A stretch of DNA of 64,000 nt, from the NCBI GenBank assembly GCA_025056305.1, contig JANWWJ010000027.1, positions 1 through 64,000 of the forward strand. Reading direction: 5' to 3'. Below the pieces are notes generated by a model. It saw nothing but the letters and a program-made list of their open reading frames with translations, did no database searches and had not been told where the DNA came from. Shown here in pieces: positions 1 through 64,000 of the stretch. How positions within the stretch are numbered: the stretch's first letter is position 1; the number at the start of each line of letters is the position of its first letter. The translations under genes and the position numbers were made by a program. The stretch comes from Chitinophagales bacterium (GTDB lineage Bacteria; Bacteroidota; Bacteroidia; Chitinophagales; UBA10324).

Positions 1-663
1 CTGTACAATCAGCGGTTTGGTGCCTGAGCATTTGAGTTCGTTGTGTACAAAAACTTTAAGATGATTGAAATCAAACGTGGTGCCGTTGGATCCTGAAGGA
101 GACAATTCCAGCCGGTATAGGTTGAGGGCAGGGACCGTTGCAGAGTTGCCGGTAATCTTGGTGGTACTGCCAGAGCCTTTCTGCAAAACCACCAGCCCGT
201 TGTTGTGATGAAATGATCCGGAGGAAAAAACAAATTCTTTTTTTACGTAAAGTGTTCCGGAAGGAGCAGTGAACTGCGCACCGTTTATTTTAAAGGATTT
301 CTCGGCCGTGATGTTACCGGTGCTGGCGATAAAAGTGCCGCCATTGAATTTACCCTTGGAAAAAGTGAGGTTTTTTCCTGGCTGAATGGTGACGACAGCT
401 TGATAAGATGACTTAAGTTCGATGTGTTTTACATTCAAATCCACATCAATCGTACAGTTGTTTGAGGTGCCATTGCATTTGGAGAAGATAAGGCTGTCGT
501 TGATGCCGGGCATCTGTCCTGAGGGGCCTGAGCACGATCCACGGCGCCAGTTTGCAGCATCAGACGCCAGGTGGTTGGCCACAGGTACCCAGTAGTAGGC
601 GTGTTGGGCACATAAGGTTATGGGAGCAATACCAATGCACAACAGATAACGTAATAAGGACAT
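1..663 (-). CDS. Secreted protein, N-terminal part (cut by left window edge), paralogue of the next gene
   Basis: The frame is open from an ATG at 663 to the window edge (221 codons), so only the N-terminus is visible. It starts with a signal peptide (MSLLRYLLCIG, cleavage probably after CAQ near residue 20). The mature part is rich in short beta-strand-like segments and closely parallels the first ~220 residues of the protein at 725-6586: both have a YYW/FYW start, ASD-x3-NW, GP(S/T)GQ-x-PG, a paired cysteine segment, a GGTF motif and V(V)L(Q/K)KGSG. This looks like a tandem duplication. By analogy with its neighbour it is probably a very large T9SS cargo protein on the cell surface or released. 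The gap to the upstream gene is 61 bases, so the two may be co-transcribed. The function cannot be given from this fragment. Confidence 0.85.
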   Translation of the reverse strand, partial: MSLLRYLLCIGIAPITLCAQHAYYWVPVANHLASDAANWRRGSCSGPSGQMPGINDSLIFSKCNGTSNNCTIDVDLNVKHIELKSSYQAVVTIQPGKNLTFSKGKFNGGTFIASTGNITAEKSFKINGAQFTAPSGTLYVKKEFVFSSGSFHHNNGLVVLQKGSGSTTKITGNSATVPALNLYRLELSPSGSNGTTFDFNHLKVFVHNELKCSGTKPLIVQ

Positions 664-724
664 GTTGGATGATTTTGACTGAAAATTACAAGGTGTTACA
701 AAAAAACCGCTTTGCCGTCCATTG

Positions 725-3700
725 CTATCGGGCTATAATCAATTGCTCTGCGGTGCAGCCTTCAGCCGTACATACCTGTACAAGGTAAGTGCCCTGCTGC
801 AACGAGGTACGGATTTGCTGAGTAAGACGCCCCTGATCTAAGTTCAACCATTGTCGCAAGCGGATCGTTCCGGACAAGTCGTAGATCGTGAGCCAGCAGG
901 GGGTCGTCTGTGCGTCTGGTTGGTGAAAGTCAACAACAAAAGCATGATCAGCCGGATTGGGATAAATGCGTAGATATTGTTCTGCTTCAGGTGTTTGAGG
1001 CACCTCATGCCGGGCATAGCGGCAGCTTCGGGCTAAGGTCATCTTAACGGAATTTGTGCGGCCGGGAGAGCAACTGCCATCCAGTTTGCTTACAGCGCAA
1101 TACACCGTTGCCGTGCGGTTGCGAAAACCCAACAGCACCACCGTATGCGAGGCACCGGTGGCGCCACTTATGGGCACGTCGTTGACATACCATTGATAGC
1201 TGTAGCTATTTGGATCATACGGTGTTACATGAACCGTTTTCTTGAAACAGCCGTGGCAATAACTGCTGCTGTCGCACCAAGCAGTAAACTGCTCTACTTG
1301 AACTTCAACGGCCGCCGAGGAGCAGCAAAGCTGATTGACCCCTACCACATTGTAGGTTGTTGTTTGGGAGGGAGTCACCTCTATTGCGGCGCCGATGTTG
1401 CCTTGCAGTCCCTGACCCATCCATGTATAGCTGCTGGCACCGCTGGCCATCAATGAGGTGGTGCCTCCGCTAATAACACATGGTGTGCTATTTACAGTTA
1501 CGGAGGGAACATCACTAACCCACACATGAACCACAGAGTCGTTTTCGACACCAGGGCAAACGCTGTACGCAAGATCTTTACCACGTAACCTCAAAGCATA
1601 GGTACCTGAGGGGCCGTAGAAAAACACCGGATCGTAATTGGCGCTAAAAACGTTTTCCTGGACCGGTTTGGATAAATTTTTCTTTTCGTAAATCATGGTT
1701 CCGGGCAATTGATCGTCCCATGCAAACTGCGGACTTATATTGCTTTCCTTGATGTTGGCTTTAATCTGAATGAAGGAATTGGCGCAACCAAATACGTCGG
1801 AATGCTCGGGTTCAACGGTGGGCAAAACTTCCACCCACAACGAACGGCGTGAAGTGGCCGAAAGCAACGTGTTGGTTGCCTCAGCAATGATGAGCATATT
1901 GCGGGCTCCAACCAGCGTGTAAGAGGGCCCTTCGGCCAAGACGGTGCCCTCAGCAGAGAGCCAACGCACTCGGTCAGCACGGGTGTCGGCCAGCAGGTGA
2001 ACGACAGCTCCCTTACAGATTTTGGTGGTGGGCGGATACACGTCTTTGGTCAGCGTACCGCCAAATTCCAGAATTTGCAGTGAGGGTTCGACTTCGGTAG
2101 TCAAGGCGGCAAGGCGTGTGCATTGATTGGAGCCGATGCCAATCACAAAATACTTTCGGCTGCGCATCGGTGTGATTTGAACGGAAGGGCCGGAAATACT
2201 GCTCAGTCCTATGGATGGATTCCAGTTATAAGCCACAGCTCCCGAGGCAGTAGCTAAAAATGTGGATGACTTGGCTATGGCATTGTTGAATGAAGAAGGT
2301 GTAACATTTAAGGTGGGCAACGGCAAGATGGTGATGCTGATGTTGCTTTTTTGGGCCAGCAGGGTTCCTGCAGGGTCGTAAACTTTGACCGTGAGGTTTA
2401 CTGACGCAGGAGGACTAACGCTGATGCTGCTCTGTTGGGGACATGCTGCCCAGCCGGCCGACCATTCAAAGCGTGCACCACCACTGACATACAGGTTTAC
2501 GGCCGTGGTGGCTTGGTCGGGAACAGGACTGAGGGGATCGGGAGCACATACCGAAGCTCCGCTTTGGCGTATCCAAACGCCCGTTGGGTTTAAGACGTAG
2601 AGGCGGGTCACTGAATACGGTGGTAGCCTCAGGCTGATCGTGTTGGCCGGCAGGTTCACATGAACGGAGTCATAATACGAAGGAATGGTGATGCCGCTGC
2701 TGTAATCATAGTGTACCCCGGTAAAAATGGCGTTTTGATTGGGATGATAGACATGACCGGTAACAAACAGCAGGGGATTTGCACTGGCGATTTGTTCCAT
2801 TGCCGAATAAGGGGCCAACCGGGAAATGTCAACCAACACCGGCTGATCTGAAAGGTTGATCAGAATAGACTGTTTATCGCCCAAATCTTTTTCAAAGGTC
2901 CACCCGTAAAGCACCGGAAAGGAACTGTTTGCCAGCAGCGGAACCTGATTAAACTGCAGGAGGGTGGCTTTGGTGCTGTGCCGCATGGCATCACTAATAA
3001 GTTTGAGCATCAGTCCCTGTGCCGTTAACCCCCACGGTTGGGTAGGTACGTCGGTGCCTATGGTTTTCCAGCCTTCATTCAGGACATAGCCGCGGTTATC
3101 TACAAAAAACATTCCGCGTGCGGCATTGTTGGCCATGGTTTGAGCCGTGACGAATTTTACTTTAGGCATTTCCAACAACCGCAACGTGAACAAGCTCATG
3201 TACAGGCCATGCAGCCACGATCCATGGATGATGAATTGGGGATCGGTCAGATTGTATTCCGTGACCCAGGCTTCCAACTGCGGGTATTGCAGGAGGATTT
3301 TCATTTCATGATTTCGAAAATCTTCGGTTTCCTGATAGGCTTTGTGAATGACGGTAGGCACATCAGACAGCGCTACCCATGGGGCTTGGCTGTTTGGTAA
3401 ACCGCATTTTGGATAGAGGTGAAAGGTAAGCGCATCGCCCGGCTTGAATCCCGAAAGGAGCGGCACGAGCTCAGCATTCCAAGTCAGACGACGACAATCG
3501 GTATCGATATCCATTCCATCTTCGGTGCTAAAGGCACTGGCAACAATTCCGATGCGCAGATGATCAAGGCCCGGGGTGTTATGTAAAATGTTGAGATAAT
3601 TATTAACGGCAGCAGCATAATCGGCAGCAGTTCGAAAGCCGCAGGTTTGTCCTCTTAAGTAAAATTCATTGCCCAACTCAACGAAGTTGAGCTTGAGACC

Positions 3701-6586
3701 CAAGTCCAACATGTGCCGGATGATGTGGATCTGAAAATCTGTTTTGGTAAATAAATTGGCCACATAGAGTGCTGCGGCGTCGTTGCCGGTAAGCACCTGA
3801 CGGAATTCCAGCATGCGATTTACCGGTAGCGTTTGGGCTTCCAGAGTTGTTACGGCGATGATTTCCGTGCAGCGAAGTTTGTCGTCGTAGATAAGGGATG
3901 TGGGATCGGTTTTTTCTTCAGGATCCAGGTACCAGCCGTCGTTAGCGTTCCAGCTCTTGGCCTTGCCTCCAGGCGGAAAACGCAACACTCGGGGATTGAG
4001 CAATGGTAAATTGCGACGCAAGGCAGCATGTGCCCAATGACTCGGAAAGCCAACGCCCACCTGCTCGATGGTGCTGCTGTTGACTCCGAACCAATCGGCA
4101 GCATCAGAACGGGAAACGTTTGTCAGCGCTATGCCATGACTGGCAGGACTAAAAGTTCCTCCTTCAATACGGATTTTTCCTCGCGCCAAAAGCGTGGCGT
4201 CATAAATGGTCCCTCCAGATATATTTTTTTCTGAAATGATAATGGCTGGCAGGCGAGCCTCACCGACGGCGTAAATGCCCTTAGCAGCTAGAAGCATCAC
4301 TTGCTGCCTGTGAATACCGTTAAGGTGAAGGGTGGCGCCGTTTTGAATCAACAAGCTGTCGGTGATGCGTATTACGACAAAAGAACGGGCATCCCCGTTT
4401 AGCATGAGGGTATCGCTCAACGTGGCCGTTCCCTTGACCTCGTAAATGCCGGAACCCAACTGTTGGCCGTTCAGGTTACCATCAATAGAAAAGGCATTCA
4501 AATTTTTTACTTCCGCTATTGCCTGAATCAGATCAGCATGGGCCAAACTGTCCAAGTTGCGGCGAATGACAATGGAATCGGTAGATCGAATTGTGGCAGA
4601 AACAAAGGTTCGGGATCCCACTCTGCCGTTGATGAGCAGCGGCTGAAGGGACAGTACACTATCGGCAGCAAAAAGAGCGAAGGTCGCCGCACGTGGGGGA
4701 ATGGGCATGTTGACCAGTACGGTCACCTGATCGGTGCTGGCACAGCCGTTGGCGTCGGTGACGGTTAGTGTGTATGTGGTGTGTGCCCAGGGGGTCGCCG
4801 TAGGTTGTTGAATGTTGGTTTGGCTCAGATAATCGGCAGGCTGCCATTGATACGTGAAGGGAGCTTTACCACCTGTCGGTGGTCCACCCAGCAGTGTAGC
4901 TATACCGGCAGACACGAACCGGTCGGCGCCCGCTTCAGCTTTAAGCATAGGATGAACTTTAATGCGAATGGTGTCGGTCACAACCGCATCATCCTCGTCG
5001 GTGACGGTAAGTACGTAATCGATATCGTGATAGACGGTGGCTTTCGGATTGCTGATGTCGGTGGAATCCAAGTTTAGTGCGGGCGACCAGTGAAAGGTAT
5101 AGGGAGGAGTTCCTCCTGAAGCAGTAGGTTGACCACCGAGCGTGACCGTAGTGCCGGCGCAGACCCATAAATCAGCACCGGCGTTGATGGTGGGGATCGG
5201 CGATTCTTTGGCAAGGGTGAAAAAACCGAACGCCTGCTGGAATGTGGTGGTTATGATGGACCCTTTTGCCAGCGTTCCCGAAATGTGTGCCGGACCGGTA
5301 CTTTCCCAGAACTGCTGAGCCTTGTTCCAGCGAGCTATCCGTAAGGTAGGTAAGGAGTCGATATCGCAGGTAATACTGTCATAGAACAATCGTACGGAAA
5401 CAGCAGCATTGCCCGCTATGCGGTGAAGAGCCCAGTATTCGCATCGGCTGACATAGGTAAGCGGAGCAGCCGCTTGGGTCCCGAACGATGCCGCACCGTA
5501 ACCATAGTAAGCCATAAAGGCATCGGTGGGCAAATCGGCCGGGGTAATTTTCATAGGACGATAACGCCAGCCATCGCCAATAGGGAACAAAAATTCTTTG
5601 GAGCCGATCTTCTTTACCGGGCCGCGTACGAAACCATGACCCCCGCTGTTGACAGCCTCAGCATCCTGCAGGAACGTAAGGGCATTCACCGAGTCGCAGA
5701 CCACGAAACCTTTTGTAAACAGCACTTCACCTGAAATCTCTACAGGCGTGAGCAGCTGAAGAAAACCGGCGTCTTTGTTTATTTCCATTCGATGCAACAA
5801 AAGGGGGTAAGAACCCTGAATAGACTGAAGCTGACCGCCCGTAAACCGAAACCACAACGTATCGGTGTCGCACTGGTCGTTTTCGTTGATAAGGCTGCCT
5901 TCGACAACAAAAGACGCATTGCTGGCTGTCGCCAAAAACAAAGGTTTGACACCGGCGAATTTCAGTTCCTGAAGTACGAATACATTTAGATAGTTAAAAT
6001 GAAATCGGGTGCCAAAGTTTCCGGATGCCAGCAGGTGTAGTTTATGAAAAACGATCTGAGCCGGCTGCATCGCATCACCCATTAGGCGGGTTATCGGGCC
6101 TGAGCCCTTTTTCAGGACAACTGTGCCGGCATTGTGTTCGAAAACTCCGGATAAAAATTGGAATTCTTCTTTTACGGATAAGGTTTCAGCCGTAGCAATA
6201 AAATGACAACCATCTATAATTAGTTTTTTTTCTATGTTTATTGTTGCGGAGCCACCATGAAAAGTCCCTCCGTAGCATTCGGCTTCCAAAATGGTCAACG
6301 AGGCAGCTGAAGTATTGACGATGAAGCTGGCGGTGTAATCGCTCTGTATGACCATGCGCCCGACAGTCCATTCCATGTCAAGAGTACAATTCTGAGCAGG
6401 GGAACAATGACCAAAGACGACGGTATCCAAAGCCCCGGGTATTTGACCGGTGGGGCCGTTGCAGGCTGCCAGACGCCAGTTCAGGGGATCCGAGGCTAAT
6501 TGATTTGCGCCCGGCAACCAGTAAAAGGTATTTTGACCCAAGGCATTTTTGAGGTTGAACAGCACCAGCAAAAAAACTATACGCAT
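725..6586 (-). CDS. Giant secreted T9SS protein: PKD-like, ice-binding-like and glycosidase-like domains
   Basis: A 1953-residue protein with a signal peptide (about 1-17). Residues ~20-460 are beta-rich and shared with the adjacent paralogue. Two PKD/Ig-like repeats follow at ~467-545 and ~545-625. Residues ~625-820 resemble the DUF3494 ice-binding-like beta-helix (ADLIQAIAEV, GSGIYEV, DSLLIQNGA). Residues ~825-1330 look like a clan GH-A (beta/alpha)8 glycosidase: RFPPGG near the start, acid/base candidate E974 in LGNEFY and nucleophile candidate E1110 in VTEYNL. More Ig-like repeats follow. A type A T9SS sorting domain (YPNPADHAF ... GTYLVQV) forms the last ~80 residues. Seen: domain motifs and paired glutamates. 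Inferred: a surface-attached or released enzyme acting on a polysaccharide. The substrate is unknown; E974/E1110 also fit GH39/51/79-like folds. A -7 box lies upstream at 6607-6614. Confidence 0.85.
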   Translation of the reverse strand: MRIVFLLVLFNLKNALGQNTFYWLPGANQLASDPLNWRLAACNGPTGQIPGALDTVVFGHCSPAQNCTLDMEWTVGRMVIQSDYTASFIVNTSAASLTILEAECYGGTFHGGSATINIEKKLIIDGCHFIATAETLSVKEEFQFLSGVFEHNAGTVVLKKGSGPITRLMGDAMQPAQIVFHKLHLLASGNFGTRFHFNYLNVFVLQELKFAGVKPLFLATASNASFVVEGSLINENDQCDTDTLWFRFTGGQLQSIQGSYPLLLHRMEINKDAGFLQLLTPVEISGEVLFTKGFVVCDSVNALTFLQDAEAVNSGGHGFVRGPVKKIGSKEFLFPIGDGWRYRPMKITPADLPTDAFMAYYGYGAASFGTQAAAPLTYVSRCEYWALHRIAGNAAVSVRLFYDSITCDIDSLPTLRIARWNKAQQFWESTGPAHISGTLAKGSIITTTFQQAFGFFTLAKESPIPTINAGADLWVCAGTTVTLGGQPTASGGTPPYTFHWSPALNLDSTDISNPKATVYHDIDYVLTVTDEDDAVVTDTIRIKVHPMLKAEAGADRFVSAGIATLLGGPPTGGKAPFTYQWQPADYLSQTNIQQPTATPWAHTTYTLTVTDANGCASTDQVTVLVNMPIPPRAATFALFAADSVLSLQPLLINGRVGSRTFVSATIRSTDSIVIRRNLDSLAHADLIQAIAEVKNLNAFSIDGNLNGQQLGSGIYEVKGTATLSDTLMLNGDARSFVVIRITDSLLIQNGATLHLNGIHRQQVMLLAAKGIYAVGEARLPAIIISEKNISGGTIYDATLLARGKIRIEGGTFSPASHGIALTNVSRSDAADWFGVNSSTIEQVGVGFPSHWAHAALRRNLPLLNPRVLRFPPGGKAKSWNANDGWYLDPEEKTDPTSLIYDDKLRCTEIIAVTTLEAQTLPVNRMLEFRQVLTGNDAAALYVANLFTKTDFQIHIIRHMLDLGLKLNFVELGNEFYLRGQTCGFRTAADYAAAVNNYLNILHNTPGLDHLRIGIVASAFSTEDGMDIDTDCRRLTWNAELVPLLSGFKPGDALTFHLYPKCGLPNSQAPWVALSDVPTVIHKAYQETEDFRNHEMKILLQYPQLEAWVTEYNLTDPQFIIHGSWLHGLYMSLFTLRLLEMPKVKFVTAQTMANNAARGMFFVDNRGYVLNEGWKTIGTDVPTQPWGLTAQGLMLKLISDAMRHSTKATLLQFNQVPLLANSSFPVLYGWTFEKDLGDKQSILINLSDQPVLVDISRLAPYSAMEQIASANPLLFVTGHVYHPNQNAIFTGVHYDYSSGITIPSYYDSVHVNLPANTISLRLPPYSVTRLYVLNPTGVWIRQSGASVCAPDPLSPVPDQATTAVNLYVSGGARFEWSAGWAACPQQSSISVSPPASVNLTVKVYDPAGTLLAQKSNISITILPLPTLNVTPSSFNNAIAKSSTFLATASGAVAYNWNPSIGLSSISGPSVQITPMRSRKYFVIGIGSNQCTRLAALTTEVEPSLQILEFGGTLTKDVYPPTTKICKGAVVHLLADTRADRVRWLSAEGTVLAEGPSYTLVGARNMLIIAEATNTLLSATSRRSLWVEVLPTVEPEHSDVFGCANSFIQIKANIKESNISPQFAWDDQLPGTMIYEKKNLSKPVQENVFSANYDPVFFYGPSGTYALRLRGKDLAYSVCPGVENDSVVHVWVSDVPSVTVNSTPCVISGGTTSLMASGASSYTWMGQGLQGNIGAAIEVTPSQTTTYNVVGVNQLCCSSAAVEVQVEQFTAWCDSSSYCHGCFKKTVHVTPYDPNSYSYQWYVNDVPISGATGASHTVVLLGFRNRTATVYCAVSKLDGSCSPGRTNSVKMTLARSCRYARHEVPQTPEAEQYLRIYPNPADHAFVVDFHQPDAQTTPCWLTIYDLSGTIRLRQWLNLDQGRLTQQIRTSLQQGTYLVQVCTAEGCTAEQLIIAR

Positions 6587-6606
6587 CAGCGGAGGGGTTG
6601 TTTGGT

Positions 6607-6614
6607 CAAAGATA
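6607..6614 (-). promoter_or_regulatory. Promoter -7 box (TATCTTTG) for the giant secreted protein
   Basis: Read on the minus strand this is a perfect TAnnTTTG Bacteroidota -7 element, about 20 bases before the ATG at 6586. It is divergent from the box at 6660-6667. No clear -33 TTG was identified. Confidence 0.6.
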
Positions 6615-6659
6615 GAGGATACGTAGGGTGAGCCATGTTAAGCGATTAAGGGAAGCTGG

Positions 6660-6667
6660 TATCTTTG
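6660..6667 (+). promoter_or_regulatory. Promoter -7 box (TATCTTTG) for the haem/copper protein
   Basis: A perfect TAnnTTTG element 19 bases before the ATG at 6687. It is back to back with the minus-strand box at 6607-6614, so the 100-base intergenic region carries two divergent promoters. Confidence 0.6.
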
Positions 6668-6686
6668 TTAAAATCCAACAAGCATT

Positions 6687-8249
6687 ATGAAAAAGGGTGC
6701 TGCAGCTTTTGTATGGGCAAGCTTAATAAGTATGTTCAGTTATGCCCAGACGCCGGACTGGAGTAATAAAATTGCCAGTATCATCTACGCCAAGTGTGCT
6801 CCATGTCATCACAGCGGGGGAGTTGCTCCTTTCCCGCTCATGTCCTATACGGATGCCGTGCAGCATGCTTTTGGCATTCAGGCCCAGGTTAATGCCGGTC
6901 TGATGCCTCCGTTTCCGGCTGATGGTTCTTGCAGTGCACCCTTGTTGAAAAACCGGAGGTTGTCGCAACAAGAAATAGACGATATCAATGCGTGGGTCAA
7001 TGGCGGTATGCCGGCTGGCGACTTGAACAATGCGCCTGCCCCACCGGTGTTTACCCCAGGATCTACATTGCCTGTGATCGATACCTATTTCCAGTTTCCT
7101 TCTTTTACCGTCCCAAGCAATACGGACTACTTCCGAACTTTTGTTCTGCCTTCCAACTTTAGCACCACGCGCTATCTAAATCAGATCGAATTTCAAATCA
7201 GCAATCCGGAAATCGTGCATCACATCTTGTTGTATTATGACCCTACTCCGAATTCTTGGGTCAAGGACCAAAACGATCCAGGGCCAGGCTTTGCCAGTAA
7301 TGGCACGGGTGCACCCAGCTCTTCAGCGGTTTTGATCGCCGGATGGGTTCCGGGTATGGAGCCCGAAATCCTTCCGGCCAATTTTGGTTATGAGATCCCG
7401 GCAAACGCTTACTTCGCTATGGAGATCCACTATGCTCCGCAAAGTCAGGGTAAGACAGATTCAACCCGGGTGAATCTGAAATTTTGCGACCATCCAACGC
7501 CACGCGCCATTTATGTAAATGCCGTATTGTATCATTATCCGCCTTCACTGACCAACGGGCCCTTCATCATACCTCCTAATACCGTTAAAACTTTTTATGA
7601 AAAATCGGTGGTCTTTATCGGAGATTATTCAATATACAGCATCCTGCCTCATGCGCATTTGATCTGCACTCGATTTGATGTTTACCTAACGTATCCCAAC
7701 TCAACAGACACGTTGAGACTTCTGTGTATTCCCCGATGGGATTTCCGGTGGCAACTCAGTTATCCGCTGAAAAAACTGGTGCGGTTTACACCGGGTGCCG
7801 GCCAAAAGTTGGGTGCCCTGGCTACCTACGATAACACAGCCAACAACCCCAACAATCCCAACAGTCCGCCGGCATTGATCACCTTGGGCGAAAAAACTAC
7901 CGATGAAATGATGGTGGTCTTTTTCGCTTACCTCTATTACCAGCCTGGCGATGAAAATCTTGATTTGCAAACCGGAACTTACGACGCATCGCCGCCACAG
8001 GCTTCGCTGCATATATTTCCGAATCCAGCTGCAGAGGAAGTGCAGGTAAGTGCCTGGATTGAAGCGGGACCCGTCGAGCTGAGGTTGTATAACCTGTCCG
8101 GACAATTGATCAAGCTACAGCGGTATGGTCAGCAGCCGGCGGGAAGTTTTGCAGAAGTAGTGTCATTGGCTTCGCTGCTGCCGGGCTATTACATTGTAGA
8201 ATTAACCTCGGCGGGTGGCCGCTTTCGGCAGGCCTTGATCAAGCAATAA
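6687..8249 (+). CDS. Secreted cytochrome c / copper type II monooxygenase-like protein with T9SS tail
   Basis: A 520-residue protein with a signal peptide (about 1-20). A haem c attachment motif C37-A-P-C40-H41 sits in a small N-terminal domain. Next comes a two-lobed region like the copper type II ascorbate-dependent (PHM/DBH) monooxygenases. Candidate ligands are H178-H179 (IVHHIL) and H248 (EIHYA) for one copper, and H322-x-H324 (PHAHL) with M408 or M409 (DEMMVV) for the other, so all six usual ligands appear present. Residues ~438-520 form a T9SS type A sorting domain (IFPNPAAEEV ... GYYIVEL). Inference: an extracellular or surface redox enzyme in which the haem could deliver electrons to copper. 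The substrate is unknown. It is transcribed alone and is convergent with uvrB. Confidence 0.8.
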   Translation: MKKGAAAFVWASLISMFSYAQTPDWSNKIASIIYAKCAPCHHSGGVAPFPLMSYTDAVQHAFGIQAQVNAGLMPPFPADGSCSAPLLKNRRLSQQEIDDINAWVNGGMPAGDLNNAPAPPVFTPGSTLPVIDTYFQFPSFTVPSNTDYFRTFVLPSNFSTTRYLNQIEFQISNPEIVHHILLYYDPTPNSWVKDQNDPGPGFASNGTGAPSSSAVLIAGWVPGMEPEILPANFGYEIPANAYFAMEIHYAPQSQGKTDSTRVNLKFCDHPTPRAIYVNAVLYHYPPSLTNGPFIIPPNTVKTFYEKSVVFIGDYSIYSILPHAHLICTRFDVYLTYPNSTDTLRLLCIPRWDFRWQLSYPLKKLVRFTPGAGQKLGALATYDNTANNPNNPNSPPALITLGEKTTDEMMVVFFAYLYYQPGDENLDLQTGTYDASPPQASLHIFPNPAAEEVQVSAWIEAGPVELRLYNLSGQLIKLQRYGQQPAGSFAEVVSLASLLPGYYIVELTSAGGRFRQALIKQ

Positions 8250-8278
8250 AGATCGTTGAGTTGTTGCGTGTAGAAAAA

Positions 8279-10312
8279 TCAGCTCGGCCCGTATTTTTCT
8301 TGAAAAAATCTTTCCAAGGCCAACCATTCATCGCGAAATCGGGCGGCCTGTAAAAACTCTAAGTTTCGGGCTGCCGCTTCCATGTTGCGGCGGGCTTGTT
8401 GAATGGCTTTTTGTAACTGTTCGCGCGACATGTAAGCAATAACGGGGTCAGCCAACACGGCCGTTGCTTCATCGAGTGGTTCTGCTGCGGGCATGGATTC
8501 GCTGCGAATTTCCAAGACCGAGGTTTGTTGAAGAATTTTTTCGCGTGATCGTGTGACCGTTTGTGGAATGATGCCATGTTCCTGGTTATAACGCATTTGC
8601 TTTTCACGTCTGCGGTTGCATTCGTCGATCGTGCGTTGCATGCTTTCGGTAATCTGATCGGCGTACATGACCACCAGTCCGCCTACGTGTCGTGCAGCGC
8701 GACCCGCAACTTGGGTGAGGGATCGCTCATTGCGCAAAAACCCTTCTTTATCGGCGTCCAGAATGGCCACCAATGATACTTCGGGCAAATCCAGTCCCTC
8801 ACGCAAAAGATTGACACCGATGAGCACGTCGAAACGGCCCAGGCGTAAGTCACGCAAGATTTCCACCCGTTCTAAGGTTTCTACTTCTGCATGAATGTAG
8901 CGGCACCGGATGTTGAGCTGGGCCAGGTATTTGCTCAGTTCTTCGGCCATACGCTTGGTCAGGGTGGTAACCAACACCCGCTCGCCTTTTTGCACACGGT
9001 CTTCAATGAGTGCCAGCAAATCGTCGATCTGGTTGATGCTGGGGCGCACTTCAATAGGGGGATCCAACAATCCGGTGGGGCGCACTACCTGCTCAACAAA
9101 AACACCTTCGGTAAGGCTGAGTTCGTAATCGCCCGGGGTAGCGCTTACATAGATTACCTGCCCGATCAATTCGTTAAACTCAGCGAAGTTGAGCGGCCGA
9201 TTATCCAGAGCTGCTGGCAGACGAAAACCGTAATCGACCAAAACCTGTTTGCGTGAGCGATCACCCCCGTACATGCCCCGCAGCTGCGGGATGGTTACGT
9301 GACTTTCATCGATGATGGTCAAAAAATCTTCAGGGAAATAGTCTAAAAGACAGAAAGGTCGCATGCCGGGCTTTCGTCGGTCCAGATAACGGGAATAATT
9401 TTCGATACCGCTGCAATAACCCAATTCCCGCATCATTTCCAAATCCATAGTGACGCGCTCGTACAAGCGTTGGGCTTCGGTGGTTCTTCCTGCCTGCTCA
9501 AAAAAAGCTATCTGTTGATGCAAATCTTCTTCTATTTCCTTAAGAATGTCATTGAACTCTTCGCGAGGAGCCAAATACAGGTTGGCAGGGAAAATAGCTG
9601 CATGTTCCACGGTAGCTATTTTCTTTCTGGTGTCGCGCTCGAATGTTTCTATTTCTTCGATTACGTCACCGAAATAGATGATGCGAAAGCCATAGTCAGA
9701 ATAAGGAGGAAACACTTCTACGACTTCGCCCCGCACCTGAAAAGAGCCGCTTCGGCCGTCGGCCGCACGACTGTAAAGGCCGTCCACCAGCGAGCGCAAC
9801 AACGCCTGGCGGGGAAAGGTCATGCCTGTGCTGAGGCGCACAATACCCCTTCGGTATTCGGCCGGATTGCCAATGCCGTAAATACACGAGACGCTAGCCA
9901 CAACGATGATGTCGCGCCGACCGCTCATGAGTGAGGTGGTGGCACGCAACCGCAGCTTTTCAATTTCATCGTTGATAGATAAGTCTTTTTCTATATAGGT
10001 GTTGGTGGCCGGCAGATAGGCCTCTGGCTGATAGTAGTCGTAGTAGGAAACGAAATATTCCACAGCGTTTTCGGGAAAGAAGCTGCGAAATTCCCCATAC
10101 AGCTGGGCGACCAGCGTTTTGTTGTGGCTGAGCACCAGCGTGGGGCGCTGCACTTGCTCAATTACATTGGCAATTGTAAAGGTTTTTCCACTGCCGGTTA
10201 CCCCCAGTAAAACCTGATGCCGTTCGCCCCGGCGTAGCCCTTCCACCAGTTGACGGATGGCTTCGGGCTGGTCGCCCCGCGGAGGGTAAGGCGCATGCAA
10301 CCGAAATTTCAC
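8279..10312 (-). CDS. uvrB: UvrABC system protein B (excinuclease subunit)
   Basis: A 677-residue protein of normal UvrB length. UvrB is the helicase-like damage-verification subunit of nucleotide excision repair; it takes damaged DNA from UvrA and recruits UvrC. Visible features: Walker A GVTGSGKT (residues 37-44), the beta-hairpin that inserts between strands ([10 protein letters not shown], ~90-100), the motif II region DESHVT with GMYGGDRSR, helicase motifs V/VI ([23 protein letters not shown]) and a C-terminal UVR domain (~630-665) that contacts UvrC. The start [16 protein letters not shown] is typical for the family. The gene is monocistronic with its own -7 box at 10347-10354. Its 3' end faces the haem/copper gene. 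Confidence 0.98.
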
Positions 10313-10346
10313 GGACAGGCTGGCAAAAAAGAAAACGCCGAATCGC

Positions 10347-10354
10347 CAAAGATA
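10347..10354 (-). promoter_or_regulatory. Promoter -7 box (TATCTTTG) for uvrB
   Basis: A perfect TAnnTTTG element on the minus strand, 34 bases upstream of the uvrB ATG. I saw no LexA-like operator around it, but Bacteroidota operators are poorly defined. Confidence 0.55.
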
Positions 10355-10404
10355 GGTGGTGCGGCTAAGGCAGCTTTTCAGAACTTCTTTGTTAGCGGTG
10401 CGGC

Positions 10405-10412
10405 TATCTTCG
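10405..10412 (+). promoter_or_regulatory. Promoter -7 box, TTCG variant (TATCTTCG), start of the exopolysaccharide locus
   Basis: TATCTTCG five bases before the ATG at 10417. The same octamer precedes three other genes of this region (25730, 27566, 35410), which supports it as a promoter element rather than chance. So short a distance implies an almost leaderless transcript. Confidence 0.5.
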
Positions 10413-10416
10413 CCGC

Positions 10417-11367
10417 ATGAGCAAGCGCATCCTGATTACAGGTGCTGCAGGTTTCATCGGTTCGCACTTGTGTGATCGTTTTGTTCAGGAAGGGTTTGAC
10501 GTGATCGGCATGGATAACCTGATTACCGGCGACCTGCAAAACATAGAGCATCTTTTCCCCAAGTCAAACTTCAGCTTTTACCACCACGATGTTTCGCGGT
10601 TCGTGCATGTGCCCGGTGAGCTGCATTACATTCTTCATTTTGCTTCGCCAGCCAGTCCGGCAGACTACGTACGCTGGCCCATTCAGACCATGAAGGTCGG
10701 CTCGCTGGGAACACACAATTGTCTTGGTCTTGCCAAGGCGAAAGGGGCGCGCATTCTGGTAGCTTCTACTTCTGAAGTGTATGGGGATCCGTTGGTGCAT
10801 CCCCAAAGCGAAGAGTACTGGGGTAATGTAAACCCCATCGGCCCGCGCAGCATGTACGATGAAGCCAAGCGCTTTCAGGAAGCACTGACCATGGCCTACC
10901 ACCATGCACACGGGCTTAATACCGGCATTGTGCGCATCTTTAATACCTATGGCCCCCGCATGCGCCTGAACGATGGGCGCGTTTTACCCAACTTCTTTTA
11001 TCAGGCCCTCACGGGTCAAGATCTGACCGTTTACGGTGACGGGTCGCAAACCCGTAGTTTTTGTTACATCTCTGATTTGGTAGAGGGTATTTATCGGTTG
11101 CTTTTCACCGACTACCACCTGCCGGTTAATCTGGGTAATCCTGATGAGATCAGCATTCTTCAATTCGCCGAAGAAATTATTCAACTGACGAAGACGTCTC
11201 AAAAAATTGTATTTCTTCCTTTACCCAAAGACGATCCCAAGCAACGCCAACCGGATATCACGCGAGCACGCCAGCTCTTGAACTGGGAACCCAAGGTTTC
11301 CCGTCAAGAAGGATTGGCACTTACCTACGAGTACTTTAAGCATGCAATAAATCGGTTCAAGTCATAA
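10417..11367 (+). CDS. UDP-glucuronate decarboxylase (UDP-xylose synthase)
   Basis: A 316-residue extended short-chain dehydrogenase that converts UDP-glucuronate to UDP-xylose with NAD cycling. Seen: the nucleotide-binding GxxGxxG at 9-15 (GAAGFIG), the family-typical HFASPASP and YVRWPIQT segments, STSEVYGDP (T118, S119, E120), the catalytic Y147-x3-K151 and [10 protein letters not shown]. Length and motifs match bacterial UXS closely and separate it from UDP-glucose 4-epimerases. It is the first gene of the exopolysaccharide locus, which suggests xylose, or a 4-keto-pentose derived from it, in the polymer. Its UDP-glucuronate-forming partner (Ugd) is not in the window. Confidence 0.9.
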
Positions 11368-11446
11368 GCCAGGCATAAACGTTTTGCGGAGTGCCCCTTG
11401 AGAACTGAGGTGACCAAAGTTGTCTTCAAATAGGTTTTTTTTCTAT

Positions 11447-11454
11447 TAGGTTTG
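11447..11454 (+). promoter_or_regulatory. Promoter -7 box (TAGGTTTG)
   Basis: A TAnnTTTG match 17 bases before the ATG at 11472, with a TTG at 11420-11422 that could serve as the -33 element, although the spacing (24) is on the long side. It divides the UDP-xylose synthase gene from the downstream sugar genes. Confidence 0.5.
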
Positions 11455-11471
11455 CGCCCCTTACCGAGCTT

Positions 11472-12047
11472 ATGGCCGATTACTTTGTTCATGAAACAGC
11501 GATTATTGATCCCGGCTGCATCATCGGTTCAGGCTGCCGCATCTGGCATTTCTGTCATCTGATGTCGGGGTGCGAATTAGGCAAGAACTGCACGCTGGGT
11601 CAAAACGTAATGGTAGCCCCAAATGTTCGGCTTGGCAATAATGTCAAAGTGCAGAACAATGTTTCGTTGTACACAGGCGTTATTTGTGAAGATGATGTTT
11701 TTCTGGGGCCCTCGATGGTTTTTACCAATGTCCTTAATCCGCGTAGTGCCATTAACCGAAGAAATGAATTTCGCCGCACACTGGTAAAACGGGGGGCAAC
11801 CATAGGGGCTAATGCGACGATCATTTGCGGCATAACCATTGGGGAATATGCTTTTATAGGTGCCGGAGCGGTGGTTACCCGTGATGTCAAGCCCTATGCT
11901 TTAGTGGTGGGCAACCCGGCGCGTCAGGTGGGTTGGATGAGTGAATACGGTCATAAGTTGCATTTCGATGCTCAAGGCAAGGCTACTTGTCCCGAAAGTG
12001 GCCAACAATACGTGCTGGAATCCGGAATGGTACGTAGGGTTTTATGA
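11472..12047 (+). CDS. WbpD/WlbB-like sugar-nucleotide N-acetyltransferase
   Basis: A 191-residue left-handed beta-helix acyltransferase. Hexapeptide repeats run through the protein ([37 protein letters not shown]). The family-specific block [20 protein letters not shown] and the ending [14 protein letters not shown] match WbpD/WlbB enzymes, which acetylate the 3-amino group of UDP-2-acetamido-3-amino-glucuronate on the way to 2,3-diacetamido uronic acids. The usual partners WbpB (oxidase) and WbpE (aminotransferase) are not in the window, so it may act on another amino-sugar nucleotide here. It overlaps the next gene by four bases (ATGA), so translation is probably coupled. Confidence 0.85.
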
Positions 12048-13345
12048 AGAATTCTGTTTATGAAAAGCTGGCTGCCGGAGAGCGGAAGATGGCCGTGTTG
12101 GGCCTGGGTTATGTAGGCCTGCCGGTAGCGCTGGCCTTTGCACGCCATTTTTCGGTGATCGGCTACGACATTAAAAAAGAGCGTGTAGCCCTTTTGCAGC
12201 AAAACCGAGATCCAAACCGGGAAGTGGAGCCGCATGAGTTTGAAGGGTGCAATATCCTCTTCACCGATGAAGCCAGTTTGCTGGCTCAGGCCGTCTTTTA
12301 CGTCGTTTGCGTGCCAACACCTGTTGATGAGCACAGTGTGCCTGATTTGCGCCCGTTGAAGCAGGCTACTGAGACCATTGCTGCCTATCTCAAACCCGGT
12401 GATTATGTCGTATATGAATCCACGACTTATCCGGGCTGTACTGAAGAAGATTGTGTGCCGATTTTAGAACAACGATCTGGGTTGAAAATGTGCCGGGATT
12501 TCAAGGTGGGTTATTCGCCGGAACGCATCAACCCAGGTGATCGCGAGCATACCTTAGATAAAATTATTAAAGTTGTATCGGGTTGCGATGAGGAAGCACT
12601 GGAAGTCATCAGCAAGGTGTACGCGACCATTTGCCCGGCGGGTATTCATTGCGCCTCTTCCATCAAGGTTGCCGAAGCGGCCAAGATCATAGAAAACACC
12701 CAGCGGGATGTGAACATTGCGCTCATGAATGAGTTGTCGCGCATTTTCCAGCGCCTGGGCATCAATACCTATGAAGTGCTGGAAGCGGCCCGCACCAAAT
12801 GGAATTTCCTGAATTTTACTCCTGGCCTGGTAGGAGGCCATTGCATCAGCGTAGATCCCTACTACCTGACCTATAAAGCTCGGGAACTGGGCTATGAGCC
12901 TGAGGTGATTACCAGCGGCCGCCGCATCAATGACGACATGGGGCCGTACATTGCTCGCCGCACCGTACAACTGTTAACCCAGATGGGCAAAGATCCGGGG
13001 CGCTCGCGGGTGCTGGTCATGGGTGCCACCTTTAAAGAAAATGTGGCTGACCTGCGTAATTCCAAAGTGAAAGATATGATCCGTGAGCTGCAACAATTTT
13101 CCGTTCATGTAGATGTGATGGATCCAATAGCTTCTGCCGTGGAAATGCAGCACGAATTTGGCATGCCCCTGACGGAGCATCCTGTCGGCCCGTACGATGC
13201 CATCATCGTAGCAGTTGCGCATCGTTCCTACTGCGAGCTTGAGGAATCCGACTTCGAAAGGCTGACTGCTCGGCCGGCCCTCCTGGTAGACGTAAAAGGG
13301 TTGTACCGCGGTCGCATTCGTCGGCTTTCTTATTGGAGTTTGTAA
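12044..13345 (+). CDS. tviB: UDP-N-acetylhexosamine 6-dehydrogenase (TviB/WbpO type)
   Basis: A 433-residue nucleotide-sugar dehydrogenase that oxidises C6 of a UDP-N-acetylhexosamine to the uronic acid in two NAD-dependent steps. Seen: N-terminal Rossmann motif GLGYVG at 20-25, [12 protein letters not shown], the [13 protein letters not shown] and [10 protein letters not shown] blocks typical of TviB/WbpO, the dimerisation helix region [16 protein letters not shown], and catalytic Cys267 in [11 protein letters not shown]. Length is normal. With the TviC-like epimerase at 14473 it gives the Vi-antigen route UDP-GlcNAc to UDP-GlcNAcA to UDP-GalNAcA. It overlaps the previous gene by four bases. 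The N-acetylated substrate is inferred from family resemblance. Confidence 0.9.
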
Positions 13346-13366
13346 GACCAGGGTACCGCTTCCGAT

Positions 13367-13374
13367 TAACTTCG
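13367..13374 (+). promoter_or_regulatory. Promoter -7 box, TTCG variant (TAACTTCG)
   Basis: It lies six bases before the ATG at 13381, with TTTG at 13339-13342 as a possible -33 element. It rules against the upstream in-frame ATG at 13333, which would put the box inside the coding region, and it suggests an internal promoter for rmlB. Confidence 0.5.
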
Positions 13375-13380
13375 CACCCC

Positions 13381-14439
13381 ATGCAGCCGCAGCGGCATCT
13401 GTTGATCACCGGAGGCGCAGGCTTCATCGGTTCTCATGTCGTCCGCCGCATGGTTTTGCGTTATCCGCATTACCGTATTACCAACCTGGACAAATTGACC
13501 TACGCCGGAAATCTGGAAAACCTACGCGATGTTGAAGACAAACCCAATTATCAGTTCATACGTGGGGATATTGCCGATCCGGTGTTTGTGATGAATCTGT
13601 TTGTAACCCACCGGTTTGACGGCGTTATTCACCTGGCTGCCGAAAGCCATGTCGATCGCAGCATTCTTGAACCCGACGACTTTGTCGCTACCAATGTATT
13701 AGGTACGGTAAACCTGCTGAATGCTGCGCGGGTCGTGTGGGAACGAGATACCCGCTGCCGGTTCCACCACGTCAGCACCGATGAAGTATTCGGCTCGTTG
13801 GGCGACACCGGTTTTTTTAACGAACAAACCCCGTACGATCCCCGTTCCCCCTATGCGGCCTCAAAAGCTTCCAGTGATTTCTTTGTTCGAGCCTACGGTC
13901 ATACCTACGGACTGCCTTATGTGATTACAAATTGCTCGAATAATTATGGTCCGAATCAGTTTCCCGAAAAGCTGATTCCTCTGGCCATCAACAATGTGCG
14001 CCATCTGAAGCCGGTGCCTATCTATGGACGTGGCCAAAATGTGCGCGATTGGCTTTATGTCGAAGACCATGCCGAAGCCATCGACTTGGTGTTTCATAAA
14101 GCACCGAATGCGGCCACTTATACCATAGGAGGATCTAATGCATTGCGGAACATAGAGGTGGTGCGTAAATTGTGCGCCATCATGGATGAGAAGCTGCAGC
14201 GCCCACCCGGCACTTCCGAACAGCTGATCACTTTTGTGGCCGATCGTCCCGGCCACGACTACCGCTATGCCATTGACAGCACCAAAATCCGCACTGAACT
14301 GGGTTGGGTGCCCCGTACCAGTTTTGAAGAGGGTTTGCGAAAGACGATTGATTGGTACTTGAATAATACCGATTGGCTGGATCATGTGACATCAGGAGAA
14401 TACCTTCACTATTTTGAGCGCATGTATGCAAATCGATGA
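13381..14439 (+). CDS. rmlB: dTDP-glucose 4,6-dehydratase
   Basis: 352 residues from the chosen ATG at 13381; an earlier in-frame ATG at 13333 would overlap the previous gene and include the -7 box. It makes dTDP-4-keto-6-deoxy-glucose, the branch point to rhamnose and other deoxysugars. Seen: GGAGFIG at 11-17, STDEVFG with the catalytic T133-D134-E135, Y158-x3-K162 (YAASK), NCSNNYGPNQFPEKLIPL and RDWLYVEDH, all diagnostic of RmlB. RmlA, RmlC and RmlD are not in the window, so the remaining steps must be encoded elsewhere or the 4-keto sugar is used by another enzyme. Confidence 0.95.
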   Translation: MQPQRHLLITGGAGFIGSHVVRRMVLRYPHYRITNLDKLTYAGNLENLRDVEDKPNYQFIRGDIADPVFVMNLFVTHRFDGVIHLAAESHVDRSILEPDDFVATNVLGTVNLLNAARVVWERDTRCRFHHVSTDEVFGSLGDTGFFNEQTPYDPRSPYAASKASSDFFVRAYGHTYGLPYVITNCSNNYGPNQFPEKLIPLAINNVRHLKPVPIYGRGQNVRDWLYVEDHAEAIDLVFHKAPNAATYTIGGSNALRNIEVVRKLCAIMDEKLQRPPGTSEQLITFVADRPGHDYRYAIDSTKIRTELGWVPRTSFEEGLRKTIDWYLNNTDWLDHVTSGEYLHYFERMYANR

Positions 14440-14472
14440 GGCAGCATCGAGTAAAGTCATGTAAAAATTTAT

Positions 14473-15480
14473 ATGGATGCCTGGAGTGCTGAACCCGTAT
14501 TCCACGAGGGATCGCTCGAGGGGGTGTGTGTGCTCGTGACCGGTGGCGCCGGGTTCATTGGTTCGCATTTGGTTGCCTATCTGCTGGAACACGGCGCTTT
14601 CGTCCGGGTCTTGGATAACCTTGCTACCGGAAAGCTTCAAAATGTCAAAAGGTTTCGCGACCATCCTCGTTTCGAATTTCAGCAAGGCGATATCCGAAAC
14701 TTTGAAGATTGCTGCAGGGCGTGTACGGGCATGAGTTTCGTCCTGCATCAAGCAGCCATTCCCAGCGTCACCCGTTCGGTATCAGACCCCCTGACAACCC
14801 ATCAGGTAAATTGCGATGGATTCATGCACATGCTGTTGGCCGCCCGGCAAGCCGGCGTCCGACGCCTCGTTTATGCTTCCTCTTCCTCTGTTTACGGTGA
14901 TGCTCAGCAGCTGCCCATGAAGGAAGAGTACATCGGTCGCCCCCTTTCGCCCTATGCTGTATCTAAGCTGACCAATGAGTTATTCGCAGAAGTATTTATG
15001 AAAAATTATGGAATGGAACTGATTGGGTTGCGGTATTTCAATGTGTTCGGCCCGCGGCAGGATCCGGAAAATCCCTATGCTGCCGTCATCCCTCGTTTCC
15101 TGCATGCGTTGCGCCAGGGACAGCAGCCGATCATCTACGGCGATGGCATGCAGAGCAGAGATTTTACCTATGTCTCCAACGCCGTGCAGGCCAACATCAA
15201 GGCCATGTTGACACAAAATCAGCAAGCATTAGGAAGTGTCTTTAATGTGGCATGCGGCGAATCGCATAGCGTGCTCCGCTTGTTCGATTTGATGAAACAG
15301 CTGATGTTGCAAGCCGGCTATGCTATTCCTTCCAGCCTAACGCCGCAGCATCATCCGCCACGGCAAGGCGAAATTCGCCACAGCCAAGCAGACATCAACC
15401 GTGCCCGTCAATTGTTGGGATATCAGCCCACAGTACTTCTAGAAGAAGGACTGCGACGACTCATCCGCTGCTTGACTTGA
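14473..15480 (+). CDS. UDP-N-acetylhexosamine(uronate) 4-epimerase (WbpP/TviC type)
   Basis: A 335-residue SDR epimerase. It has the N-terminal extension of ~18 residues before the GGAGFIG nucleotide-binding motif (24-30) that is usual for WbpP/TviC. It shows VLHQAAIPSVTRSVSDP, YASSSSVYGD, the catalytic Y161-x3-K165 (YAVSK), GLRYFNVFGPRQDP and RDFTYV. These motifs match the group that prefers N-acetylated UDP sugars over UDP-Gal/UDP-Glc. Paired with the dehydrogenase at 12044 it should give UDP-GalNAc or UDP-GalNAcA for polymer assembly. There is a 33-base gap to rmlB. The in vivo substrate order (epimerise or oxidise first) cannot be read from sequence. Confidence 0.88.
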   Translation: MDAWSAEPVFHEGSLEGVCVLVTGGAGFIGSHLVAYLLEHGAFVRVLDNLATGKLQNVKRFRDHPRFEFQQGDIRNFEDCCRACTGMSFVLHQAAIPSVTRSVSDPLTTHQVNCDGFMHMLLAARQAGVRRLVYASSSSVYGDAQQLPMKEEYIGRPLSPYAVSKLTNELFAEVFMKNYGMELIGLRYFNVFGPRQDPENPYAAVIPRFLHALRQGQQPIIYGDGMQSRDFTYVSNAVQANIKAMLTQNQQALGSVFNVACGESHSVLRLFDLMKQLMLQAGYAIPSSLTPQHHPPRQGEIRHSQADINRARQLLGYQPTVLLEEGLRRLIRCLT

Positions 15481-15545
15481 CAGCTCTCGTAGGTGCAGGC
15501 AGGCAAAATTTTGTTTCGTGACCAGTGGCAATTTAACGGGAAGTT

Positions 15546-15553
15546 TATTTTTG
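15546..15553 (+). promoter_or_regulatory. Promoter -7 box (TATTTTTG)
   Basis: A perfect TAnnTTTG 15 bases before the ATG at 15569, in the 88-base gap after the epimerase. It could drive the export genes separately from the sugar-nucleotide genes. Confidence 0.5.
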
Positions 15554-15568
15554 CCCGAACAATAAAAA

Positions 15569-17944
15569 ATGATGATGCACGTGAAGCGGCTGTGGATGTT
15601 GTGTGGATTCCTTTCTTATGTTGCTGCCGCACAAACGATACAATCCACCCCACCAAACGCTCCCTCAACCACCGGTTTTATTCAGCAAGCCATTACTGAA
15701 AATTTCTCGCATCTGGGCATCGTGGGTAAGGACCAAATACTTCTTAAAGAAAATCGTGATACGTTGCGCAGGTTGAACGGCATGCAAGCACCGGCGGTTC
15801 CGGGGCAATTACCGGCGCCCACCACCACGACCACCGGCCAACTGCCTGCAGCCTCTGTGCCTGATACAATCAGGCCAGCAACCGACACGGCTGCGCTGCC
15901 GAAATCGCCCATCTTCGGGCACGATTATTTTCGAAACAAGAACATCCGCATTTTTGAACGCACCATTGAGGGTCAGGCCAGCAACAACTACGTCATCGGC
16001 GTCAACGACCAAATTGCCATAAACATTTGGGGTTATTCCTCATTCAGTGGATCCTATACGGTGGACAACACCGGCGCCATCATGCCGGAAGGCGTGGGTA
16101 AGATCTACGTCAAAGGCCTGACGTTGGAAAAAGCCCGGCAGTTGATCCGCAGCCGCTTCGCCTCTTATCTGGATATCCCAAATTCACAAATAGAAATTAC
16201 TATAATACATTCGCGCATCATTTCCGTACACATCGTTGGCGAAGTCTTCCATCCGGGTACCTACAGCATTCCGGCCCTCAACTCGGCATTTAATGCATTG
16301 GTTGCTGCTGGCGGCCCCACCGACAAAGGGTCGGTGCGCGAAATCTTTGTACGAAGAAACGGCCAAACCGTTCGCTCGCTTGATGTCTATCAGTTCTTGC
16401 TGAACCCGTCGGCCAACGTTGACCTTTTTTTGGAAAACAACGATTACATTTTCGTTCCTGCCTTGTCGCGAATTGTCACCATCAGCGGTGAAGTCAACCG
16501 GCCGTACAAGTACGAGTTTAAGGAAGGAGAAGATCTGCTCACCCTCATCAACTATGCCGGCGGGCTGACTCCTTTAGCCTACACCAAAACCATTAAAATC
16601 AAGCGTTACAGCGGAAATCAAGTGCAGTTGTTGGATGTCAACTTAGACAGCCTTATGCGGGTCAAGGGCCGCTTCTTATTGCAGAACGGCGACGAGGTGC
16701 ACATCAGCAGCATAGGTGCTGAGCTCACCCGCTTTGTGCGTGCCAGCGGAGCTGTGGTGCAGCCCGGTGACTATGCGTACAGTGAAGGCATGCGCATTAC
16801 CGACTTATTGCTGAAGGCACACGGCCTAAAATCTACGGCTGTAACGGAGCGTGCCCAAGTGGTGCGAAAAAACGCCGACCTGTCAACTTCAATCATCCAC
16901 TTTAGTCCGGCAGCCGTTCTCAGCGATCCCTCAAGTTCCGACAACCTGGAGCTGAAGCCTCAAGACGAAGTGGTGTTTTATGACCGGAAAAACATGGTGG
17001 ACACCTTCACGGTGACCATATCTGGCGCCGTTCGTATGCCGGGCAAGTATCCTTATTCCAGTGGAATGACGTTGGCTGATTTAATCTTGACGGCAGGAGG
17101 GTTGCGCATCGAAGCCGCCAACATGCGGGTGGAAGTAAGCCGCTACCCTCAGGAGGGTGTGTCAGAAGGACCTCGGGTGGTGCATACCAGTACCATCGGC
17201 AAAGACCTGTCGCTGGGTACTCCAACATTTGCTTTACAGCCATTTGATTATGTGTTTGTGCGTTCTTCTGCAATTACCGAGCAAATGACCGTAACGCTAA
17301 AGGGTGAAGTAATGTACCCGGGCTCTTATGCGTTGACGAGCAAAACGCAGCGCATTGTAGATTTGATTCAGCAGGCCGGTGGCCTCACACCTTGGGCCGA
17401 TGCCAATCAAGCCACATTAAACCGAACCGCAGACAACAGGGGCATCGTGTTTATGGATCTGGAAAAGGCATTAAAAAAGCCGGACAGCCGTTACAACTTG
17501 TTGCTCCGTCCTGGCGACGAAATCACGATTCCCCTTATCAATGATATCGTGACCATTTCGGGTATGATCAACTATCCGTACAAAGATTCTTTGGGCTTCT
17601 TGAATGCTCCTTTCAAAGAAGGAAAGCGTGCCAAATGGTATATCAAAAAATACGGATTGGGATTTGCCGATGGAGCTAAACGCGCACGTACCTATGTGGC
17701 ACAACCTGGCGGCACGGTGGAAGGCCCGCGTCGTCTGGGTTTTGTACGTATCTATCCCAAAGTGCAGAAAGGAGCCTACATTGTGGTTCCCTATTTAGAA
17801 ACAACGTCAGCCGCCGATAGCCTTCAGGTTCAGGCAAAAGCGCAGACTCAGCCCGTAGACTGGAACCGTCTTATCGAAAGCGCCATGATCAAGATCACTG
17901 GCCTCCTTACTTTATACTTGCTCATCACCCGAATCAACTTTTAA
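15569..17944 (+). CDS. Wza-like polysaccharide export protein with multiple SLBB domains
   Basis: A 791-residue protein with an N-terminal signal peptide (cleavage near residue 21, VAAAQT) and a Pro/Thr-rich linker (~70-110). A polysaccharide export domain (YVIGVNDQIAINIWG) precedes successive SLBB-like repeats. Five are clear, each opening with V-x-(I/L/A)-x-G-x(V) and closing with an AGG or similar motif (starting near residues 220, 305, 388, 480 and 572), and a sixth degenerate one starts near 660. A hydrophobic C-terminal segment (ITGLLTLYLLI) would cross the outer membrane. It differs from E. coli Wza (~380 residues) by repeat expansion, which is common in Bacteroidota. Role: the outer-membrane or periplasmic channel of the exopolysaccharide exporter, working with the Wzz-like protein just downstream. 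Start could be any of three consecutive ATGs. Confidence 0.92.
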   Translation: MMMHVKRLWMLCGFLSYVAAAQTIQSTPPNAPSTTGFIQQAITENFSHLGIVGKDQILLKENRDTLRRLNGMQAPAVPGQLPAPTTTTTGQLPAASVPDTIRPATDTAALPKSPIFGHDYFRNKNIRIFERTIEGQASNNYVIGVNDQIAINIWGYSSFSGSYTVDNTGAIMPEGVGKIYVKGLTLEKARQLIRSRFASYLDIPNSQIEITIIHSRIISVHIVGEVFHPGTYSIPALNSAFNALVAAGGPTDKGSVREIFVRRNGQTVRSLDVYQFLLNPSANVDLFLENNDYIFVPALSRIVTISGEVNRPYKYEFKEGEDLLTLINYAGGLTPLAYTKTIKIKRYSGNQVQLLDVNLDSLMRVKGRFLLQNGDEVHISSIGAELTRFVRASGAVVQPGDYAYSEGMRITDLLLKAHGLKSTAVTERAQVVRKNADLSTSIIHFSPAAVLSDPSSSDNLELKPQDEVVFYDRKNMVDTFTVTISGAVRMPGKYPYSSGMTLADLILTAGGLRIEAANMRVEVSRYPQEGVSEGPRVVHTSTIGKDLSLGTPTFALQPFDYVFVRSSAITEQMTVTLKGEVMYPGSYALTSKTQRIVDLIQQAGGLTPWADANQATLNRTADNRGIVFMDLEKALKKPDSRYNLLLRPGDEITIPLINDIVTISGMINYPYKDSLGFLNAPFKEGKRAKWYIKKYGLGFADGAKRARTYVAQPGGTVEGPRRLGFVRIYPKVQKGAYIVVPYLETTSAADSLQVQAKAQTQPVDWNRLIESAMIKITGLLTLYLLITRINF

Positions 17945-17962
17945 GTCGAGGGCGCTTGCAAC

Positions 17963-19102
17963 ATGAATACTCCGCAATATCCATTTCCGCCTTCAGCCAT
18001 CCGCGACGAGGAAATCAACATCGGCGCCTTTTTTTCCGGTGTGCGTGAAGCCGCCGGTTTTGTATTGCGGCGTTGGTATGTATTGTTGCTATTTGTGGCG
18101 GTGTTCTCTGGGTTGGCTTTACTCTACGCCTGGTGGTACGGAAAAAAATATGTAGCCCATGCCGCGTTTGCAGTAGAAGGGCAAACTCCCAGCACCAGTT
18201 TGCTCAGTTCTGCCTTGTCTCTGGCCAATGCCCTAGGCATTCAGACCTCCCAAGCCAAAGGCAACACCTACACCAATAACTTTTTTGCCGAGCTGATGAT
18301 CTCACGGAAGGTGGTCAAGGAAGCTTTGTTGCGTAAGGCAGTCATTAATGGTAAAGAAGATGTGTTGGCAAACCACTACGCCTCTTTAGCCAAATTGAGA
18401 ACCGGTGGGCTGTTTTCGAAGGGATGGAATGACAATCCGCGCTTGCGCGATTTCTCCTTTCAACCCAAACCCCTGAGCCAGCTAACGCCTTTGGAAGACA
18501 GTCTCCTGGAGGTGGTTTACAATACGATACTGGACAAGAATTTAGAAGTGGTGTACGACGAAACTAATCCTTTCAATACGGCCACCTTCACCTCACGCCA
18601 TGCAGACCTTTCGCGATACATGCTCATGGCAATTTTGGATAAGACCAGCGGATATTATATGGAGAACGTATATGAATTAAATAATAAGAATTTTCGGATT
18701 GCGGAAATGCGTGTTGACTCGTTGGGCCGAGAATTACGTAAACTGGATGCCCGGGTGGCGCGGTTGCGCGATCAGGCCAACAACATGGTGCGTCAGCAAG
18801 GGCTGATTGAGTTAAATGAGGCGCAGCGGGACCAAAGTCTGTTGGCCACACAGTATGCAGCTGCCGTAAATAATCTGGAATTGGCTAAAGTGACCATCTT
18901 AACCACAGCTCCTATCTTGCAGGTCATTGACAATCCTCAGTATTCATTGGAAGTGTTGTATGTAAGCAGAACTAAAGCACTGGTGCTCTCCACCATTGTT
19001 GGCATCCTTGTTGGCGTGATCTATCTGGTCATCTTGCGGGCAATCAAATTGTCCAACGAACGGTTGCGTCAGCAGCAGGCTTTGGCGCAGGAAGCCGCAT
19101 GA
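17963..19102 (+). CDS. Wzz-like chain-length / co-polymerase protein without kinase domain
   Basis: 379 residues. An N-terminal Wzz domain carries the first membrane helix (about 33-60, RRWYVLLLFVAVFSGLALLY). A large periplasmic region has a predicted coiled-coil stretch (~245-300, EMRVDSLGRELRKLDARVARL). A second helix follows at ~340-360 (STIVGILVGVIYLVIL) and a short cytoplasmic tail. It should control chain length in the inner membrane and contact the Wza-like channel. Unlike Wzc it stops after the second helix: there is no Walker A/B tyrosine-kinase domain and no tyrosine-rich tail. It overlaps the next gene by four bases (ATGA). Confidence 0.9.
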   Translation: MNTPQYPFPPSAIRDEEINIGAFFSGVREAAGFVLRRWYVLLLFVAVFSGLALLYAWWYGKKYVAHAAFAVEGQTPSTSLLSSALSLANALGIQTSQAKGNTYTNNFFAELMISRKVVKEALLRKAVINGKEDVLANHYASLAKLRTGGLFSKGWNDNPRLRDFSFQPKPLSQLTPLEDSLLEVVYNTILDKNLEVVYDETNPFNTATFTSRHADLSRYMLMAILDKTSGYYMENVYELNNKNFRIAEMRVDSLGRELRKLDARVARLRDQANNMVRQQGLIELNEAQRDQSLLATQYAAAVNNLELAKVTILTTAPILQVIDNPQYSLEVLYVSRTKALVLSTIVGILVGVIYLVILRAIKLSNERLRQQQALAQEAA

Positions 19103-19848
19103 AAAAGTGGCTGAGCCGACTGTTGCGCTCCGGCCAATCTGAGCCGGAAGCGTGCCCATCACTGGTTACCGATTTGCACTCACACCTGTTGGTGGGCTTA
19201 GACGATGGTGCCGCTACGGAGGATGAAGCGTTGCACATGATACGCGGCTTGGCTGAGCTCGGTTATCGAAAGGCCATCACTACACCGCACATCCATCACG
19301 ATCTTTTTAACAACACCGTTGAGGGCATTACTGATGGCTTAAATCACGTACGCCGTCTGCTACGCCACCATCAGATTGCTTTTGAAGTTCATGCGGCTGC
19401 CGAATATTTTTTGGATGATTTTTTTCTTCGCCAGCTTGACCGCAACGCTCTTTTGTCGTTTGGTGAGCGATACGTGTTGTTTGAACTGCCGTATTCCAGC
19501 CGTCCCATCATGTTGGATGAGGTCGTGTTCAAGATGAACTTGGCCAATTATAAGCCGGTGTTGGCTCATCCGGAACGATACCCTTACCTGTTTGATCCGA
19601 ACCTAAGTGCGTATCGTGAATTAAAGAACATTGGGGTTTTCCTGCAGCTCAACCTTGCCTCACTCACGGGAGTGTATGGGCCAGTGGTGCGGCGAGCGGC
19701 CCGCGCACTTGTAGCAGCCGGCCTGGTAGATTTTGCCGGCACCGACCTGCACAAACCCGCCGGCTTGGATGTATTGCAGCAGGTAAAAAAATTGCCGGAA
19801 TACCTGCAATTGCTTCGAAACAACCCGCTCCGAAACGATGAGTTGTGA
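19099..19848 (+). CDS. CpsB/CapC-type PHP-domain tyrosine phosphatase
   Basis: A 249-residue PHP metallo-phosphatase. Metal-binding motifs are visible: D25-L-H27-S-H29, D34-D35-G, TPHIHHD (H64, H66, H67), AHPERY and GTDLH. The family (Bacillus YwqE, Streptococcus CpsB) dephosphorylates bacterial tyrosine kinases that control capsule length. It overlaps the Wzz-like gene by four bases, so the two are probably made together. No BY-kinase is present in the window, so its target is either encoded elsewhere or it acts on another phosphoester here. A short N-terminal extension (~20 residues) precedes the PHP core. Confidence 0.9.
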   Translation: MKKWLSRLLRSGQSEPEACPSLVTDLHSHLLVGLDDGAATEDEALHMIRGLAELGYRKAITTPHIHHDLFNNTVEGITDGLNHVRRLLRHHQIAFEVHAAAEYFLDDFFLRQLDRNALLSFGERYVLFELPYSSRPIMLDEVVFKMNLANYKPVLAHPERYPYLFDPNLSAYRELKNIGVFLQLNLASLTGVYGPVVRRAARALVAAGLVDFAGTDLHKPAGLDVLQQVKKLPEYLQLLRNNPLRNDEL

Positions 19849-19857
19849 ACCCTCCGT

Positions 19858-19865
19858 TAAATTTG
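19858..19865 (+). promoter_or_regulatory. Promoter -7 box (TAAATTTG) for cysQ
   Basis: A perfect TAnnTTTG 14 bases before the ATG at 19880. It lies inside the extension that would be coding if translation began at the in-frame ATG at 19838, so it favours the later start. No good -33 element was found at the expected spacing. Confidence 0.5.
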
Positions 19866-19879
19866 TGCAATACTGTACC

Positions 19880-20677
19880 ATGCTTAGCGAAAACGATCTT
19901 TCCTATCTCATACAAACCGCTCGTCAGGCCGGCGAGGTGGTGATGGATGTTTATGCGTTGAACTTTCCAGAGGATATAGAAGTAAAATCAGACAATTCAC
20001 CTTTGACCGTCGCCGATAAGCGCTCAAATAAGGTTATCCTTGAAGCTTTGCGCAGTCGCTTCCCTCAGCTCCCTGTCATATCTGAAGAGACCAAACAGGT
20101 TCCTTATGAGGTGCGGCGTAAATGGAAGTCCTACTGGCTGGTTGATCCGTTGGACGGCACTAAGGAATTCATCAAGAAAAACGGAGAGTTCACCATCAAC
20201 ATTGCCCTCATGCAGGACAGCGTGCCGATAGCGGGAGTAATTTACGCTCCTGCACTCGATAAGTTATGGTATGCGTTAAAGGGAGCGGGTGCCTATGTTC
20301 AGGAAGGGAATCAAGAAGCCCGACAGCTTAAGCGGGGCCACGATTGGCGGTTGATCAACCCGGTACGTGTGGTCGCCAGCCGTTCCCACATGGATGACCG
20401 AACCATGCAGTTTGTGGAAAAGTTGTGGGATAGAGGCGTAGAGGTGCGGTTTGTTTCTTCGGGAAGCAGCATCAAGTTTTGTATGGTGGCCGAAGGTCTT
20501 GCCGACGTGTACCCGCGATACGGCCCTACTATGGAATGGGATACTGCTGCCGGTCAGGCCATATTAGAACTTACGGGCGGAAGGGTTTACAATGCTGATA
20601 CGCACCAGCGCCTGTTTTACAATAAGGAGAACCTGCTGAATCCTCCCTTCATTGCTGAGTTTATCGATTTGCCTTAA
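19880..20677 (+). CDS. cysQ: 3'(2'),5'-bisphosphate nucleotidase (PAP phosphatase)
   Basis: 265 residues from the ATG at 19880. It belongs to the lithium-sensitive inositol-monophosphatase-like family. Seen: SPLTVADKRSN, the metal ligand pair in SEETK, D89-PLDG-TKEF (metal-binding DPLDGT block), and W220-D221-TAAGQAI near the C-terminus. CysQ hydrolyses 3'-phosphoadenosine 5'-phosphate (PAP) to AMP and phosphate. PAP is the inhibitory by-product of every PAPS-dependent sulfotransferase. Its place in the middle of a locus with seven sulfotransferase-like genes suggests it serves polymer sulfation rather than, or as well as, general sulfate assimilation; no other sulfate-assimilation gene is nearby. 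An in-frame start at 19838 would add 14 residues but contains the promoter box. Confidence 0.93.
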   Translation: MLSENDLSYLIQTARQAGEVVMDVYALNFPEDIEVKSDNSPLTVADKRSNKVILEALRSRFPQLPVISEETKQVPYEVRRKWKSYWLVDPLDGTKEFIKKNGEFTINIALMQDSVPIAGVIYAPALDKLWYALKGAGAYVQEGNQEARQLKRGHDWRLINPVRVVASRSHMDDRTMQFVEKLWDRGVEVRFVSSGSSIKFCMVAEGLADVYPRYGPTMEWDTAAGQAILELTGGRVYNADTHQRLFYNKENLLNPPFIAEFIDLP

Positions 20678-20681
20678 GGCG

Positions 20682-20701
20682 GAGGCCAGCTTTATGGCCT
20701 C
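20682..20701 (+). terminator. Hairpin after cysQ, possible weak terminator
   Basis: Six-base perfect stem GAGGCC/GGCCTC with an 8-base loop, starting five bases after the cysQ stop. It is not followed by a T tract, so it may be a processing or stability hairpin rather than an intrinsic terminator. The rest of the 143-base gap holds the next promoter box. Confidence 0.3.
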
Positions 20702-20771
20702 AGATCCGGCTGCAGCCATTTCGAGAGCATGCTTGAGCATAACTTAAAATGTCGTACCATCGGGCTACTCC

Positions 20772-20779
20772 TATATTTG
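20772..20779 (+). promoter_or_regulatory. Promoter -7 box (TATATTTG)
   Basis: A perfect TAnnTTTG 41 bases before the GTG start at 20821. With the hairpin at 20682-20701 it suggests that the polymer-assembly half of the locus is a separate transcription unit. Confidence 0.5.
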
Positions 20780-20820
20780 CGCCGCATTGTGTGATTTGTT
20801 GCGTCTGAACACCTGCGGGC

Positions 20821-22263
20821 GTGGTCTTTAACTCATTTGCCTTTCTGGTATTCTTTCCGGTGGTCACCACCATCTACTTCCTTTTGCCCCACCGATGGCG
20901 GTGGCTTCACCTGCTCATTGCCAGCTGCGTCTTTTATATGTTTTTTATACCCATCTATATTTTGATTCTCGTTTTCACCATTATCATCGATTATTTCGCC
21001 GGCATATGGATTGATCAGGCGCAAGGCTCGCGGCGCAAGCTTTATTTACTTATGAGTATCGTGGCCAACGTCGGCGTACTGGCTGTTTTTAAATATTATA
21101 ATTTTTTTATTGATAACATCAACCTGATCGCCCAGTGGCTGGGCATGAACCCCGACCTGAAGTATTTGAACATCATTCTGCCTATTGGCCTGTCGTTTCA
21201 CACGTTTCAGGCCATGAGCTATACCATCGAAATTTACCGGGGCAACTTCAAACCGGTGCGTGATTTTGGCATCTATGCCCTTTATGTGATGTTCTACCCC
21301 CAGTTGGTGGCTGGCCCCATCGAGCGGCCTCAAAATCTCATTCATCAGTTTTACGAAAAGCACGAGCTGGATTACCGGCGCGTGGTCAGTGGCCTGAAAA
21401 TGATGTTGTTGGGCCTGTTTATGAAGGTGGTCATTGCTGATCGGCTGGGGGCTTATGTGTCCAATGTCTTCAACTTTCCCCGCTCCCACGACGGAGAGCC
21501 GCTGACTTTCTGGGTGGCCGCGTGGTTTTTTGCCATTCAACTTTACTGCGACTTCGGCGGCTACAGTCTCATTGCTATCGGTTCAGCTCGCGTCATGGGT
21601 TTTACCCTCATGACCAACTTCCGTCGGCCTTACCTGGGGCAATCCGTAGGAGAGGTTTGGCAACGGTGGCACATCTCGCTGACCAGTTGGTTCCGCGACT
21701 ATGTTTTCAATCCGTTAGGCGGCTATCGCAAAGGCAAGTGGCGCGGCATTTTTAATCTGGGCGTGCTGATGTTTTTGGCCGGTCTGTGGCATGGGGCCAA
21801 CTGGACCTATGTGCTGTGTTTCATGGTGTTTTTTGTCTTTCTGGCCTCTCGCCTCATCTTGCGCCGTCAGATCGAATGGTTCGACAAAAAAGTTTACGGC
21901 ATTCATCCGTTGTTTGGCAGAATCGTGAACACGATACTGGCTTTCCATTGTGGTATTTTTTCATATGTGTTTTTCCGATCTGGTTCGGTCAGTGATGCTC
22001 TGTATTATTACAGCCAAATGTTCAGCTTTGCCAGCTTCCGCTTTTATGAGGGAGATGCCTCTACCTTGTGGTATGGGATTTTCGGCATTGTCCTGTTGTT
22101 TGCCTTGGAAGAATGGCAAGAGAACTATGCCAAGCAAAAAGATGCTGTTTTTCCGGAGCCAAAGTCCAAGGCGGCAAAATTCGTGTTTTACGCAGCCATC
22201 ATTACGGTCATTTTAACCCTGGGGGTGTTTGATGCCAGTCAGTTCATCTACTTCCAGTTCTGA
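20821..22263 (+). CDS. MBOAT-family membrane O-acyltransferase (AlgI/DltB-like)
   Basis: A 480-residue multi-spanning protein from a GTG start. The first residues, VFNSFAFLVFFPVV, are typical for AlgI-like MBOATs, so the GTG is credible. About ten or more hydrophobic segments are visible. Conserved signatures: GLSFHTFQAMSY, LVAGPIERPQNL, WQRWHISLTSWFRDYVFNPLGG, and the putative catalytic His324 in GLWHGANW. The family moves acyl groups, usually acetyl, across the membrane to exopolysaccharides or teichoic acids. It overlaps the SGNH-like gene by 32 bases, the usual two-gene arrangement in which an MBOAT passes the acyl group to a periplasmic SGNH/AlgJ-type enzyme. Inference: O-acetylation of the locus polymer. 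Confidence 0.92.
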   Translation: MVFNSFAFLVFFPVVTTIYFLLPHRWRWLHLLIASCVFYMFFIPIYILILVFTIIIDYFAGIWIDQAQGSRRKLYLLMSIVANVGVLAVFKYYNFFIDNINLIAQWLGMNPDLKYLNIILPIGLSFHTFQAMSYTIEIYRGNFKPVRDFGIYALYVMFYPQLVAGPIERPQNLIHQFYEKHELDYRRVVSGLKMMLLGLFMKVVIADRLGAYVSNVFNFPRSHDGEPLTFWVAAWFFAIQLYCDFGGYSLIAIGSARVMGFTLMTNFRRPYLGQSVGEVWQRWHISLTSWFRDYVFNPLGGYRKGKWRGIFNLGVLMFLAGLWHGANWTYVLCFMVFFVFLASRLILRRQIEWFDKKVYGIHPLFGRIVNTILAFHCGIFSYVFFRSGSVSDALYYYSQMFSFASFRFYEGDASTLWYGIFGIVLLFALEEWQENYAKQKDAVFPEPKSKAAKFVFYAAIITVILTLGVFDASQFIYFQF

Positions 22264-23356
22264 GCGCACCGGGCGCCACGACCTGCGGGTGCTGCTGCGC
22301 AACGCCTTGTTGCTGTTGCTGGTCGTAATTGTTTTTGACCAGCTCGGTGGTCTGGTGCTTCGCTTTTTGTATTTCCAGCAAAAGTCAGGACCGAATGCCG
22401 AAACCACTTATTTGTTTACTGCCATGAAGGCAGACGGCCTGATTTTGGGTTCTTCTCGAGGCCGCCGCAACTATAACTCGCTGACTTTGGCAGATACATT
22501 GGGTTTCAAAGTTTACAACGGCGGCCATGACGGGCAGACTGTTTTTTACGAACTGGCCGTGGTGCGCTCGGTGTTGAAACGTTATACTCCGAAGTTGGTT
22601 ATCATTGACCTAAATCCTGAAGAGCTTTATTACAGGGAATTGCATTACGATCGGCTAAATGTGCTCGCCCCTTATTACCGTGACTTTCCAGAAGTACGTG
22701 ATATCTATTTGTTGCGCGGCGTGCGTGATGGCAGCTGGCGTCCGGGCTCGCTGTTTGTAAGCCCTGCCCAACCCTCAAACAACAGTTGGGATAATTTCTG
22801 GTTTCGCATCCACGCGATGGAAGAATACCTGATTCCTATAAATACAGAAAAGATTAAAATGTTATCTGGGATATATCCTTACAACTCCATGCCTCTGGAT
22901 ATCCTATCCGGCATTTTCCGAAAGCGACACTCGCATGCTGGCTTCAAACCGCTAAAAGGCGTCATCAGTAAAAAGAAAGCCGAAGAGCTTATACGGCAAA
23001 ATGCGGCGTTGCGGTTACAACCTGGAAAGCGGGTGGACAAGCATAAAGTGGCAGCTTTGGAGGAAATGATCACGCTCCTTAAACAGCGGGGTGTGGCCGT
23101 GATGGTGGTCATGTCTCCGGCCTTAGCTCCTTTTGGCATGGAGGCTTCTTATCAGACAGTGTTGGACTTGTGTGCCAGACACCAGATACCGTTTCGCGAC
23201 TATAGCCAGGACAGTACCTACCTCGATTTAAAATATTTTTATGACAATCATATGAATTTAGAGGGGGCAACGTTGTTCTCTTCACGTTTGGCCAGCGATA
23301 TCGTCCGCGTGTATTATCCCAACCTCAAACAACAATATGGCCAGCGACCGCGTTAA
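22232..23356 (+). CDS. SGNH-hydrolase-like partner of the MBOAT acyltransferase
   Basis: 374 residues from ATG 22232 (a TTG directly before it is less likely). One N-terminal signal-anchor helix (~20-45, ALLLLLVVIVFDQLGGLVL) leads to a periplasmic domain. SGNH-like features: block I with S74-S75 in LILGSSRGRRNYN, VIIDLNPEE in the middle, and a C-terminal D338-N-H340 (YDNHMNLEGATLFS) that would supply the catalytic Asp/His. I do not recognise a named family; the architecture is like DltD or AlgJ/AlgX-type proteins that work with MBOATs. It overlaps the MBOAT gene by 32 bases and the next sulfotransferase gene by 20. Likely role: final transfer of acyl groups to the polymer in the periplasm. 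Confidence 0.75.
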   Translation: MPVSSSTSSSERTGRHDLRVLLRNALLLLLVVIVFDQLGGLVLRFLYFQQKSGPNAETTYLFTAMKADGLILGSSRGRRNYNSLTLADTLGFKVYNGGHDGQTVFYELAVVRSVLKRYTPKLVIIDLNPEELYYRELHYDRLNVLAPYYRDFPEVRDIYLLRGVRDGSWRPGSLFVSPAQPSNNSWDNFWFRIHAMEEYLIPINTEKIKMLSGIYPYNSMPLDILSGIFRKRHSHAGFKPLKGVISKKKAEELIRQNAALRLQPGKRVDKHKVAALEEMITLLKQRGVAVMVVMSPALAPFGMEASYQTVLDLCARHQIPFRDYSQDSTYLDLKYFYDNHMNLEGATLFSSRLASDIVRVYYPNLKQQYGQRPR

Positions 23357-24227
23357 ACCGAATTTCTTGCTCGTAGGGGCCGGCAAGAGTGCTACCCGTT
23401 CGCTGTACAACTACCTGATCCAGCACCCGGATGTCTTCATGCCTTCTTTGAAAGAACCGCAATTTTTCGTGGCTCGAGAAGTGGCTGGCCGCATTCAGAA
23501 ATGGGTGGATGATGAAGAAACGTACTTTCGGCTCTTTGCTCCCGGTGCCGGCAAAAAAGCCATCGGGGAGGCCAGCGTTATGTATTTGCTTTTTTACCAA
23601 GAGGCTATTAAAAATATTTTACACTACCTGGGCAATCAGGTACGCATCATGATGATTTTACGTAATCCGGTCGATCGAGCTTATTCCGCATACAATTTTG
23701 TGCATCTGAATAATCCTGCTGAACGGTATTCTTTCGAAGAGGCCCTGCAATTGGAGGAAGAGCGTTGGCGCCAAAAAGAATCTTTATTCATGCAATATAA
23801 ACGTATGGGCCTTTATGCCGATGCGGTACAAGCCTACTTAAACCATTTTCCGCATGTGCACATCATGTGGTACGATGAATTTCGTCAGAACCCCGCTCAG
23901 GTGCTCAAGGGCGTATTTGAATTTCTTGGATTGCGATCCGATGTACCTATCGATTACTCAAAAGTTTGGAACAAAGGAGGGAGAAGGTGGAAAAATCCAT
24001 TGATCCGATGGCTGCTCATGTCTGATAACTGGATCAAGCGCATCTTAAAAATGTTCTTTCCGCGACGGCGGGGCGTGCGCACCCATGCATTCTTCACTCA
24101 AAATTTCATGCAACAAATTGAACCCATGAAACCCGAGACGCGGAAAATGCTCATTGAATATTTCCGGGCCGATATCCTGCGCCTGCAACAGATCACGGGT
24201 CGTGACCTCAGCAGCTGGCTGCAGTAG
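23337..24227 (+). CDS. Sulfotransferase-like protein 1 (variant PAPS loop)
   Basis: 296 residues, with the fold signatures of PAPS-dependent sulfotransferases (Sulfotransfer_1/heparan-sulfotransferase-like). The 5'-phosphosulfate-binding loop at 14-22 reads GAGKSATRS, where the consensus is (G)xxKSGTT(S/T). The Gly to Ala and Thr to Arg changes are unusual and could weaken or alter PAPS binding. The 3'-phosphate-binding segment RNPVDRAYS (R109, S117) is intact, and the tail GRDLSSWL is shared with the neighbouring sulfotransferases. It is cytoplasmic, with no signal peptide. It would sulfate a sugar of the lipid-linked repeat unit, by inference from context. It overlaps the SGNH-like gene by 20 bases. 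Confidence 0.85.
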   Translation: MASDRVKPNFLLVGAGKSATRSLYNYLIQHPDVFMPSLKEPQFFVAREVAGRIQKWVDDEETYFRLFAPGAGKKAIGEASVMYLLFYQEAIKNILHYLGNQVRIMMILRNPVDRAYSAYNFVHLNNPAERYSFEEALQLEEERWRQKESLFMQYKRMGLYADAVQAYLNHFPHVHIMWYDEFRQNPAQVLKGVFEFLGLRSDVPIDYSKVWNKGGRRWKNPLIRWLLMSDNWIKRILKMFFPRRRGVRTHAFFTQNFMQQIEPMKPETRKMLIEYFRADILRLQQITGRDLSSWLQ

Positions 24228-24245
24228 GTTGTATCTTGTGGGGCT

Positions 24246-25700
24246 GTGGGAGATCCTTCTTTCCAAATAAAACCCGACCGGTCTGCCTCAGGCCAACCCG
24301 ACCGACATCGGCAGGAGTTAGTGCGGGGCGGCATTTCTGCTTTTTCATTACGGCTGGTGGGCATGGCGGTCAACTGGGTGTTTGCCATCATGGTGGCACG
24401 CAGTACCGGTGCTGCCGGTACCGGCGTGTATAACCTGGTGCAGACCGTGCTGAATTTTTCCAGTACCATTTCCAAGCTGGGTGCCGACACGCTGATGACC
24501 CGCTTTGGGGTGCAGTACTTTATGCAACGGCAATGGGGGAATATCAAAGATTTATTCAATAAAAATATTTTGGTTTCGGTGCCCCTGTCGTTGCTGTTGT
24601 CGGCCGTTATTTTTTTTCAAGCTGACGAAATCGCTGCACACATCTTTACCAAGCCAGAGCTGGCACCTTACTTTCAGGTGGGTGCCCTGGCTTTATTACC
24701 CCTTACCGTTTTCCAGATAGCCACCGGCGGCATTCGTGGCCTCAAAAAAATCCGGCAATACGCTTTTCTGCACAATGTCAGCAATTTCCTGTTTGGCATC
24801 TTCATTCTGGGTGGCATCTTGCTGTTGACCACTCGGCGTGATCCCATGATTGTGGTGATCACCTACATCACCTTCATCACGCTGACGGCATTACTCAGCA
24901 TCTACTGGTTCTTTGTGTATTCGCACTATTTCAAAACGATGCCTTCGCAGGGCATTCAGTTCCGCGAAAAGTTCTGGGTGGGCATGTCGTTGTTTGTGGC
25001 TTCGTTGGCATCGCTGGTGCGTGGCTATGCCGATACGCTGATTTTATCGCGATTTGCATCCATGGAAGAAGTGGGTATTTACCGAAATGCTTTTAAAGTG
25101 GCCACGGTCACCCGTATAGCTTTGATTGCATTGCTGATTCCGGCAGCACCCCAGTTTGCCGAGCTCTATGCGGCTGGCCGTATGGATGAACTGCGCCGTT
25201 CGGCCCAGTTTGTCACCAAAATCATTTTCTGGTGCTCAGCCCCAATCCTGTTGGTCATTTTTGCTGCAGCCCCGCTTATCATGGGCATTTTTGGGAAGGA
25301 ATTTGTTGCCGGAAGCTCGGTGTTGATGGTTTTGGCCGTGGGTCAGTTCATCAATGCAGCCACCGGGCCCGTTAGCAATATTCTCATCATGACAGGCCGG
25401 CAAAAGCTGAATCGCAATCTCATGGTGGCCACCACGGTATTGGCTATAGGCCTCAATTTATGGTTGGTGCCCCTGATGGGAGCCATGGGAGCTGCTATCG
25501 TCAATGCCTTGGGCGTTTTCCTTCTAAACGTCATTCCTTTTTTTCTTATACGCTATTATTACGGCTTTTACACCCTGGACGTGCGCGACCTTTTCCGACT
25601 GAATCCGCGACAGCTACTGCATGATGTACGCGAGGCATTGCGGCGTGATCGGAACCGCAAGCCGCTCGCCAATGACGACGATGAGCCTCTGGCCGAGTAA
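24246..25700 (+). CDS. Wzx-type polysaccharide flippase (MATE/MOP superfamily)
   Basis: A 484-residue membrane protein with about 12-14 hydrophobic segments and the N-terminal motif GGISAFSLRLVGMAVNW followed by VARSTGAAGTGVYNL, characteristic of polysaccharide transporters. It should flip undecaprenyl-pyrophosphate-linked repeat units to the periplasm for polymerisation. A charged C-terminal tail (~460-484) is cytoplasmic. The GTG at 24246 is the first start, 18 bases after the previous gene; a later GTG in LVRGGISAF is possible because residues 1-25 are polar and unlike the family N-terminus. It sits between sulfotransferase genes 1 and 2. Confidence 0.92.
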   Translation: MGDPSFQIKPDRSASGQPDRHRQELVRGGISAFSLRLVGMAVNWVFAIMVARSTGAAGTGVYNLVQTVLNFSSTISKLGADTLMTRFGVQYFMQRQWGNIKDLFNKNILVSVPLSLLLSAVIFFQADEIAAHIFTKPELAPYFQVGALALLPLTVFQIATGGIRGLKKIRQYAFLHNVSNFLFGIFILGGILLLTTRRDPMIVVITYITFITLTALLSIYWFFVYSHYFKTMPSQGIQFREKFWVGMSLFVASLASLVRGYADTLILSRFASMEEVGIYRNAFKVATVTRIALIALLIPAAPQFAELYAAGRMDELRRSAQFVTKIIFWCSAPILLVIFAAAPLIMGIFGKEFVAGSSVLMVLAVGQFINAATGPVSNILIMTGRQKLNRNLMVATTVLAIGLNLWLVPLMGAMGAAIVNALGVFLLNVIPFFLIRYYYGFYTLDVRDLFRLNPRQLLHDVREALRRDRNRKPLANDDDEPLAE

Positions 25701-25729
25701 GCAGATCCGGTCTATGGCAGCCCCGCTGC

Positions 25730-25737
25730 TATCTTCG
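25730..25737 (+). promoter_or_regulatory. Promoter -7 box, TTCG variant (TATCTTCG)
   Basis: Sixteen bases before the ATG of sulfotransferase 2, in the only non-coding gap between 24246 and 27554. Identical to the octamers at 10405, 27566 and 35410. Confidence 0.5.
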
Positions 25738-25753
25738 CACCGCCGCCCCACTC

Positions 25754-26653
25754 ATGCTTCCTAATTTCCTGTGTGTAGGCGCACAAAAGTCTGGTACCAC
25801 CACGTTGGACCAGATCTTGCGTCAGCATCCTGATATTTTTCTTCCGCGCAAGGTTAAGGAGACAAAGTTTTTTGTGTTTGCCGACAGGTATGCGCGGGGG
25901 GTACGCTGGTACGAGCAGGAGTTTTTTGCAGACTGGCAGGGGCAAAAAGCCGTTGGTGAAGTAGATCCGGCCATCATGTTTGAAGAACAGGCGGCCAGCC
26001 GCATCCGCGAAACTTTGGGTACTGAGGTGAAACTGATCTTTCTTTTGCGCAACCCCGCTACGCGCGCTTATTCGCATTATTTGATGAGTCGTCGTCGCGG
26101 ATGGGAAACCCTTTCGTTCTCTGAGGCCCTTCGGGCTGAACCCCAACGCCTAAAGCAGGATCCGGAGCATCGATTGCGGTTCAGCTATCTGGCTCGTGGC
26201 TTTTATGCCTCGCAGGTGGAACGTTTCCTTCGCTCGTTTCCCCGCAGTCATCTTTTGTTTTTGATCATGGAGGAAGATTTTATTCGAAACCGCGAGAAAA
26301 CCTTTCATCGCATTCAGGAATTTCTGAACGTGCCGGTGCGCAAACTGAATCTGGACATTCGCCGCAACGAAGCCGCTGATGTGCGGTTTTCTTGGCTGCA
26401 ACAGTTGGTACGCGCGCGTGGTTGGTTGCGCTCGGCAGCCGCTACGTTACTGCCTCGACGACTGCGGCGGCGCTTGCATCAGGCTGCCGAGCAATGGTTT
26501 ACCGCTCCGGCACGTGACCCGCACCTCAGCACAGAGCTGACTTTGCAGCTCATCCATCAATATTTTTTGGAGGACATTCACAGGCTGGAAACACTCATTG
26601 ATCGTGACCTCAGTTGCTGGTACCAGCACAACGAAGGAAGGCTGCTGGCCTAA
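25754..26653 (+). CDS. Sulfotransferase-like protein 2
   Basis: 299 residues; PAPS-dependent sulfotransferase signatures are complete. The 5'-phosphosulfate loop is Q11-KSGTTT, followed by the QHPDIF and KETKFF segments typical of heparan-sulfotransferase-like enzymes. The 3'-phosphate-binding RNPATRAYSHY has R99 and S107. The C-terminal tail DRDLSCWY is shared with the other sulfotransferases here. It is more Arg-rich in the last third than its neighbours. It has its own promoter box and overlaps the following sulfotransferase frame by about 50 bases. Acceptor unknown; context points to a glycan. Confidence 0.9.
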   Translation: MLPNFLCVGAQKSGTTTLDQILRQHPDIFLPRKVKETKFFVFADRYARGVRWYEQEFFADWQGQKAVGEVDPAIMFEEQAASRIRETLGTEVKLIFLLRNPATRAYSHYLMSRRRGWETLSFSEALRAEPQRLKQDPEHRLRFSYLARGFYASQVERFLRSFPRSHLLFLIMEEDFIRNREKTFHRIQEFLNVPVRKLNLDIRRNEAADVRFSWLQQLVRARGWLRSAAATLLPRRLRRRLHQAAEQWFTAPARDPHLSTELTLQLIHQYFLEDIHRLETLIDRDLSCWYQHNEGRLLA

Positions 26654-27554
26654 TCTGTTGATCGTGGGCGCGGCGAAAAGCGGCACGACGACGCTTCACT
26701 ATGCCCTTGCCCGCCACCCCGAGGTGTTCATGAGCTATAAAAAAGAACCCGGTTATTTCACTTGGCCCGATGAGCCCCTGCAGTTTATCAACAACGGTCG
26801 GCTCATCACCAAACCACGGTTTTTGGTGAATCGAAAGGAAGATTACCTCAAACTTTTTGCCGAAGGGTGCTCTCGGCGCTATCGTGGCGAGTCGTCCACA
26901 ACATATTTGTTTTTTTATGAAAAGACCATAGCCAACATTCGGCGGTTACATCCGGAGCCAGATGCCATCCGTATTCTTATGATCCTGCGCCATCCGGTAG
27001 AACGGGCTTTTTCCCAATACATGCATAAGGTGCGCGATGGTGCCGAACCCCTGACCTTTGAACAAGCCTTGGAACAGGAAAGTTGGAGGCGAACACACAA
27101 TTGGCACTTTGATTATCGATATGTTGAGCGCGGATTTTATTATCCGCAGGTGAAGGCTTACCTGGATCATTTTCCTCATGTGTTGGTATTGCTCTACGAC
27201 GATTTGCGCAACGACACAGCAGCTACGCTGCGGACGGTGCAGCGGTTTTTGAATATTAAGATCATGGAACTGACCTATGAACAAGAGCTGAACGTGAGTG
27301 GGCGGCCGCGCCTGATGGCTTTAAACTGGCTGCTGAAGCAGCCCAACAAGCTGAAATCGCTTGCCGGTGCTTTGATTCCGCCCGCATGGCGTCGTCGCCT
27401 GCGCCTACGGCTTCAATCGCTGGTGTATCGCCACAATTTAGAACGTGAAGTCATCAATCCGGAAACACGCAAGAAATTGCTGGATATGTACGCCCCCGAC
27501 ATCGAGCAGCTTCAAAAGCTGCTGGGTCGTGACCTGTCGGCATGGCTGCGCTGA
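26604..27554 (+). CDS. Sulfotransferase-like protein 3
   Basis: 316 residues from a GTG at 26604 (a TTG at 26598 is possible; there is no ATG before the P-loop). The start is inside the end of sulfotransferase 2, overlapping it by 50 bases in another frame, which suggests translational coupling. Motifs: KSGTT at 25-29 (GAAKSGTTT), KKEPGYF, the 3'-phosphate-binding RHPVERAFSQY (R129, S137), GFYYPQVKAYLDHFP and the tail GRDLSAWLR. The complete motif set predicts an active PAPS-dependent enzyme. It probably arose by duplication within this cluster, since ~20-residue blocks around the motifs match proteins 1, 2 and 4. Confidence 0.88.
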   Translation: MTSVAGTSTTKEGCWPNLLIVGAAKSGTTTLHYALARHPEVFMSYKKEPGYFTWPDEPLQFINNGRLITKPRFLVNRKEDYLKLFAEGCSRRYRGESSTTYLFFYEKTIANIRRLHPEPDAIRILMILRHPVERAFSQYMHKVRDGAEPLTFEQALEQESWRRTHNWHFDYRYVERGFYYPQVKAYLDHFPHVLVLLYDDLRNDTAATLRTVQRFLNIKIMELTYEQELNVSGRPRLMALNWLLKQPNKLKSLAGALIPPAWRRRLRLRLQSLVYRHNLEREVINPETRKKLLDMYAPDIEQLQKLLGRDLSAWLR

Positions 27555-27565
27555 GGTGGCTACCT

Positions 27566-27573
27566 TATCTTCG
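27566..27573 (+). promoter_or_regulatory. Promoter -7 box, TTCG variant (TATCTTCG)
   Basis: Thirteen bases before the ATG at 27587. It argues for that start instead of the in-frame upstream codon at 27542, which would place the box inside the gene. Fourth copy of the octamer family in the locus. Confidence 0.5.
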
Positions 27574-27586
27574 CCGCCGGTTTCCC

Positions 27587-28537
27587 ATGCCTGAAAAACT
27601 TCCCAACTTTTTTATCGTCGGCGCAGCCAAAAGCGGTACCACATCGTTGTATGAGTATTTGCGCCAGCATCCTGAAGTATATATGGCACCCATCAAAGAA
27701 ACGCATCATTTCAGCACCGACCTCAATCCGGATGCCTTCCGCCCCAATTATGCCCGTTCCCTCAATAAGGACATCAGCCGCTGGCTGCAAGGCGACATGA
27801 AAGAGGGCATCTTTCATGCTTTTGTTCGAGACTGGAACCAGTACATGCAATTGTTTCGTTTGGTGACTGATCAAAAAGCTATAGGGGAGGTAACCAATTC
27901 GTACTTGTATTCTTCGGAAGCAGCGGCCAATATTCGTCGGCGATTCCCGCATGCCCGCATCATCATGATGCTGCGCAATCCTGCCGAACGCGCCTTCAGC
28001 CATTATCTGATGGACCTACGCATCGGCTATGAGACCGCCGATTTTATGACGGCACTCAAAAAAGACATGGCCCGCAATCCGAAGGGTTGGGGCATCAGCA
28101 ACATGTACATCGAAATAGGTCAATACGCACAGCAGGTGAAGCGCTACTTGGATACCTTTCCTGCTGAACAGTTACGCATTTATTTGTTTGATGATTTTGT
28201 CCAGAACCCCGAGGAGATCATGCGGGACCTGTTCCGGTTTTTGGGTGTGCGTGACGATGTGCACATTGACTTCAGCCGCCGTTACAATCCCAGCTTCATT
28301 CCCAAAAACCGCTTTATCACCCTGCTCAATGCGCAAAAACGTTTTCGGGACTGGGTCAAAAGCATGTTGCCCCGCTCACTGCGGAGCCGGGCTAAAACCA
28401 TGTTGTTTACAAATAAAAATCTTCCTAAAATGACTGATGAAGAACGCCGGTTTCTGATCGACATTTTCGAGCCAGACATCCGCCAGTTATCCCGATTGAT
28501 CAACCGCGACCTGTCCTCTTGGCTGGCATGCAAATGA
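27587..28537 (+). CDS. Sulfotransferase-like protein 4
   Basis: 316 residues from the ATG at 27587, chosen because the -7 box lies just upstream and because MPEKLPNFFIVGAAKSGTT is a typical family start. Motifs: KSGTT at 15-19, IKETHHF, 3'-phosphate-binding RNPAERAFSHY (R130, S138) and tail NRDLSSWL. Residues ~60-90 (KDISRWLQGD) form an insertion relative to proteins 2 and 3. Cytoplasmic and complete. It overlaps the following glycosyltransferase by four bases (ATGA) and begins a run of tightly overlapping genes that continues to 34909. Confidence 0.9.
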   Translation: MPEKLPNFFIVGAAKSGTTSLYEYLRQHPEVYMAPIKETHHFSTDLNPDAFRPNYARSLNKDISRWLQGDMKEGIFHAFVRDWNQYMQLFRLVTDQKAIGEVTNSYLYSSEAAANIRRRFPHARIIMMLRNPAERAFSHYLMDLRIGYETADFMTALKKDMARNPKGWGISNMYIEIGQYAQQVKRYLDTFPAEQLRIYLFDDFVQNPEEIMRDLFRFLGVRDDVHIDFSRRYNPSFIPKNRFITLLNAQKRFRDWVKSMLPRSLRSRAKTMLFTNKNLPKMTDEERRFLIDIFEPDIRQLSRLINRDLSSWLACK

Positions 28538-29616
28538 CCGCAGCACAGCACCCCAAGGTGTATATCGTTCTGGTCAATTTCAATGGCCATTTCAACACCA
28601 TTGAAACCCTGGAGAGCCTGTCGCGGCAGACCTATCGAAATTTTCAAATAATAGTTGTTGATAATAATACGCCGGAATCCCTGGAATGGATTCGTCGCTG
28701 GGCAAGAGGTGAATGGATCCCTGAATTCAGCCCGCCTGAGCCTATCAAGCACCTGACTTATCCGCTCTGTCCCAAGCCGGTTGTTTATGTTTCTTATGAG
28801 GTAGCGGAAGCCGAGCAAGGAGGTAAGCCAGAGCTGGAACCAGAGCAAGAAGGTGCGTTTTGCTTTCCCCTTATTTTTATTCAAGCCCGAAGCGACATTG
28901 GCTTTGCCGGCGGCAACAACGTGGGGTCCAGGCTGGCACTGGCACGTGGCGATGCCGGTTATGTTTGGTTGCTCAACAACGATACCACGCTGGAGCCCGA
29001 TGCCTTGGAACGGCTCGTTGAAAAAGATCAGGAGTATCGTCGCCAAGGGCGGCGTGTGGGTATCATCGGATCCAAATTACGCTGGTATCGTTGGCCTGAT
29101 CGCATCAACGCCATCGGCGGAAGGTTTAACAAATGGACCACCTGGAGCTATCATTTGGGTTTGAATGAACCCGACCGCGGCCAGTTTGATCACGATGGAG
29201 TTCAATTTGACTATGTCTATGGGGCAAGCTTGTTCGTACGCACGGAATTTCTTCAGGAAGTCGGCCTGATGAATGAAGCCTATTATGCCTATTTTGAAGA
29301 GATGGATTGGGAAGTCAGGGGCCGAAGAAAAGGATGGGAGCATGGATATGCATGGCGTAGCATCATCTATCACAAACAGGGGGTCACCACCGGTAAGGAA
29401 ATTAAAGCGCGCCGCAGGCCGTTGTTCTTCATGTGCTGTAAGTACCGGGGTTGGTTGTTGTTTTACAGCTATTATTACCCCTACCTTATCTTCGCGCCTA
29501 TTCTACGTTTGTTGTTGAAAGCCGTTAAAAATTTATTGGAGGGCAATAGCCGCGAATCGTGGTTGATTCTTAAAATTCTTGCAGGAAAGCGAACGTGCAC
29601 ACGCAACATGAATTAG
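28534..29616 (+). CDS. Glycosyltransferase family 2
   Basis: 360 residues from ATG 28534, which overlaps the previous stop (ATGA); ATG 28528 is an alternative. GT-A fold signs: VYIVLVNFNG at the start, IIVVDNNTPES, the GFAGGNNVG block, the metal-binding WLLNNDTTLEPDAL, and the YFEEMDWEVRGR segment with the acceptor/base region. This is the rhamnosyltransferase-like GT2 group that often acts on O-antigens and capsules. A ~60-residue polar insertion (about 60-115) separates the first two motifs. One or two hydrophobic helices near the C-terminus could hold it at the membrane. Donor and acceptor are not predictable. Confidence 0.9.
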   Translation: MTAAQHPKVYIVLVNFNGHFNTIETLESLSRQTYRNFQIIVVDNNTPESLEWIRRWARGEWIPEFSPPEPIKHLTYPLCPKPVVYVSYEVAEAEQGGKPELEPEQEGAFCFPLIFIQARSDIGFAGGNNVGSRLALARGDAGYVWLLNNDTTLEPDALERLVEKDQEYRRQGRRVGIIGSKLRWYRWPDRINAIGGRFNKWTTWSYHLGLNEPDRGQFDHDGVQFDYVYGASLFVRTEFLQEVGLMNEAYYAYFEEMDWEVRGRRKGWEHGYAWRSIIYHKQGVTTGKEIKARRRPLFFMCCKYRGWLLFYSYYYPYLIFAPILRLLLKAVKNLLEGNSRESWLILKILAGKRTCTRNMN

Positions 29617-30944
29617 CCGGCCCACTGCCTGTAAGGCGGGCAGCCCTCGTCGATGTTTACCGAGCGTTACGCATCCTGGTAGCCTACTTGATTCTGGTGC
29701 GGGTATTCGGCACCATGATCAAGACACCGCTTACCCAATATTACTTTCTCTACGTAGGTCTGCCTTTGCTGTTCCTGGAAATCGGTTTCGGAGTCTTTTA
29801 CGTTTTGGATCGATTACTGGTTCATAAAGGAAAATTCAATGTTTATGAATTCGTTATCATTACCCTTTATGCCTATATGATGCTTCAGGGCGGGCTTGCT
29901 CCCTATTTTTTCTATGGTCAACCCATATTGACCGGTATGACCACCTACAAATTTTGGGGGATGATTTGGGACGGATTGATTGTTTTTTATTTATTGCGTA
30001 TCCGATTTCTGGACTTAACCATCATCCGCGACGCCTTGCTGTTTGGGGCGTGGTTTCAGCTGCCCATTTTTCTGTTGCTCATCTTCACTCTAAATCCTTC
30101 CCAGTATGCCGGCACCCTTTTCGTTTACTGCAATGAAGCTAAGGGTGGATGTCAGTTTGAATTTGAAATATTCTTTTTCTTGTTTGCTTCAATCTACTAC
30201 TACATCCGGCTGATCAAAACCAACAAACTGCACTACGGCCTGTTCTTTCTGATCTTTTTTAGTTATATATTTTTCATCAATCAAAAACGCGGCGTTTCTC
30301 TATCGTTGTTGGCAACGGTAGGTCTGTATTCCCTTTTCCACATGAGCCGCGACAAGCTTATTTACTATTCTTTGTTGGCCCTTTTGGCTGTCAGCATACT
30401 CATCACGGCACTCTATCTGTTCTATCCTGAGGTGCTGCAGCGTATTGTCAACACTTACACCAATGCGTTTATGGCCATCATGGGGGAGCGTACGGGCGAG
30501 GCATCGGCAGATGCACGCATCCGCCAGGGTCTGATTGCCATGAAATATTTAGACCGCTATCCGCTGGGCTGGATTTTTGGCAATGGAAAATTGGATACCG
30601 ATTGGGAGGGAACGCCTGTTGATTTTTTGCGGTTTTACGCCTCTGACCTTGGGGTGTTCGGGGTGATCTTTCAATATGGCATCATGGGCTGGCTCGTTGG
30701 CCTTTCCCTGATGTTCCTGTTTGCGCTGCGTAACCATCAGCGGGTTAAATGGCATCGAAACGAAAGTTTCTACGTAGCTGTCGTGTACTTTATCCTGTTT
30801 TTGTTCATCAGGGGCATTCCTACAGGAGGAAGTTTTTTTGACCCAGGTAGTGCTACAACAGCTACCTTTGTAGGCATACATTACTTTTTTTACTATGCTG
30901 AGTTACATCCGGAACGTGGCTACAAAACCCCGTTGACGGCCTGA
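29595..30944 (+). CDS. Wzy-like polysaccharide polymerase / O-antigen ligase-family membrane protein
   Basis: A 449-residue protein from a GTG at 29595, overlapping the glycosyltransferase by 22 bases. About ten to twelve hydrophobic helices are seen (for example ALRILVAYLILV, YYFLYVGLPLLFLEIGF, LIYYSLLALLAVSILITALYL). A large polar loop before the last third (ERTGEASADARIRQGLIAMKYLDRYPLGWIFGNGK) matches the active loop of Wzy/WaaL-type proteins, including a GNGK/DxG-like segment. It should join repeat units in the periplasm, together with the Wzz-like protein. Polymerase versus ligase cannot be decided from sequence alone; the exopolysaccharide setting favours Wzy. Confidence 0.82.
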   Translation: MHTQHELAGPLPVRRAALVDVYRALRILVAYLILVRVFGTMIKTPLTQYYFLYVGLPLLFLEIGFGVFYVLDRLLVHKGKFNVYEFVIITLYAYMMLQGGLAPYFFYGQPILTGMTTYKFWGMIWDGLIVFYLLRIRFLDLTIIRDALLFGAWFQLPIFLLLIFTLNPSQYAGTLFVYCNEAKGGCQFEFEIFFFLFASIYYYIRLIKTNKLHYGLFFLIFFSYIFFINQKRGVSLSLLATVGLYSLFHMSRDKLIYYSLLALLAVSILITALYLFYPEVLQRIVNTYTNAFMAIMGERTGEASADARIRQGLIAMKYLDRYPLGWIFGNGKLDTDWEGTPVDFLRFYASDLGVFGVIFQYGIMGWLVGLSLMFLFALRNHQRVKWHRNESFYVAVVYFILFLFIRGIPTGGSFFDPGSATTATFVGIHYFFYYAELHPERGYKTPLTA

Positions 30945-31891
30945 TGAGCACAGCATTACCCAATTTGATTATTGCCGGCGTTCATAAGGCAGGCACCACG
31001 TCGGTGTTTACTTATTTGGCTTTGCATCCGCAGGTGTGCGGTTCCACGATTAAAGAGATCGGCTATTTCATGCCCTTGCGTTACGGGGGGCCATTGCCGA
31101 AATGGGAAACATATTTGTCGCACTGGCATCATTGTCGCAATGAAGTCAAATACCGCTTGGAAGCCAGCCCGAGTTATCTATATGGCGGGGAGGCGATAGC
31201 TGAAGCAATTGCTCGGATGTTAGGCCCTGAGGTGCGTATCCTCATCCTGCTGCGTGAGCCGGTGGAACGGCTGTTTTCTTTCTACGAACGGAAAAAGGTC
31301 AACGCTTTCTTACCGTCGCACTTGAATTTCCGCCAGTTTGCTGAACAGTCGCTGCAGCGAGCCGAGTTATTACCCGATTTAGGAGGAGATGATGTGGAAT
31401 CGTTGTTACGCCGTGGCTTTCGCGAAGGATGTTATGTGGACTTCCTTCCCGCGTGGCTGGATCGTTTCGGCCCAAGGCTGCGCTTGATGTTTTTTGAGCA
31501 TCTGCGTCAGGATACAGCCGCATTCATGCGTGACCTTTGCCAGTGGCTGGATTTGGATTTTTCTGCATATCGGCCTCAAGATTTTGCTGTTGAAAATCAA
31601 ACTACCGGCGTGCGCTTCGCTTGGCTACACAGAAGCCTGCTGACTGTCAACAAAAAGTTTGAGGTCTTTTGGCGAAGAAACGTTGGATTAAAACGAACTT
31701 TGCGAAGCCTCTACAAGCGGATCAATGCCGTGGAGAGCAGGCGCGAGCGCCTTGCCGACGATGATCGGCAGTGGCTCGAAACAGCTTATTTGCCCTACAA
31801 CAGGCGGCTGGCAGTCTTGTTGAAACAACAGGGCATTACGACCTGGCCAGAATGGTTAGCAAAAGCTGCATATGCCTCACAACCTGCCTAA
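30944..31891 (+). CDS. Sulfotransferase-like protein 5
   Basis: 315 residues; the ATG shares one base with the polymerase stop (TGATG). Motifs: HKAGTTS at 14-20 with Ala in place of Ser in the 5'-phosphosulfate loop, IKEIGYF, and 3'-phosphate-binding REPVERLFSFY (R104, S112). It is the most divergent of the six locus members: it lacks the RDLSSWL-like tail and ends WPEWLAKAAYASQPA. It may recognise another acceptor position. No signal peptide. It overlaps the next sulfotransferase gene by 20 bases. Confidence 0.87.
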   Translation: MSTALPNLIIAGVHKAGTTSVFTYLALHPQVCGSTIKEIGYFMPLRYGGPLPKWETYLSHWHHCRNEVKYRLEASPSYLYGGEAIAEAIARMLGPEVRILILLREPVERLFSFYERKKVNAFLPSHLNFRQFAEQSLQRAELLPDLGGDDVESLLRRGFREGCYVDFLPAWLDRFGPRLRLMFFEHLRQDTAAFMRDLCQWLDLDFSAYRPQDFAVENQTTGVRFAWLHRSLLTVNKKFEVFWRRNVGLKRTLRSLYKRINAVESRRERLADDDRQWLETAYLPYNRRLAVLLKQQGITTWPEWLAKAAYASQPA

Positions 31892-32756
31892 CTTCTTTAT
31901 CGTAGGTGCACCTAAAGCGGGTACTACATCGCTGTATCAGTACCTGTGCCGCCATCCGGAAGTCTTCATGTCACCCATCAAAGAACCCAATTTTTTCTGC
32001 TACGAGGACACGCGGGCTCAGAACTTATATCACAAAGAAAAAGGGATTGGCGATTGGGATCGCTATGTCCAGCTGTTTGACGGTGCCAACGGAAGCCACA
32101 AAGCCATTGGCGAAGCCAGTGTGGCATATTTGTTTTATCCTAAAGTACCGTGGAGAATCCGGGAAAAAATCCCGGGGGCCCGCATCGTCATATCGCTGCG
32201 CAATCCGGTGGATCGCGCCATCTCTCATTATTTTATGGAGTACAAGCTTGGCTATGTCCATGTGCCTTTAGCAGATATTGTCTTTCGCCGCACCCGGCAT
32301 CCCCGTGCCGCCTTATGGTACCAACAGTATGTAGAGCTGGGGTTTTATTACGAGCAGGTAAAGCGCTACCTTGAGGTCTTTCCACCGGAGCAGGTAAAAA
32401 TTTTTATATATGAAGAATGGATAGCAAATCTTCAAGAAGGTCTTCGCGCTCTTTATGAGTTTTTGCAGCTCAGTACAACATATCTGCCTGAAGGCAATCC
32501 GCGTTACAATCCGTTTTCATTGCCCCGCAACCGGTTGCTTCATTTGCTCTACACGCAGAAGGGACTGCGTCGCCTGGCCCGTATGGTGTTACCTGAAGAG
32601 CTTGTGTACCGGGTCAAGCAGTGGGTTTTGACCAGTAATCGCCCCATGGATGTAGGCGATGAGGTACGGGCTGAGCTCACCCGCCTTTACCGAGAGGATA
32701 TAGCGCGGCTGGAAGACCTGTTGAACCAAAAGCTCACAGTCTGGTATGCAACTTGA
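31872..32756 (+). CDS. Sulfotransferase-like protein 6
   Basis: 294 residues, ATG at 31872 inside the end of sulfotransferase 5. Motifs: PKAGTTS at 14-20, IKEPNFF, 3'-phosphate-binding RNPVDRAISHY (R110, S118), ELGFYYEQVKRYLEVFP (a block nearly shared with proteins 3 and 4), and a tail NQKLTVWY that is a weak form of the NRDLSSWL ending. Probably an active PAPS-dependent enzyme of the same carbohydrate-sulfotransferase-like group. It overlaps the GT4 gene by 11 bases. Confidence 0.88.
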   Translation: MPHNLPNFFIVGAPKAGTTSLYQYLCRHPEVFMSPIKEPNFFCYEDTRAQNLYHKEKGIGDWDRYVQLFDGANGSHKAIGEASVAYLFYPKVPWRIREKIPGARIVISLRNPVDRAISHYFMEYKLGYVHVPLADIVFRRTRHPRAALWYQQYVELGFYYEQVKRYLEVFPPEQVKIFIYEEWIANLQEGLRALYEFLQLSTTYLPEGNPRYNPFSLPRNRLLHLLYTQKGLRRLARMVLPEELVYRVKQWVLTSNRPMDVGDEVRAELTRLYREDIARLEDLLNQKLTVWYAT

Positions 32757-33924
32757 CAACGGGCCGGCCATCGCTATGATAGAGCCCATCGGTGGTCACA
32801 GCGGCAATGATTTCTACGATTTTGGCCTTTGCAAAGCCATTGCCGACCAGGGCATCCGCGTCGTTTTCTACACCTGTGATGAAACTACCCTTGATCAGCA
32901 GTTTGCGTTTTCTTTCCCTACCGTTAAGCCTTACCGCCGCATCTACGGCCGCGATCCCAAGTGGCTGCGTGGCTTTCGCTACGCGGCTGGCTCCTGGCAG
33001 GCAGCAACCCATGCGGCACGTCAAGGCCTCAACATCGCGCACGTGCACATTTACCATTTTGCCTGGCGTGAGCTGCTCAACATAATGTTGTTTCGCCTGC
33101 GGGGGCTACGGATTGTAGCTACCATTCACGACGTGGAAAATTTTGAAACCTTCGGAAACCAGCCGAAGCACACCAATCACGCCGTATTCATGAAGCAGAT
33201 TGACCGAATCGTCGTGCACAGTGAGTATGCAAAACAATGCATATTAAAATACTTTATTAATTACCCTCAGGAACGCATTGATATTGTTCCGCATGGCGAC
33301 ACGGATTTCTTGTTCAAAAATCCTCTCAGCCGCCAGGAAGCACGAGCCCGGTTACAGCTTCCGCAACAAGGCCGCATTGTTTTATTTTTTGGTCAAATCA
33401 AAAAAGTAAAAGGCCTGGACGTATTGTTGCAGGCATGGGTGCATGTCCGACAGCAGCAGCCGCAAGCGCGGCTGGTGGTGGTGGGCAGACCGTGGAAAGT
33501 AGAGCAGCAGCTGTTCGACCAAATCGTAGAACAACATCAATTGCAGGATAGTGTGGTGCTGAATTACCAATACGTTCCCAACGAGCTGATTCCCGTTTAT
33601 TATGCGGCTGCTGACCTGGTGGTGCTGCCCTATCGGGAGATTTACAGCAGTGGCGTGATGGTACGTTCGCTGGACTACGGCGCTGCCATTCTAGCCAGCG
33701 ATCTGCCAGCCTTTCGGGACATCATCACCGATAACGAAAATGGCTTGCTGTTCCGTACAGAAGATTCCCGTCATTTAGCCGAACGGATTTTGGAAGTGCT
33801 CAACGACGACGAGCGGCTGCAGCGTCTGCGGCAGCGGGCAATCGAAACTGCTGAGCGGAAATTTTCGTGGAACTACATAGGCAGCACGATGGCTGATGTG
33901 TACAAAAAAGTATTATATGAATGA
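32746..33924 (+). CDS. Glycosyltransferase family 4
   Basis: A 392-residue GT-B enzyme. Seen: an N-terminal acceptor domain with GGHSGNDFYDFG, the linker motif IDIVPHGD, the start of the C-terminal domain IVLFFGQIKKVKGLDVLLQAW, and the donor-binding region EIYSSGVMVRSLDYGAAILASDLPAFRDII, which keeps the spacing of the usual E-x7-E motif but has lost the second Glu (EIYSSGVMVRS). Retaining sugar transfer to the growing repeat unit is expected. It and the GT2 are the only sugar transferases in the locus core, too few for the number of sugar-nucleotide genes, so others must lie outside the window. Confidence 0.9.
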   Translation: MQLDNGPAIAMIEPIGGHSGNDFYDFGLCKAIADQGIRVVFYTCDETTLDQQFAFSFPTVKPYRRIYGRDPKWLRGFRYAAGSWQAATHAARQGLNIAHVHIYHFAWRELLNIMLFRLRGLRIVATIHDVENFETFGNQPKHTNHAVFMKQIDRIVVHSEYAKQCILKYFINYPQERIDIVPHGDTDFLFKNPLSRQEARARLQLPQQGRIVLFFGQIKKVKGLDVLLQAWVHVRQQQPQARLVVVGRPWKVEQQLFDQIVEQHQLQDSVVLNYQYVPNELIPVYYAAADLVVLPYREIYSSGVMVRSLDYGAAILASDLPAFRDIITDNENGLLFRTEDSRHLAERILEVLNDDERLQRLRQRAIETAERKFSWNYIGSTMADVYKKVLYE

Positions 33925-34909
33925 AGGTGCTGTTGTATGGATTACGGGTGCTGCCGGCTTGGTCGGATCCCACCTTATTGAGGCCTTGCATCAACATGTT
34001 CCGCCTCATCGCCTGATTGGCACGTGGCATCGCCCCACTGTAGATCTGGATGACATCTTGCCGTTATGTACTGCCGAGCCCCTCGACGTTACCGATGGCG
34101 AAGCCGTCGCGGCGAGCCTCAACCGACACCGACCAGAGGTAATCTACCATCTGGCTGCGCAAAGCTATCCCACCGTTTCCTGGGAGCAACCGGTAGAAAC
34201 CATGAACGTTAATATTAATGGAACGGTGCATGTGTTTGAGGCGATTCGCCGCATCCGGCAAGCTGATCGCAGCTATGATCCTATGGTGGTTGTGGCCTGC
34301 AGCAGTGCGGAGTATGGAGCATCGCTAACTCCGGAGCATGTTCCCGTTCGCGAAGATGCGCCTTTGCTGCCCTTGCATCCCTACGGCGTCAGTAAGGTAG
34401 GGCAAGACCTGCTGGCGTTTCAATACTGGAAGAATTTTGGCATCCGCTGTGTTCGCGTCCGCATCTTCAATACCACAGGTCCTCGCAAGAAAAATGATGT
34501 CGTTAGCGACTTTGTGCAGCGGGCTTTTGCCATCAGTCGTGGAGAACAAGAGGTATTTCGTGTAGGTAATCTCTCGACCCGTCGGGCGATTACAGATGTG
34601 CGCGACTTGGTGGCAGCACTTATTTCGTTAGCTCAAAAAGGAGAACCGGGCGAGGTTTATAATGTCAGCGGCGATCGTGTTTACCTGATTGCTGACCTGA
34701 TTCCTTTGGTGGAACGCGCTGCAGGTGTCAAACTGAATGTAGTAGAAGATCCTGCCCTTCGGCGGCCCAGCGATGAACCTGTTATTGTCGGCGACAGCAG
34801 TAAGCTCAAGGCCTGCACCGGCTGGCAGCAGCACTTTACTTTGGAGCAGACCATTCAAGATATGTTCGCTTATTTGCAAAAAAAGGCTGCAATACACATG
34901 CTGCGTTGA
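33917..34909 (+). CDS. GDP-mannose 4,6-dehydratase/reductase-like SDR enzyme
   Basis: 330 residues from ATG 33917, overlapping the GT4 stop by eight bases; an upstream in-frame codon at 33896 would overlap by 29. Extended SDR: GAAGLVGSH near the N-terminus, HLAAQSYPTVSWEQP (a signature of the GDP-mannose dehydratase/RMD branch), CSSAEYG and catalytic Y-x3-K in YGVSKVGQD, then RIFNTTGPRK. It resembles GDP-4-keto-6-deoxymannose reductase (RMD) and Gmd. No second enzyme of a GDP-sugar route is present, so the exact reaction is open. Last gene of the overlapping run. Confidence 0.8.
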   Translation: MNEGAVVWITGAAGLVGSHLIEALHQHVPPHRLIGTWHRPTVDLDDILPLCTAEPLDVTDGEAVAASLNRHRPEVIYHLAAQSYPTVSWEQPVETMNVNINGTVHVFEAIRRIRQADRSYDPMVVVACSSAEYGASLTPEHVPVREDAPLLPLHPYGVSKVGQDLLAFQYWKNFGIRCVRVRIFNTTGPRKKNDVVSDFVQRAFAISRGEQEVFRVGNLSTRRAITDVRDLVAALISLAQKGEPGEVYNVSGDRVYLIADLIPLVERAAGVKLNVVEDPALRRPSDEPVIVGDSSKLKACTGWQQHFTLEQTIQDMFAYLQKKAAIHMLR

Positions 34910-34952
34910 AACGGTTTTTTGTAATTTCCGTAAGCAAGCGAAATCGACAGCT

Positions 34953-35381
34953 ATGAAGGTGCGGGAGATTTTGCGGCAGAAAGGCTCAGCAGTGGTGTCG
35001 GTGCCACCGACGGCCACCGTGCTTGACGCTCTAAAGGTGATGGCAGAAAAAAACATTGGTGGTGTGCTGGTCATGGACGGGGAAAAAGTGCTTGGCATTT
35101 TCACCGAACGCGACTATGCCCGAAAAATCGTTTTAAAGGGAAAGACCTCAGCCGAAAGCCGCATCAGTGAAGTGATGGTCACCGAGCTGGTGACCGTCAC
35201 GCCCGATCACGATACCTCAGACTGCATGAAACTGATGACGACCAATGCCATTCGCCACCTGCCGGTTATGGAAAACGGCAAGCTGGTAGGACTTATTTCT
35301 ATCGGTGATGTGGTAAAGGCGGTTATCGACGAACAGCAATCTACCATTCAACATTTGGAACAGTACATTGCGGGCAGTTAG
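34953..35381 (+). CDS. Two-CBS-domain protein
   Basis: 142 residues, starting at the ATG at 34953; an open frame continues upstream to 34773 but lies inside the previous gene and has no family resemblance. Two CBS motifs: residues ~5-65 (ILRQKGSAVVSVPPTATVLDAL ... GIFTERDYARK) and ~75-135 (VMVTELVTVTPDHDTSDC ... GLISIGDVVKAV). CBS pairs bind adenosyl nucleotides (AMP, ATP, SAM) and regulate partner proteins. As a stand-alone protein its partner is unknown. A link to adenine-nucleotide status from PAPS use would be speculation. Confidence 0.92.
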   Translation: MKVREILRQKGSAVVSVPPTATVLDALKVMAEKNIGGVLVMDGEKVLGIFTERDYARKIVLKGKTSAESRISEVMVTELVTVTPDHDTSDCMKLMTTNAIRHLPVMENGKLVGLISIGDVVKAVIDEQQSTIQHLEQYIAGS

Positions 35382-35409
35382 GCTGCCGTTGCGGGGCAAG
35401 GCGCCCGCG

Positions 35410-35417
35410 TATCTTCG
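35410..35417 (+). promoter_or_regulatory. Promoter -7 box, TTCG variant (TATCTTCG)
   Basis: Seven bases before the ATG at 35424, identical to the boxes at 10405, 25730 and 27566. It shares promoter type with the locus core although sulfotransferase 7 is a different subfamily. Confidence 0.5.
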
Positions 35418-35423
35418 CCATTC

Positions 35424-36428
35424 ATGAATATGATTTTTGTTGTCGGCAACAGCCGCAGCGGCACTACCATGATGGGCCGCATTTTAAACAACCATCCGCG
35501 CATCCATACTTTTCCCGAACTGCATTTTTTTGAACAGCTCTGGTCAACAGCAGATCGACAACGTCGGCTGAACAAGGATGAGGCAGCACGCCTGGCTGCT
35601 TTGCTGCTTAACATAGCCCGGGAAGGCTACTTTGCCCGTCGGCATATTGAAGATTATTTGGCGGAAGCAAAAAAACTGTTGGCCTCAAGCGGGGTATCGA
35701 CTCCTTTGGCCAGCGATGTCTTTGCTGCCGTCGTTCAATACGAAACGCGAAGGTTAGGAAAAGAAATGGGCTGTGATCAGACCCCGCAGAATGTTTTTTA
35801 TATAAAAGAAATACTTGAATTATTTCCAGAATCACGGTTCATTAACATGGTGCGCGACCCGCGCGATGTGCTGTTGTCCCAAAAACGTAAATGGCGGCGG
35901 CGCTTTCTCGGGGGCACACATGCCACGTGGTATGAGACCGTCCGTGCTTGGGTCAACTACCATCCCTATACCATCAGCAGGCTGTGGGTGGCTGCGGTGC
36001 GGGCAGCCAGGCGCATGCAGCACCCTAATGTGCTCACCGTTCAATTTGAACGGTTGCTTGCCCATCCTGATGATGTCATCGCTGCGGTATGTGCCCACGT
36101 GGGGGTGGACTTTTTGGCGGCTATGAAAGAAGTGCCGCAGGTGGGATCATCCAGTGGTCACGACCGAAGTGAGGTTAAAGGAATAAATGCTGAACGTGCC
36201 CAAAGCTGGAAACGCGGCGGTTTATCCCCTACTGAGCTCTGGATTTGCCAAAAGGTGTGCTGCGCGCAAATGGAAGCATTTGGTTACAAACCTGTCGACG
36301 TACGGCCTGATCCCTTGTTGTTGCTGTGGTATGTGTTTCTGTGGCCGTTGAAACTTGCGGCTGCTTTTATCATGAATTTGCATCGCATGAAAAATATTAT
36401 GGAAACGTTGAAAAAACGTTTGAGTTAA
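35424..36428 (+). CDS. Sulfotransferase-like protein 7 (different subfamily)
   Basis: A 334-residue protein with the 5'-phosphosulfate loop RSGTTM at 11-16 (VGNSRSGTTMMGRIL) and 3'-phosphate-binding RDPRDVLLS (R144, S152). These match the Sulfotransfer_3 type rather than the heparan-like group of proteins 1-6. Unlike those it ends with a hydrophobic helix (~297-315, LLLLWYVFLWPLKLAAAFIM) followed by a basic tail, so it may be bound to the inner membrane. It has its own promoter box. It could modify the same polymer or another acceptor such as a lipid or protein. An alternative start at Met3 is possible. Confidence 0.85.
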   Translation: MNMIFVVGNSRSGTTMMGRILNNHPRIHTFPELHFFEQLWSTADRQRRLNKDEAARLAALLLNIAREGYFARRHIEDYLAEAKKLLASSGVSTPLASDVFAAVVQYETRRLGKEMGCDQTPQNVFYIKEILELFPESRFINMVRDPRDVLLSQKRKWRRRFLGGTHATWYETVRAWVNYHPYTISRLWVAAVRAARRMQHPNVLTVQFERLLAHPDDVIAAVCAHVGVDFLAAMKEVPQVGSSSGHDRSEVKGINAERAQSWKRGGLSPTELWICQKVCCAQMEAFGYKPVDVRPDPLLLLWYVFLWPLKLAAAFIMNLHRMKNIMETLKKRLS

Positions 36429-36457
36429 AGGTCATGCGGTTAAGCATAAGGTCAAGC

Positions 36458-36465
36458 TAAATTTG
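36458..36465 (+). promoter_or_regulatory. Promoter -7 box (TAAATTTG) for asd
   Basis: A perfect TAnnTTTG 11 bases before the ATG at 36477, in the 48-base gap after sulfotransferase 7. It marks asd as independently transcribed. Confidence 0.5.
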
Positions 36466-36476
36466 TTGCCGTTGCT

Positions 36477-37478
36477 ATGAAAGTTGCTGTAGTGGGCTGC
36501 ACCGGTCTGGTCGGTCAAACGATGCTTCGGATTTTGGAAGAAAGAAGAACTCCAGTGCAGCAGTTGTTGCCGGTAGCCAGTGCACGTTCCGTAGGTAAGC
36601 CCATAACATTTCAAGGAAAAACCTATTCCGTACTTACGCCGGAGCAGGCATTGACCCAAAAGCCGGATGTAGCTCTGTTTTCTGCCGGTGCTGCCGTCTC
36701 GCGCACCTATGCACCGCTGTTTGCCGAAACCGGCACGATCGTAGTTGACAACTCATCGTGCTGGCGCATGCATCCAGACGTACCGCTCGTTGTACCAGAA
36801 GTCAACAGCCATGTATTGCATTTCGAACATCGACTGATTGCCAATCCCAATTGTTCTACGATCCAGATGGTTGTAGCCCTGTATCCTCTTCATGTACACT
36901 TTGGCCTGCGCCGCATTGTGGTAAGCACATATCAGAGCGTCAGCGGAACGGGAGCTCGGGGCTTGGCTCAACTGGAAGCGGAACGTCAGGGCCTTTCAAC
37001 TCCAGCAACCTATCCATACACCATAGACTTAAACCTCATTCCACACATAGATAGTTTTAGTGAAGATGGCTTTACGCGTGAAGAGTGGAAGATGGTCAAT
37101 GAGGCCAGAAAAATTATGGGATTGCCTAAGTTGAGCGTGACAGCGACGTGTGTGCGTGTGCCGGTGCGGGTGGGGCATAGTCTTAGTGTGCATGCCGTGT
37201 TTGAGCGGGAGTTTACGTTGGAACAGGTACGTGATGTGTTGCGGCAAGCACCTGGGGTGGTTTTATGGGATGATCCACATCAAAACCGCTACCCCATGCC
37301 TCGCGACGTGGAAGGAAAAGATGAGGTGTATGTTGGGCGGTTGAGGCTTGATGCCTGCGAACAGAAAGCCTTAAACTGCTGGATCGTAGCCGACAATCTA
37401 CGGAAAGGGGCTGCCACCAATGCGGTGCAGATAGTAGAGCATATGTTGCGGCTGAAGGCTGGCAGCCTTGTTGTGTAG
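36477..37478 (+). CDS. asd: Aspartate-semialdehyde dehydrogenase
   Basis: A 333-residue NADPH-dependent enzyme that reduces beta-aspartyl phosphate to aspartate semialdehyde for lysine/diaminopimelate, threonine and methionine synthesis. Seen: N-terminal GCTGLVGQTMLRIL (nucleotide loop), the SAGAAVSR block, DNSSCWRM, active-site Cys126 in NPNCSTIQ, STYQSVSGTGARG, and the ending RKGAATNAVQI. Length and motifs fit the Gram-positive-like ASADH branch common in Bacteroidota. Not functionally linked to the polysaccharide locus beyond proximity. Confidence 0.97.
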   Translation: MKVAVVGCTGLVGQTMLRILEERRTPVQQLLPVASARSVGKPITFQGKTYSVLTPEQALTQKPDVALFSAGAAVSRTYAPLFAETGTIVVDNSSCWRMHPDVPLVVPEVNSHVLHFEHRLIANPNCSTIQMVVALYPLHVHFGLRRIVVSTYQSVSGTGARGLAQLEAERQGLSTPATYPYTIDLNLIPHIDSFSEDGFTREEWKMVNEARKIMGLPKLSVTATCVRVPVRVGHSLSVHAVFEREFTLEQVRDVLRQAPGVVLWDDPHQNRYPMPRDVEGKDEVYVGRLRLDACEQKALNCWIVADNLRKGAATNAVQIVEHMLRLKAGSLVV

Positions 37479-38035
37479 CAGTTGCCCTACATCATAAACC
37501 ATCGCTTTTCCCAAACCCCTGCAGGAAAAGAAACTAAAATTCCCCCTCACGTGTTGTTTAGGGTGCAATGCTTGTGCCGCTCAGTGCAAAAGCAGCATGT
37601 GTTGTATTCATGAGCTTTATGCCGAAATATTTACCGTCACTGCTTCAATAGCCAAAAGATTGGTGATGTAAGAAATGAGAAAAATTATGACCGAGCCGAA
37701 AGGATTTCGCTGATATCTTGAAGGATCGAAATGCTTCCTTTCATACATATTATGAACACCATAGATTTTTTCAAAATGTTGGTGTGAACTTGCAACAATA
37801 GTTTGCCACGTCTGCTTGGGAAGGAAATCGGATTTTCATGCAGCCGCGTTTAAGAAAGTTCTGCAAAAAGATGCAAAATGCATACGATGAGCGATATTCA
37901 AGATCGGGGGCAGAAAATCTGGCAGAGCGGCTCATTGAATACGGCAATAGCCATGTTGCACAGTTTACAACGAATAAAACATAAAAGTTTCCGTAATATT
38001 GAGTGAGAGCTGATGCGGTTGGGCCGACCAAAAAA
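37479..38035 (+). other. 557-base region without a convincing gene
   Basis: Visibly A+T-richer than its surroundings. I find no -7 box, no strong hairpin with T tract and no tRNA-like fold. The best plus-strand frame is a 48-codon ORF at 37838-37984 (MQPRLRKFCKK start) without family resemblance. A minus-strand frame extends from 38148 to 37771 but antisense to the kinase gene. It could be a decayed gene or a small mobile-element remnant. Confidence 0.5.
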
Positions 38036-39007
38036 TCAATCAACCAGCGAAATGTCGAACTGCACCAAATCGACAAAATCGTTGACGCGTTCTTCGATAT
38101 CTTCCTGGGTGAGCTGCATGAGTTGTTCGGCACCGAACTTAGCCACACAAAAGGAGGCCATGGCAGAGCCGTAAATCACGGCCCGTTTCATATTATCGAA
38201 AGAAATATCCTGTGTTTTAGCCAGGTAGCCGGTAAAGCCACCGGCAAAAGTGTCGCCTGCACCGGTGGGGTCAAACACTTCTTCTAAAGGCAATGCCGGA
38301 GCAAAAAACACATTGTTGTCGTAGAAAAGTAGGGCACCGTGTTCGCCTTTTTTGATGACCAGATAGCGAGGACCGCTGTCCAGTACTTTTCGTGCTGCTT
38401 TAATCAGCGAGTATTCTCCGGAAAACTCCCGTGCTTCTTCGTCATTGATAACCAATACATCCACCAGACGAAGTGCCTCACGCAGCTCTTGCGGTGTATG
38501 CCGCATCCAATAATTCATTGTGTCCATGACAATGAGCCTTGGCCGCTGCCGCAGCCGGCGGATAACACTGATCTGTACCGATGGGGTCAAATTGCCCAGC
38601 ATCAGAAATTGACTGTCCTGATAGCTTTCAGGGATGATGGGGTCGAAGTCGGCCAGGGCATTCAATTCGGTAACTAATGTTTCCCGGGTGTTCATGTCCA
38701 GATGGTAGCGGCCCTTCCAAAAGAAGGATTTCTGCGAGCTTTTGATCTGCACGCCTTCGGTGCGAATGCCGCGATCGTTTAATCGGGCCAGCTCTGCAAG
38801 GGGAAAGTCGTATCCGACCACCGAAACGAGTCGGATGTTGCGTGTGAAATAAGAGGCGGCCAAACTGATGTATAAGCCTGTGCCTCCGAGAATACGGTCG
38901 GCCGAGCCGAAAGGTGTTTCTATGGAATCGAACGCCAGCGTGCCTACAACCAGAATGCTGGGCCCGTTGTCTTGTGGGCTGCGATGTAGCACATCCAAAA
39001 TTGACAT
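38036..39007 (-). CDS. PfkB-family sugar/nucleoside kinase
   Basis: 323 residues from ATG 39007. The frame stays open to 39226, but the upstream part would run antisense into the kinase gene at 39132 and does not look coding, while MSILDVLH ... ILVVGTLAFDSIETPFG is a typical PfkB N-terminus. Motifs: GGTGLYISLAAS (substrate side), and the C-terminal PfkB signature DPTGAGDTFAGGF with catalytic base D252. It phosphorylates a sugar or nucleoside with ATP; the substrate is not evident. Divergent from the BadF-like kinase gene. Confidence 0.9.
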   Translation of the reverse strand: MSILDVLHRSPQDNGPSILVVGTLAFDSIETPFGSADRILGGTGLYISLAASYFTRNIRLVSVVGYDFPLAELARLNDRGIRTEGVQIKSSQKSFFWKGRYHLDMNTRETLVTELNALADFDPIIPESYQDSQFLMLGNLTPSVQISVIRRLRQRPRLIVMDTMNYWMRHTPQELREALRLVDVLVINDEEAREFSGEYSLIKAARKVLDSGPRYLVIKKGEHGALLFYDNNVFFAPALPLEEVFDPTGAGDTFAGGFTGYLAKTQDISFDNMKRAVIYGSAMASFCVAKFGAEQLMQLTQEDIEERVNDFVDLVQFDISLVD

Positions 39008-39131
39008 GAGGTCGGGCGTTGACGGAGCAAAAGTGCAACCTTTTGGCACTATGCCCGGTGCATGACGTACAAAATATGAACCGGACATAAGGTAACTGTA
39101 CTGCAAAGCGGAACAAATAGTTTTACAAGCT

Positions 39132-39986
39132 ATGTCCATAATGGTTTGTGATTGCGGCAGCAGTAAGGCACAATGGATGCGCAACGATGAAGATACCGTC
39201 CGTGCTTTGGCAACTGCCGGATTCAACCCCTATCAGTTTGCTTCTGTGCAAGAGTTGACCGGCTTTTTGCATATGCAGGTCAAAGACTGGACAGACTTTA
39301 GCGGGAATTTGTTCTTTTATGGGGCGGGCTGCGCTGCGGCCGAGAAACGTTCACTTGTGGCTTCAGCCTTACAGAAAATTTTTCCCCAAGCCCGTGTCGC
39401 CGTTTTCGATGATCTGCTGGGTGCCGCGCGTGCCGCTGCAGGCAAACAACCGGCTATTGTGCTTGTTCTCGGCACCGGAATGAATAACGGTTTTTACGAT
39501 GGCACGTCCGTTCGATTCCATGTGGATTCGCTTGGCTACATTCTTGGCGATGAGGGCAGTGGCGTGGATTTGGGGCGTCGTTTGTTGCAGGCAGCACTTC
39601 GCCAACAAATGCCGGCTGACCTTGCGCAAGCCTTTGCGACGTATCTACCGCTTTCGCGAGATCAAATCCTGGATCAGGTGTATGGGTCGAGGAGTGCTCG
39701 TGTTTTTCTTGCCGACCAGGTGCGATTTATAGCACGGCATAAAAACCACACGTGGATACAGCAGTTGATCAGAGAAGCTTTTTATGCTTTGGCACAAAGG
39801 GTGCTGAGCGTCTATGAAGTGTACCGAAGCTTGCCAGTCCACGTTGTAGGCAGCGTGGGCAGTGTATTTGAAGAAGAGCTTAGGCTGGTGATTGCGGCAG
39901 TAGGCTTTCAGCCGGGCAGGTTTTTGGCGCAACCCGTCGAGGATCTGTTCGCCTATCATGCATCGGAGCGTATTAGCTCCAAATAG
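39132..39986 (+). CDS. BadF/BadG-family N-acetylglucosamine-kinase-like ATPase
   Basis: A 284-residue ASKHA-fold kinase. The phosphate-1 motif is MVCDCGSSKAQW (D7), with VLVLGTGMNNGF as phosphate-2, and LGYILGDEGSGVDLGRRLL is the family signature that binds the sugar. The group in Bacteroidota is annotated as N-acetylglucosamine kinase, phosphorylating GlcNAc salvaged from wall or diet; the exact substrate here is inferred. Monocistronic; a clear -7 box was not seen (TAGTTTTA just upstream is only a partial match). A tRNA-Asn gene follows. Confidence 0.85.
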   Translation: MSIMVCDCGSSKAQWMRNDEDTVRALATAGFNPYQFASVQELTGFLHMQVKDWTDFSGNLFFYGAGCAAAEKRSLVASALQKIFPQARVAVFDDLLGAARAAAGKQPAIVLVLGTGMNNGFYDGTSVRFHVDSLGYILGDEGSGVDLGRRLLQAALRQQMPADLAQAFATYLPLSRDQILDQVYGSRSARVFLADQVRFIARHKNHTWIQQLIREAFYALAQRVLSVYEVYRSLPVHVVGSVGSVFEEELRLVIAAVGFQPGRFLAQPVEDLFAYHASERISSK

Positions 39987-39996
39987 TCGTCCGTTT

Positions 39997-40004
39997 TATT
40001 TTTG
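39997..40004 (+). promoter_or_regulatory. Promoter -7 box (TATTTTTG) for tRNA-Asn
   Basis: A perfect TAnnTTTG 14 bases before the mature tRNA 5' end, as expected for an independently transcribed tRNA gene. Confidence 0.6.
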
Positions 40005-40018
40005 CAGGCGTTAAAAGT

Positions 40019-40092
40019 TCCTCGGTAGCTCAGCTGGTTAGAGCATCTGACTGTTAATCAGAGGGCCGCTGGTTCAAATCCAGCCCGGGGAG
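40019..40092 (+). tRNA. tRNA-Asn (anticodon GTT)
   Basis: All arms fold. Acceptor stem TCCTCGG pairs with CCGGGGA, including one T-G pair. The D arm contains AGCTCAGCTGGTTAGAGC. The anticodon stem TCTGA/TCAGA encloses loop CTGTTAA with GTT at 40053-40055. The T arm is GCTGG-TTCAAAT-CCAGC. Discriminator is G. The chromosome continues GCA after position 91, so CCA is not fully encoded and is presumably added post-transcriptionally. Confidence 0.97.
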
Positions 40093-40109
40093 CAATTCAG
40101 ATTAGCAGA

Positions 40110-41183
40110 TCAGGAAAAAGAGCCCGACTTTAGTTTTTCGGTGTTTTCAGCCAGTTCAAGGGCTTCCAGCATTTCGTCAATTTCCCCATCCATAAAGCGA
40201 TCCAGGGTGTAGAGTGTTTTGCCGATGCGATGATCTGTAACACGGTTTTGAGGGAAATTGTAAGTTCTGATTTTCGCTGAACGGTCACCCGTACTCACCA
40301 TCGTTTTTCGTTTGCTGGCAATTTCCATTTGCTGCTTGCGCACCGCTTCTTCATAAAGGAGGGTACGTAACATTTTCATGGCTTTTTCGCGGTTGGCCAT
40401 TTGGGTACGCTCCGTTTGACACATGACTACCTTGCCCGTGGGAATATGGGTAAGGATAACTTTTGTTTCAACCTTATTTACGTTCTGACCTCCAGCGCCA
40501 CCGCTTCGGGCTGTTTCCATTTTCACATCGCTTTCTTTTAACTCCACATCTATCTCTTCCGCTTCAGGTAAGACGGCCACAGTAGCCGCCGAGGTGTGGA
40601 CACGACCCTGTGCTTCGGTTTCGGGCACACGCTGTACTCGATGCACTCCACTTTCATACTTCAGGGTGCCGTAGGCATAGTCGCCTTCGACTTCAAAAAT
40701 GATTTCTTTGTAACCGCCCTTAGGGCCTTCGTTTTCATTGAGGATGGAAACTTTCCAGCCGCGTGCCTCACAGAAGCGGGAGTACATGCGAAACAAGTCG
40801 CCGGCAAACAAGCACGCTTCGTCGCCGCCGGTGCCGGCACGGATTTCGACGATGGCGTTGCGTTCGTCCTGGGGATCTCGGGGCGTAAGCAAATGACGGA
40901 GCCGTTGTTCGACCTGTTGGAGTTTTTGTTCCAGTTCGCTGAGTTCTTGACGCGCCAATGCGCGCAGCTCTTCATCACTTTCGGTGCGTAACAACTGCTC
41001 GGTGTTGCTCTGATGTTTTTGTAACTGGCGATATTGGTCGTATGTTTCAAGGATGCGTTGCAGTTCCTTGTACTCGCGGTTGAGCTTTTTGTATCGCTGC
41101 TGGTCAGCTATGATTGTTGGGTCGCTGAGCTGTTCCTGTACGTTCAGGAAGCGTATGCGCAAATCTTCCAGTTGCTCGAGCAT
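40110..41183 (-). CDS. prfA: Peptide chain release factor 1
   Basis: 357 residues from ATG 41183; the frame extends upstream to 41204, but the -7 box at 41189-41196 lies within that extension and [12 protein letters not shown] is the normal RF1 N-terminus. It terminates translation at UAA/UAG. Seen: the coiled-coil domain 1 (~1-100), the catalytic GGQ (G231-G232-Q233, in [10 protein letters not shown]), and [17 protein letters not shown]233 matches the position of E. coli RF1 Q235. The GGQ Gln would be methylated by PrmC, which is not in the window. Confidence 0.97.
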
Positions 41184-41188
41184 GCCGG

Positions 41189-41196
41189 CGAAATTA
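41189..41196 (-). promoter_or_regulatory. Promoter -7 box, TTCG variant (TAATTTCG) for prfA
   Basis: On the minus strand, five bases upstream of the ATG at 41183. It decides against the 41204 start. The very short leader is like that of the UDP-xylose synthase gene. Confidence 0.45.
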
Positions 41197-41257
41197 GTAA
41201 GCAAGGATAGGTGGCTGGACCCGGTACGCCTGAGTCCGGATCAATGGGTTTGCGCCG

Positions 41258-41265
41258 TAACTTTG
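41258..41265 (+). promoter_or_regulatory. Promoter -7 box (TAACTTTG)
   Basis: A perfect TAnnTTTG five bases before the ATG at 41271. It rules out the longer frame from 41211. Confidence 0.5.
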
Positions 41266-41270
41266 CAGGG

Positions 41271-41525
41271 ATGAAACGTTGGTGGCAAGCACTTTGTTTG
41301 GGAGCTTTTCTTTCTACGGCTGCTTTGCCGGCTTCGGCGGCCTGTCCTTTATGCAAGGCCAAGGCTGACGCTACGGCGGCAGAGAACCGCGAGGAGGGTA
41401 AAAGCCTCAATGCAGGGATCATGTATTTGCTGGTCATGCCTTACCTGTTGGCCGGAGCCATTGGTTATTGGTGGTATGTCAACCAGCAGAAACAAAAAAA
41501 GCTGGCCGACGACCTGTACGAATAG
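41271..41525 (+). CDS. Small membrane protein with CxxC motif, conserved-hypothetical type
   Basis: 84 residues from ATG 41271. An N-terminal signal sequence (~1-23, ending ASAA) is followed by a short CPLCK motif (Cys-x-x-Cys), a linker with charged residues, and a transmembrane helix (~48-68, AGIMYLLVMPYLLAGAIGYWW) with a lysine-rich cytoplasmic tail. The Cys pair would face the periplasm and could bind metal or be redox-active. I do not recognise a named family. The gene is flanked by prfA (divergent) and ispG (convergent), so context gives no functional hint. Confidence 0.8.
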   Translation: MKRWWQALCLGAFLSTAALPASAACPLCKAKADATAAENREEGKSLNAGIMYLLVMPYLLAGAIGYWWYVNQQKQKKLADDLYE

Positions 41526-41579
41526 ACCAACAGGGCTGGCAGACTGCGATGAAGTGATATAGTGTTTTTTTATATGCGG

Positions 41580-43523
41580 CTATTGGCCATCAGGTTCCGA
41601 CCAATCGCCGTTTTCGCGGATAAGTTCAATGAGGGCATCAACAGCCTGTTCTGCCTCTACGTTACGGCGAACGATTTCCTTGCCTCGATATAAAGTGACC
41701 TTACCGGGGCCACTGCCAACATATCCATAGTCAGCATCGGCCATTTCCCCCGGACCGTTGACGATGCAACCCATTACAGCGATTTTGATGCCTTTCAGAT
41801 GATGTGTGCGGGCGCGAATACGCGCTGTGGTTTCCATCAAATCAAACAAGGTACGACCACAACTCGGGCAACTGATGTATTCGGTTCTCGAAATGCGTTG
41901 GCGACATCCTTGCAGAATGGAAAAAGCCACCTGATTCAGATAATGAGGGGGATACCGGCTACTGTGTAGCCAAAGACCATCGCCAAAACCATCTATGAAA
42001 AGAGCACCTGCATCAGCGGCTGCTTTAAGCATGCCTGTTTCCTGATCAACGGCGGAAAGGGATAGGCGTAGCACCACAGGGACTGTGATTCCGTGTTTCT
42101 GCAACAGAAAGAATGCCTGCCGTAAAGGTGGGATCACAACATCCCCTTCGCAGTACAAGACTAAAACCACTTGTTTCTGTTCGGTGAGCCATTTTAACAA
42201 TTCTGAATGCAGATCTTGAGGTCGAACCGCCAAAAAACCAATCAAAGGTTTGGGGATGTGTTGCAGTACTTCCAGCTCTGAAAGTTGCAATAAGGGAAAT
42301 ACATTAGGGCGGAAAGGTTGCTGTCGCCAAAAAGTAAAATCTTCAATAACAGAAAGGTGGCCGGGAAGGGCAAATGATATTTTTTGACTTCCGCAATACA
42401 CGTAATCGGCCGCCTGGTCGGTAAGGGTCCATTTATCTGTAGCGGGATGGTATCGGTAACCGAACGGTTCGAGCACTTCAGGCTGGTTCAAGGATAGGGC
42501 GGCGGCATCGGCAATTACGACGGGTACATGGCGTCCCCCTATTTTATCTATCGAATCTGTTTTCCTTCGCTCAAACACATAAGGATTGATCGGGCTGATC
42601 TCAGAGACTTCGGGCGGCAGTTGAGCATCGGGGGCTTTCAAATCGGAGAAAAGGCTCACCAGCTTGCGGGCCACAGGAATTTCCTCTTCGGGGGGTTCGG
42701 TGAGCGAAACACGCACGGTATCGCCCAATCCGTCGGCGAGCAAGGTCCCGATGCCGATAGCTGACTTGATGCGGCCATCCATACCATCGCCGGCCTCGGT
42801 TACGCCCAAATGCAGCGGGTAGTTGCGACCCGTTTCCATCATGCGGCGGACCAGTAGGCGGTAGGCCTGAACCATAACCTGAGGGTTACTGGCTTTCATG
42901 GACAGCACTATGTCATAGAACGATTCGTCTTCAGCAATACGCACAAATTCTAAGGCACTTTCTACCATACCTTCGGGAGTGTCCCCATATCGGTTCATGA
43001 TGCGGTCGCTGAGCGAGCCATGATTGGTACCGATGCGCAGTACCGTACCGTATTGCTGGCATATACGCAGCAGCGGTACAAAGCGGTCGCGAATACGTTC
43101 GAGTTCTGCGGCATACTCAGCATCGGTGTATTCTTTTTGTTCAAACTTTTTTTTGTCGGCATAGTTGCCGGGATTTATGCGCACCTTTTCCACGATGCGG
43201 GCGGCGATTTCTGCCGCATGTGGGGTGAAATGAATATCTGCTACCAAAGGAGTGCGATATCCCAGGCGCCTCAGTTCGTTTTTGATGTTGGCCAGATTTT
43301 CTGCCTCACGAATACTTGGCGCAGTAATGCGTACCAATTCACTGCCTGCCTCAATACATCGGATACATTGCTGAACGGTGGCCGCCGTGTCCATGGTATC
43401 GGTAGTGGTCATGGTTTGCAGGCGTATGGGGTTGTTGCCACCAATGCCCACATCCCCACATTTGACTTCGCGGGTAACAAACCGTATCGGCCGAACTAAA
43501 GAAGTACAGTAAGGCAGAAGCAC
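41580..43523 (-). CDS. ispG: 4-hydroxy-3-methylbut-2-en-1-yl diphosphate synthase (long form)
   Basis: Penultimate MEP-pathway enzyme, an iron-sulfur protein that makes HMBPP. Seen: MTTTDTMDT after GGNNPIRLQ, TEAGDGMDGRIKSAIG, and the C-terminal 4Fe-4S site with cysteines in CPSCGR and GCIVNGPGEMADADYGYVG. The ~250-residue insertion between the TIM barrel and the cluster domain is the Bacteroidota/Chlamydia long form. I prefer the GTG at 43523 (647 residues, MLLPYCTSLVRPIRF after initiation): a perfect -7 box lies at 43530-43537, inside the first codons of the longest frame (ATG 43544, 654 residues), and Bacteroidota IspG usually starts close to the YC-x-SL segment. Confidence 0.95.
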   Translation of the reverse strand: MLLPYCTSLVRPIRFVTREVKCGDVGIGGNNPIRLQTMTTTDTMDTAATVQQCIRCIEAGSELVRITAPSIREAENLANIKNELRRLGYRTPLVADIHFTPHAAEIAARIVEKVRINPGNYADKKKFEQKEYTDAEYAAELERIRDRFVPLLRICQQYGTVLRIGTNHGSLSDRIMNRYGDTPEGMVESALEFVRIAEDESFYDIVLSMKASNPQVMVQAYRLLVRRMMETGRNYPLHLGVTEAGDGMDGRIKSAIGIGTLLADGLGDTVRVSLTEPPEEEIPVARKLVSLFSDLKAPDAQLPPEVSEISPINPYVFERRKTDSIDKIGGRHVPVVIADAAALSLNQPEVLEPFGYRYHPATDKWTLTDQAADYVYCGSQKISFALPGHLSVIEDFTFWRQQPFRPNVFPLLQLSELEVLQHIPKPLIGFLAVRPQDLHSELLKWLTEQKQVVLVLYCEGDVVIPPLRQAFFLLQKHGITVPVVLRLSLSAVDQETGMLKAAADAGALFIDGFGDGLWLHSSRYPPHYLNQVAFSILQGCRQRISRTEYISCPSCGRTLFDLMETTARIRARTHHLKGIKIAVMGCIVNGPGEMADADYGYVGSGPGKVTLYRGKEIVRRNVEAEQAVDALIELIRENGDWSEPDGQ

Positions 43524-43529
43524 GTAAGG

Positions 43530-43537
43530 CAAAGATA
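43530..43537 (-). promoter_or_regulatory. Promoter -7 box (TATCTTTG) for ispG
   Basis: Minus-strand TAnnTTTG between the two candidate starts. Transcription from here would begin downstream of the ATG at 43544, so translation must begin later, most simply at GTG 43523. Confidence 0.5.
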
Positions 43538-43598
43538 GGGGCAAGGATAGGGCGCCAGGAACAGGCCACGCCCCTGCCTTATTTTCACTGCACGAGCC

Positions 43599-45521
43599 AT
43601 GTTGTCCAGGAAGCTTGAGCTGACGTTACTGGGATTGGTGCTGGCTGTAGGGGTCGCTCTGCGCTTTTATGGCTTTCCCGACATTCCTTTTTGGCACGAC
43701 GAGCTGAGTGCCTGGGTGAGGACCGGATATACCTCTTTTAGCCGTCTGATTTACGAAGGGGTGATCCCCGATGGTCATCCGGCACTTATTCAGGTTTTTT
43801 TAAATTATTACCGTTTTGCTTTTGGCGACGATGAAGCCGTATTCAAGTTCCCTTTTTTGCTGATGGGTACGGCTTCTGTCTATTTAACTTACCTCATAGG
43901 CAGGCAATGGTTCAGCGTCAGTACGGGATTATTGAGTGCAGCCGTGCTCGCGGTGACTCAGCTTGCCGTAATGCAGTCGCAGGTAGCACGCCCATACGCC
44001 AGCGGCTTGTTCTTTACCTTGTTGATGGCATGGAGCTGGTGGCAGTACCTGCAAGCTGCCAACAAGCGGCAAGCACGTCGATATGGGCTAATGGTGTTCG
44101 GCGCAGGAGTACTTTGTGCGTACAATCACTATTTCAGTTTGCTGCAGGCTGCGTTGTTATGTGGCTGCGGTTGGTTTCTGTTGCCTGCCGACCGCAGAAA
44201 GGCCTACACGTTGGTTTGTTTGTTCCTTGCGGTCTTGTTTGTGCCTCATGTACCCATAACGCTGAAACATGTACAGCAGGGTGGAATTGGGGGGTGGTTG
44301 GCCGCGCCTAAACCCGATTTTGCATTATCGTATCTTGGCTATATCACACATTTTTCGGGGCTGTTTCAAGGGGCCACAGCACTGATTCTGCTCATCAATA
44401 CTGCCGCTAACTTCAGATTCATTAAGAAAAACCGCATGCGTCTTGTGACGCTTTTCCTGGCCTTAATGCCTGGCCTCATCGGTTATGCATATTCAGTTTT
44501 GCGAAATCCGGTGTTGCATTATTGGGTGCTGTTATTCAGTCTGCCATTTTTGTTGTTGTGGGCTTTCTCATTTTGCAGTGATGACCGGCCCCTCCTGACG
44601 GCTTCTGGTGTGCTGTTGCTGCTCGTAGTTGGAAGTTCCTCATTGATTTATGAGCGCAGGCATTACGAGGTATTTTATCGGCAACCCACAGAACAAGCCG
44701 TACGGCTTACCAAGGTGGTGCTGCAGCAAACGCAAGATCCGGTAACCGTCTTGCTTAACCATCCACCGCGTCATTTAGAATATTACTTGCGTCGTGAGCA
44801 TCCTCGCCCTTCTGTTGTTCTGTGGCACGACCTGCGGCACCTTACCCAGTCAGAATTTCGGCTCTGGTTACGACAGCAGCACTCAGCTCTAATGGCCTGT
44901 AGCAATCTGCCTTATGAGCAGCTATTGGTGGTTAGAGAGCTCTATCCTTATTTGCAATGGCGGCGTGCTGGATTAAACCACGACTGGTACGTATTCCGCC
45001 GGCAGGGACCTGCAACACTGCCGCTGGTCTATTTTTCGGATTCGCTGTTCAAACGACGGGAAATAGAATCGCATGCTTCTGCTCGCGATACGTCGATGTG
45101 GCTGGACAGCACAATGGAATTCAGTGCCGGCATGCATTACTTAATCGATAGCATTGCCCACCATCATGACGATTGGTTGGTAGCCGGTGTTCGCTTTTCT
45201 GAGCTGGAGCCAAACAGTGAGGCATATCTGGTGGTCACTTTATGGGCCTCAGGGAAGCAGCAGTACTGGTCAGGACGCAGGCTGGATGAAGGAGCTGTTG
45301 AGGGCAGCGGAAGGGTGTATGTAGCCTTACGCTTGAGAGATTATCCTTTGGAAGGTCAGGAGCGGCAAATTCGGGTGTATGTGTGGAACAAAAAGCGTGA
45401 TGCCTTTCGCCTAGATCAACTGTGGGTGCAGCTGGATGCAGGCAATCCCTGGCTATATGCCAGTGTAGAACCAATACCGCCCTATGCCGAAGAATACCGG
45501 GCCTTTCTGAACTTGCCTTAA
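43599..45521 (+). CDS. GT39-like integral membrane glycosyltransferase
   Basis: 640 residues. The N-terminal two-thirds contain about ten or more hydrophobic helices starting with LTLLGLVLAVGVALRFYG. The first periplasmic loop carries the acidic motif FPDIPFWHDELSAWVRTGYTSF, and DGHPALIQVFLNYY follows; both are typical of the PMT/ArnT-like GT-C superfamily that uses lipid-linked sugars. The C-terminal ~250 residues form a soluble periplasmic domain. Donor and acceptor are unknown; members modify lipid A, proteins or exopolymers. The 3' end is four bases from the convergent rplS stop. Confidence 0.85.
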   Translation: MLSRKLELTLLGLVLAVGVALRFYGFPDIPFWHDELSAWVRTGYTSFSRLIYEGVIPDGHPALIQVFLNYYRFAFGDDEAVFKFPFLLMGTASVYLTYLIGRQWFSVSTGLLSAAVLAVTQLAVMQSQVARPYASGLFFTLLMAWSWWQYLQAANKRQARRYGLMVFGAGVLCAYNHYFSLLQAALLCGCGWFLLPADRRKAYTLVCLFLAVLFVPHVPITLKHVQQGGIGGWLAAPKPDFALSYLGYITHFSGLFQGATALILLINTAANFRFIKKNRMRLVTLFLALMPGLIGYAYSVLRNPVLHYWVLLFSLPFLLLWAFSFCSDDRPLLTASGVLLLLVVGSSSLIYERRHYEVFYRQPTEQAVRLTKVVLQQTQDPVTVLLNHPPRHLEYYLRREHPRPSVVLWHDLRHLTQSEFRLWLRQQHSALMACSNLPYEQLLVVRELYPYLQWRRAGLNHDWYVFRRQGPATLPLVYFSDSLFKRREIESHASARDTSMWLDSTMEFSAGMHYLIDSIAHHHDDWLVAGVRFSELEPNSEAYLVVTLWASGKQQYWSGRRLDEGAVEGSGRVYVALRLRDYPLEGQERQIRVYVWNKKRDAFRLDQLWVQLDAGNPWLYASVEPIPPYAEEYRAFLNLP

Positions 45522-45525
45522 AAAA

Positions 45526-45918
45526 TCAGGAAGAGGCAGACCCGGCGTCAGCATTTCCGGCATTTTCCAGGGTGAGCCGTTTTTCGCGGATTTTAGCCTT
45601 TTTGCCGGTACGCTGTCGCAAGTAAAACAAGCGGGCCCGTCGCACGCGTCCTCTTTTATTGACTTCGATGCTTTCGATGTTGGGAGAGTAAAGTGGAAAC
45701 ACCCGTTCTACGCCAATGCCGTTGGAAATTTTGCGTACGGTAAAGGTTTGGGTAGCGCCTCGGCCACGCCGTTGAATGACTTCACCACGGAAGGCTTGAA
45801 TACGCTCTTTGTTGCCTTCGACAATTTTATAATAAACGGTGATGTTATCACCGGCTTTAAAGTCAGGCAGTTCTTTTTTGGGCGTGACCTGCTGATGAAA
45901 ATAGGCTGTGGGATCCAT
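45526..45918 (-). CDS. rplS: 50S ribosomal protein L19
   Basis: 130 residues from ATG 45918; the frame extends to 45969, but the -7 box at 45939-45946 is inside that extension. L19 sits at the subunit interface of the large ribosomal subunit. Seen: [50 protein letters not shown], and [21 protein letters not shown], all canonical. The C-terminal ~17 residues ([12 protein letters not shown]) are a non-conserved tail. It lies downstream of nusB but has its own promoter box. Confidence 0.98.
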
Positions 45919-45938
45919 GGAATTTTTGAAGAGGGCTG

Positions 45939-45946
45939 CAAAAATA
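45939..45946 (-). promoter_or_regulatory. Promoter -7 box (TATTTTTG) for rplS
   Basis: A perfect TAnnTTTG 20 bases upstream of the ATG at 45918, between the nusB stop and rplS. It gives rplS expression independent of nusB. Confidence 0.5.
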
Positions 45947-45971
45947 AGGGCTGGAGGGGGGTTGAGCAAAC

Positions 45972-46919
45972 TCAGGCTTCCAGAGCGCCTCGCCCTGCCT
46001 TCTGAACTAGTTGTTCAGCACGCAATTTCCGGAGAACCGCATCCAACACGCCGTTGATGAACTCGCCGCTTTTTGGCGTGCTGTATCGTTTAGAGATTTC
46101 AATATACTCGTCAAAGCTTACCTTGACCGGGATTTCAGGGAAATACAGCCATTCGGTGAGGGTCATCTTCATCAGCAGCATGTCGAGTAAGGCCACACGT
46201 TCCGGATCCCAGTTTTCTAAAAATGGCAGAATAAGCGCTTGGGTTTCTGCCTCATGTTCCTTGACGGCACGAAGCAGCTTTAGGGCAAACTGTTTTACTT
46301 CACGCTGGTTTTGAGCTTCGCGAACGATGTGGGGTGGATCATCAGGTCCGATGTTGTTAAGGTGCGTGGTTATCACGGAAAAGATCAGCTCGCGGTCATC
46401 AGGCCAGCTGCTGAACAGATCTTCCATGTGCTGTTGATACAGATCGTGGGTGCTCAAAATGGCCCGGTAAAGAAAGATTACTATTTCGCGTTCGTCGGTA
46501 AGCAGGGGATTGGCCTTTTGGGCAAAGGCAACGTATTGGGGCGTCTTACGCAGCAGCTGGAAAAACAAACGGAACAGGTCAGGGTCGGCCAGCCGATTGA
46601 GCTTTTCAGCCTCAACTACGTCGTACAGTTTTTCTTTTCGAATGAAGTGTTGAATGACGGTGTTTTCAAAGATGGCAACCGAATTAATTTGATCTTGGGC
46701 AGAAGGAAAGAACTTTTCAGCACGGATGCGTATATCGGTGTAAACATATTCAGCCGTTTTGCACAGTACATACAAGCTATAAAGAAATGACTTATATGTT
46801 TTGTTTATGTTTTCTAACAGATAGCGTTCCAGCCGATTTAATGTTTTTTCCTGGTCTTGGATGTGGGCATAGAGCACCTGCATGACTTTAATGCGGGCCA
46901 GGTGTCGGGAAATCATCAC
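45972..46919 (-). CDS. nusB: Transcription antitermination factor NusB (extended form)
   Basis: 315 residues, over twice the ~140 residues of E. coli NusB. The N-terminus [20 protein letters not shown] and the C-terminal NusB core (~190-300; [65 protein letters not shown]) are clear, separated by an alpha-helical insertion of ~150 residues. This long form is usual in Bacteroidota. NusB with NusE (S10) binds boxA RNA and prevents early termination in rRNA operons. The gene follows leucine dehydrogenase by 40 bases. Confidence 0.95.
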
Positions 46920-46959
46920 CGGGAGGATGTGGCTGGACTGCTGCGGCTACGGCCGGGGA

Positions 46960-48069
46960 TCAACGGCGGGCGTGAATGGCGGCAATTTTTCGAATGCGTT
47001 CTTCAGCCAAAAGCTGTGCTGCCTTGGCTGTGGGGATGTTCTTGCTTTTGGCCAAGCGGAAAATTTCCAGCGTTCGGTCGTAGATGCGCTCGCACTGAGC
47101 CATAGAGCGTTCGCGGCTGTAGCCTTCCCATTCGGAAGCCACATTGATAAGGCCCCCGGCATTGATGACGAAATCAGGAGCATACAGAATACCGCTGTCC
47201 ATCAGCATTTGGCCGTGTTCGGTTTCGTCTTCTAGCTGATTGTTGGCTGCGCCGGCCACGATCTGACAACGCAGGCGCGGAATGGTTTCGTCATTCAGGG
47301 TTCCGCCCAGAGCGCAGGGGGCATAAATATCTACAGATACATTGAACACCTCTTCAGGGCTTACCGTGATGACGTTGAAACGCGAGGAAACAGCTTGCAT
47401 GCGATCCTCATATATGTCGGTAACATAAATTATGGCGCCTTCTTTGTGCAGGTGTTCGACCAAGTATTCGCCCACATGACCTACCCCTTGAACCATAACT
47501 TTTTTTCCACTGAGGTTGTCTGATCCATAAGCTTCTTTTGCCGCAGCTTTCATGCCCAGATATACGCCGTAGGCAGTGAAAGGGGAGGGATCGCCGCCTC
47601 CGCCTAGATATTCGGGCAGGCCGGTCACAAATCGGGTTTCGCGGCCAATCCATTCCATATCTGCAGAGGTTGTGCCTACATCTTCGGCAGTGATGTAGCG
47701 GCCATTGAGCGAATTGACAAATTGCCCATAGCGGCGGAATAAGGCTTCCGATTTGTCTTTGCGTGCATCACCAATGATCACTGCTTTCCCCCCTCCTAGG
47801 TGTAGGCCGGTGATGGAGGCCTTATAGGTCATGCCGCGCGAGAGGCGTAAGGCATCGCGCAAGGCTTCTTGTTCACTGCTGTAATTCCAGAACCGGGTGC
47901 CACCCAGCGCCGGTCCCAGTATGGTATTGTGAATGGCAATAATGGCTTTGAGACCCGTGGGTTGATCAAAGCAAAAGACCACCTGCTCGTGGTCCATGGT
48001 GCTGATCTGACTGAAAACCGATGTTGCGTTTTTGTCCACGCCGGGGGTGCTGGCTATCGACATGATCAT
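46960..48069 (-). CDS. Leucine (branched-chain amino acid) dehydrogenase
   Basis: A 369-residue Glu/Leu/Phe/Val dehydrogenase-family enzyme that deaminates branched-chain amino acids to 2-keto acids with NAD. Seen: ALGGTRFW, substrate-binding LHLGGGKAVIIGD with catalytic Lys, GRYITAEDVGTT, the NAD-binding motif VQGVGHVGEYLVEHL, IYAPCALGG, VAGAANNQL and VINAGGLINVA. These favour leucine over glutamate dehydrogenase by length (369 vs ~440). Branched keto acids feed iso-fatty acid synthesis, a Bacteroidota hallmark (inference). Start Met1 or Met3. A -7 box is at 48105-48112, and a perfect inverted repeat lies farther upstream. Confidence 0.93.
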   Translation of the reverse strand: MIMSIASTPGVDKNATSVFSQISTMDHEQVVFCFDQPTGLKAIIAIHNTILGPALGGTRFWNYSSEQEALRDALRLSRGMTYKASITGLHLGGGKAVIIGDARKDKSEALFRRYGQFVNSLNGRYITAEDVGTTSADMEWIGRETRFVTGLPEYLGGGGDPSPFTAYGVYLGMKAAAKEAYGSDNLSGKKVMVQGVGHVGEYLVEHLHKEGAIIYVTDIYEDRMQAVSSRFNVITVSPEEVFNVSVDIYAPCALGGTLNDETIPRLRCQIVAGAANNQLEDETEHGQMLMDSGILYAPDFVINAGGLINVASEWEGYSRERSMAQCERIYDRTLEIFRLAKSKNIPTAKAAQLLAEERIRKIAAIHARR

Positions 48070-48104
48070 CAGATTTTCTGTTGAAACAATAAGGGCGCTT
48101 TGGA

Positions 48105-48112
48105 CAAAGGTA
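48105..48112 (-). promoter_or_regulatory. Promoter -7 box (TACCTTTG) for leucine dehydrogenase
   Basis: Minus-strand TAnnTTTG, 35 bases upstream of the ATG at 48069. The inverted repeat at 48131-48153 covers the region where the -33 element would be. Confidence 0.5.
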
Positions 48113-48130
48113 GAAGGAAATTTTGCAGCA

Positions 48131-48153
48131 TAAGGTTGGGGATGCCAACCTTA
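48131..48153. promoter_or_regulatory. Perfect 9-base inverted repeat, candidate operator
   Basis: TAAGGTTGG-(5)-CCAACCTTA lies between the divergent leucine dehydrogenase and ABC exporter genes, 18 bases upstream of the first -7 box and about 10 bases upstream of a near-match TAATTTG at 48164-48170 on the plus strand. Its position over both promoters suits a regulator-binding site. There is no T tract, so it is not an obvious terminator. Confidence 0.45.
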
Positions 48154-48201
48154 AGCCCTGCCGTAATTTGTGCAAGGCAATGCGAGAAAACGGAAGCCTC
48201 C

Positions 48202-50001
48202 GTGGATGAGTTAAAAGCACTTAACCCCTATTTCTATCGGTACCGGTGGCGGCTTGCGCTGGGAACCGTGTTTGTGGTGTTGGCAAATGTGATGGCCGTT
48301 TATGCGCCACAGATTGTAAGACAGGCTGTTGATGCCGTCATTATGTATTCGGATTATTCCTATTATTTCGACGTCGAGCCATTGCGTACGGCTTTTGTCG
48401 ACGGGTTAGGTTTTTTCTTGCTCGGCTTCTCGCTGATCGTATTGATGGTGGCGCTGGCGCGTGGCTTATTCATGTTTTTGATGCGGCAGACGCTTATAGT
48501 CATGTCGCGGCTAATTGAATATGATCAGAAAAATGAGTTGTACGCCCATGCCCAGCGGATGGATCTGGAATTCTACAAAACCCACAGTACCGGTGATCTG
48601 ATGTCGCGTCTCACCGAAGATGTATCGCGCGTGCGCATGTACACAGGACCGGCTTTGATGTATTCCTTGAATTTGCTGGTTCTGTTCGTTCTGGTGGTAG
48701 TTGCCATGCTGCAAGTAGATGTCAGACTGACGATGTACACGTTGCTGCCGTTGCCGGTTTTGGGATTTGGCATTTTTCGGCTCAGTCGCATCATAGAACG
48801 TAAGAGCGAAAAAATTCAACTCCAGCTGGGGCGCTTGACCACCTGGGCGCAGGAAGGTTACGCAGGCATTCGGGTGATCCAAGGCTTTGGCCGTCAAGCC
48901 TTGCTGGCCGATCGTTTTGCTCAGGAGGCTGAGGCCTACCGACGACACACCTTGAGCTTGGCCCGTACGGAGGCGTGGTATCATCCCTTGATCATGCTCT
49001 TAGCAGGGTTGAGCACTTTATTGACGGTGGTGATAGGAGGCTGGCATGTACGCAACGGTACGGTCACAGCTGGAAACATAGCAGAATTTGTAATATATGT
49101 AAACATGCTCACGTGGCCCATTACCTCAGTTGGTTGGGTGATGGCCCTGGTTCAGCGCGCAGCGGCATCGCAGTGGCGCATCAATCAGTTTCTCCGGCAA
49201 CAACCCACGCTTCGTGCCGACGGCTCGGTGCGCCTTCTCCTTAAGGGAACCCTAACGATGCACCAGGTATCGTTCACCTATCCGCACAGCGGGGTGCAAG
49301 CACTCAGCGGCGTCAGTTTACACATTGAGGCAGGACAACGCGTGGCCTTGATGGGCCTTACCGGTAGTGGGAAAACCACGTTGCTGCACCTGTTGGTGCG
49401 CTTGTACGAACCGCAGCAAGGTACCATTTTGTTGGACGGCATTCCACTGGACCGCTTTGCCCTAACCCATCTGCGTCAGCAAATAGGTTTTGTGCCTCAG
49501 GATGTGATTTTGTTTTCCGACACGATTTACAACAACATTGCCTTTTCCCCCGCCGGAGCCTACACGGACGATCAAGTGCGCGAAGCCGCACGCCAGGCCG
49601 GCCTGCTCCCCGATATTTTACGTATGCCTCGGCAATTTCAAACGGTAATTGGCGAGCGGGGATTGACGTTGTCGGGAGGGCAGAAGCAGCGACTGGCTTT
49701 GGCGCGGACGCTCATTAAGCAACCACGCCTTTTGCTGCTTGACGATTGCCTGTCGGCTGTGGATGCAGAGACAGAAGCGTACTTGTTGGAACAACTTCAT
49801 CACTACGCTGCAGGAAAGACCACCCTTGTCGTCACGCACCGCATTTTCACCGCCGTATCTTTTGACCGAATTTTTGTGCTGCACCAAGGAAAGCTGGTTG
49901 AAGAAGGCACGCATGACAGCTTATGGGAACGCCAGGGAATCTATGCCATGTTGTTCCGGAAACAACAATTGGAACACCGTTCTGGGGCACCACACCTTTG
50001 A
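48202..50001 (+). CDS. ABC exporter half-transporter with degenerate Walker B
   Basis: 599 residues from the GTG at 48202; an open frame extends to 48100, but VDELKALNPYFYRYRWR is the typical Bacteroidota start and the upstream part contains the inverted repeat. Six membrane helices (TMD, ~20-320), then an ATPase domain: Walker A GLTGSGKT (385-392), signature LSGGQ (490-494), Walker B LLLLDD with D515 where the catalytic Glu is expected (DDCLSAVD), and H-loop TLVVTHR. The Glu to Asp change is typical for one half of heterodimeric exporters, so a partner encoded elsewhere is likely. Substrate unknown; lipid, peptide or drug export are possible. Confidence 0.9.
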   Translation: MDELKALNPYFYRYRWRLALGTVFVVLANVMAVYAPQIVRQAVDAVIMYSDYSYYFDVEPLRTAFVDGLGFFLLGFSLIVLMVALARGLFMFLMRQTLIVMSRLIEYDQKNELYAHAQRMDLEFYKTHSTGDLMSRLTEDVSRVRMYTGPALMYSLNLLVLFVLVVVAMLQVDVRLTMYTLLPLPVLGFGIFRLSRIIERKSEKIQLQLGRLTTWAQEGYAGIRVIQGFGRQALLADRFAQEAEAYRRHTLSLARTEAWYHPLIMLLAGLSTLLTVVIGGWHVRNGTVTAGNIAEFVIYVNMLTWPITSVGWVMALVQRAAASQWRINQFLRQQPTLRADGSVRLLLKGTLTMHQVSFTYPHSGVQALSGVSLHIEAGQRVALMGLTGSGKTTLLHLLVRLYEPQQGTILLDGIPLDRFALTHLRQQIGFVPQDVILFSDTIYNNIAFSPAGAYTDDQVREAARQAGLLPDILRMPRQFQTVIGERGLTLSGGQKQRLALARTLIKQPRLLLLDDCLSAVDAETEAYLLEQLHHYAAGKTTLVVTHRIFTAVSFDRIFVLHQGKLVEEGTHDSLWERQGIYAMLFRKQQLEHRSGAPHL

Positions 50002-50019
50002 TTTGGGACGTGTTTCCGA

Positions 50020-50027
50020 TATCTTTG
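50020..50027 (+). promoter_or_regulatory. Promoter with -33 TTTG (49997-50000) and -7 TATCTTTG
   Basis: Both elements are present with 19 bases between them, one of the best matches to the Bacteroidota promoter model in the window. The -33 element overlaps the end of the ABC exporter gene. It drives the DUF3276 gene. Confidence 0.65.
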
Positions 50028-50052
50028 CAGCAATATCATAAAATTTTTTCAG

Positions 50053-50454
50053 GTGAGTAAGGAAAAACCAGAGGAAGGCCGCGGGGGCAGTGTATTTTCT
50101 ATCCGGTTTCGCGCAGGAAGAAGGCGCACTTACTTTTTTGATGTAAAGCCGGCAAAATCCAAGGATTACTTTTTGGTCATCACCGAAAGCAAAAGACAGG
50201 CCGACGGAACCTACGAGCGATACAAGATCTTCTTGTATAAAGAAGATTTTAAAAAATTCATAGACAGCCTCAACCAAACCTTTGAGCATATCCGCACCCA
50301 ACTCATGCCGGATTATGACTTCGAGGGGCATAAAGAGCCGGCCGCCTCATCAGAAACTTCGGCCGAAGAGGAAGGGGGCCTTGATAATTCTTCGGAAGAA
50401 AATCCACCGGAAAGACCCCCAGCTCAAAAAGACTCTGACCCGTTACGCTGGTAA
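50053..50454 (+). CDS. DUF3276 / PUR-alpha-like nucleic-acid-binding protein
   Basis: 133 residues from a GTG at 50053. The N-terminal ~85 residues form the PUR-like domain (GGSVFSIRFRAGRRRTYFFDVKPAKSKDYFLVITES ... YKIFLYKEDFKKFIDSL). The last ~45 are acidic, Pro/Glu-rich and probably disordered. Homologues such as the Borrelia and Bacteroides PUR proteins bind single-stranded DNA/RNA, and nearly all Bacteroidota have one. Its cellular role is not established. A strong promoter precedes it, suggesting good expression. Confidence 0.93.
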   Translation: MSKEKPEEGRGGSVFSIRFRAGRRRTYFFDVKPAKSKDYFLVITESKRQADGTYERYKIFLYKEDFKKFIDSLNQTFEHIRTQLMPDYDFEGHKEPAASSETSAEEEGGLDNSSEENPPERPPAQKDSDPLRW

Positions 50455-50484
50455 GCCTGCTTGATGTAGGAAAGACCGTGCGCC

Positions 50485-50492
50485 TATTTTTG
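50485..50492 (+). promoter_or_regulatory. Promoter with -33 TTG (50461-50463) and -7 TATTTTTG
   Basis: Spacing between the elements is 21 bases and the -7 box is eight bases before the ychF ATG, so the leader must be very short or absent. Confidence 0.6.
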
Positions 50493-50499
50493 CGGCCCT

Positions 50500-51597
50500 A
50501 TGGCCTTACGGTGCGGTATTGTAGGCTTACCGAATGTGGGTAAATCCACGCTGTTCAACGCCCTCACGCAGGCTGGTGCCGTTGCAGCAAACTTCCCCTT
50601 TTGTACGATAGAACCTAATCAGGGTATTGTCGCCGTGCCAGACCAGAGGCTCGATGAGCTTTGCCGTCTGGTAAAACCTCGTCAACATACGCCAGCCACC
50701 TTAGAAGTCGTAGACATAGCCGGATTGGTCAAAGGGGCCAGCAAAGGAGAAGGGCTGGGAAACCAGTTTCTGGATCACATACGCAATGTGCAGGCCATCA
50801 TACACGTGTTGCGTTGTTTTGATCATGAACAAGTGGTGCATGTTGACGGGCGGGTGGATCCGGTTCGCGATAAAGAGGTGGTCGATCTTGAGTTGATGCT
50901 GCGCGACCTAGAAATCGTAAACCGCAGGCTGGAGCTGTTGGAGCGGGCCGTGCGTCTGGGGAAAAAGGAATTGAAGCAACAGCATGAGTTGCTTTGTGCC
51001 TGTGCGCAACATTTACAAAGCGGACAGCCGGTACGCACCTTGAATCGGGAACCGGCTTCACGGCGTTACTTATCCGAATTAAACCTGCTTACCGATAAGC
51101 CGGTGTTGTACGTGTGCAACGTAGCGGAAAATGATGCATGTGCAGGTAATGCCCATGTTGAACGCGTACGGCCGCTGATCGAAGCGGAACAAGCCGAGAT
51201 GCTGATTTTAAGTGCAGCACTGGAAGCCGAAATAGTGCGTTTGGAAGAGGAACGGGATCGATATGAATTTCTGCAGGGGGCTGGCCTTTCCGAACCTGCC
51301 CTTCCCCGACTAATTCGTGCAGCATATCGCTTACTGAAATATCAGACTTTTTTTACGATAGGGCCCAAGGAGGTTCGTGCCTGGACGGTCACGGAAGGCA
51401 CCACTGCCCCTGAAGCCGCCGGCATCATTCACTCAGATTTTGAGAGAGGCTTTATTCGGGCAGAGGTAATAGCCTATGATGATTTTATTGCCTTGGGCTC
51501 AGAAGCCGCCTGTCGGCAATCCGGTAAATTGCGAATTGAAGGCAAAGACTATGTCGTGCAGGACGGTGACATAATTCATTTTTTGTTTCATGTGTAA
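50500..51597 (+). CDS. ychF: YchF (Obg-family ATPase/GTPase)
   Basis: A 365-residue protein. P-loop GLPNVGKS at 9-16, the G2 region FPFCTIEPN, DIAGLVKGAS (G3), a helical coiled-coil insertion (~125-200), the NVAEND segment in place of the usual G4 NKxD, and a C-terminal TGS domain (FTIGPKEVRAWTV ... RGFIRAEVIAYDD). The replaced G4 motif explains why this family prefers ATP over GTP. It binds ribosomes and acts in translation and stress responses. It has its own promoter; hldD follows 12 bases downstream. Confidence 0.97.
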   Translation: MALRCGIVGLPNVGKSTLFNALTQAGAVAANFPFCTIEPNQGIVAVPDQRLDELCRLVKPRQHTPATLEVVDIAGLVKGASKGEGLGNQFLDHIRNVQAIIHVLRCFDHEQVVHVDGRVDPVRDKEVVDLELMLRDLEIVNRRLELLERAVRLGKKELKQQHELLCACAQHLQSGQPVRTLNREPASRRYLSELNLLTDKPVLYVCNVAENDACAGNAHVERVRPLIEAEQAEMLILSAALEAEIVRLEEERDRYEFLQGAGLSEPALPRLIRAAYRLLKYQTFFTIGPKEVRAWTVTEGTTAPEAAGIIHSDFERGFIRAEVIAYDDFIALGSEAACRQSGKLRIEGKDYVVQDGDIIHFLFHV

Positions 51598-51609
51598 TTT
51601 TCAAAAGCT

Positions 51610-52575
51610 ATGATCGTCATTACTGGTGCAGCCGGATTTATCGGGAGCGGGTTGATGGCCCGGCTCAATGAGGAAGGCATCTTTCACATTTTGGCCGTAG
51701 ATGATTTTTCTTCGGCAGCCAAGCAGGGAAATTATGCGACCAAACGTTTTCTCAACCTTCAGGACCGCATGGAATTTCTTCGCTGGCTTGACCTGCAGTA
51801 TGAAAGTGTGGAATTCATCTTTCACCTTGGCGCACGTACCGATACTACCGAAGCAGACATCAACGTCCTGAACCGATTAAATCTGAAATATTCGGTTGAA
51901 TTGTGGAACCGGTGTGTTCGCTATCAAATTCCTTTGCTTTATGCCTCGACTGCCGCTACCTACGGAGCCGGTGAGCTGGGTTATGATGATGACGTAAAAT
52001 TGTTGCCCTACCTAAAGCCGTTAAATCCGTACGGAAAAAGCAAACATGCTTTTGACAAATGGGTGATTCAACAAAAAGAACACCCACCCCGTTGGTGGGG
52101 ATTGAAATTTTTTAATGTGTATGGACCGAATGAATATCACAAAGGACGCATGGCTTCCGTCGTCTTTCATGGATTTCAAGAAATCCGTAAGCGCAGAAGG
52201 CTCACGTTGTTTCGAAGTCATCGGCCCGACTTTGCCGATGGCATGCAATGCCGCGACTTCATTTATGTAAAGGATGTCGTTGATGTGCTGGTATGGCTGT
52301 ACCGAACCATGCCCGCTTCCGGCATCTACAACGTTGGTACAGGGCAGGCCCGAACCTTTCTCGACTTGGCTACAGCCACCTTTGCCGCCATGGGTCTGGA
52401 GCCAGGAGTGGATTTCATCGATATTCCTGAAGACATTCGCCCGTGGTATCAATATCATACCGAAGCCCGCATTGATAGATTAAGAAATTTAGGATATAAT
52501 AAACCTTTTCATACGATGGAAGAGGGTATTGCCGATTATGTTGGAGAATACCTGCTCAAAAATCGTTACTGGTAG
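51610..52575 (+). CDS. hldD: ADP-L-glycero-D-manno-heptose 6-epimerase
   Basis: A 321-residue SDR epimerase that makes ADP-L-glycero-D-manno-heptose for the LPS inner core. Seen: GAAGFIGSG at the N-terminus, IFHLGARTDTTE, STAATYGAGELGYDDD, catalytic Y141-x3-K145 (YGKSK), FFNVYGPNEYHKGRM and GMQCRDFIYV, all HldD-specific. Its presence implies heptose in the LPS core. It lies 12 bases after ychF and may be co-transcribed; a weak TAATTTTC element is upstream. Its 3' end is convergent with the nucleoside phosphorylase gene. Confidence 0.95.
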   Translation: MIVITGAAGFIGSGLMARLNEEGIFHILAVDDFSSAAKQGNYATKRFLNLQDRMEFLRWLDLQYESVEFIFHLGARTDTTEADINVLNRLNLKYSVELWNRCVRYQIPLLYASTAATYGAGELGYDDDVKLLPYLKPLNPYGKSKHAFDKWVIQQKEHPPRWWGLKFFNVYGPNEYHKGRMASVVFHGFQEIRKRRRLTLFRSHRPDFADGMQCRDFIYVKDVVDVLVWLYRTMPASGIYNVGTGQARTFLDLATATFAAMGLEPGVDFIDIPEDIRPWYQYHTEARIDRLRNLGYNKPFHTMEEGIADYVGEYLLKNRYW

Positions 52576-52581
52576 CCGGCA

Positions 52582-53451
52582 TTAGGCTGCGGCATGCAGG
52601 CGTTCCAAGACCAGCTCGATCAGCCGCACGATGGTTCGCTGTGGGTCAGCACTAAATAGGCGGGTGATGCGGTTTGCCACAAGGGCATTGAAAGAAATAG
52701 CCTGATGCCCCAGCGCAGCACTCAGTCCATATAAGGCAGCGGTTTCCATTTCAAAATTGGTGCACCGCAGGTGGTTGTGGCGAAAGGAAGAGGCAAGCTG
52801 CAGCAGCTGCGGATAAGCCAAAGGCAACCGCAACCGTCGGCCCTGCGGTCCATAGAAGCCGGGGCAGGTAAGCGTCAGTCCTTGGGGTAGTTGCCCTGCC
52901 AATTCGTGGATCAAAGCTGTCGATGCGGAAGCCACGTAGGGTAAAAAATGTAGGTATTCTACATGCGTATGTTGAACGAAAGCATTGAGCAGATCTTTTT
53001 CTGCTTCCGTATTCCTGCATTCATAAAAGCTCATCAGATTGTCCATGCCTATGGCAATGGACGAGACCAAAAATGAATCAACGGGCAAATCCGCTTGGAG
53101 GGCACCTGAAGTACCGATGCGGATCAACTGCAGAACTTGTTTGTTGGTTTTTTCTTGCCTCTGATCCAGATCAATGTTTACCAAAGCATCAAGTTCTTGA
53201 AGTACGATGTCCACATTGTCGGTGCCAATGCCGGTGGAAATGACCGAGATTCGTCGTTTGCCCAGATACCCTGTGTGGGTGATGAATTCGCGATGTTGGC
53301 GCTTTAGTTCGATGCTGTCTAATCGGGCTGAAACCCAAGCAACCCGTTCGGGGTCGCCGACCAAAATGACGGTGTTGCTGATTTCCTCGGGTCGAAGATC
53401 CAGATGATAAACCGAACCTCGCTGGGTGAGAATCAGTTCACTGGCTTCCAT
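52582..53451 (-). CDS. Nucleoside (uridine-type) phosphorylase
   Basis: A 289-residue phosphorylase of the PNP/UDP-1 superfamily that splits a nucleoside with phosphate into base and ribose-1-phosphate for salvage. Seen: VGDPERV (phosphate-binding loop), HTGYLGKRRISVISTGIGTDNVDIV, IGTSGALQADLPVDSFLVSS, and the ribose-binding NFEMETAALYGLS. The motifs suit uridine phosphorylases more than purine ones. An alanine-rich end (ERLHAAA) is unremarkable. The 53451 start gives MEASELILTQRGSVYHLDLRPEE, typical for Bacteroidota members. No -7 box was recognised upstream. Confidence 0.9.
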   Translation of the reverse strand: MEASELILTQRGSVYHLDLRPEEISNTVILVGDPERVAWVSARLDSIELKRQHREFITHTGYLGKRRISVISTGIGTDNVDIVLQELDALVNIDLDQRQEKTNKQVLQLIRIGTSGALQADLPVDSFLVSSIAIGMDNLMSFYECRNTEAEKDLLNAFVQHTHVEYLHFLPYVASASTALIHELAGQLPQGLTLTCPGFYGPQGRRLRLPLAYPQLLQLASSFRHNHLRCTNFEMETAALYGLSAALGHQAISFNALVANRITRLFSADPQRTIVRLIELVLERLHAAA

Positions 53452-53475
53452 ACCTCGTTACTGACAATGGCCTAT

Positions 53476-53483
53476 TACCTTTG
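53476..53483 (+). promoter_or_regulatory. Promoter -7 box (TACCTTTG) for the universal stress protein
   Basis: A TAnnTTTG element 27 bases before the ATG at 53511, in the 59-base gap between the two divergent genes. Confidence 0.5.
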
Positions 53484-53510
53484 CCGGCATTAAGATAGAA
53501 GCAAGCAATC

Positions 53511-54401
53511 ATGCAACCCAGAAATATTGCGGTTAAAAGAGTGCTGGTTCCAACCGACTTCTCTGAAATTTCCCTGCATGCTTTGGAGTATGCAGCACAT
53601 CTGGCACGAATTGAAGATGCAGAAATAGTGCTGCTGCATGTTGTAGAGTCTTATCCCCAAAATACAGGGTTGGATTTTCGCTTTGACCTTACAGAAATTA
53701 TTGAGCGTGGTATTCAGGATAAGTTTCGGGAAATCCAGCAACAGAATCCCAGTTTGGCCGGGGTGCGCCTGCGTTCGCAGGTGACGGTAGGCAAAATCTA
53801 CAGCGAAATCGACCGCATTGCCGCAGAAGAACAAGTGCGGCTGATCGTTATGGGAACCCATGGCGTATCGGGAATTACCAACATCGGTAAGTATATCATC
53901 GGCAGTAATGCCTACCGCACTATTCAAAATGCACCGTGTCCGATCATCACGCTGCGGCAGCGGCCACCATCGTTTGCAATCCGAAAGTTGTTGGTGCCCT
54001 TAGACAGCACCCCGGAGTCAACCCAAAAAATTGATGTGGCCATTCGTTGGGCTCGATATTTCAAGGCAAAGATCCAGCTGCTGGCCATCACTGCATTTTT
54101 TGAAGAGCTTGTTGTGGATGTGCGGGATGTCACGCGCCGGGTCCACGAAGTGGAAAAGCAGCTAAACGAGCTGGGTCTTGACTACGATGCTCATATTGTA
54201 CGGCACACGGCACCCAGCGAGTCTGTTCTGGAATTTGCCGAAAAGACGCAAAGCGACCTCATCATCATCGTCACCGGTCAGGAGTCGGCATTGAGTGAAC
54301 TGTTGTTCGGCTCTTCGGCCCGCAACATCATCAGCGAATCCCCCGTGCCGGTGATGAGCATCAATATCAAAAAATTTCGGGTAGAGGAATTGGAGTCGTA
54401 G
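53511..54401 (+). CDS. Tandem universal stress protein
   Basis: 296 residues with two UspA domains in tandem: residues ~5-150 (RVLVPTDFSEISLHALEYA ... MGTHGVSGITNIGKYIIGSNAYRTIQNAPCPIITL) and ~155-290 (KLLVPLDSTPESTQ ... VTGQESALSELLFGSSARNIISESPVPVMSI). The first domain has the GxxGx9GS-like ATP-binding motif, while the second lacks the first glycine of that motif and may not bind ATP. UspA proteins accumulate under stress or growth arrest; their targets are poorly known. Transcribed alone. Confidence 0.95.
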   Translation: MQPRNIAVKRVLVPTDFSEISLHALEYAAHLARIEDAEIVLLHVVESYPQNTGLDFRFDLTEIIERGIQDKFREIQQQNPSLAGVRLRSQVTVGKIYSEIDRIAAEEQVRLIVMGTHGVSGITNIGKYIIGSNAYRTIQNAPCPIITLRQRPPSFAIRKLLVPLDSTPESTQKIDVAIRWARYFKAKIQLLAITAFFEELVVDVRDVTRRVHEVEKQLNELGLDYDAHIVRHTAPSESVLEFAEKTQSDLIIIVTGQESALSELLFGSSARNIISESPVPVMSINIKKFRVEELES

Positions 54402-54431
54402 GCCTCAGGAGGGCCGACAAGGCGCTGCTGC

Positions 54432-54698
54432 TCAGGAAGGGGTAGCGCCCGTGGTATCGGCAGCGTCGGCCCGATGGCGTTTCAGGTTGCGTAGTTCGGC
54501 ATTGCGTTTCCAAATCCGAGGCCATTGCAGCAGCCAGCCACACAAGTATCCCAAAACAAAAATCAAAACAACGATCAGTGCCTGTGAGCCGGTAAAGCTC
54601 CAAAAGAGAAAGCGCAGACTGATAACGTCGGTATTCTGAATGGCAAAAATCAGGGCCAGTAACAGGAACAAAACGGTGAACACGTAGGTTAAACGCAT
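54432..54698 (-). CDS. LapA-domain small inner-membrane protein
   Basis: 88 residues from ATG 54698 (a TTG two codons earlier is less likely). Two transmembrane helices (~3-22 and ~40-60, GSQALIVVLIFVLGYLCGW) with the LapA (DUF1049) pattern FAIQNTDVISLRFLFW between them, then a charged coiled-coil-like tail. In E. coli LapA works with LapB in LPS assembly, but homologues in Bacteroidota are not characterised. It lies downstream of the HscA-like gene with a 52-base gap; a weak TAGCTTTT element precedes it. Confidence 0.88.
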   Translation of the reverse strand: MRLTYVFTVLFLLLALIFAIQNTDVISLRFLFWSFTGSQALIVVLIFVLGYLCGWLLQWPRIWKRNAELRNLKRHRADAADTTGATPS

Positions 54699-54750
54699 AG
54701 GCAACGGAGCTTTTGAAGGTGATGAATTTTTAGAAAAAAAGCTATAACGG

Positions 54751-56613
54751 TCAGGGCGTTTTTTTGATTTCCAAAGCAGCTTTTAGTGTCTGGTTCATGA
54801 GTTGTTCAGCAAAGGGACTGGCATACTCATTTAATTCTTGCATCAAGATGCGGATCCGGTCAGCATCTGAATCATCCAAGGCCGAACGTAATTGCTTAAC
54901 CATGTGGGTGATGGTTTGTATTTCTTGTTCTGAGAGCAAGTCTTTGGCAGCCACAAGAAATTTTTCGGTTGAAGTGATGAGCTGCTGAGCTTCAGTAATG
55001 GTTTCGCGTAGGGTGCGCTGGGCTAAATCTTCGCGGGCATGGGCCAGCGAATCGGCCAGCATTTGTTCGATTTGTTCTGACGTCAGTCCGTATTGCGGTT
55101 TTACTTCAATTGCCTGCTCCATGCCACTGCGCAGCTCACGGGCGCGCACTTGAAGAATACCGTCGGCATTTAAGGTAAAAGTGATTTCTACCTTAGGTAA
55201 TCCCGCCGGCATAGGTGGGATGTTTTTCAGGATAAATTCAGCCAGCTTACGGTTATCTTTGACCAGGTCGCGTTCGCCCTGATAGACCGAGATACGCAGC
55301 TGGGTTTGTCCATCGCGCGAAGTGGTGTATATCCGTGAGGCGGCTGTAGGAATGCGGCTGTTTCGCGGGATGAGCACGTCCATCAATTCTCCTAAAGTTT
55401 CAATACCTAAAGAAAGCGGGGTAACATCCAAGAGCAAGATGTCTTTTTGATTGCCGGCCAGCACATCGGCTTGAATGGCAGCACCCAAAGCAACGACTTC
55501 ATCGGGGTTGAGCTGATCGTGTGGCAGACGACCGAAAAAATCGGTTACAGCCTTTTTAACCATGGGCATGCGGGTGGCGCCGCCCACCAAAACGACGTGA
55601 TGAATCTGGTTTGGCTTTAGCCCGGCATCACGCAGGGCAAGCTGTACACCATGCAGGGTACGTTCAATCAGGTGGCGGGTTTCCTGCTCAAAGTCGGCAC
55701 GGGATACCGTCAGATCCAAACCGTGAAAAGATCCCTGATAATGCTCATGCGAACTCAGGAAAATTTTTACTTCTTCGGCCTTGAGCCGCAATTCTTGCAT
55801 CAAGCGTCGGTTGTTGTGATACTCCTGTTTATCAGCACTGCGGCTCAACCAAAAGTCCACCAACGCCCGATCAAAGTCATCTCCACCCAAAAACGTGTCG
55901 CCGTGCGTAGCCAGCACTTCGAAAATGCCATTGCTGATGCGCAGCAAGCTGATGTCGAATGTCCCACCGCCCAGGTCATAGACGGCGATGATTTCATCGT
56001 CCGGATTTTTATCCAGACCATAGGCTAAAGCTGCGGCTGTAGGTTCGTTGATGATGCGCAGCACTTCGAGCCCGGCCAGTTTGCCGGCATCCCGCGTAGC
56101 CTGTCGTTGAGCATCGTTAAAATAGGCAGGAACTGTGATGACTGCCTTACGCACAGGCCTGTTCAGAATACGTTCGGCCCGGCTTTTCAATTCCTGAAGA
56201 ATAAAAGCTGAAAGCTCGATGGGGGTATAGTAACGATCACCTACCCGAATCCGCACCAGCTCACTGCCTTCCTGAGCCGAAAGGCGGTAGCCGAAATAGC
56301 TTTCCAGCGGCTGCACTTCGCGGAAGGATTTTCCCATAAGCCGTTTTACCGAATAGATGGTTCGTTCGGGAGCATCGATCAAATGCAGGCGGGCCGGATC
56401 GCCTACTTGAATGGCACCCTCATCGGTGAAATAGACAATGGAAGGAACCAGGGTACGTTGACCATGTTCGGCAAGACATACCGGCTTGCGTGTCTGCGCA
56501 TCCAGATAGGCAATCAGCGAATGCGTTGTGCCTAAGTCAATGCCTACGATGGTTTCGTTGGGCGCAACAGAAGCTAAGCTGCCGCTTTTGATGTCGATGG
56601 GAATTCGAGCCAT
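54751..56613 (-). CDS. hscA: HscA-like Hsp70 chaperone
   Basis: 620 residues, shorter than DnaK (~640) and with an HscA-like N-terminal extension (~20 residues) before GIDLGTTHS (24-32). ATPase motifs [13 protein letters not shown] and [11 protein letters not shown] are present. The substrate-binding domain and helical lid follow, and the protein ends in [11 protein letters not shown] without the DnaK EEVD-like tail. HscA specialises in iron-sulfur cluster transfer from IscU; no isc genes are near, so a T9SS or general role cannot be excluded. It lies 38 bases downstream of the PorU-like gene. Confidence 0.85.
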
Positions 56614-56621
56614 GTGTGTGG

Positions 56622-56629
56622 CAAAGTTC
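56622..56629 (-). promoter_or_regulatory. Imperfect -7 box (GAACTTTG) for hscA
   Basis: A seven-of-eight match to TAnnTTTG, nine bases upstream of the ATG at 56613, in the 38-base gap after the PorU-like gene. Confidence 0.35.
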
Positions 56630-56651
56630 CGACACGCCTGCTATTATGCTT

Positions 56652-59600
56652 TCAGCGCATCAAATACATTTTACCGATGCCGTTGCGGAAGTATTGATCG
56701 GTACCGGTGTCGTAGTGATCTAAAGGTTTACCGTGCAGGCGCGCTTCCACCTTATAAAAATAGAGGCCCGGAGCCAAACGGTCGCCGAACTGATCGGTGC
56801 CATCCCAACTGAATTCGGTAATGTTATTGCCTATGCGCAGATTGCCCAGTTCGCTCAAAAAGATTTCGCGCACCACCTTACCGCTTACAGTAAAGATGGT
56901 GATTTTGAGTTGATCGGGAATTTCTGAGCCGGTGAGGGTAAAGACAAAACGGGTAGCGGTTGAGAAAGGATTTGGATAATTCAGCACGTTAGAGATCATC
57001 GGCTTGTTGATGACGCGGAAACGGATGCGGTAGGCATAGGCGCCGCTGGCATTACCGGCACGGTCATAACCCTGCACCACTAACTGGTAGGTGCCGTCTT
57101 TAGGAAATTCACGCCGAAGCAAGGCGCGGGCGGTATTGCTTTTTTTCAGCTGTGTGCTATCGGCTGGAAAGAAGAAAGAGGTGAGTTGATCAAACACGAC
57201 ATGATGGCGCGATCCATCAGGATAAACAAAATATATATCGAAGGCAGAGGTGTCGTTGAGCGGAACATAGGGGTTTTCGTCCTTAAGAATGATTTCAATT
57301 TCAGGTTTGGCCGAGACCAGATCTCCATCCATGATGCGTACGCCATCGAACGTGACGTCGAGCAGAGGGTTAAGGTTATCGCCGCGCACATAAAAGTTGA
57401 GGATGCCGATGTTGTTGAAGTGGGCTTGTTCGGGTTGATCGTTGTCGGGGTTAACTTCCACAAACAAGCTGTTGAGCCCTTCCATGCAGGCACAATGAGT
57501 GTCGAATGTGTATCGAACGATTAAGGTGTCAAAACCGGCTAAAGGCGCATAGCGGCGATAGTGGACATGTGCGCCGTTGAGCGCGTCGGTAATCACGTAT
57601 TTTACCAACAGGCTGTCCATCGGCCAGGGAGTAAGATTTTCTACAGCGCAAGCCAGATGCAAGGGTAACATTTGATGCACCGAGTCAGCCATTGAAAAAT
57701 AGAGGGCAGGATTGAGGGCGGCCTCGGGTACCGGTTGATAATGCACCCGCCAAAAGTCCAGCTGCAGCGGGGTTCGGTAGGTCGTGTCGGTAGAATGGAG
57801 CCGTAGCCTCAGGTATGGATAAACATTTGCATCGATCCATTGCAGGGAGGTATCGAAGCTGACCAAATTGGCAACCAATAAATGCTCACTACCATCGGCT
57901 TGTATGCCGTAGATCTCAAAGCGCATCTGATCGTTTTCGGGCTCGCGCTGCCATGCCTTCCAAAACAGATGTGTCCAGTATTGGGCCGGACCGATGAGGG
58001 GCGATTCGATAAAGCCCGTAGTCCATTTGCCTACAATCTGAAAGGTCGTGTCAATGATGTCGGTAAAGGTGTCGCCAGCAATTTCATAAATAGGATACGA
58101 GGGGTCATTTTTTTTCAGGAAAAAGGCATAAGGAGCCGGCTGGTCTATGTTGTTGATCTGCGTCAGGCCTAATTGATTGAAGGCGCCGATTTGGACGCTG
58201 TCCCACGTATAAATTTTAGCATCGTTCACAGTCATGAACAGCAAGTAATGACCGTCGGGTACCGTATCCAACATGAAGTGGATCATGGCATCATTGCGGG
58301 GCTGCAGGGTATTATAGCTGAACATGATACGAGGTGTGAGCTTGCATTGAATGCTGCCGTAGAGGCCGCCATAGGGATTCATCCAGAACGTTCCGGTTGT
58401 AGGCTCGATCACGGCAAAGATCACTTGAGCGTTGCTGCAGGTCCATGTGCCCACGCGCACGCCGTTTAGGTAAATGCCGGGATCGTCATTGGATAAGGGC
58501 CCGGGGAAAGCACCCCAGGTAAAGCCCGTATAGATGCCTATGGATTTGATGTCATCGACATAGACAAACCGACGGTCGGAATCCAGCACAATGTTGCCTA
58601 ATGGATTAGCTACTGTGCTCAGGTGTTGAAAGTAATGCGATTGATTCCAGCCGGGAGGGGAACCTTTGATGTACACGAAAGAGGAGGTATGCCAGACCGG
58701 CGTGTTGGTGTAGGCGGAATCGACGCTGGTGCGCCAATAATAGACCGTACTATCCAACCAAACCAACTGAGGGGTCCACTTCACCACACCTCCCTTTTGT
58801 TTGATCTTGATCGTCTGCAGCAAGGGGCTGTTGAAAAGCTCGGTGGTGTCTATCTGAAAAACGTACTGGCGCTCCGGTGCAAACGGATTTACCGTGCTGG
58901 CTTTTAAAGTGACCTTGGATTCGGAAATGATTGAATAATTAGGCGGATAAACGGGAAGAATATCATTGACATCAATGAAAATGTTGACGGTTACTTCATT
59001 GTTTAACTCACTGAGTTCCTCTATGTCGCCGCCCACCGAAAGCGATGAACCTGCATCTACCTTTAAGAAAAATTTATTTAATCCGTACGATGAAAAACCG
59101 CTGTTGCGCACCACGAGCCGCACGGTATCGCGGAAATAAGGTGCTTTGATCTTAAAATGATAAAGGTTCTGTTCGCTGTTATCGGCCAGCGTACGTTGTA
59201 CATAGATATATATGCTGTCGTCAATAGCTTGACCGATGTTGTAGATAACGGCCTGCAGGTAAAACGAATCGGTGCCGGCTGTGATAAGCGGCGGGTCGAA
59301 GCTAATGTTTTGAGTTTCTAAGACATAATCGGGCTTATCAAATACGTTAAACTTGAGTGAAGGATCACCGGAAAGCTGCATTTGCTCGGCGGTCAGCTTG
59401 TCCAGATCCAGGCCGGAAAGATTAACAATATCGTTGATGGTTGCCTGAACGATCTGACCAAATGTTCGGTTGTAATTGTAGCGCGATAGGTTCAGGTAAA
59501 AGCGCGTCGAGTACATGTCCAGACTGCTGGCCACAGCAAAGATGGATGGCCCCAGAAAGGCAATAGCACCGGCCTGAGGCGTCAGGACAAACTGATCGGC

Positions 59601-61658
59601 CATTCCGTGGTAGTGGTAAAACAGATTTCCGATCAAACAGCCGTTGGTGAGCACCAGTGGATATTTGCCGGCGTTATTATAGTTCTCTGGTTTGTCCAGA
59701 TTAAAGTCGAAGCTGTTGGCCGAAGAATGGCCGAAGAAAGTAATCAGCGATGTACCTGCTGTGATCAGAGAATCTAAAAATTCCGAAGTAGCCTGTTGGA
59801 TGGGTTGGGTGCTGGTTTTTGCGAAGGTGAAAACGTGAGCCCCGTACAAGGTATCTTCGATGATGTCGCGGTATTTATTGAGCAAGCTGACGAAATAGGC
59901 CTGATCACTGCTGCTGGCACCGCCAGCCAGATGCATGACGTTTTTCATCCATGCCTTATCGGCAATGGTTTGAAAAGGACTTTTCTGTGCGTTAACGTAT
60001 TGCTTGGCTTTTTCCAGATAAGGATAAACCTCTTCGGCTTTCAGGCAGGCGATACGCCCAATCGGAATCAGAGGCTTGGGAGACTTACCCAGGGCCGTGA
60101 GCAGTTGATCAGAGCCGGGAAAACCGAATGTGGGTACCAAACAAAACGAACGACGTGCCGGTATATCATTCATAAAGCCATATTCAATGCCTTTGCCGAT
60201 GATGAACATGTGACGGTCGGCTTGCGGCCATTTGTGAACGATATATTCGGTGAACTTGTTGATGGCTGCCGGATGAAATCGGATGCCATAGGCGAACTGA
60301 TCATACAAATCCAGAATATTTGCTATTATGGCCTGATAGCCTTCCTGCTGCTTCCATTTGCGGTATTCCTCTACCGGATTGTTTCCCAGGCTGTCTTTCA
60401 TGAGCAGCGGATGGCTGATGATGATGAAATCGCCCTGGTTTTGAGGCAACGCGTAATTCACGAAGTTGACGGTAAAAAGTGAATCGACATGGCGGATCAC
60501 AGCGGTTGTGTCCGGGGCCACCAGCATCAGCTTTCGCACAGGCGAATTATCCGGCGGCAAAAGAAACAGCAGGCTGTCGCCACTGACGACGGCCTCCATG
60601 CGTTGCAGCGTGGCGTAGTCATACAAAACAGGAATCGTGTTTTTTCGATCGAAATTTCTGATGACCAGATAGCGGCTGCCCGAAGCCACCGGCAGGGAAA
60701 ATGTCACGGCGGAGGCCTGCGCAAAATCAAATTGACGCGGATAGGTAAACTCCAGCCACGATATAGCATTGAGATCTTTAGCACTGGTGGAATGAGCACT
60801 GGTAAACGTCAGGGTGGTGGTGGGTGAGGTTACCCAGCTGACGTCGGGCTGAAAGCTAAGCCGCAATACAGAATAGGCAGCATAACTCCCCGACCATATT
60901 TCATTACCGTTTATTAAAATTTTTAAGTTATGATCATCCCACAGGCTGTTGATCTGAACTCGAAAATCGGCCAAGAGGCCTGCACCCTGATACACATGAG
61001 GTGTTTCGATGATGTAGCTTTTGGCGGTTTTATCAAAAAACTTATCCGAATAACCCTCCGTGGGGCTGAAATCTGAATCGTAGACATGGGAGCCGTAAAG
61101 GGCCGATTTGCCGCGGGCTAAATTGTAAAAACTGCTCTTTTCAGTGCCGTAAACATGTGCGACCGTGAACAGGCAATAAGGCTCAGCTGGCGGAGGGTTG
61201 TTGATGGTGTTGGCTGCCATCACAAACTGACTGCTGCTTGGAACGTTGGACCAGGTCAAGAAATAATAGCCGGTATCGTTAAACATGCTGAGCCGATCGT
61301 TTCCTTGCCACAAGGGATCGGCATAAAGGGTAGAATCCCACCATCCATCATTACGCTGGCCGTAAAATTCGATGTAGTCGTTACCCGACAGTGGGCCGCT
61401 GGTAGAGACGTAAATAGGTATTTCCTGTCCCTTATGGTAAATGCGTAGGTTGCTTCCGTAAATGCTGCTGATGGGGACATTAAACTGCTGCAATGTGCTT
61501 CCCTTCAGCCGATATACTCCATTTTCAATAATGCGGAACTTGAAATACTGTTGATCAAAATTGATCCACTCGTTTCCATATAGTTGTGCCCGACTGTAAG
61601 AAGCCGACAGGGTTAGCATCCATACAAGCAAGGAAAGACGATGGACAGCCTTTTTCAT
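56652..61658 (-). CDS. C25-family T9SS sortase, PorU-like (PorU2 type)
   Basis: 1668 residues with a signal peptide (~1-24, SRAQ). The central C25 (gingipain-like) protease domain has the catalytic dyad His644 (FFGHSSA) and Cys674 (LTNGC). The segment AGAIAFLGPSIFAVAS follows. The C-terminal third has beta-sandwich repeats and ends with a FlgD-like domain (NYPNPFSTATRF ... APGLYFYKVEA). PorU cleaves T9SS signal domains and attaches cargo to A-LPS at the outer membrane. The GHSS and TNGC contexts resemble the PorU2 branch more than P. gingivalis PorU, which is ~1160 residues. The PorV-like gene is three bases upstream, as expected for a PorU-PorV complex. Confidence 0.85.
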   Translation of the reverse strand: MKKAVHRLSLLVWMLTLSASYSRAQLYGNEWINFDQQYFKFRIIENGVYRLKGSTLQQFNVPISSIYGSNLRIYHKGQEIPIYVSTSGPLSGNDYIEFYGQRNDGWWDSTLYADPLWQGNDRLSMFNDTGYYFLTWSNVPSSSQFVMAANTINNPPPAEPYCLFTVAHVYGTEKSSFYNLARGKSALYGSHVYDSDFSPTEGYSDKFFDKTAKSYIIETPHVYQGAGLLADFRVQINSLWDDHNLKILINGNEIWSGSYAAYSVLRLSFQPDVSWVTSPTTTLTFTSAHSTSAKDLNAISWLEFTYPRQFDFAQASAVTFSLPVASGSRYLVIRNFDRKNTIPVLYDYATLQRMEAVVSGDSLLFLLPPDNSPVRKLMLVAPDTTAVIRHVDSLFTVNFVNYALPQNQGDFIIISHPLLMKDSLGNNPVEEYRKWKQQEGYQAIIANILDLYDQFAYGIRFHPAAINKFTEYIVHKWPQADRHMFIIGKGIEYGFMNDIPARRSFCLVPTFGFPGSDQLLTALGKSPKPLIPIGRIACLKAEEVYPYLEKAKQYVNAQKSPFQTIADKAWMKNVMHLAGGASSSDQAYFVSLLNKYRDIIEDTLYGAHVFTFAKTSTQPIQQATSEFLDSLITAGTSLITFFGHSSANSFDFNLDKPENYNNAGKYPLVLTNGCLIGNLFYHYHGMADQFVLTPQAGAIAFLGPSIFAVASSLDMYSTRFYLNLSRYNYNRTFGQIVQATINDIVNLSGLDLDKLTAEQMQLSGDPSLKFNVFDKPDYVLETQNISFDPPLITAGTDSFYLQAVIYNIGQAIDDSIYIYVQRTLADNSEQNLYHFKIKAPYFRDTVRLVVRNSGFSSYGLNKFFLKVDAGSSLSVGGDIEELSELNNEVTVNIFIDVNDILPVYPPNYSIISESKVTLKASTVNPFAPERQYVFQIDTTELFNSPLLQTIKIKQKGGVVKWTPQLVWLDSTVYYWRTSVDSAYTNTPVWHTSSFVYIKGSPPGWNQSHYFQHLSTVANPLGNIVLDSDRRFVYVDDIKSIGIYTGFTWGAFPGPLSNDDPGIYLNGVRVGTWTCSNAQVIFAVIEPTTGTFWMNPYGGLYGSIQCKLTPRIMFSYNTLQPRNDAMIHFMLDTVPDGHYLLFMTVNDAKIYTWDSVQIGAFNQLGLTQINNIDQPAPYAFFLKKNDPSYPIYEIAGDTFTDIIDTTFQIVGKWTTGFIESPLIGPAQYWTHLFWKAWQREPENDQMRFEIYGIQADGSEHLLVANLVSFDTSLQWIDANVYPYLRLRLHSTDTTYRTPLQLDFWRVHYQPVPEAALNPALYFSMADSVHQMLPLHLACAVENLTPWPMDSLLVKYVITDALNGAHVHYRRYAPLAGFDTLIVRYTFDTHCACMEGLNSLFVEVNPDNDQPEQAHFNNIGILNFYVRGDNLNPLLDVTFDGVRIMDGDLVSAKPEIEIILKDENPYVPLNDTSAFDIYFVYPDGSRHHVVFDQLTSFFFPADSTQLKKSNTARALLRREFPKDGTYQLVVQGYDRAGNASGAYAYRIRFRVINKPMISNVLNYPNPFSTATRFVFTLTGSEIPDQLKITIFTVSGKVVREIFLSELGNLRIGNNITEFSWDGTDQFGDRLAPGLYFYKVEARLHGKPLDHYDTGTDQYFRNGIGKMYLMR

Positions 61659-61661
61659 AAA

Positions 61662-62762
61662 TTACGTTTTTTTACTGTTGCTCAACGAGAGCCTCAGTGA
61701 AAAAACATGTGAATAAAGCGAGCCGGACAAATCACCCAGATTGGTCAACGCATAGTCAATAACTACGCTTCGGATGGCCAGTCCCACGCCGGCTGAGGGT
61801 TGAACGCTAAGCGAAGTCCGGCCCTCAATATCCGATGTGCGCTGAAAGTTGTTGAGGCCGGCGCGAAGAAACACGGTTTGTTTGTAAGCCCCTTCCGCCC
61901 CTATGCGTGGATCAATGCTCACCACACCGGTGCGGATTAACGTATTCCTGCGGCCATCAAAGGTCACATCTAAATCAAGAGCGGGCGCTACGGTAAATAG
62001 CTGATTTTTTCCAAAACCAAACTGGCGAGAAGCCCCCGTCCACAGCCTCGGTGCCGTGAGTTCTAAGGAATTTTCCGGAACCATGTTGTTCGCACTTGCC
62101 AGGGCTATTTGCTCTTCATTGGTGAAATGGTACGACCATGCATTAAAGGTGGTAGTAATATCCCGACCGACGGCGGCCAGTTTCCACCCTTTTTTGGCAT
62201 ATTGCAGGCCTACGTCGGCACCTAAACCCCAACTCGAGGCAAAACTGCCTGCTATGCGGTGCAGGATCTTTATGGTACCACCTACTGAAAGGCCCTGTAT
62301 GCCCGTCTGCTGACCGTAGCTGACTAAGGCTGCGTAATCGGCTACGGAAAAGCTGGAGATATTGTCGTAGTTGATGCTGCCGTCAGGCTCAATCAAAAAA
62401 AGCGTGTTAGGAATGTCATCTACGCCGAAGCGAATCAACGAGAAAGCCAGCTTACGCGTTTGATGCAGCTGCTGCTGCATAGGCAGGGCAATAGCTCCAT
62501 AATCGTATTTGGCAATGCCGGCAAAGTACTCGGCATGCATCAATCCAATGTCCAATGTAGCAGGACCTGCGGCCAAACCGGCGGGGTTCCAGAAGGCAGC
62601 CGTAACGTCATTTACCGTGGCGGTGACCGATCCGCCCATTGCCAAGGCTCGGGCACCTACCCCTATAGAAAGAAATTCATTGCTGTATTTATAAAACTGA
62701 GCGCTGGTTGCTTTGGCGGTCAAAACAACGGCTGCGATCCAAAAAAACTTTTGCACTTTCAT
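61662..62762 (-). CDS. PorV/PorQ-family outer-membrane beta-barrel protein
   Basis: 366 residues from ATG 62762; the frame runs upstream to 62825, but MKVQKFFWIAAVVLTAKATSAQF is a normal signal peptide and promoter-like elements lie in the extension. The mature part is a FadL-like barrel: GARALAMGGSVTATVNDVTAAFWNPAGLA near the start, alternating beta strands, and a C-terminal aromatic/hydrophobic strand (SHVFSLRLSLS). PorV shuttles T9SS cargo from the secretion channel to PorU. Three bases before the PorU-like gene, so the two form an operon. PorQ is the alternative assignment. A hairpin with a T run precedes the start. Confidence 0.85.
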   Translation of the reverse strand: MKVQKFFWIAAVVLTAKATSAQFYKYSNEFLSIGVGARALAMGGSVTATVNDVTAAFWNPAGLAAGPATLDIGLMHAEYFAGIAKYDYGAIALPMQQQLHQTRKLAFSLIRFGVDDIPNTLFLIEPDGSINYDNISSFSVADYAALVSYGQQTGIQGLSVGGTIKILHRIAGSFASSWGLGADVGLQYAKKGWKLAAVGRDITTTFNAWSYHFTNEEQIALASANNMVPENSLELTAPRLWTGASRQFGFGKNQLFTVAPALDLDVTFDGRRNTLIRTGVVSIDPRIGAEGAYKQTVFLRAGLNNFQRTSDIEGRTSLSVQPSAGVGLAIRSVVIDYALTNLGDLSGSLYSHVFSLRLSLSNSKKT

Positions 62763-62768
62763 AAATGC

Positions 62769-62790
62769 AAAAAACGCCTCATTTCGAGGC
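62769..62790 (-). terminator. Hairpin plus T6 immediately before the PorV-like start
   Basis: On the minus strand GCCTC-(5)-GAGGC is followed by GTTTTTT, ending six bases before the ATG at 62762. There is no upstream gene on this strand to terminate, so it would act in the leader of the porV-porU transcript, as an attenuator or a start-site structure. Confidence 0.35.
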
Positions 62791-62810
62791 TTCTTGTATG
62801 GGTAAAAATA

Positions 62811-62818
62811 CAAACTAA
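62811..62818 (-). promoter_or_regulatory. Imperfect -7 box (TTAGTTTG) for the PorV-like gene
   Basis: Seven of eight matches to TAnnTTTG on the minus strand, 48 bases upstream of the ATG. A second near-match (TATTTTTA) abuts it at 62803-62810. Confidence 0.35.
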
Positions 62819-62857
62819 AATGCACAGCAGTTGTTTTGCAGTGGTTGCCTGTTCCCC

Positions 62858-62865
62858 TACATTTT
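62858..62865 (+). promoter_or_regulatory. Imperfect -7 box (TACATTTT) for ispE
   Basis: Seven of eight matches, seven bases before the ATG at 62873. It agrees with that start and against the upstream in-frame codon at 62831. Confidence 0.35.
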
Positions 62866-62872
62866 CAAGCAA

Positions 62873-63697
62873 ATGATCCTATTCACTCCGGCGAAAATCA
62901 ACTTGGGTTTGCATGTTGGGCCCTTGCGCCCGGATGGGTATCATGAAATTCAGACCGCATTGTATTCGGTGAATTGGTTTGATGCCGTAGAAGCGATACC
63001 TGCAGAGACTTTTTCCTTTAGTTGCTATGGTGAGCCGTGTGGCAATGAGGAAGATAATCTGTGTGTGAAAGCGTGGCAACTATTTCATCAGGAAACGGCT
63101 TGTCCCCCGGTGCATTTGTTTCTGCTCAAGCATATTCCTGCAGGTGCCGGCCTGGGTGGCGGATCATCTGACGCGGCAGCTACGTTACGGCTGCTGGATC
63201 AACTGTTTCCGGGTAGAGCCACAGAACAACAAATCCGACAATGGGCTGAGCGCTTGGGTAGTGACTGCGCCTTTTTTCTTCAAGAACTGCCGGCATTAGC
63301 CTTTGGCAGAGGGGAACAACTCATTCCTGTTGCGGTGGATTTGTCGTCTTATGTTTTGGTGCTGGCCGTGCCGGATATTCATGTGTCCACTTCGTGGGCC
63401 TACGCCGAGTTGGACTGTCGCCTTCTTCCTCGCCCGCCGGCCGAAAACCTGAGGGAGGTGCTGCAGCTGCCGGTAAGCAATTGGGCTAAATACCTACGCA
63501 ATGACTTTGAAACTGTTGTATTCGAAAAATATCCGCTGCTGGCAGACCTTAAGGAATGGATGTATCGGCAGGGGGCGTTGTATGCGTCGATGAGTGGCAG
63601 TGGTTCGTGTATTTATGGAATTTTCGAGTCTATACCACGGCAGAAACCAGAAGGAATGCCTTTTCGCGCTTGGAAAGTTTTCAGTCCCGAAAACTAA
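62873..63697 (+). CDS. ispE: 4-diphosphocytidyl-2-C-methyl-D-erythritol kinase
   Basis: 274 residues from ATG 62873 (MILFTPAKINLGLHV; the Lys8 region is the usual IspE start). A GHMP kinase of the MEP isoprenoid pathway that phosphorylates the 2-hydroxyl of CDP-ME. Seen: TPAKINLGL, DGYHEIQTALYSV, the ATP loop PAGAGLGGGSSDAAAT at 89-104, and SMSGSGSCIYGIF near the C-terminus. It is the second MEP gene in the window besides ispG, but the two are not linked in an operon. Divergent from the PorV-like gene and convergent with carA. Confidence 0.97.
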   Translation: MILFTPAKINLGLHVGPLRPDGYHEIQTALYSVNWFDAVEAIPAETFSFSCYGEPCGNEEDNLCVKAWQLFHQETACPPVHLFLLKHIPAGAGLGGGSSDAAATLRLLDQLFPGRATEQQIRQWAERLGSDCAFFLQELPALAFGRGEQLIPVAVDLSSYVLVLAVPDIHVSTSWAYAELDCRLLPRPPAENLREVLQLPVSNWAKYLRNDFETVVFEKYPLLADLKEWMYRQGALYASMSGSGSCIYGIFESIPRQKPEGMPFRAWKVFSPEN

Positions 63698-63737
63698 AGC
63701 AAAAGCACTCTTGGTTTTTCCGCTACGCTGCAACAGA

Positions 63738-64000
63738 CTAAGCTTCCGAAGCCTGAACTTCTGCTTCCTGCGTCATCCAGCTTAATGGTTCACCGCGCAT
63801 CAGGCTAATGAACTGGTCGAAAAGATAACGACTGTCATGAGGGCCGGGTGCTGCTTCCGGATGGTACTGAACCGAAAAAGCGGGTTTGTGTTTCAAACAC
63901 ATGCCTTCAATGCTCAGGTCGTTGAGGTTGATATGCGATACCAACATGTCGCGGCGCTGCCGCAATACATCAGCATCGACGGCAAAACCGTGGTTCTGCG
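63738..64000 (-). CDS. carA: Carbamoyl-phosphate synthase small subunit, C-terminal part (cut by right window edge)
   Basis: Only the last ~87 codons are in the window. The C-terminus of the class I glutamine amidotransferase domain is clear: QNHGFAVD at the edge, [14 protein letters not shown], the catalytic H-P-E in [14 protein letters not shown], and [10 protein letters not shown]. CarA supplies ammonia from glutamine to CarB for carbamoyl phosphate (arginine and pyrimidine routes). The catalytic Cys lies beyond the edge. The C-terminal 15 residues after [10 protein letters not shown] are a short non-conserved tail. Confidence 0.95.

Follow-up and report, generated by a model that had tools for sequence, protein, structure and literature searches.

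Outside cyanobacteria, sulfated polysaccharides are considered rare in bacteria (PMC8205485, PMC13390465), and how bacteria make sulfated polymers resembling glycosaminoglycans has been called not well known (PMC10483923). The described bacterial sulfated-polysaccharide clusters compared in this study contain one to three sulfotransferases each. In the xss cluster for synechan of Synechocystis sp. PCC 6803, Wzx/Wzy genes are interleaved with PAPS sulfotransferases of the PF00685/PF13469 type, as in the locus described here (PMC8205485). However, xss combines two sulfotransferases with eight glycosyltransferases, whereas six or seven sulfotransferases and two glycosyltransferases are found here, adjoined by CysQ, MBOAT, and SGNH-like genes and in a member of the Bacteroidota instead of the cyanobacteria. 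The capsule cluster of Vibrio sp. KMM 8419 likewise unites sulfotransferases and PAPS supply, a mark of a sulfated polysaccharide, but serves an ABC-transporter capsule, with three sulfotransferases across an 80-gene locus and cysNDC inside the cluster (PMC11641403). Its polymer structure has been solved. Heparan- or GAG-type sulfotransferases were also predicted in exopolysaccharide clusters of other phyla. These are wps-1 of Actinoplanes missouriensis with two sulfotransferases (PMC13390465) and the cluster of Pontiella sulfatireligans F21 with only one, Pontiella being a producer of a sulfated GAG-like exopolymer (PMC7356697). A search of the open-licence literature for multi-sulfotransferase exopolysaccharide systems found none described in Bacteroidota, in agreement with the initial annotation of this region.

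Gene content and layout of the locus

The window, a 64,000-nucleotide stretch of DNA, stems from an uncultured Chitinophagales bacterium that is known here from its assembly alone. All genes of the locus are encoded on the forward strand. The first group consists of nucleotide-sugar genes for an NDP-sugar dehydrogenase (TviB-like), an RmlB dTDP-glucose 4,6-dehydratase, and a TviC-like epimerase (12044..15480), with TIGR03026 and TIGR01181 above cut-off and the TviB and TviC models below cut-off. It probably provides the sugar supply and is collinear in the relative genome G007 and, as far as read, also in G003. The TviB/TviC-like genes give only a hint at a uronic acid-hexosamine backbone. Genes for a Wza-like outer-membrane export protein, a Wzz-like co-polymerase, and a CpsB/CapC phosphatase follow (15569..19848; Poly_export/SLBB and CpsB_CapC above cut-off, Wzz weak and below cut-off). 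The next gene encodes CysQ, a 3'(2'),5'-bisphosphate nucleotidase (19838..20677; TIGR01331 with 287 bits against a cut-off of 229), and adjoins the cluster in relatives too. An MBOAT membrane O-acyltransferase (20821..22263; PF03062, E 6e-25; 94% identity to its same-genus counterpart) and an SGNH/AlgX-like protein with a single N-terminal membrane segment in the hydropathy profile (22229..23356; PF13472/PF16822 weak, below cut-off) are probable partners in O-acetylation.

The sulfotransferase genes had been described as interleaved with flippase, polymerase, and glycosyltransferase genes, and this was borne out. The intervening genes encode a Wzx flippase (24246..25700; PF01943, E 2e-19), a GT2 glycosyltransferase (28519..29616; PF00535, E 3e-12), a Wzy-like polymerase (29595..30944), and a GT4 glycosyltransferase (32746..33924; PF00534, E 1e-27), the last of which is followed by an NAD-dependent sugar epimerase/dehydratase (33896..34909; PF16363, E 3e-56). 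The Wzy-like protein had no Pfam match in the profile search and was assigned by six strongly hydrophobic segments, position, and conservation, its gene being kept in 15 of 16 family genomes. Most neighboring genes overlap by 1-56 bases, and the heparan-type sulfotransferase genes overlap or lie at most 53 bases from Wzx, the Wzy-like gene, the O-acetylation pair, and the two glycosyltransferases. Wzx, Wzy (without family profile), Wzz (the weak match), the export gene, glycosyltransferases, and sulfotransferases are united in one locus. Only these two glycosyltransferases and no initiating transferase were found in the locus.

Family, fold, and motifs of the sulfotransferases

All seven sulfotransferase-like genes of the initial annotation were located, and 7 out of 7 scored above the Pfam cut-offs of Sulfotransfer_1 and/or Sulfotransfer_3. 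Five gene starts were retained, but the start at 26604 was shifted to 26598 (TTG), and 27587 turned out to be a later in-frame ATG of a frame beginning at 27542. The heparan-type genes are ST1 (23337..24227; PF00685, E 1e-14; 3rnl, E 7e-47), ST2 (25754..26653; PF00685, E 1e-16), ST3 (26598..27554; PF13469, E 2e-13), ST4 (27542..28537; PF13469, E 7e-20), ST5 as the most divergent one (30944..31891; PF00685, E 3e-08), and ST6 (31872..32756; PF13469, E 2e-17; 3rnl, E 3e-51; 3-OST-1, E about 2e-11). Placement in the heparan-type (NDST/3-OST) group was obtained by fold for ST4 and ST5 and by sequence for ST1, ST5, and ST6, whereas ST2 and ST3 were assigned only by alignment with the other heparan-type sulfotransferases.

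The profile matches of ST1-ST6 to NDST span the whole NDST domain and align a Glu with the catalytic position of NDST. The PAPS-loop residues Gly, Lys, and Thr, the catalytic-site pair Lys-Glu, and the 3'-phosphate-site residues Arg and Ser were invariant in 18 out of 18 aligned ST1-ST6 sequences. Fold, PAPS loop, and the position of the catalytic Glu are shared with animal NDST and 3-OST, and the C-terminal L-x-x-W tail with NDST. In contrast to these, the bacterial proteins are soluble single-domain enzymes that have neither a deacetylase domain nor a membrane anchor; hydropathy analysis revealed no hydrophobic membrane segment in ST1-ST6.

Structure prediction was run for ST4 and ST5, and both AlphaFold models match NDST1, 3-OST, and 3rnl (Z 22-33) well above other sulfotransferases. 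The ST4 model (pLDDT 84.6) matched 3rnl with Z 33.2, 3-OST-3 with Z 23.5, and NDST1 with Z 23.4, and the ST5 model (pLDDT 85.5) matched NDST1 with Z 25.6. The solved structure nearest to these enzymes in sequence, and to ST4 also in fold, is 3rnl from Alicyclobacillus acidocaldarius (41% identity over the aligned ST4 part), which ties with NDST1 in the case of ST5. This PDB entry is titled only 'Sulfotransferase'.

An RDLSSWL-type tail had been noted in five of the six proteins. It was found as RDLS-W in four and in the weaker form QKLTVW in ST6, and is absent in ST5. Its interpretation as a cluster-specific signature was rejected. The tail marks the family and not the cluster, because 3rnl ends in the same tail and NDST has part of it. 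ST7 (35424..36428; PF13469, E 2e-31; PDB matches 4gox and TPST), with one C-terminal hydrophobic segment and the motifs GNSRSGTT and RDPRD-S, indeed represents another subfamily (TPST/NoeE-like). Its membership in the cluster is doubtful and was not accepted as firm, since it is set apart from the operon by other genes in the relatives G003, G007, and G008. Six and perhaps seven sulfotransferases belong to the cluster.

Conservation of the six-gene series and sulfate donor supply

Seven of the about 10 sulfotransferase genes detected by family searches in this 2.41 Mb genome lie within 13 kb, which is far from chance. Chance clustering was furthermore ruled out by the same gene order in other genera; this order was found in six genomes of four genera. 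Among 395 sampled Bacteroidota genomes, no further case with more than two heparan-type genes per 10 kb appeared in the matches listed; these were capped at 7 or 6 scored candidates per genome, which makes the counts for other genomes lower bounds. Relatives were found with the ST4 protein as the single query of genome contigs, which yielded two near and two far relatives. A related genus kept the locus with only two sulfotransferases, and natural two-, four-, and one-enzyme versions occur among the relatives. Loci of genus g6 encode a protein of ~533 aa that gave no Pfam match.

Each of the positions ST1 to ST6 forms its own clade (SH-aLRT 99-100). These clades are older than the genera, and 4 out of 6 have members outside the six-gene genera; that of ST2 is common to other genera and families. 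Catalytic residues are intact and the order is kept at all six positions. The sulfotransferases resemble Wzy and the glycosyltransferases in their low dN, although dN/dS ratios are rough because dS is saturated. Such separate maintenance of six orthologue groups across genera would be expected of enzymes that each serve an acceptor position of their own. Alternatively, the copies may be partly redundant or conditional, with several sulfotransferases per position and one to three sulfates per repeat. Deletion of one of the two synechan sulfotransferases changed EPS yield only little (PMC8205485), and two or four of these enzymes suffice in related genera. However, the ancient clade of each position and the ordered retention of six intact enzymes argue against redundancy, which we regard as unlikely. 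Some of the sulfotransferases could nevertheless stand in for one another at a single position or use a different glycan as acceptor.

PAPS supply is present in the genome, with sat, cysC, and an anion transporter gene located together outside the locus and cysQ inside it. The sat-cysC pair was also found in 4 out of 4 relatives examined. CysQ removes PAP, the by-product of sulfation, but also has housekeeping roles. PF01507, representing the CysH/APR-family reductases, was not found in this 99.5%-complete genome, whereas 14 out of 14 controls have it. APS kinase is kept in this genome without PF01507, and PAPS therefore appears to be dedicated to sulfation.

Predicted product and significance

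The locus quite probably directs the Wzx/Wzy-dependent synthesis of an exopolysaccharide or capsule that is multiply sulfated and probably O-acetylated as well. The earlier proposal of a polymer sulfated at several positions is partly supported, by heparan-type PAPS sulfotransferases in a Wzx/Wzy locus, the matching donor pathway, and the six separate orthologue groups. The seventh gene is a doubtful member, and the tail is no specific trait. The suggested likeness to glycosaminoglycans has to be qualified as a likeness of predicted enzyme fold only.

Imported sulfate would be converted to PAPS by Sat and CysC. The repeat unit would be built by GT2 and GT4 after the action of an unlinked initiating transferase, and sulfated by ST1-ST6 in the cytoplasm while lipid-linked, each enzyme being specific to one hydroxyl or amino position. 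It would then be flipped by Wzx, polymerized by Wzy, and exported by Wzz/Wza, and the PAP formed would be destroyed by CysQ. We infer that the sulfate ends up on the polymer of this locus, before flipping and at one position per enzyme, and we also infer the role of the MBOAT pair.

It is rather improbable that ST1-ST6 decorate another product served by the Wzx/Wzy locus, such as a lipopolysaccharide O-antigen, the glycan of a secreted glycoprotein, or a lipid. O-antigens also use Wzx/Wzy, sorted proteins carrying Por secretion tails are present in the organism, and rhizobial and mycobacterial sulfotransferases target small glycolipids (PMC8205485). However, the genes for the Wza-like SLBB export protein, the Wzz-like protein, and CpsB are collinear with the cluster in relatives, as in capsule and exopolysaccharide systems, and a ligase-like gene was not recognized in the locus. 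An assembly artefact, or a recent tandem duplication of a single gene that left the copies functionally alike, can be dismissed although paralogues of one family are adjacent, given their only 26-39% pairwise identity to ST1, their separate deep clades, and the recurring order in independently assembled genomes.

It may tentatively be proposed that this Chitinophagales lineage produces a hyper-sulfated exopolysaccharide whose locus contains more dedicated sulfotransferases than it adds backbone sugars. Position-specific sulfotransferases would have been added stepwise to a common two-glycosyltransferase locus, and the whole sulfate-activation pathway would have been turned to sulfation, without CysH/APR-type assimilation. 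The six-enzyme series together with its two-, four-, and one-enzyme relatives offers a way to pair each sulfate position with an enzyme. Biotechnology may also draw position-specific heparan-type sulfotransferases from the cluster, whose genes may further provide markers for producers of the sulfated polymers seen in environmental biofilms and granules. The conserved six-enzyme cluster suggests an unusually heavily sulfated polysaccharide, a kind of compound more familiar from animals, algae, and cyanobacteria.

Organization of the locus

All seven sulfotransferase-like reading frames of the initial annotation were recovered, the third and fourth with slightly different starts, and all scored above the Pfam cut-offs of Sulfotransfer_1 and/or Sulfotransfer_3. 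Six are of the heparan type, namely ST1 (23337-24227), ST2 (25754-26653), ST3 (26598-27554), ST4 (27542-28537), ST5 (30944-31891) and ST6 (31872-32756). Their proposed interleaving with flippase, polymerase and glycosyltransferase genes was likewise borne out by genes for a Wzx flippase (24246), a GT2 (28519), a Wzy-like membrane protein with six strongly hydrophobic segments and no Pfam match (29595) and a GT4 (32746). The gene order from 20821 to 34909 is MBOAT, SGNH-like, ST1, Wzx, ST2, ST3, ST4, GT2, Wzy, ST5, ST6, GT4 and SDR. This region looks like one operon, because adjoining genes mostly overlap, by 1-56 bases, and are otherwise separated by just two gaps, of 18 and 53 bases. Nucleotide-sugar genes and genes for a Wza-like export protein, a Wzz-like protein, CpsB and CysQ are located upstream on the same strand. 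TviB/TviC-like (matches below the models' cut-offs), RmlB and hexapeptide acetyltransferase genes were also observed upstream (10417-15480) and hint that the polymer contains amino-uronic and 6-deoxy sugars. O-acetylation is a further modification suggested by the MBOAT/SGNH pair.

Sulfotransferase family and fold

ST2-ST6 share 26-39% identity with ST1 and are therefore old paralogues. A profile built from 18 heparan-type sequences matched the Alicyclobacillus acidocaldarius sulfotransferase 3rnl in the PDB at E 6e-85 and the 3-OSTs at E about 1e-23 to 3e-28; its match to the animal NDST sulfotransferase domain (E 1e-31) spans the entire domain. Structure prediction supported the heparan-type fold for ST4 and for ST5, the most divergent of the six (AlphaFold pLDDT 84.6 and 85.5), with best alignments to 3rnl, 3-OST and NDST1 (Z 22-33) and far lower scores against tyrosylprotein and cytosolic sulfotransferases (Z 11-14). 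Three features do not vary among the 18 sequences: the PAPS loop, a Lys-Glu pair and the Arg/Ser of the 3'-phosphate site. The pair occupies the position of the NDST/3-OST glutamate, which is catalytic in those enzymes. The RDLSSWL-type tail was indeed seen in four of the six heparan-type sulfotransferases, in a weaker form in ST6 and not in ST5, but it does not mark the cluster, since 3rnl ends with the same tail and NDST with a looser form. ST7 (35424-36428) belongs to another subfamily as proposed, with closer resemblance to the sulfotransferase domains of 4gox and TPST and a weak one to NoeE, but its membership in the cluster is doubtful.

Conservation and rarity

The window's assembly (2.41 Mb, 44 contigs) is 99.5% complete, and its near relatives by sequence are the MAGs Chitinophagales bacterium SKYG5 and Bacteroidetes bacterium SZAS-60; Chitinophagales is thus its most likely order. 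The same order of six sulfotransferases was found in five further genomes, giving four genera including the window's own, with Wzx, GT2, Wzy and GT4 likewise kept and SDR too where the contig extends far enough; in a seventh genome the cluster portion present on its contig matches. A tree of 76 sequences placed each of ST1-ST6 in one clade (SH-aLRT 99-100). Sequences from other genera or families also fall within the wider clades of ST2, ST3, ST4 and ST6; the duplications therefore predate the genera. When the genus's two species were compared, dN was low for the sulfotransferases (0.08-0.23), as it was for Wzy and the glycosyltransferases (0.08-0.21), which indicates purifying selection on the sulfotransferases, although the ratio is imprecise since dS is saturated.

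Complete loci of g6, a related genus of the same family, carry just two sulfotransferases, in most cases orthologues of ST2 and ST6, and loci of two other families carry up to four (f14) and one (f19). Because g6-type relatives combine the same two glycosyltransferase types with two sulfotransferases, we suggest that sulfation was elaborated upon a shared layout of the locus. As the tree has no root, sulfotransferase loss in g6 is a possible alternative to such an elaboration. Most two-sulfotransferase g6 loci also encode, next to ST6, a protein of about 533 aa (L091:11723-13321, L089:7943, L094:7069), which has no Pfam match and is not present in the six-sulfotransferase loci.

Some Sulfotransfer_3 gene occurs in 104 of 389 good Bacteroidota genomes (27%), and clusters of two to five mixed-type sulfotransferases per 20 kb were found elsewhere. 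At E 1e-20 the heparan-type profile matched 38 of 395 genomes. Within 10 kb the window's genome has six such genes, eight others at least two and the rest at least one, the values for other genomes being lower bounds as up to six candidates were scored per genome. Compared with the six genes here and a doubtful seventh, the synechan (PMC8205485) and Actinoplanes wps-1 (PMC13390465) clusters contain two sulfotransferases each, the Vibrio KMM 8419 cluster (PMC11641403) three and the Pontiella cluster (PMC7356697) one inside the cluster. The open-licence literature searched yielded no description of such a system from Bacteroidota.

PAPS supply and the predicted polymer

Genes for ATP sulfurylase (sat), APS kinase (cysC) and a DASS/SLC13-type anion transporter are grouped on another contig, and sat and cysC are also adjacent in the four relatives examined. 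In the window's genome, one SLC13-type transporter was seen in the stretch read near sat-cysC, versus two neighbouring copies in the sister species G001 (L134:5001-8800). The by-product PAP is inhibitory and is degraded by CysQ, whose gene adjoins the operon. All but one of the 16 family genomes have APS kinase. A search for the PAPS/APS reductase family (PF01507) was positive in 14 of 14 control genomes but negative in the window's genome and in three genomes of the same family (G001, G007 and G009). Reductase loss is not universal among cluster holders, because a PF01507 protein occurs in two further six-gene genomes (G003 and G008). Since APS kinase is kept and PF01507 was not found, PAPS in the window's lineage is produced without reduction via the CysH/APR route, and sulfation is its probable use; the pathway is apparently dedicated to this use.

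The window's genome encodes an additional heparan-type sulfotransferase of 302 aa with the C-terminus RDLSHWLIS (L014:6767-9042, contig C31), directly 3' of a flippase-like membrane protein gene and with a GT4-like gene on the opposite strand, possibly a second small sulfated-glycan locus. An 854-aa protein (L015:1129-3693, contig C16) has an N-terminal part resembling an alkaline phosphatase/phosphodiesterase and a sulfotransferase-like domain at its C-terminus, along with TPR-like repeats; reading frames of similar length were matched in several family genomes. Because four sulfatase genes with the formylglycine motif C-A-P-S-R are located on contigs C33 and C39, sulfated glycans, whether self-made or foreign, may also be trimmed or consumed by the bacterium.

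Strongly hydrophobic segments are absent from ST1-ST6, and these enzymes therefore probably act in the cytoplasm. The simplest view is that they would sulfate the lipid-linked repeat unit ahead of flipping by Wzx. Only two glycosyltransferases are encoded in the locus, the two initiating transferases (PF02397) are both located outside, and further GT2 genes occur elsewhere in the genome, so that the two do not fix the repeat-unit length. The initial reading as a sulfated-exopolysaccharide region is largely right for six genes and doubtful for the seventh, with sulfate and its positions predicted from sequence. The locus is a predicted sulfated-exopolysaccharide cluster of the Wzx/Wzy kind, in which the heparan-type set is conserved and unusually large and the PAPS pathway is apparently dedicated. 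Should the backbone come from the locus itself, six enzymes per about three sugars would yield a very densely sulfated polymer.
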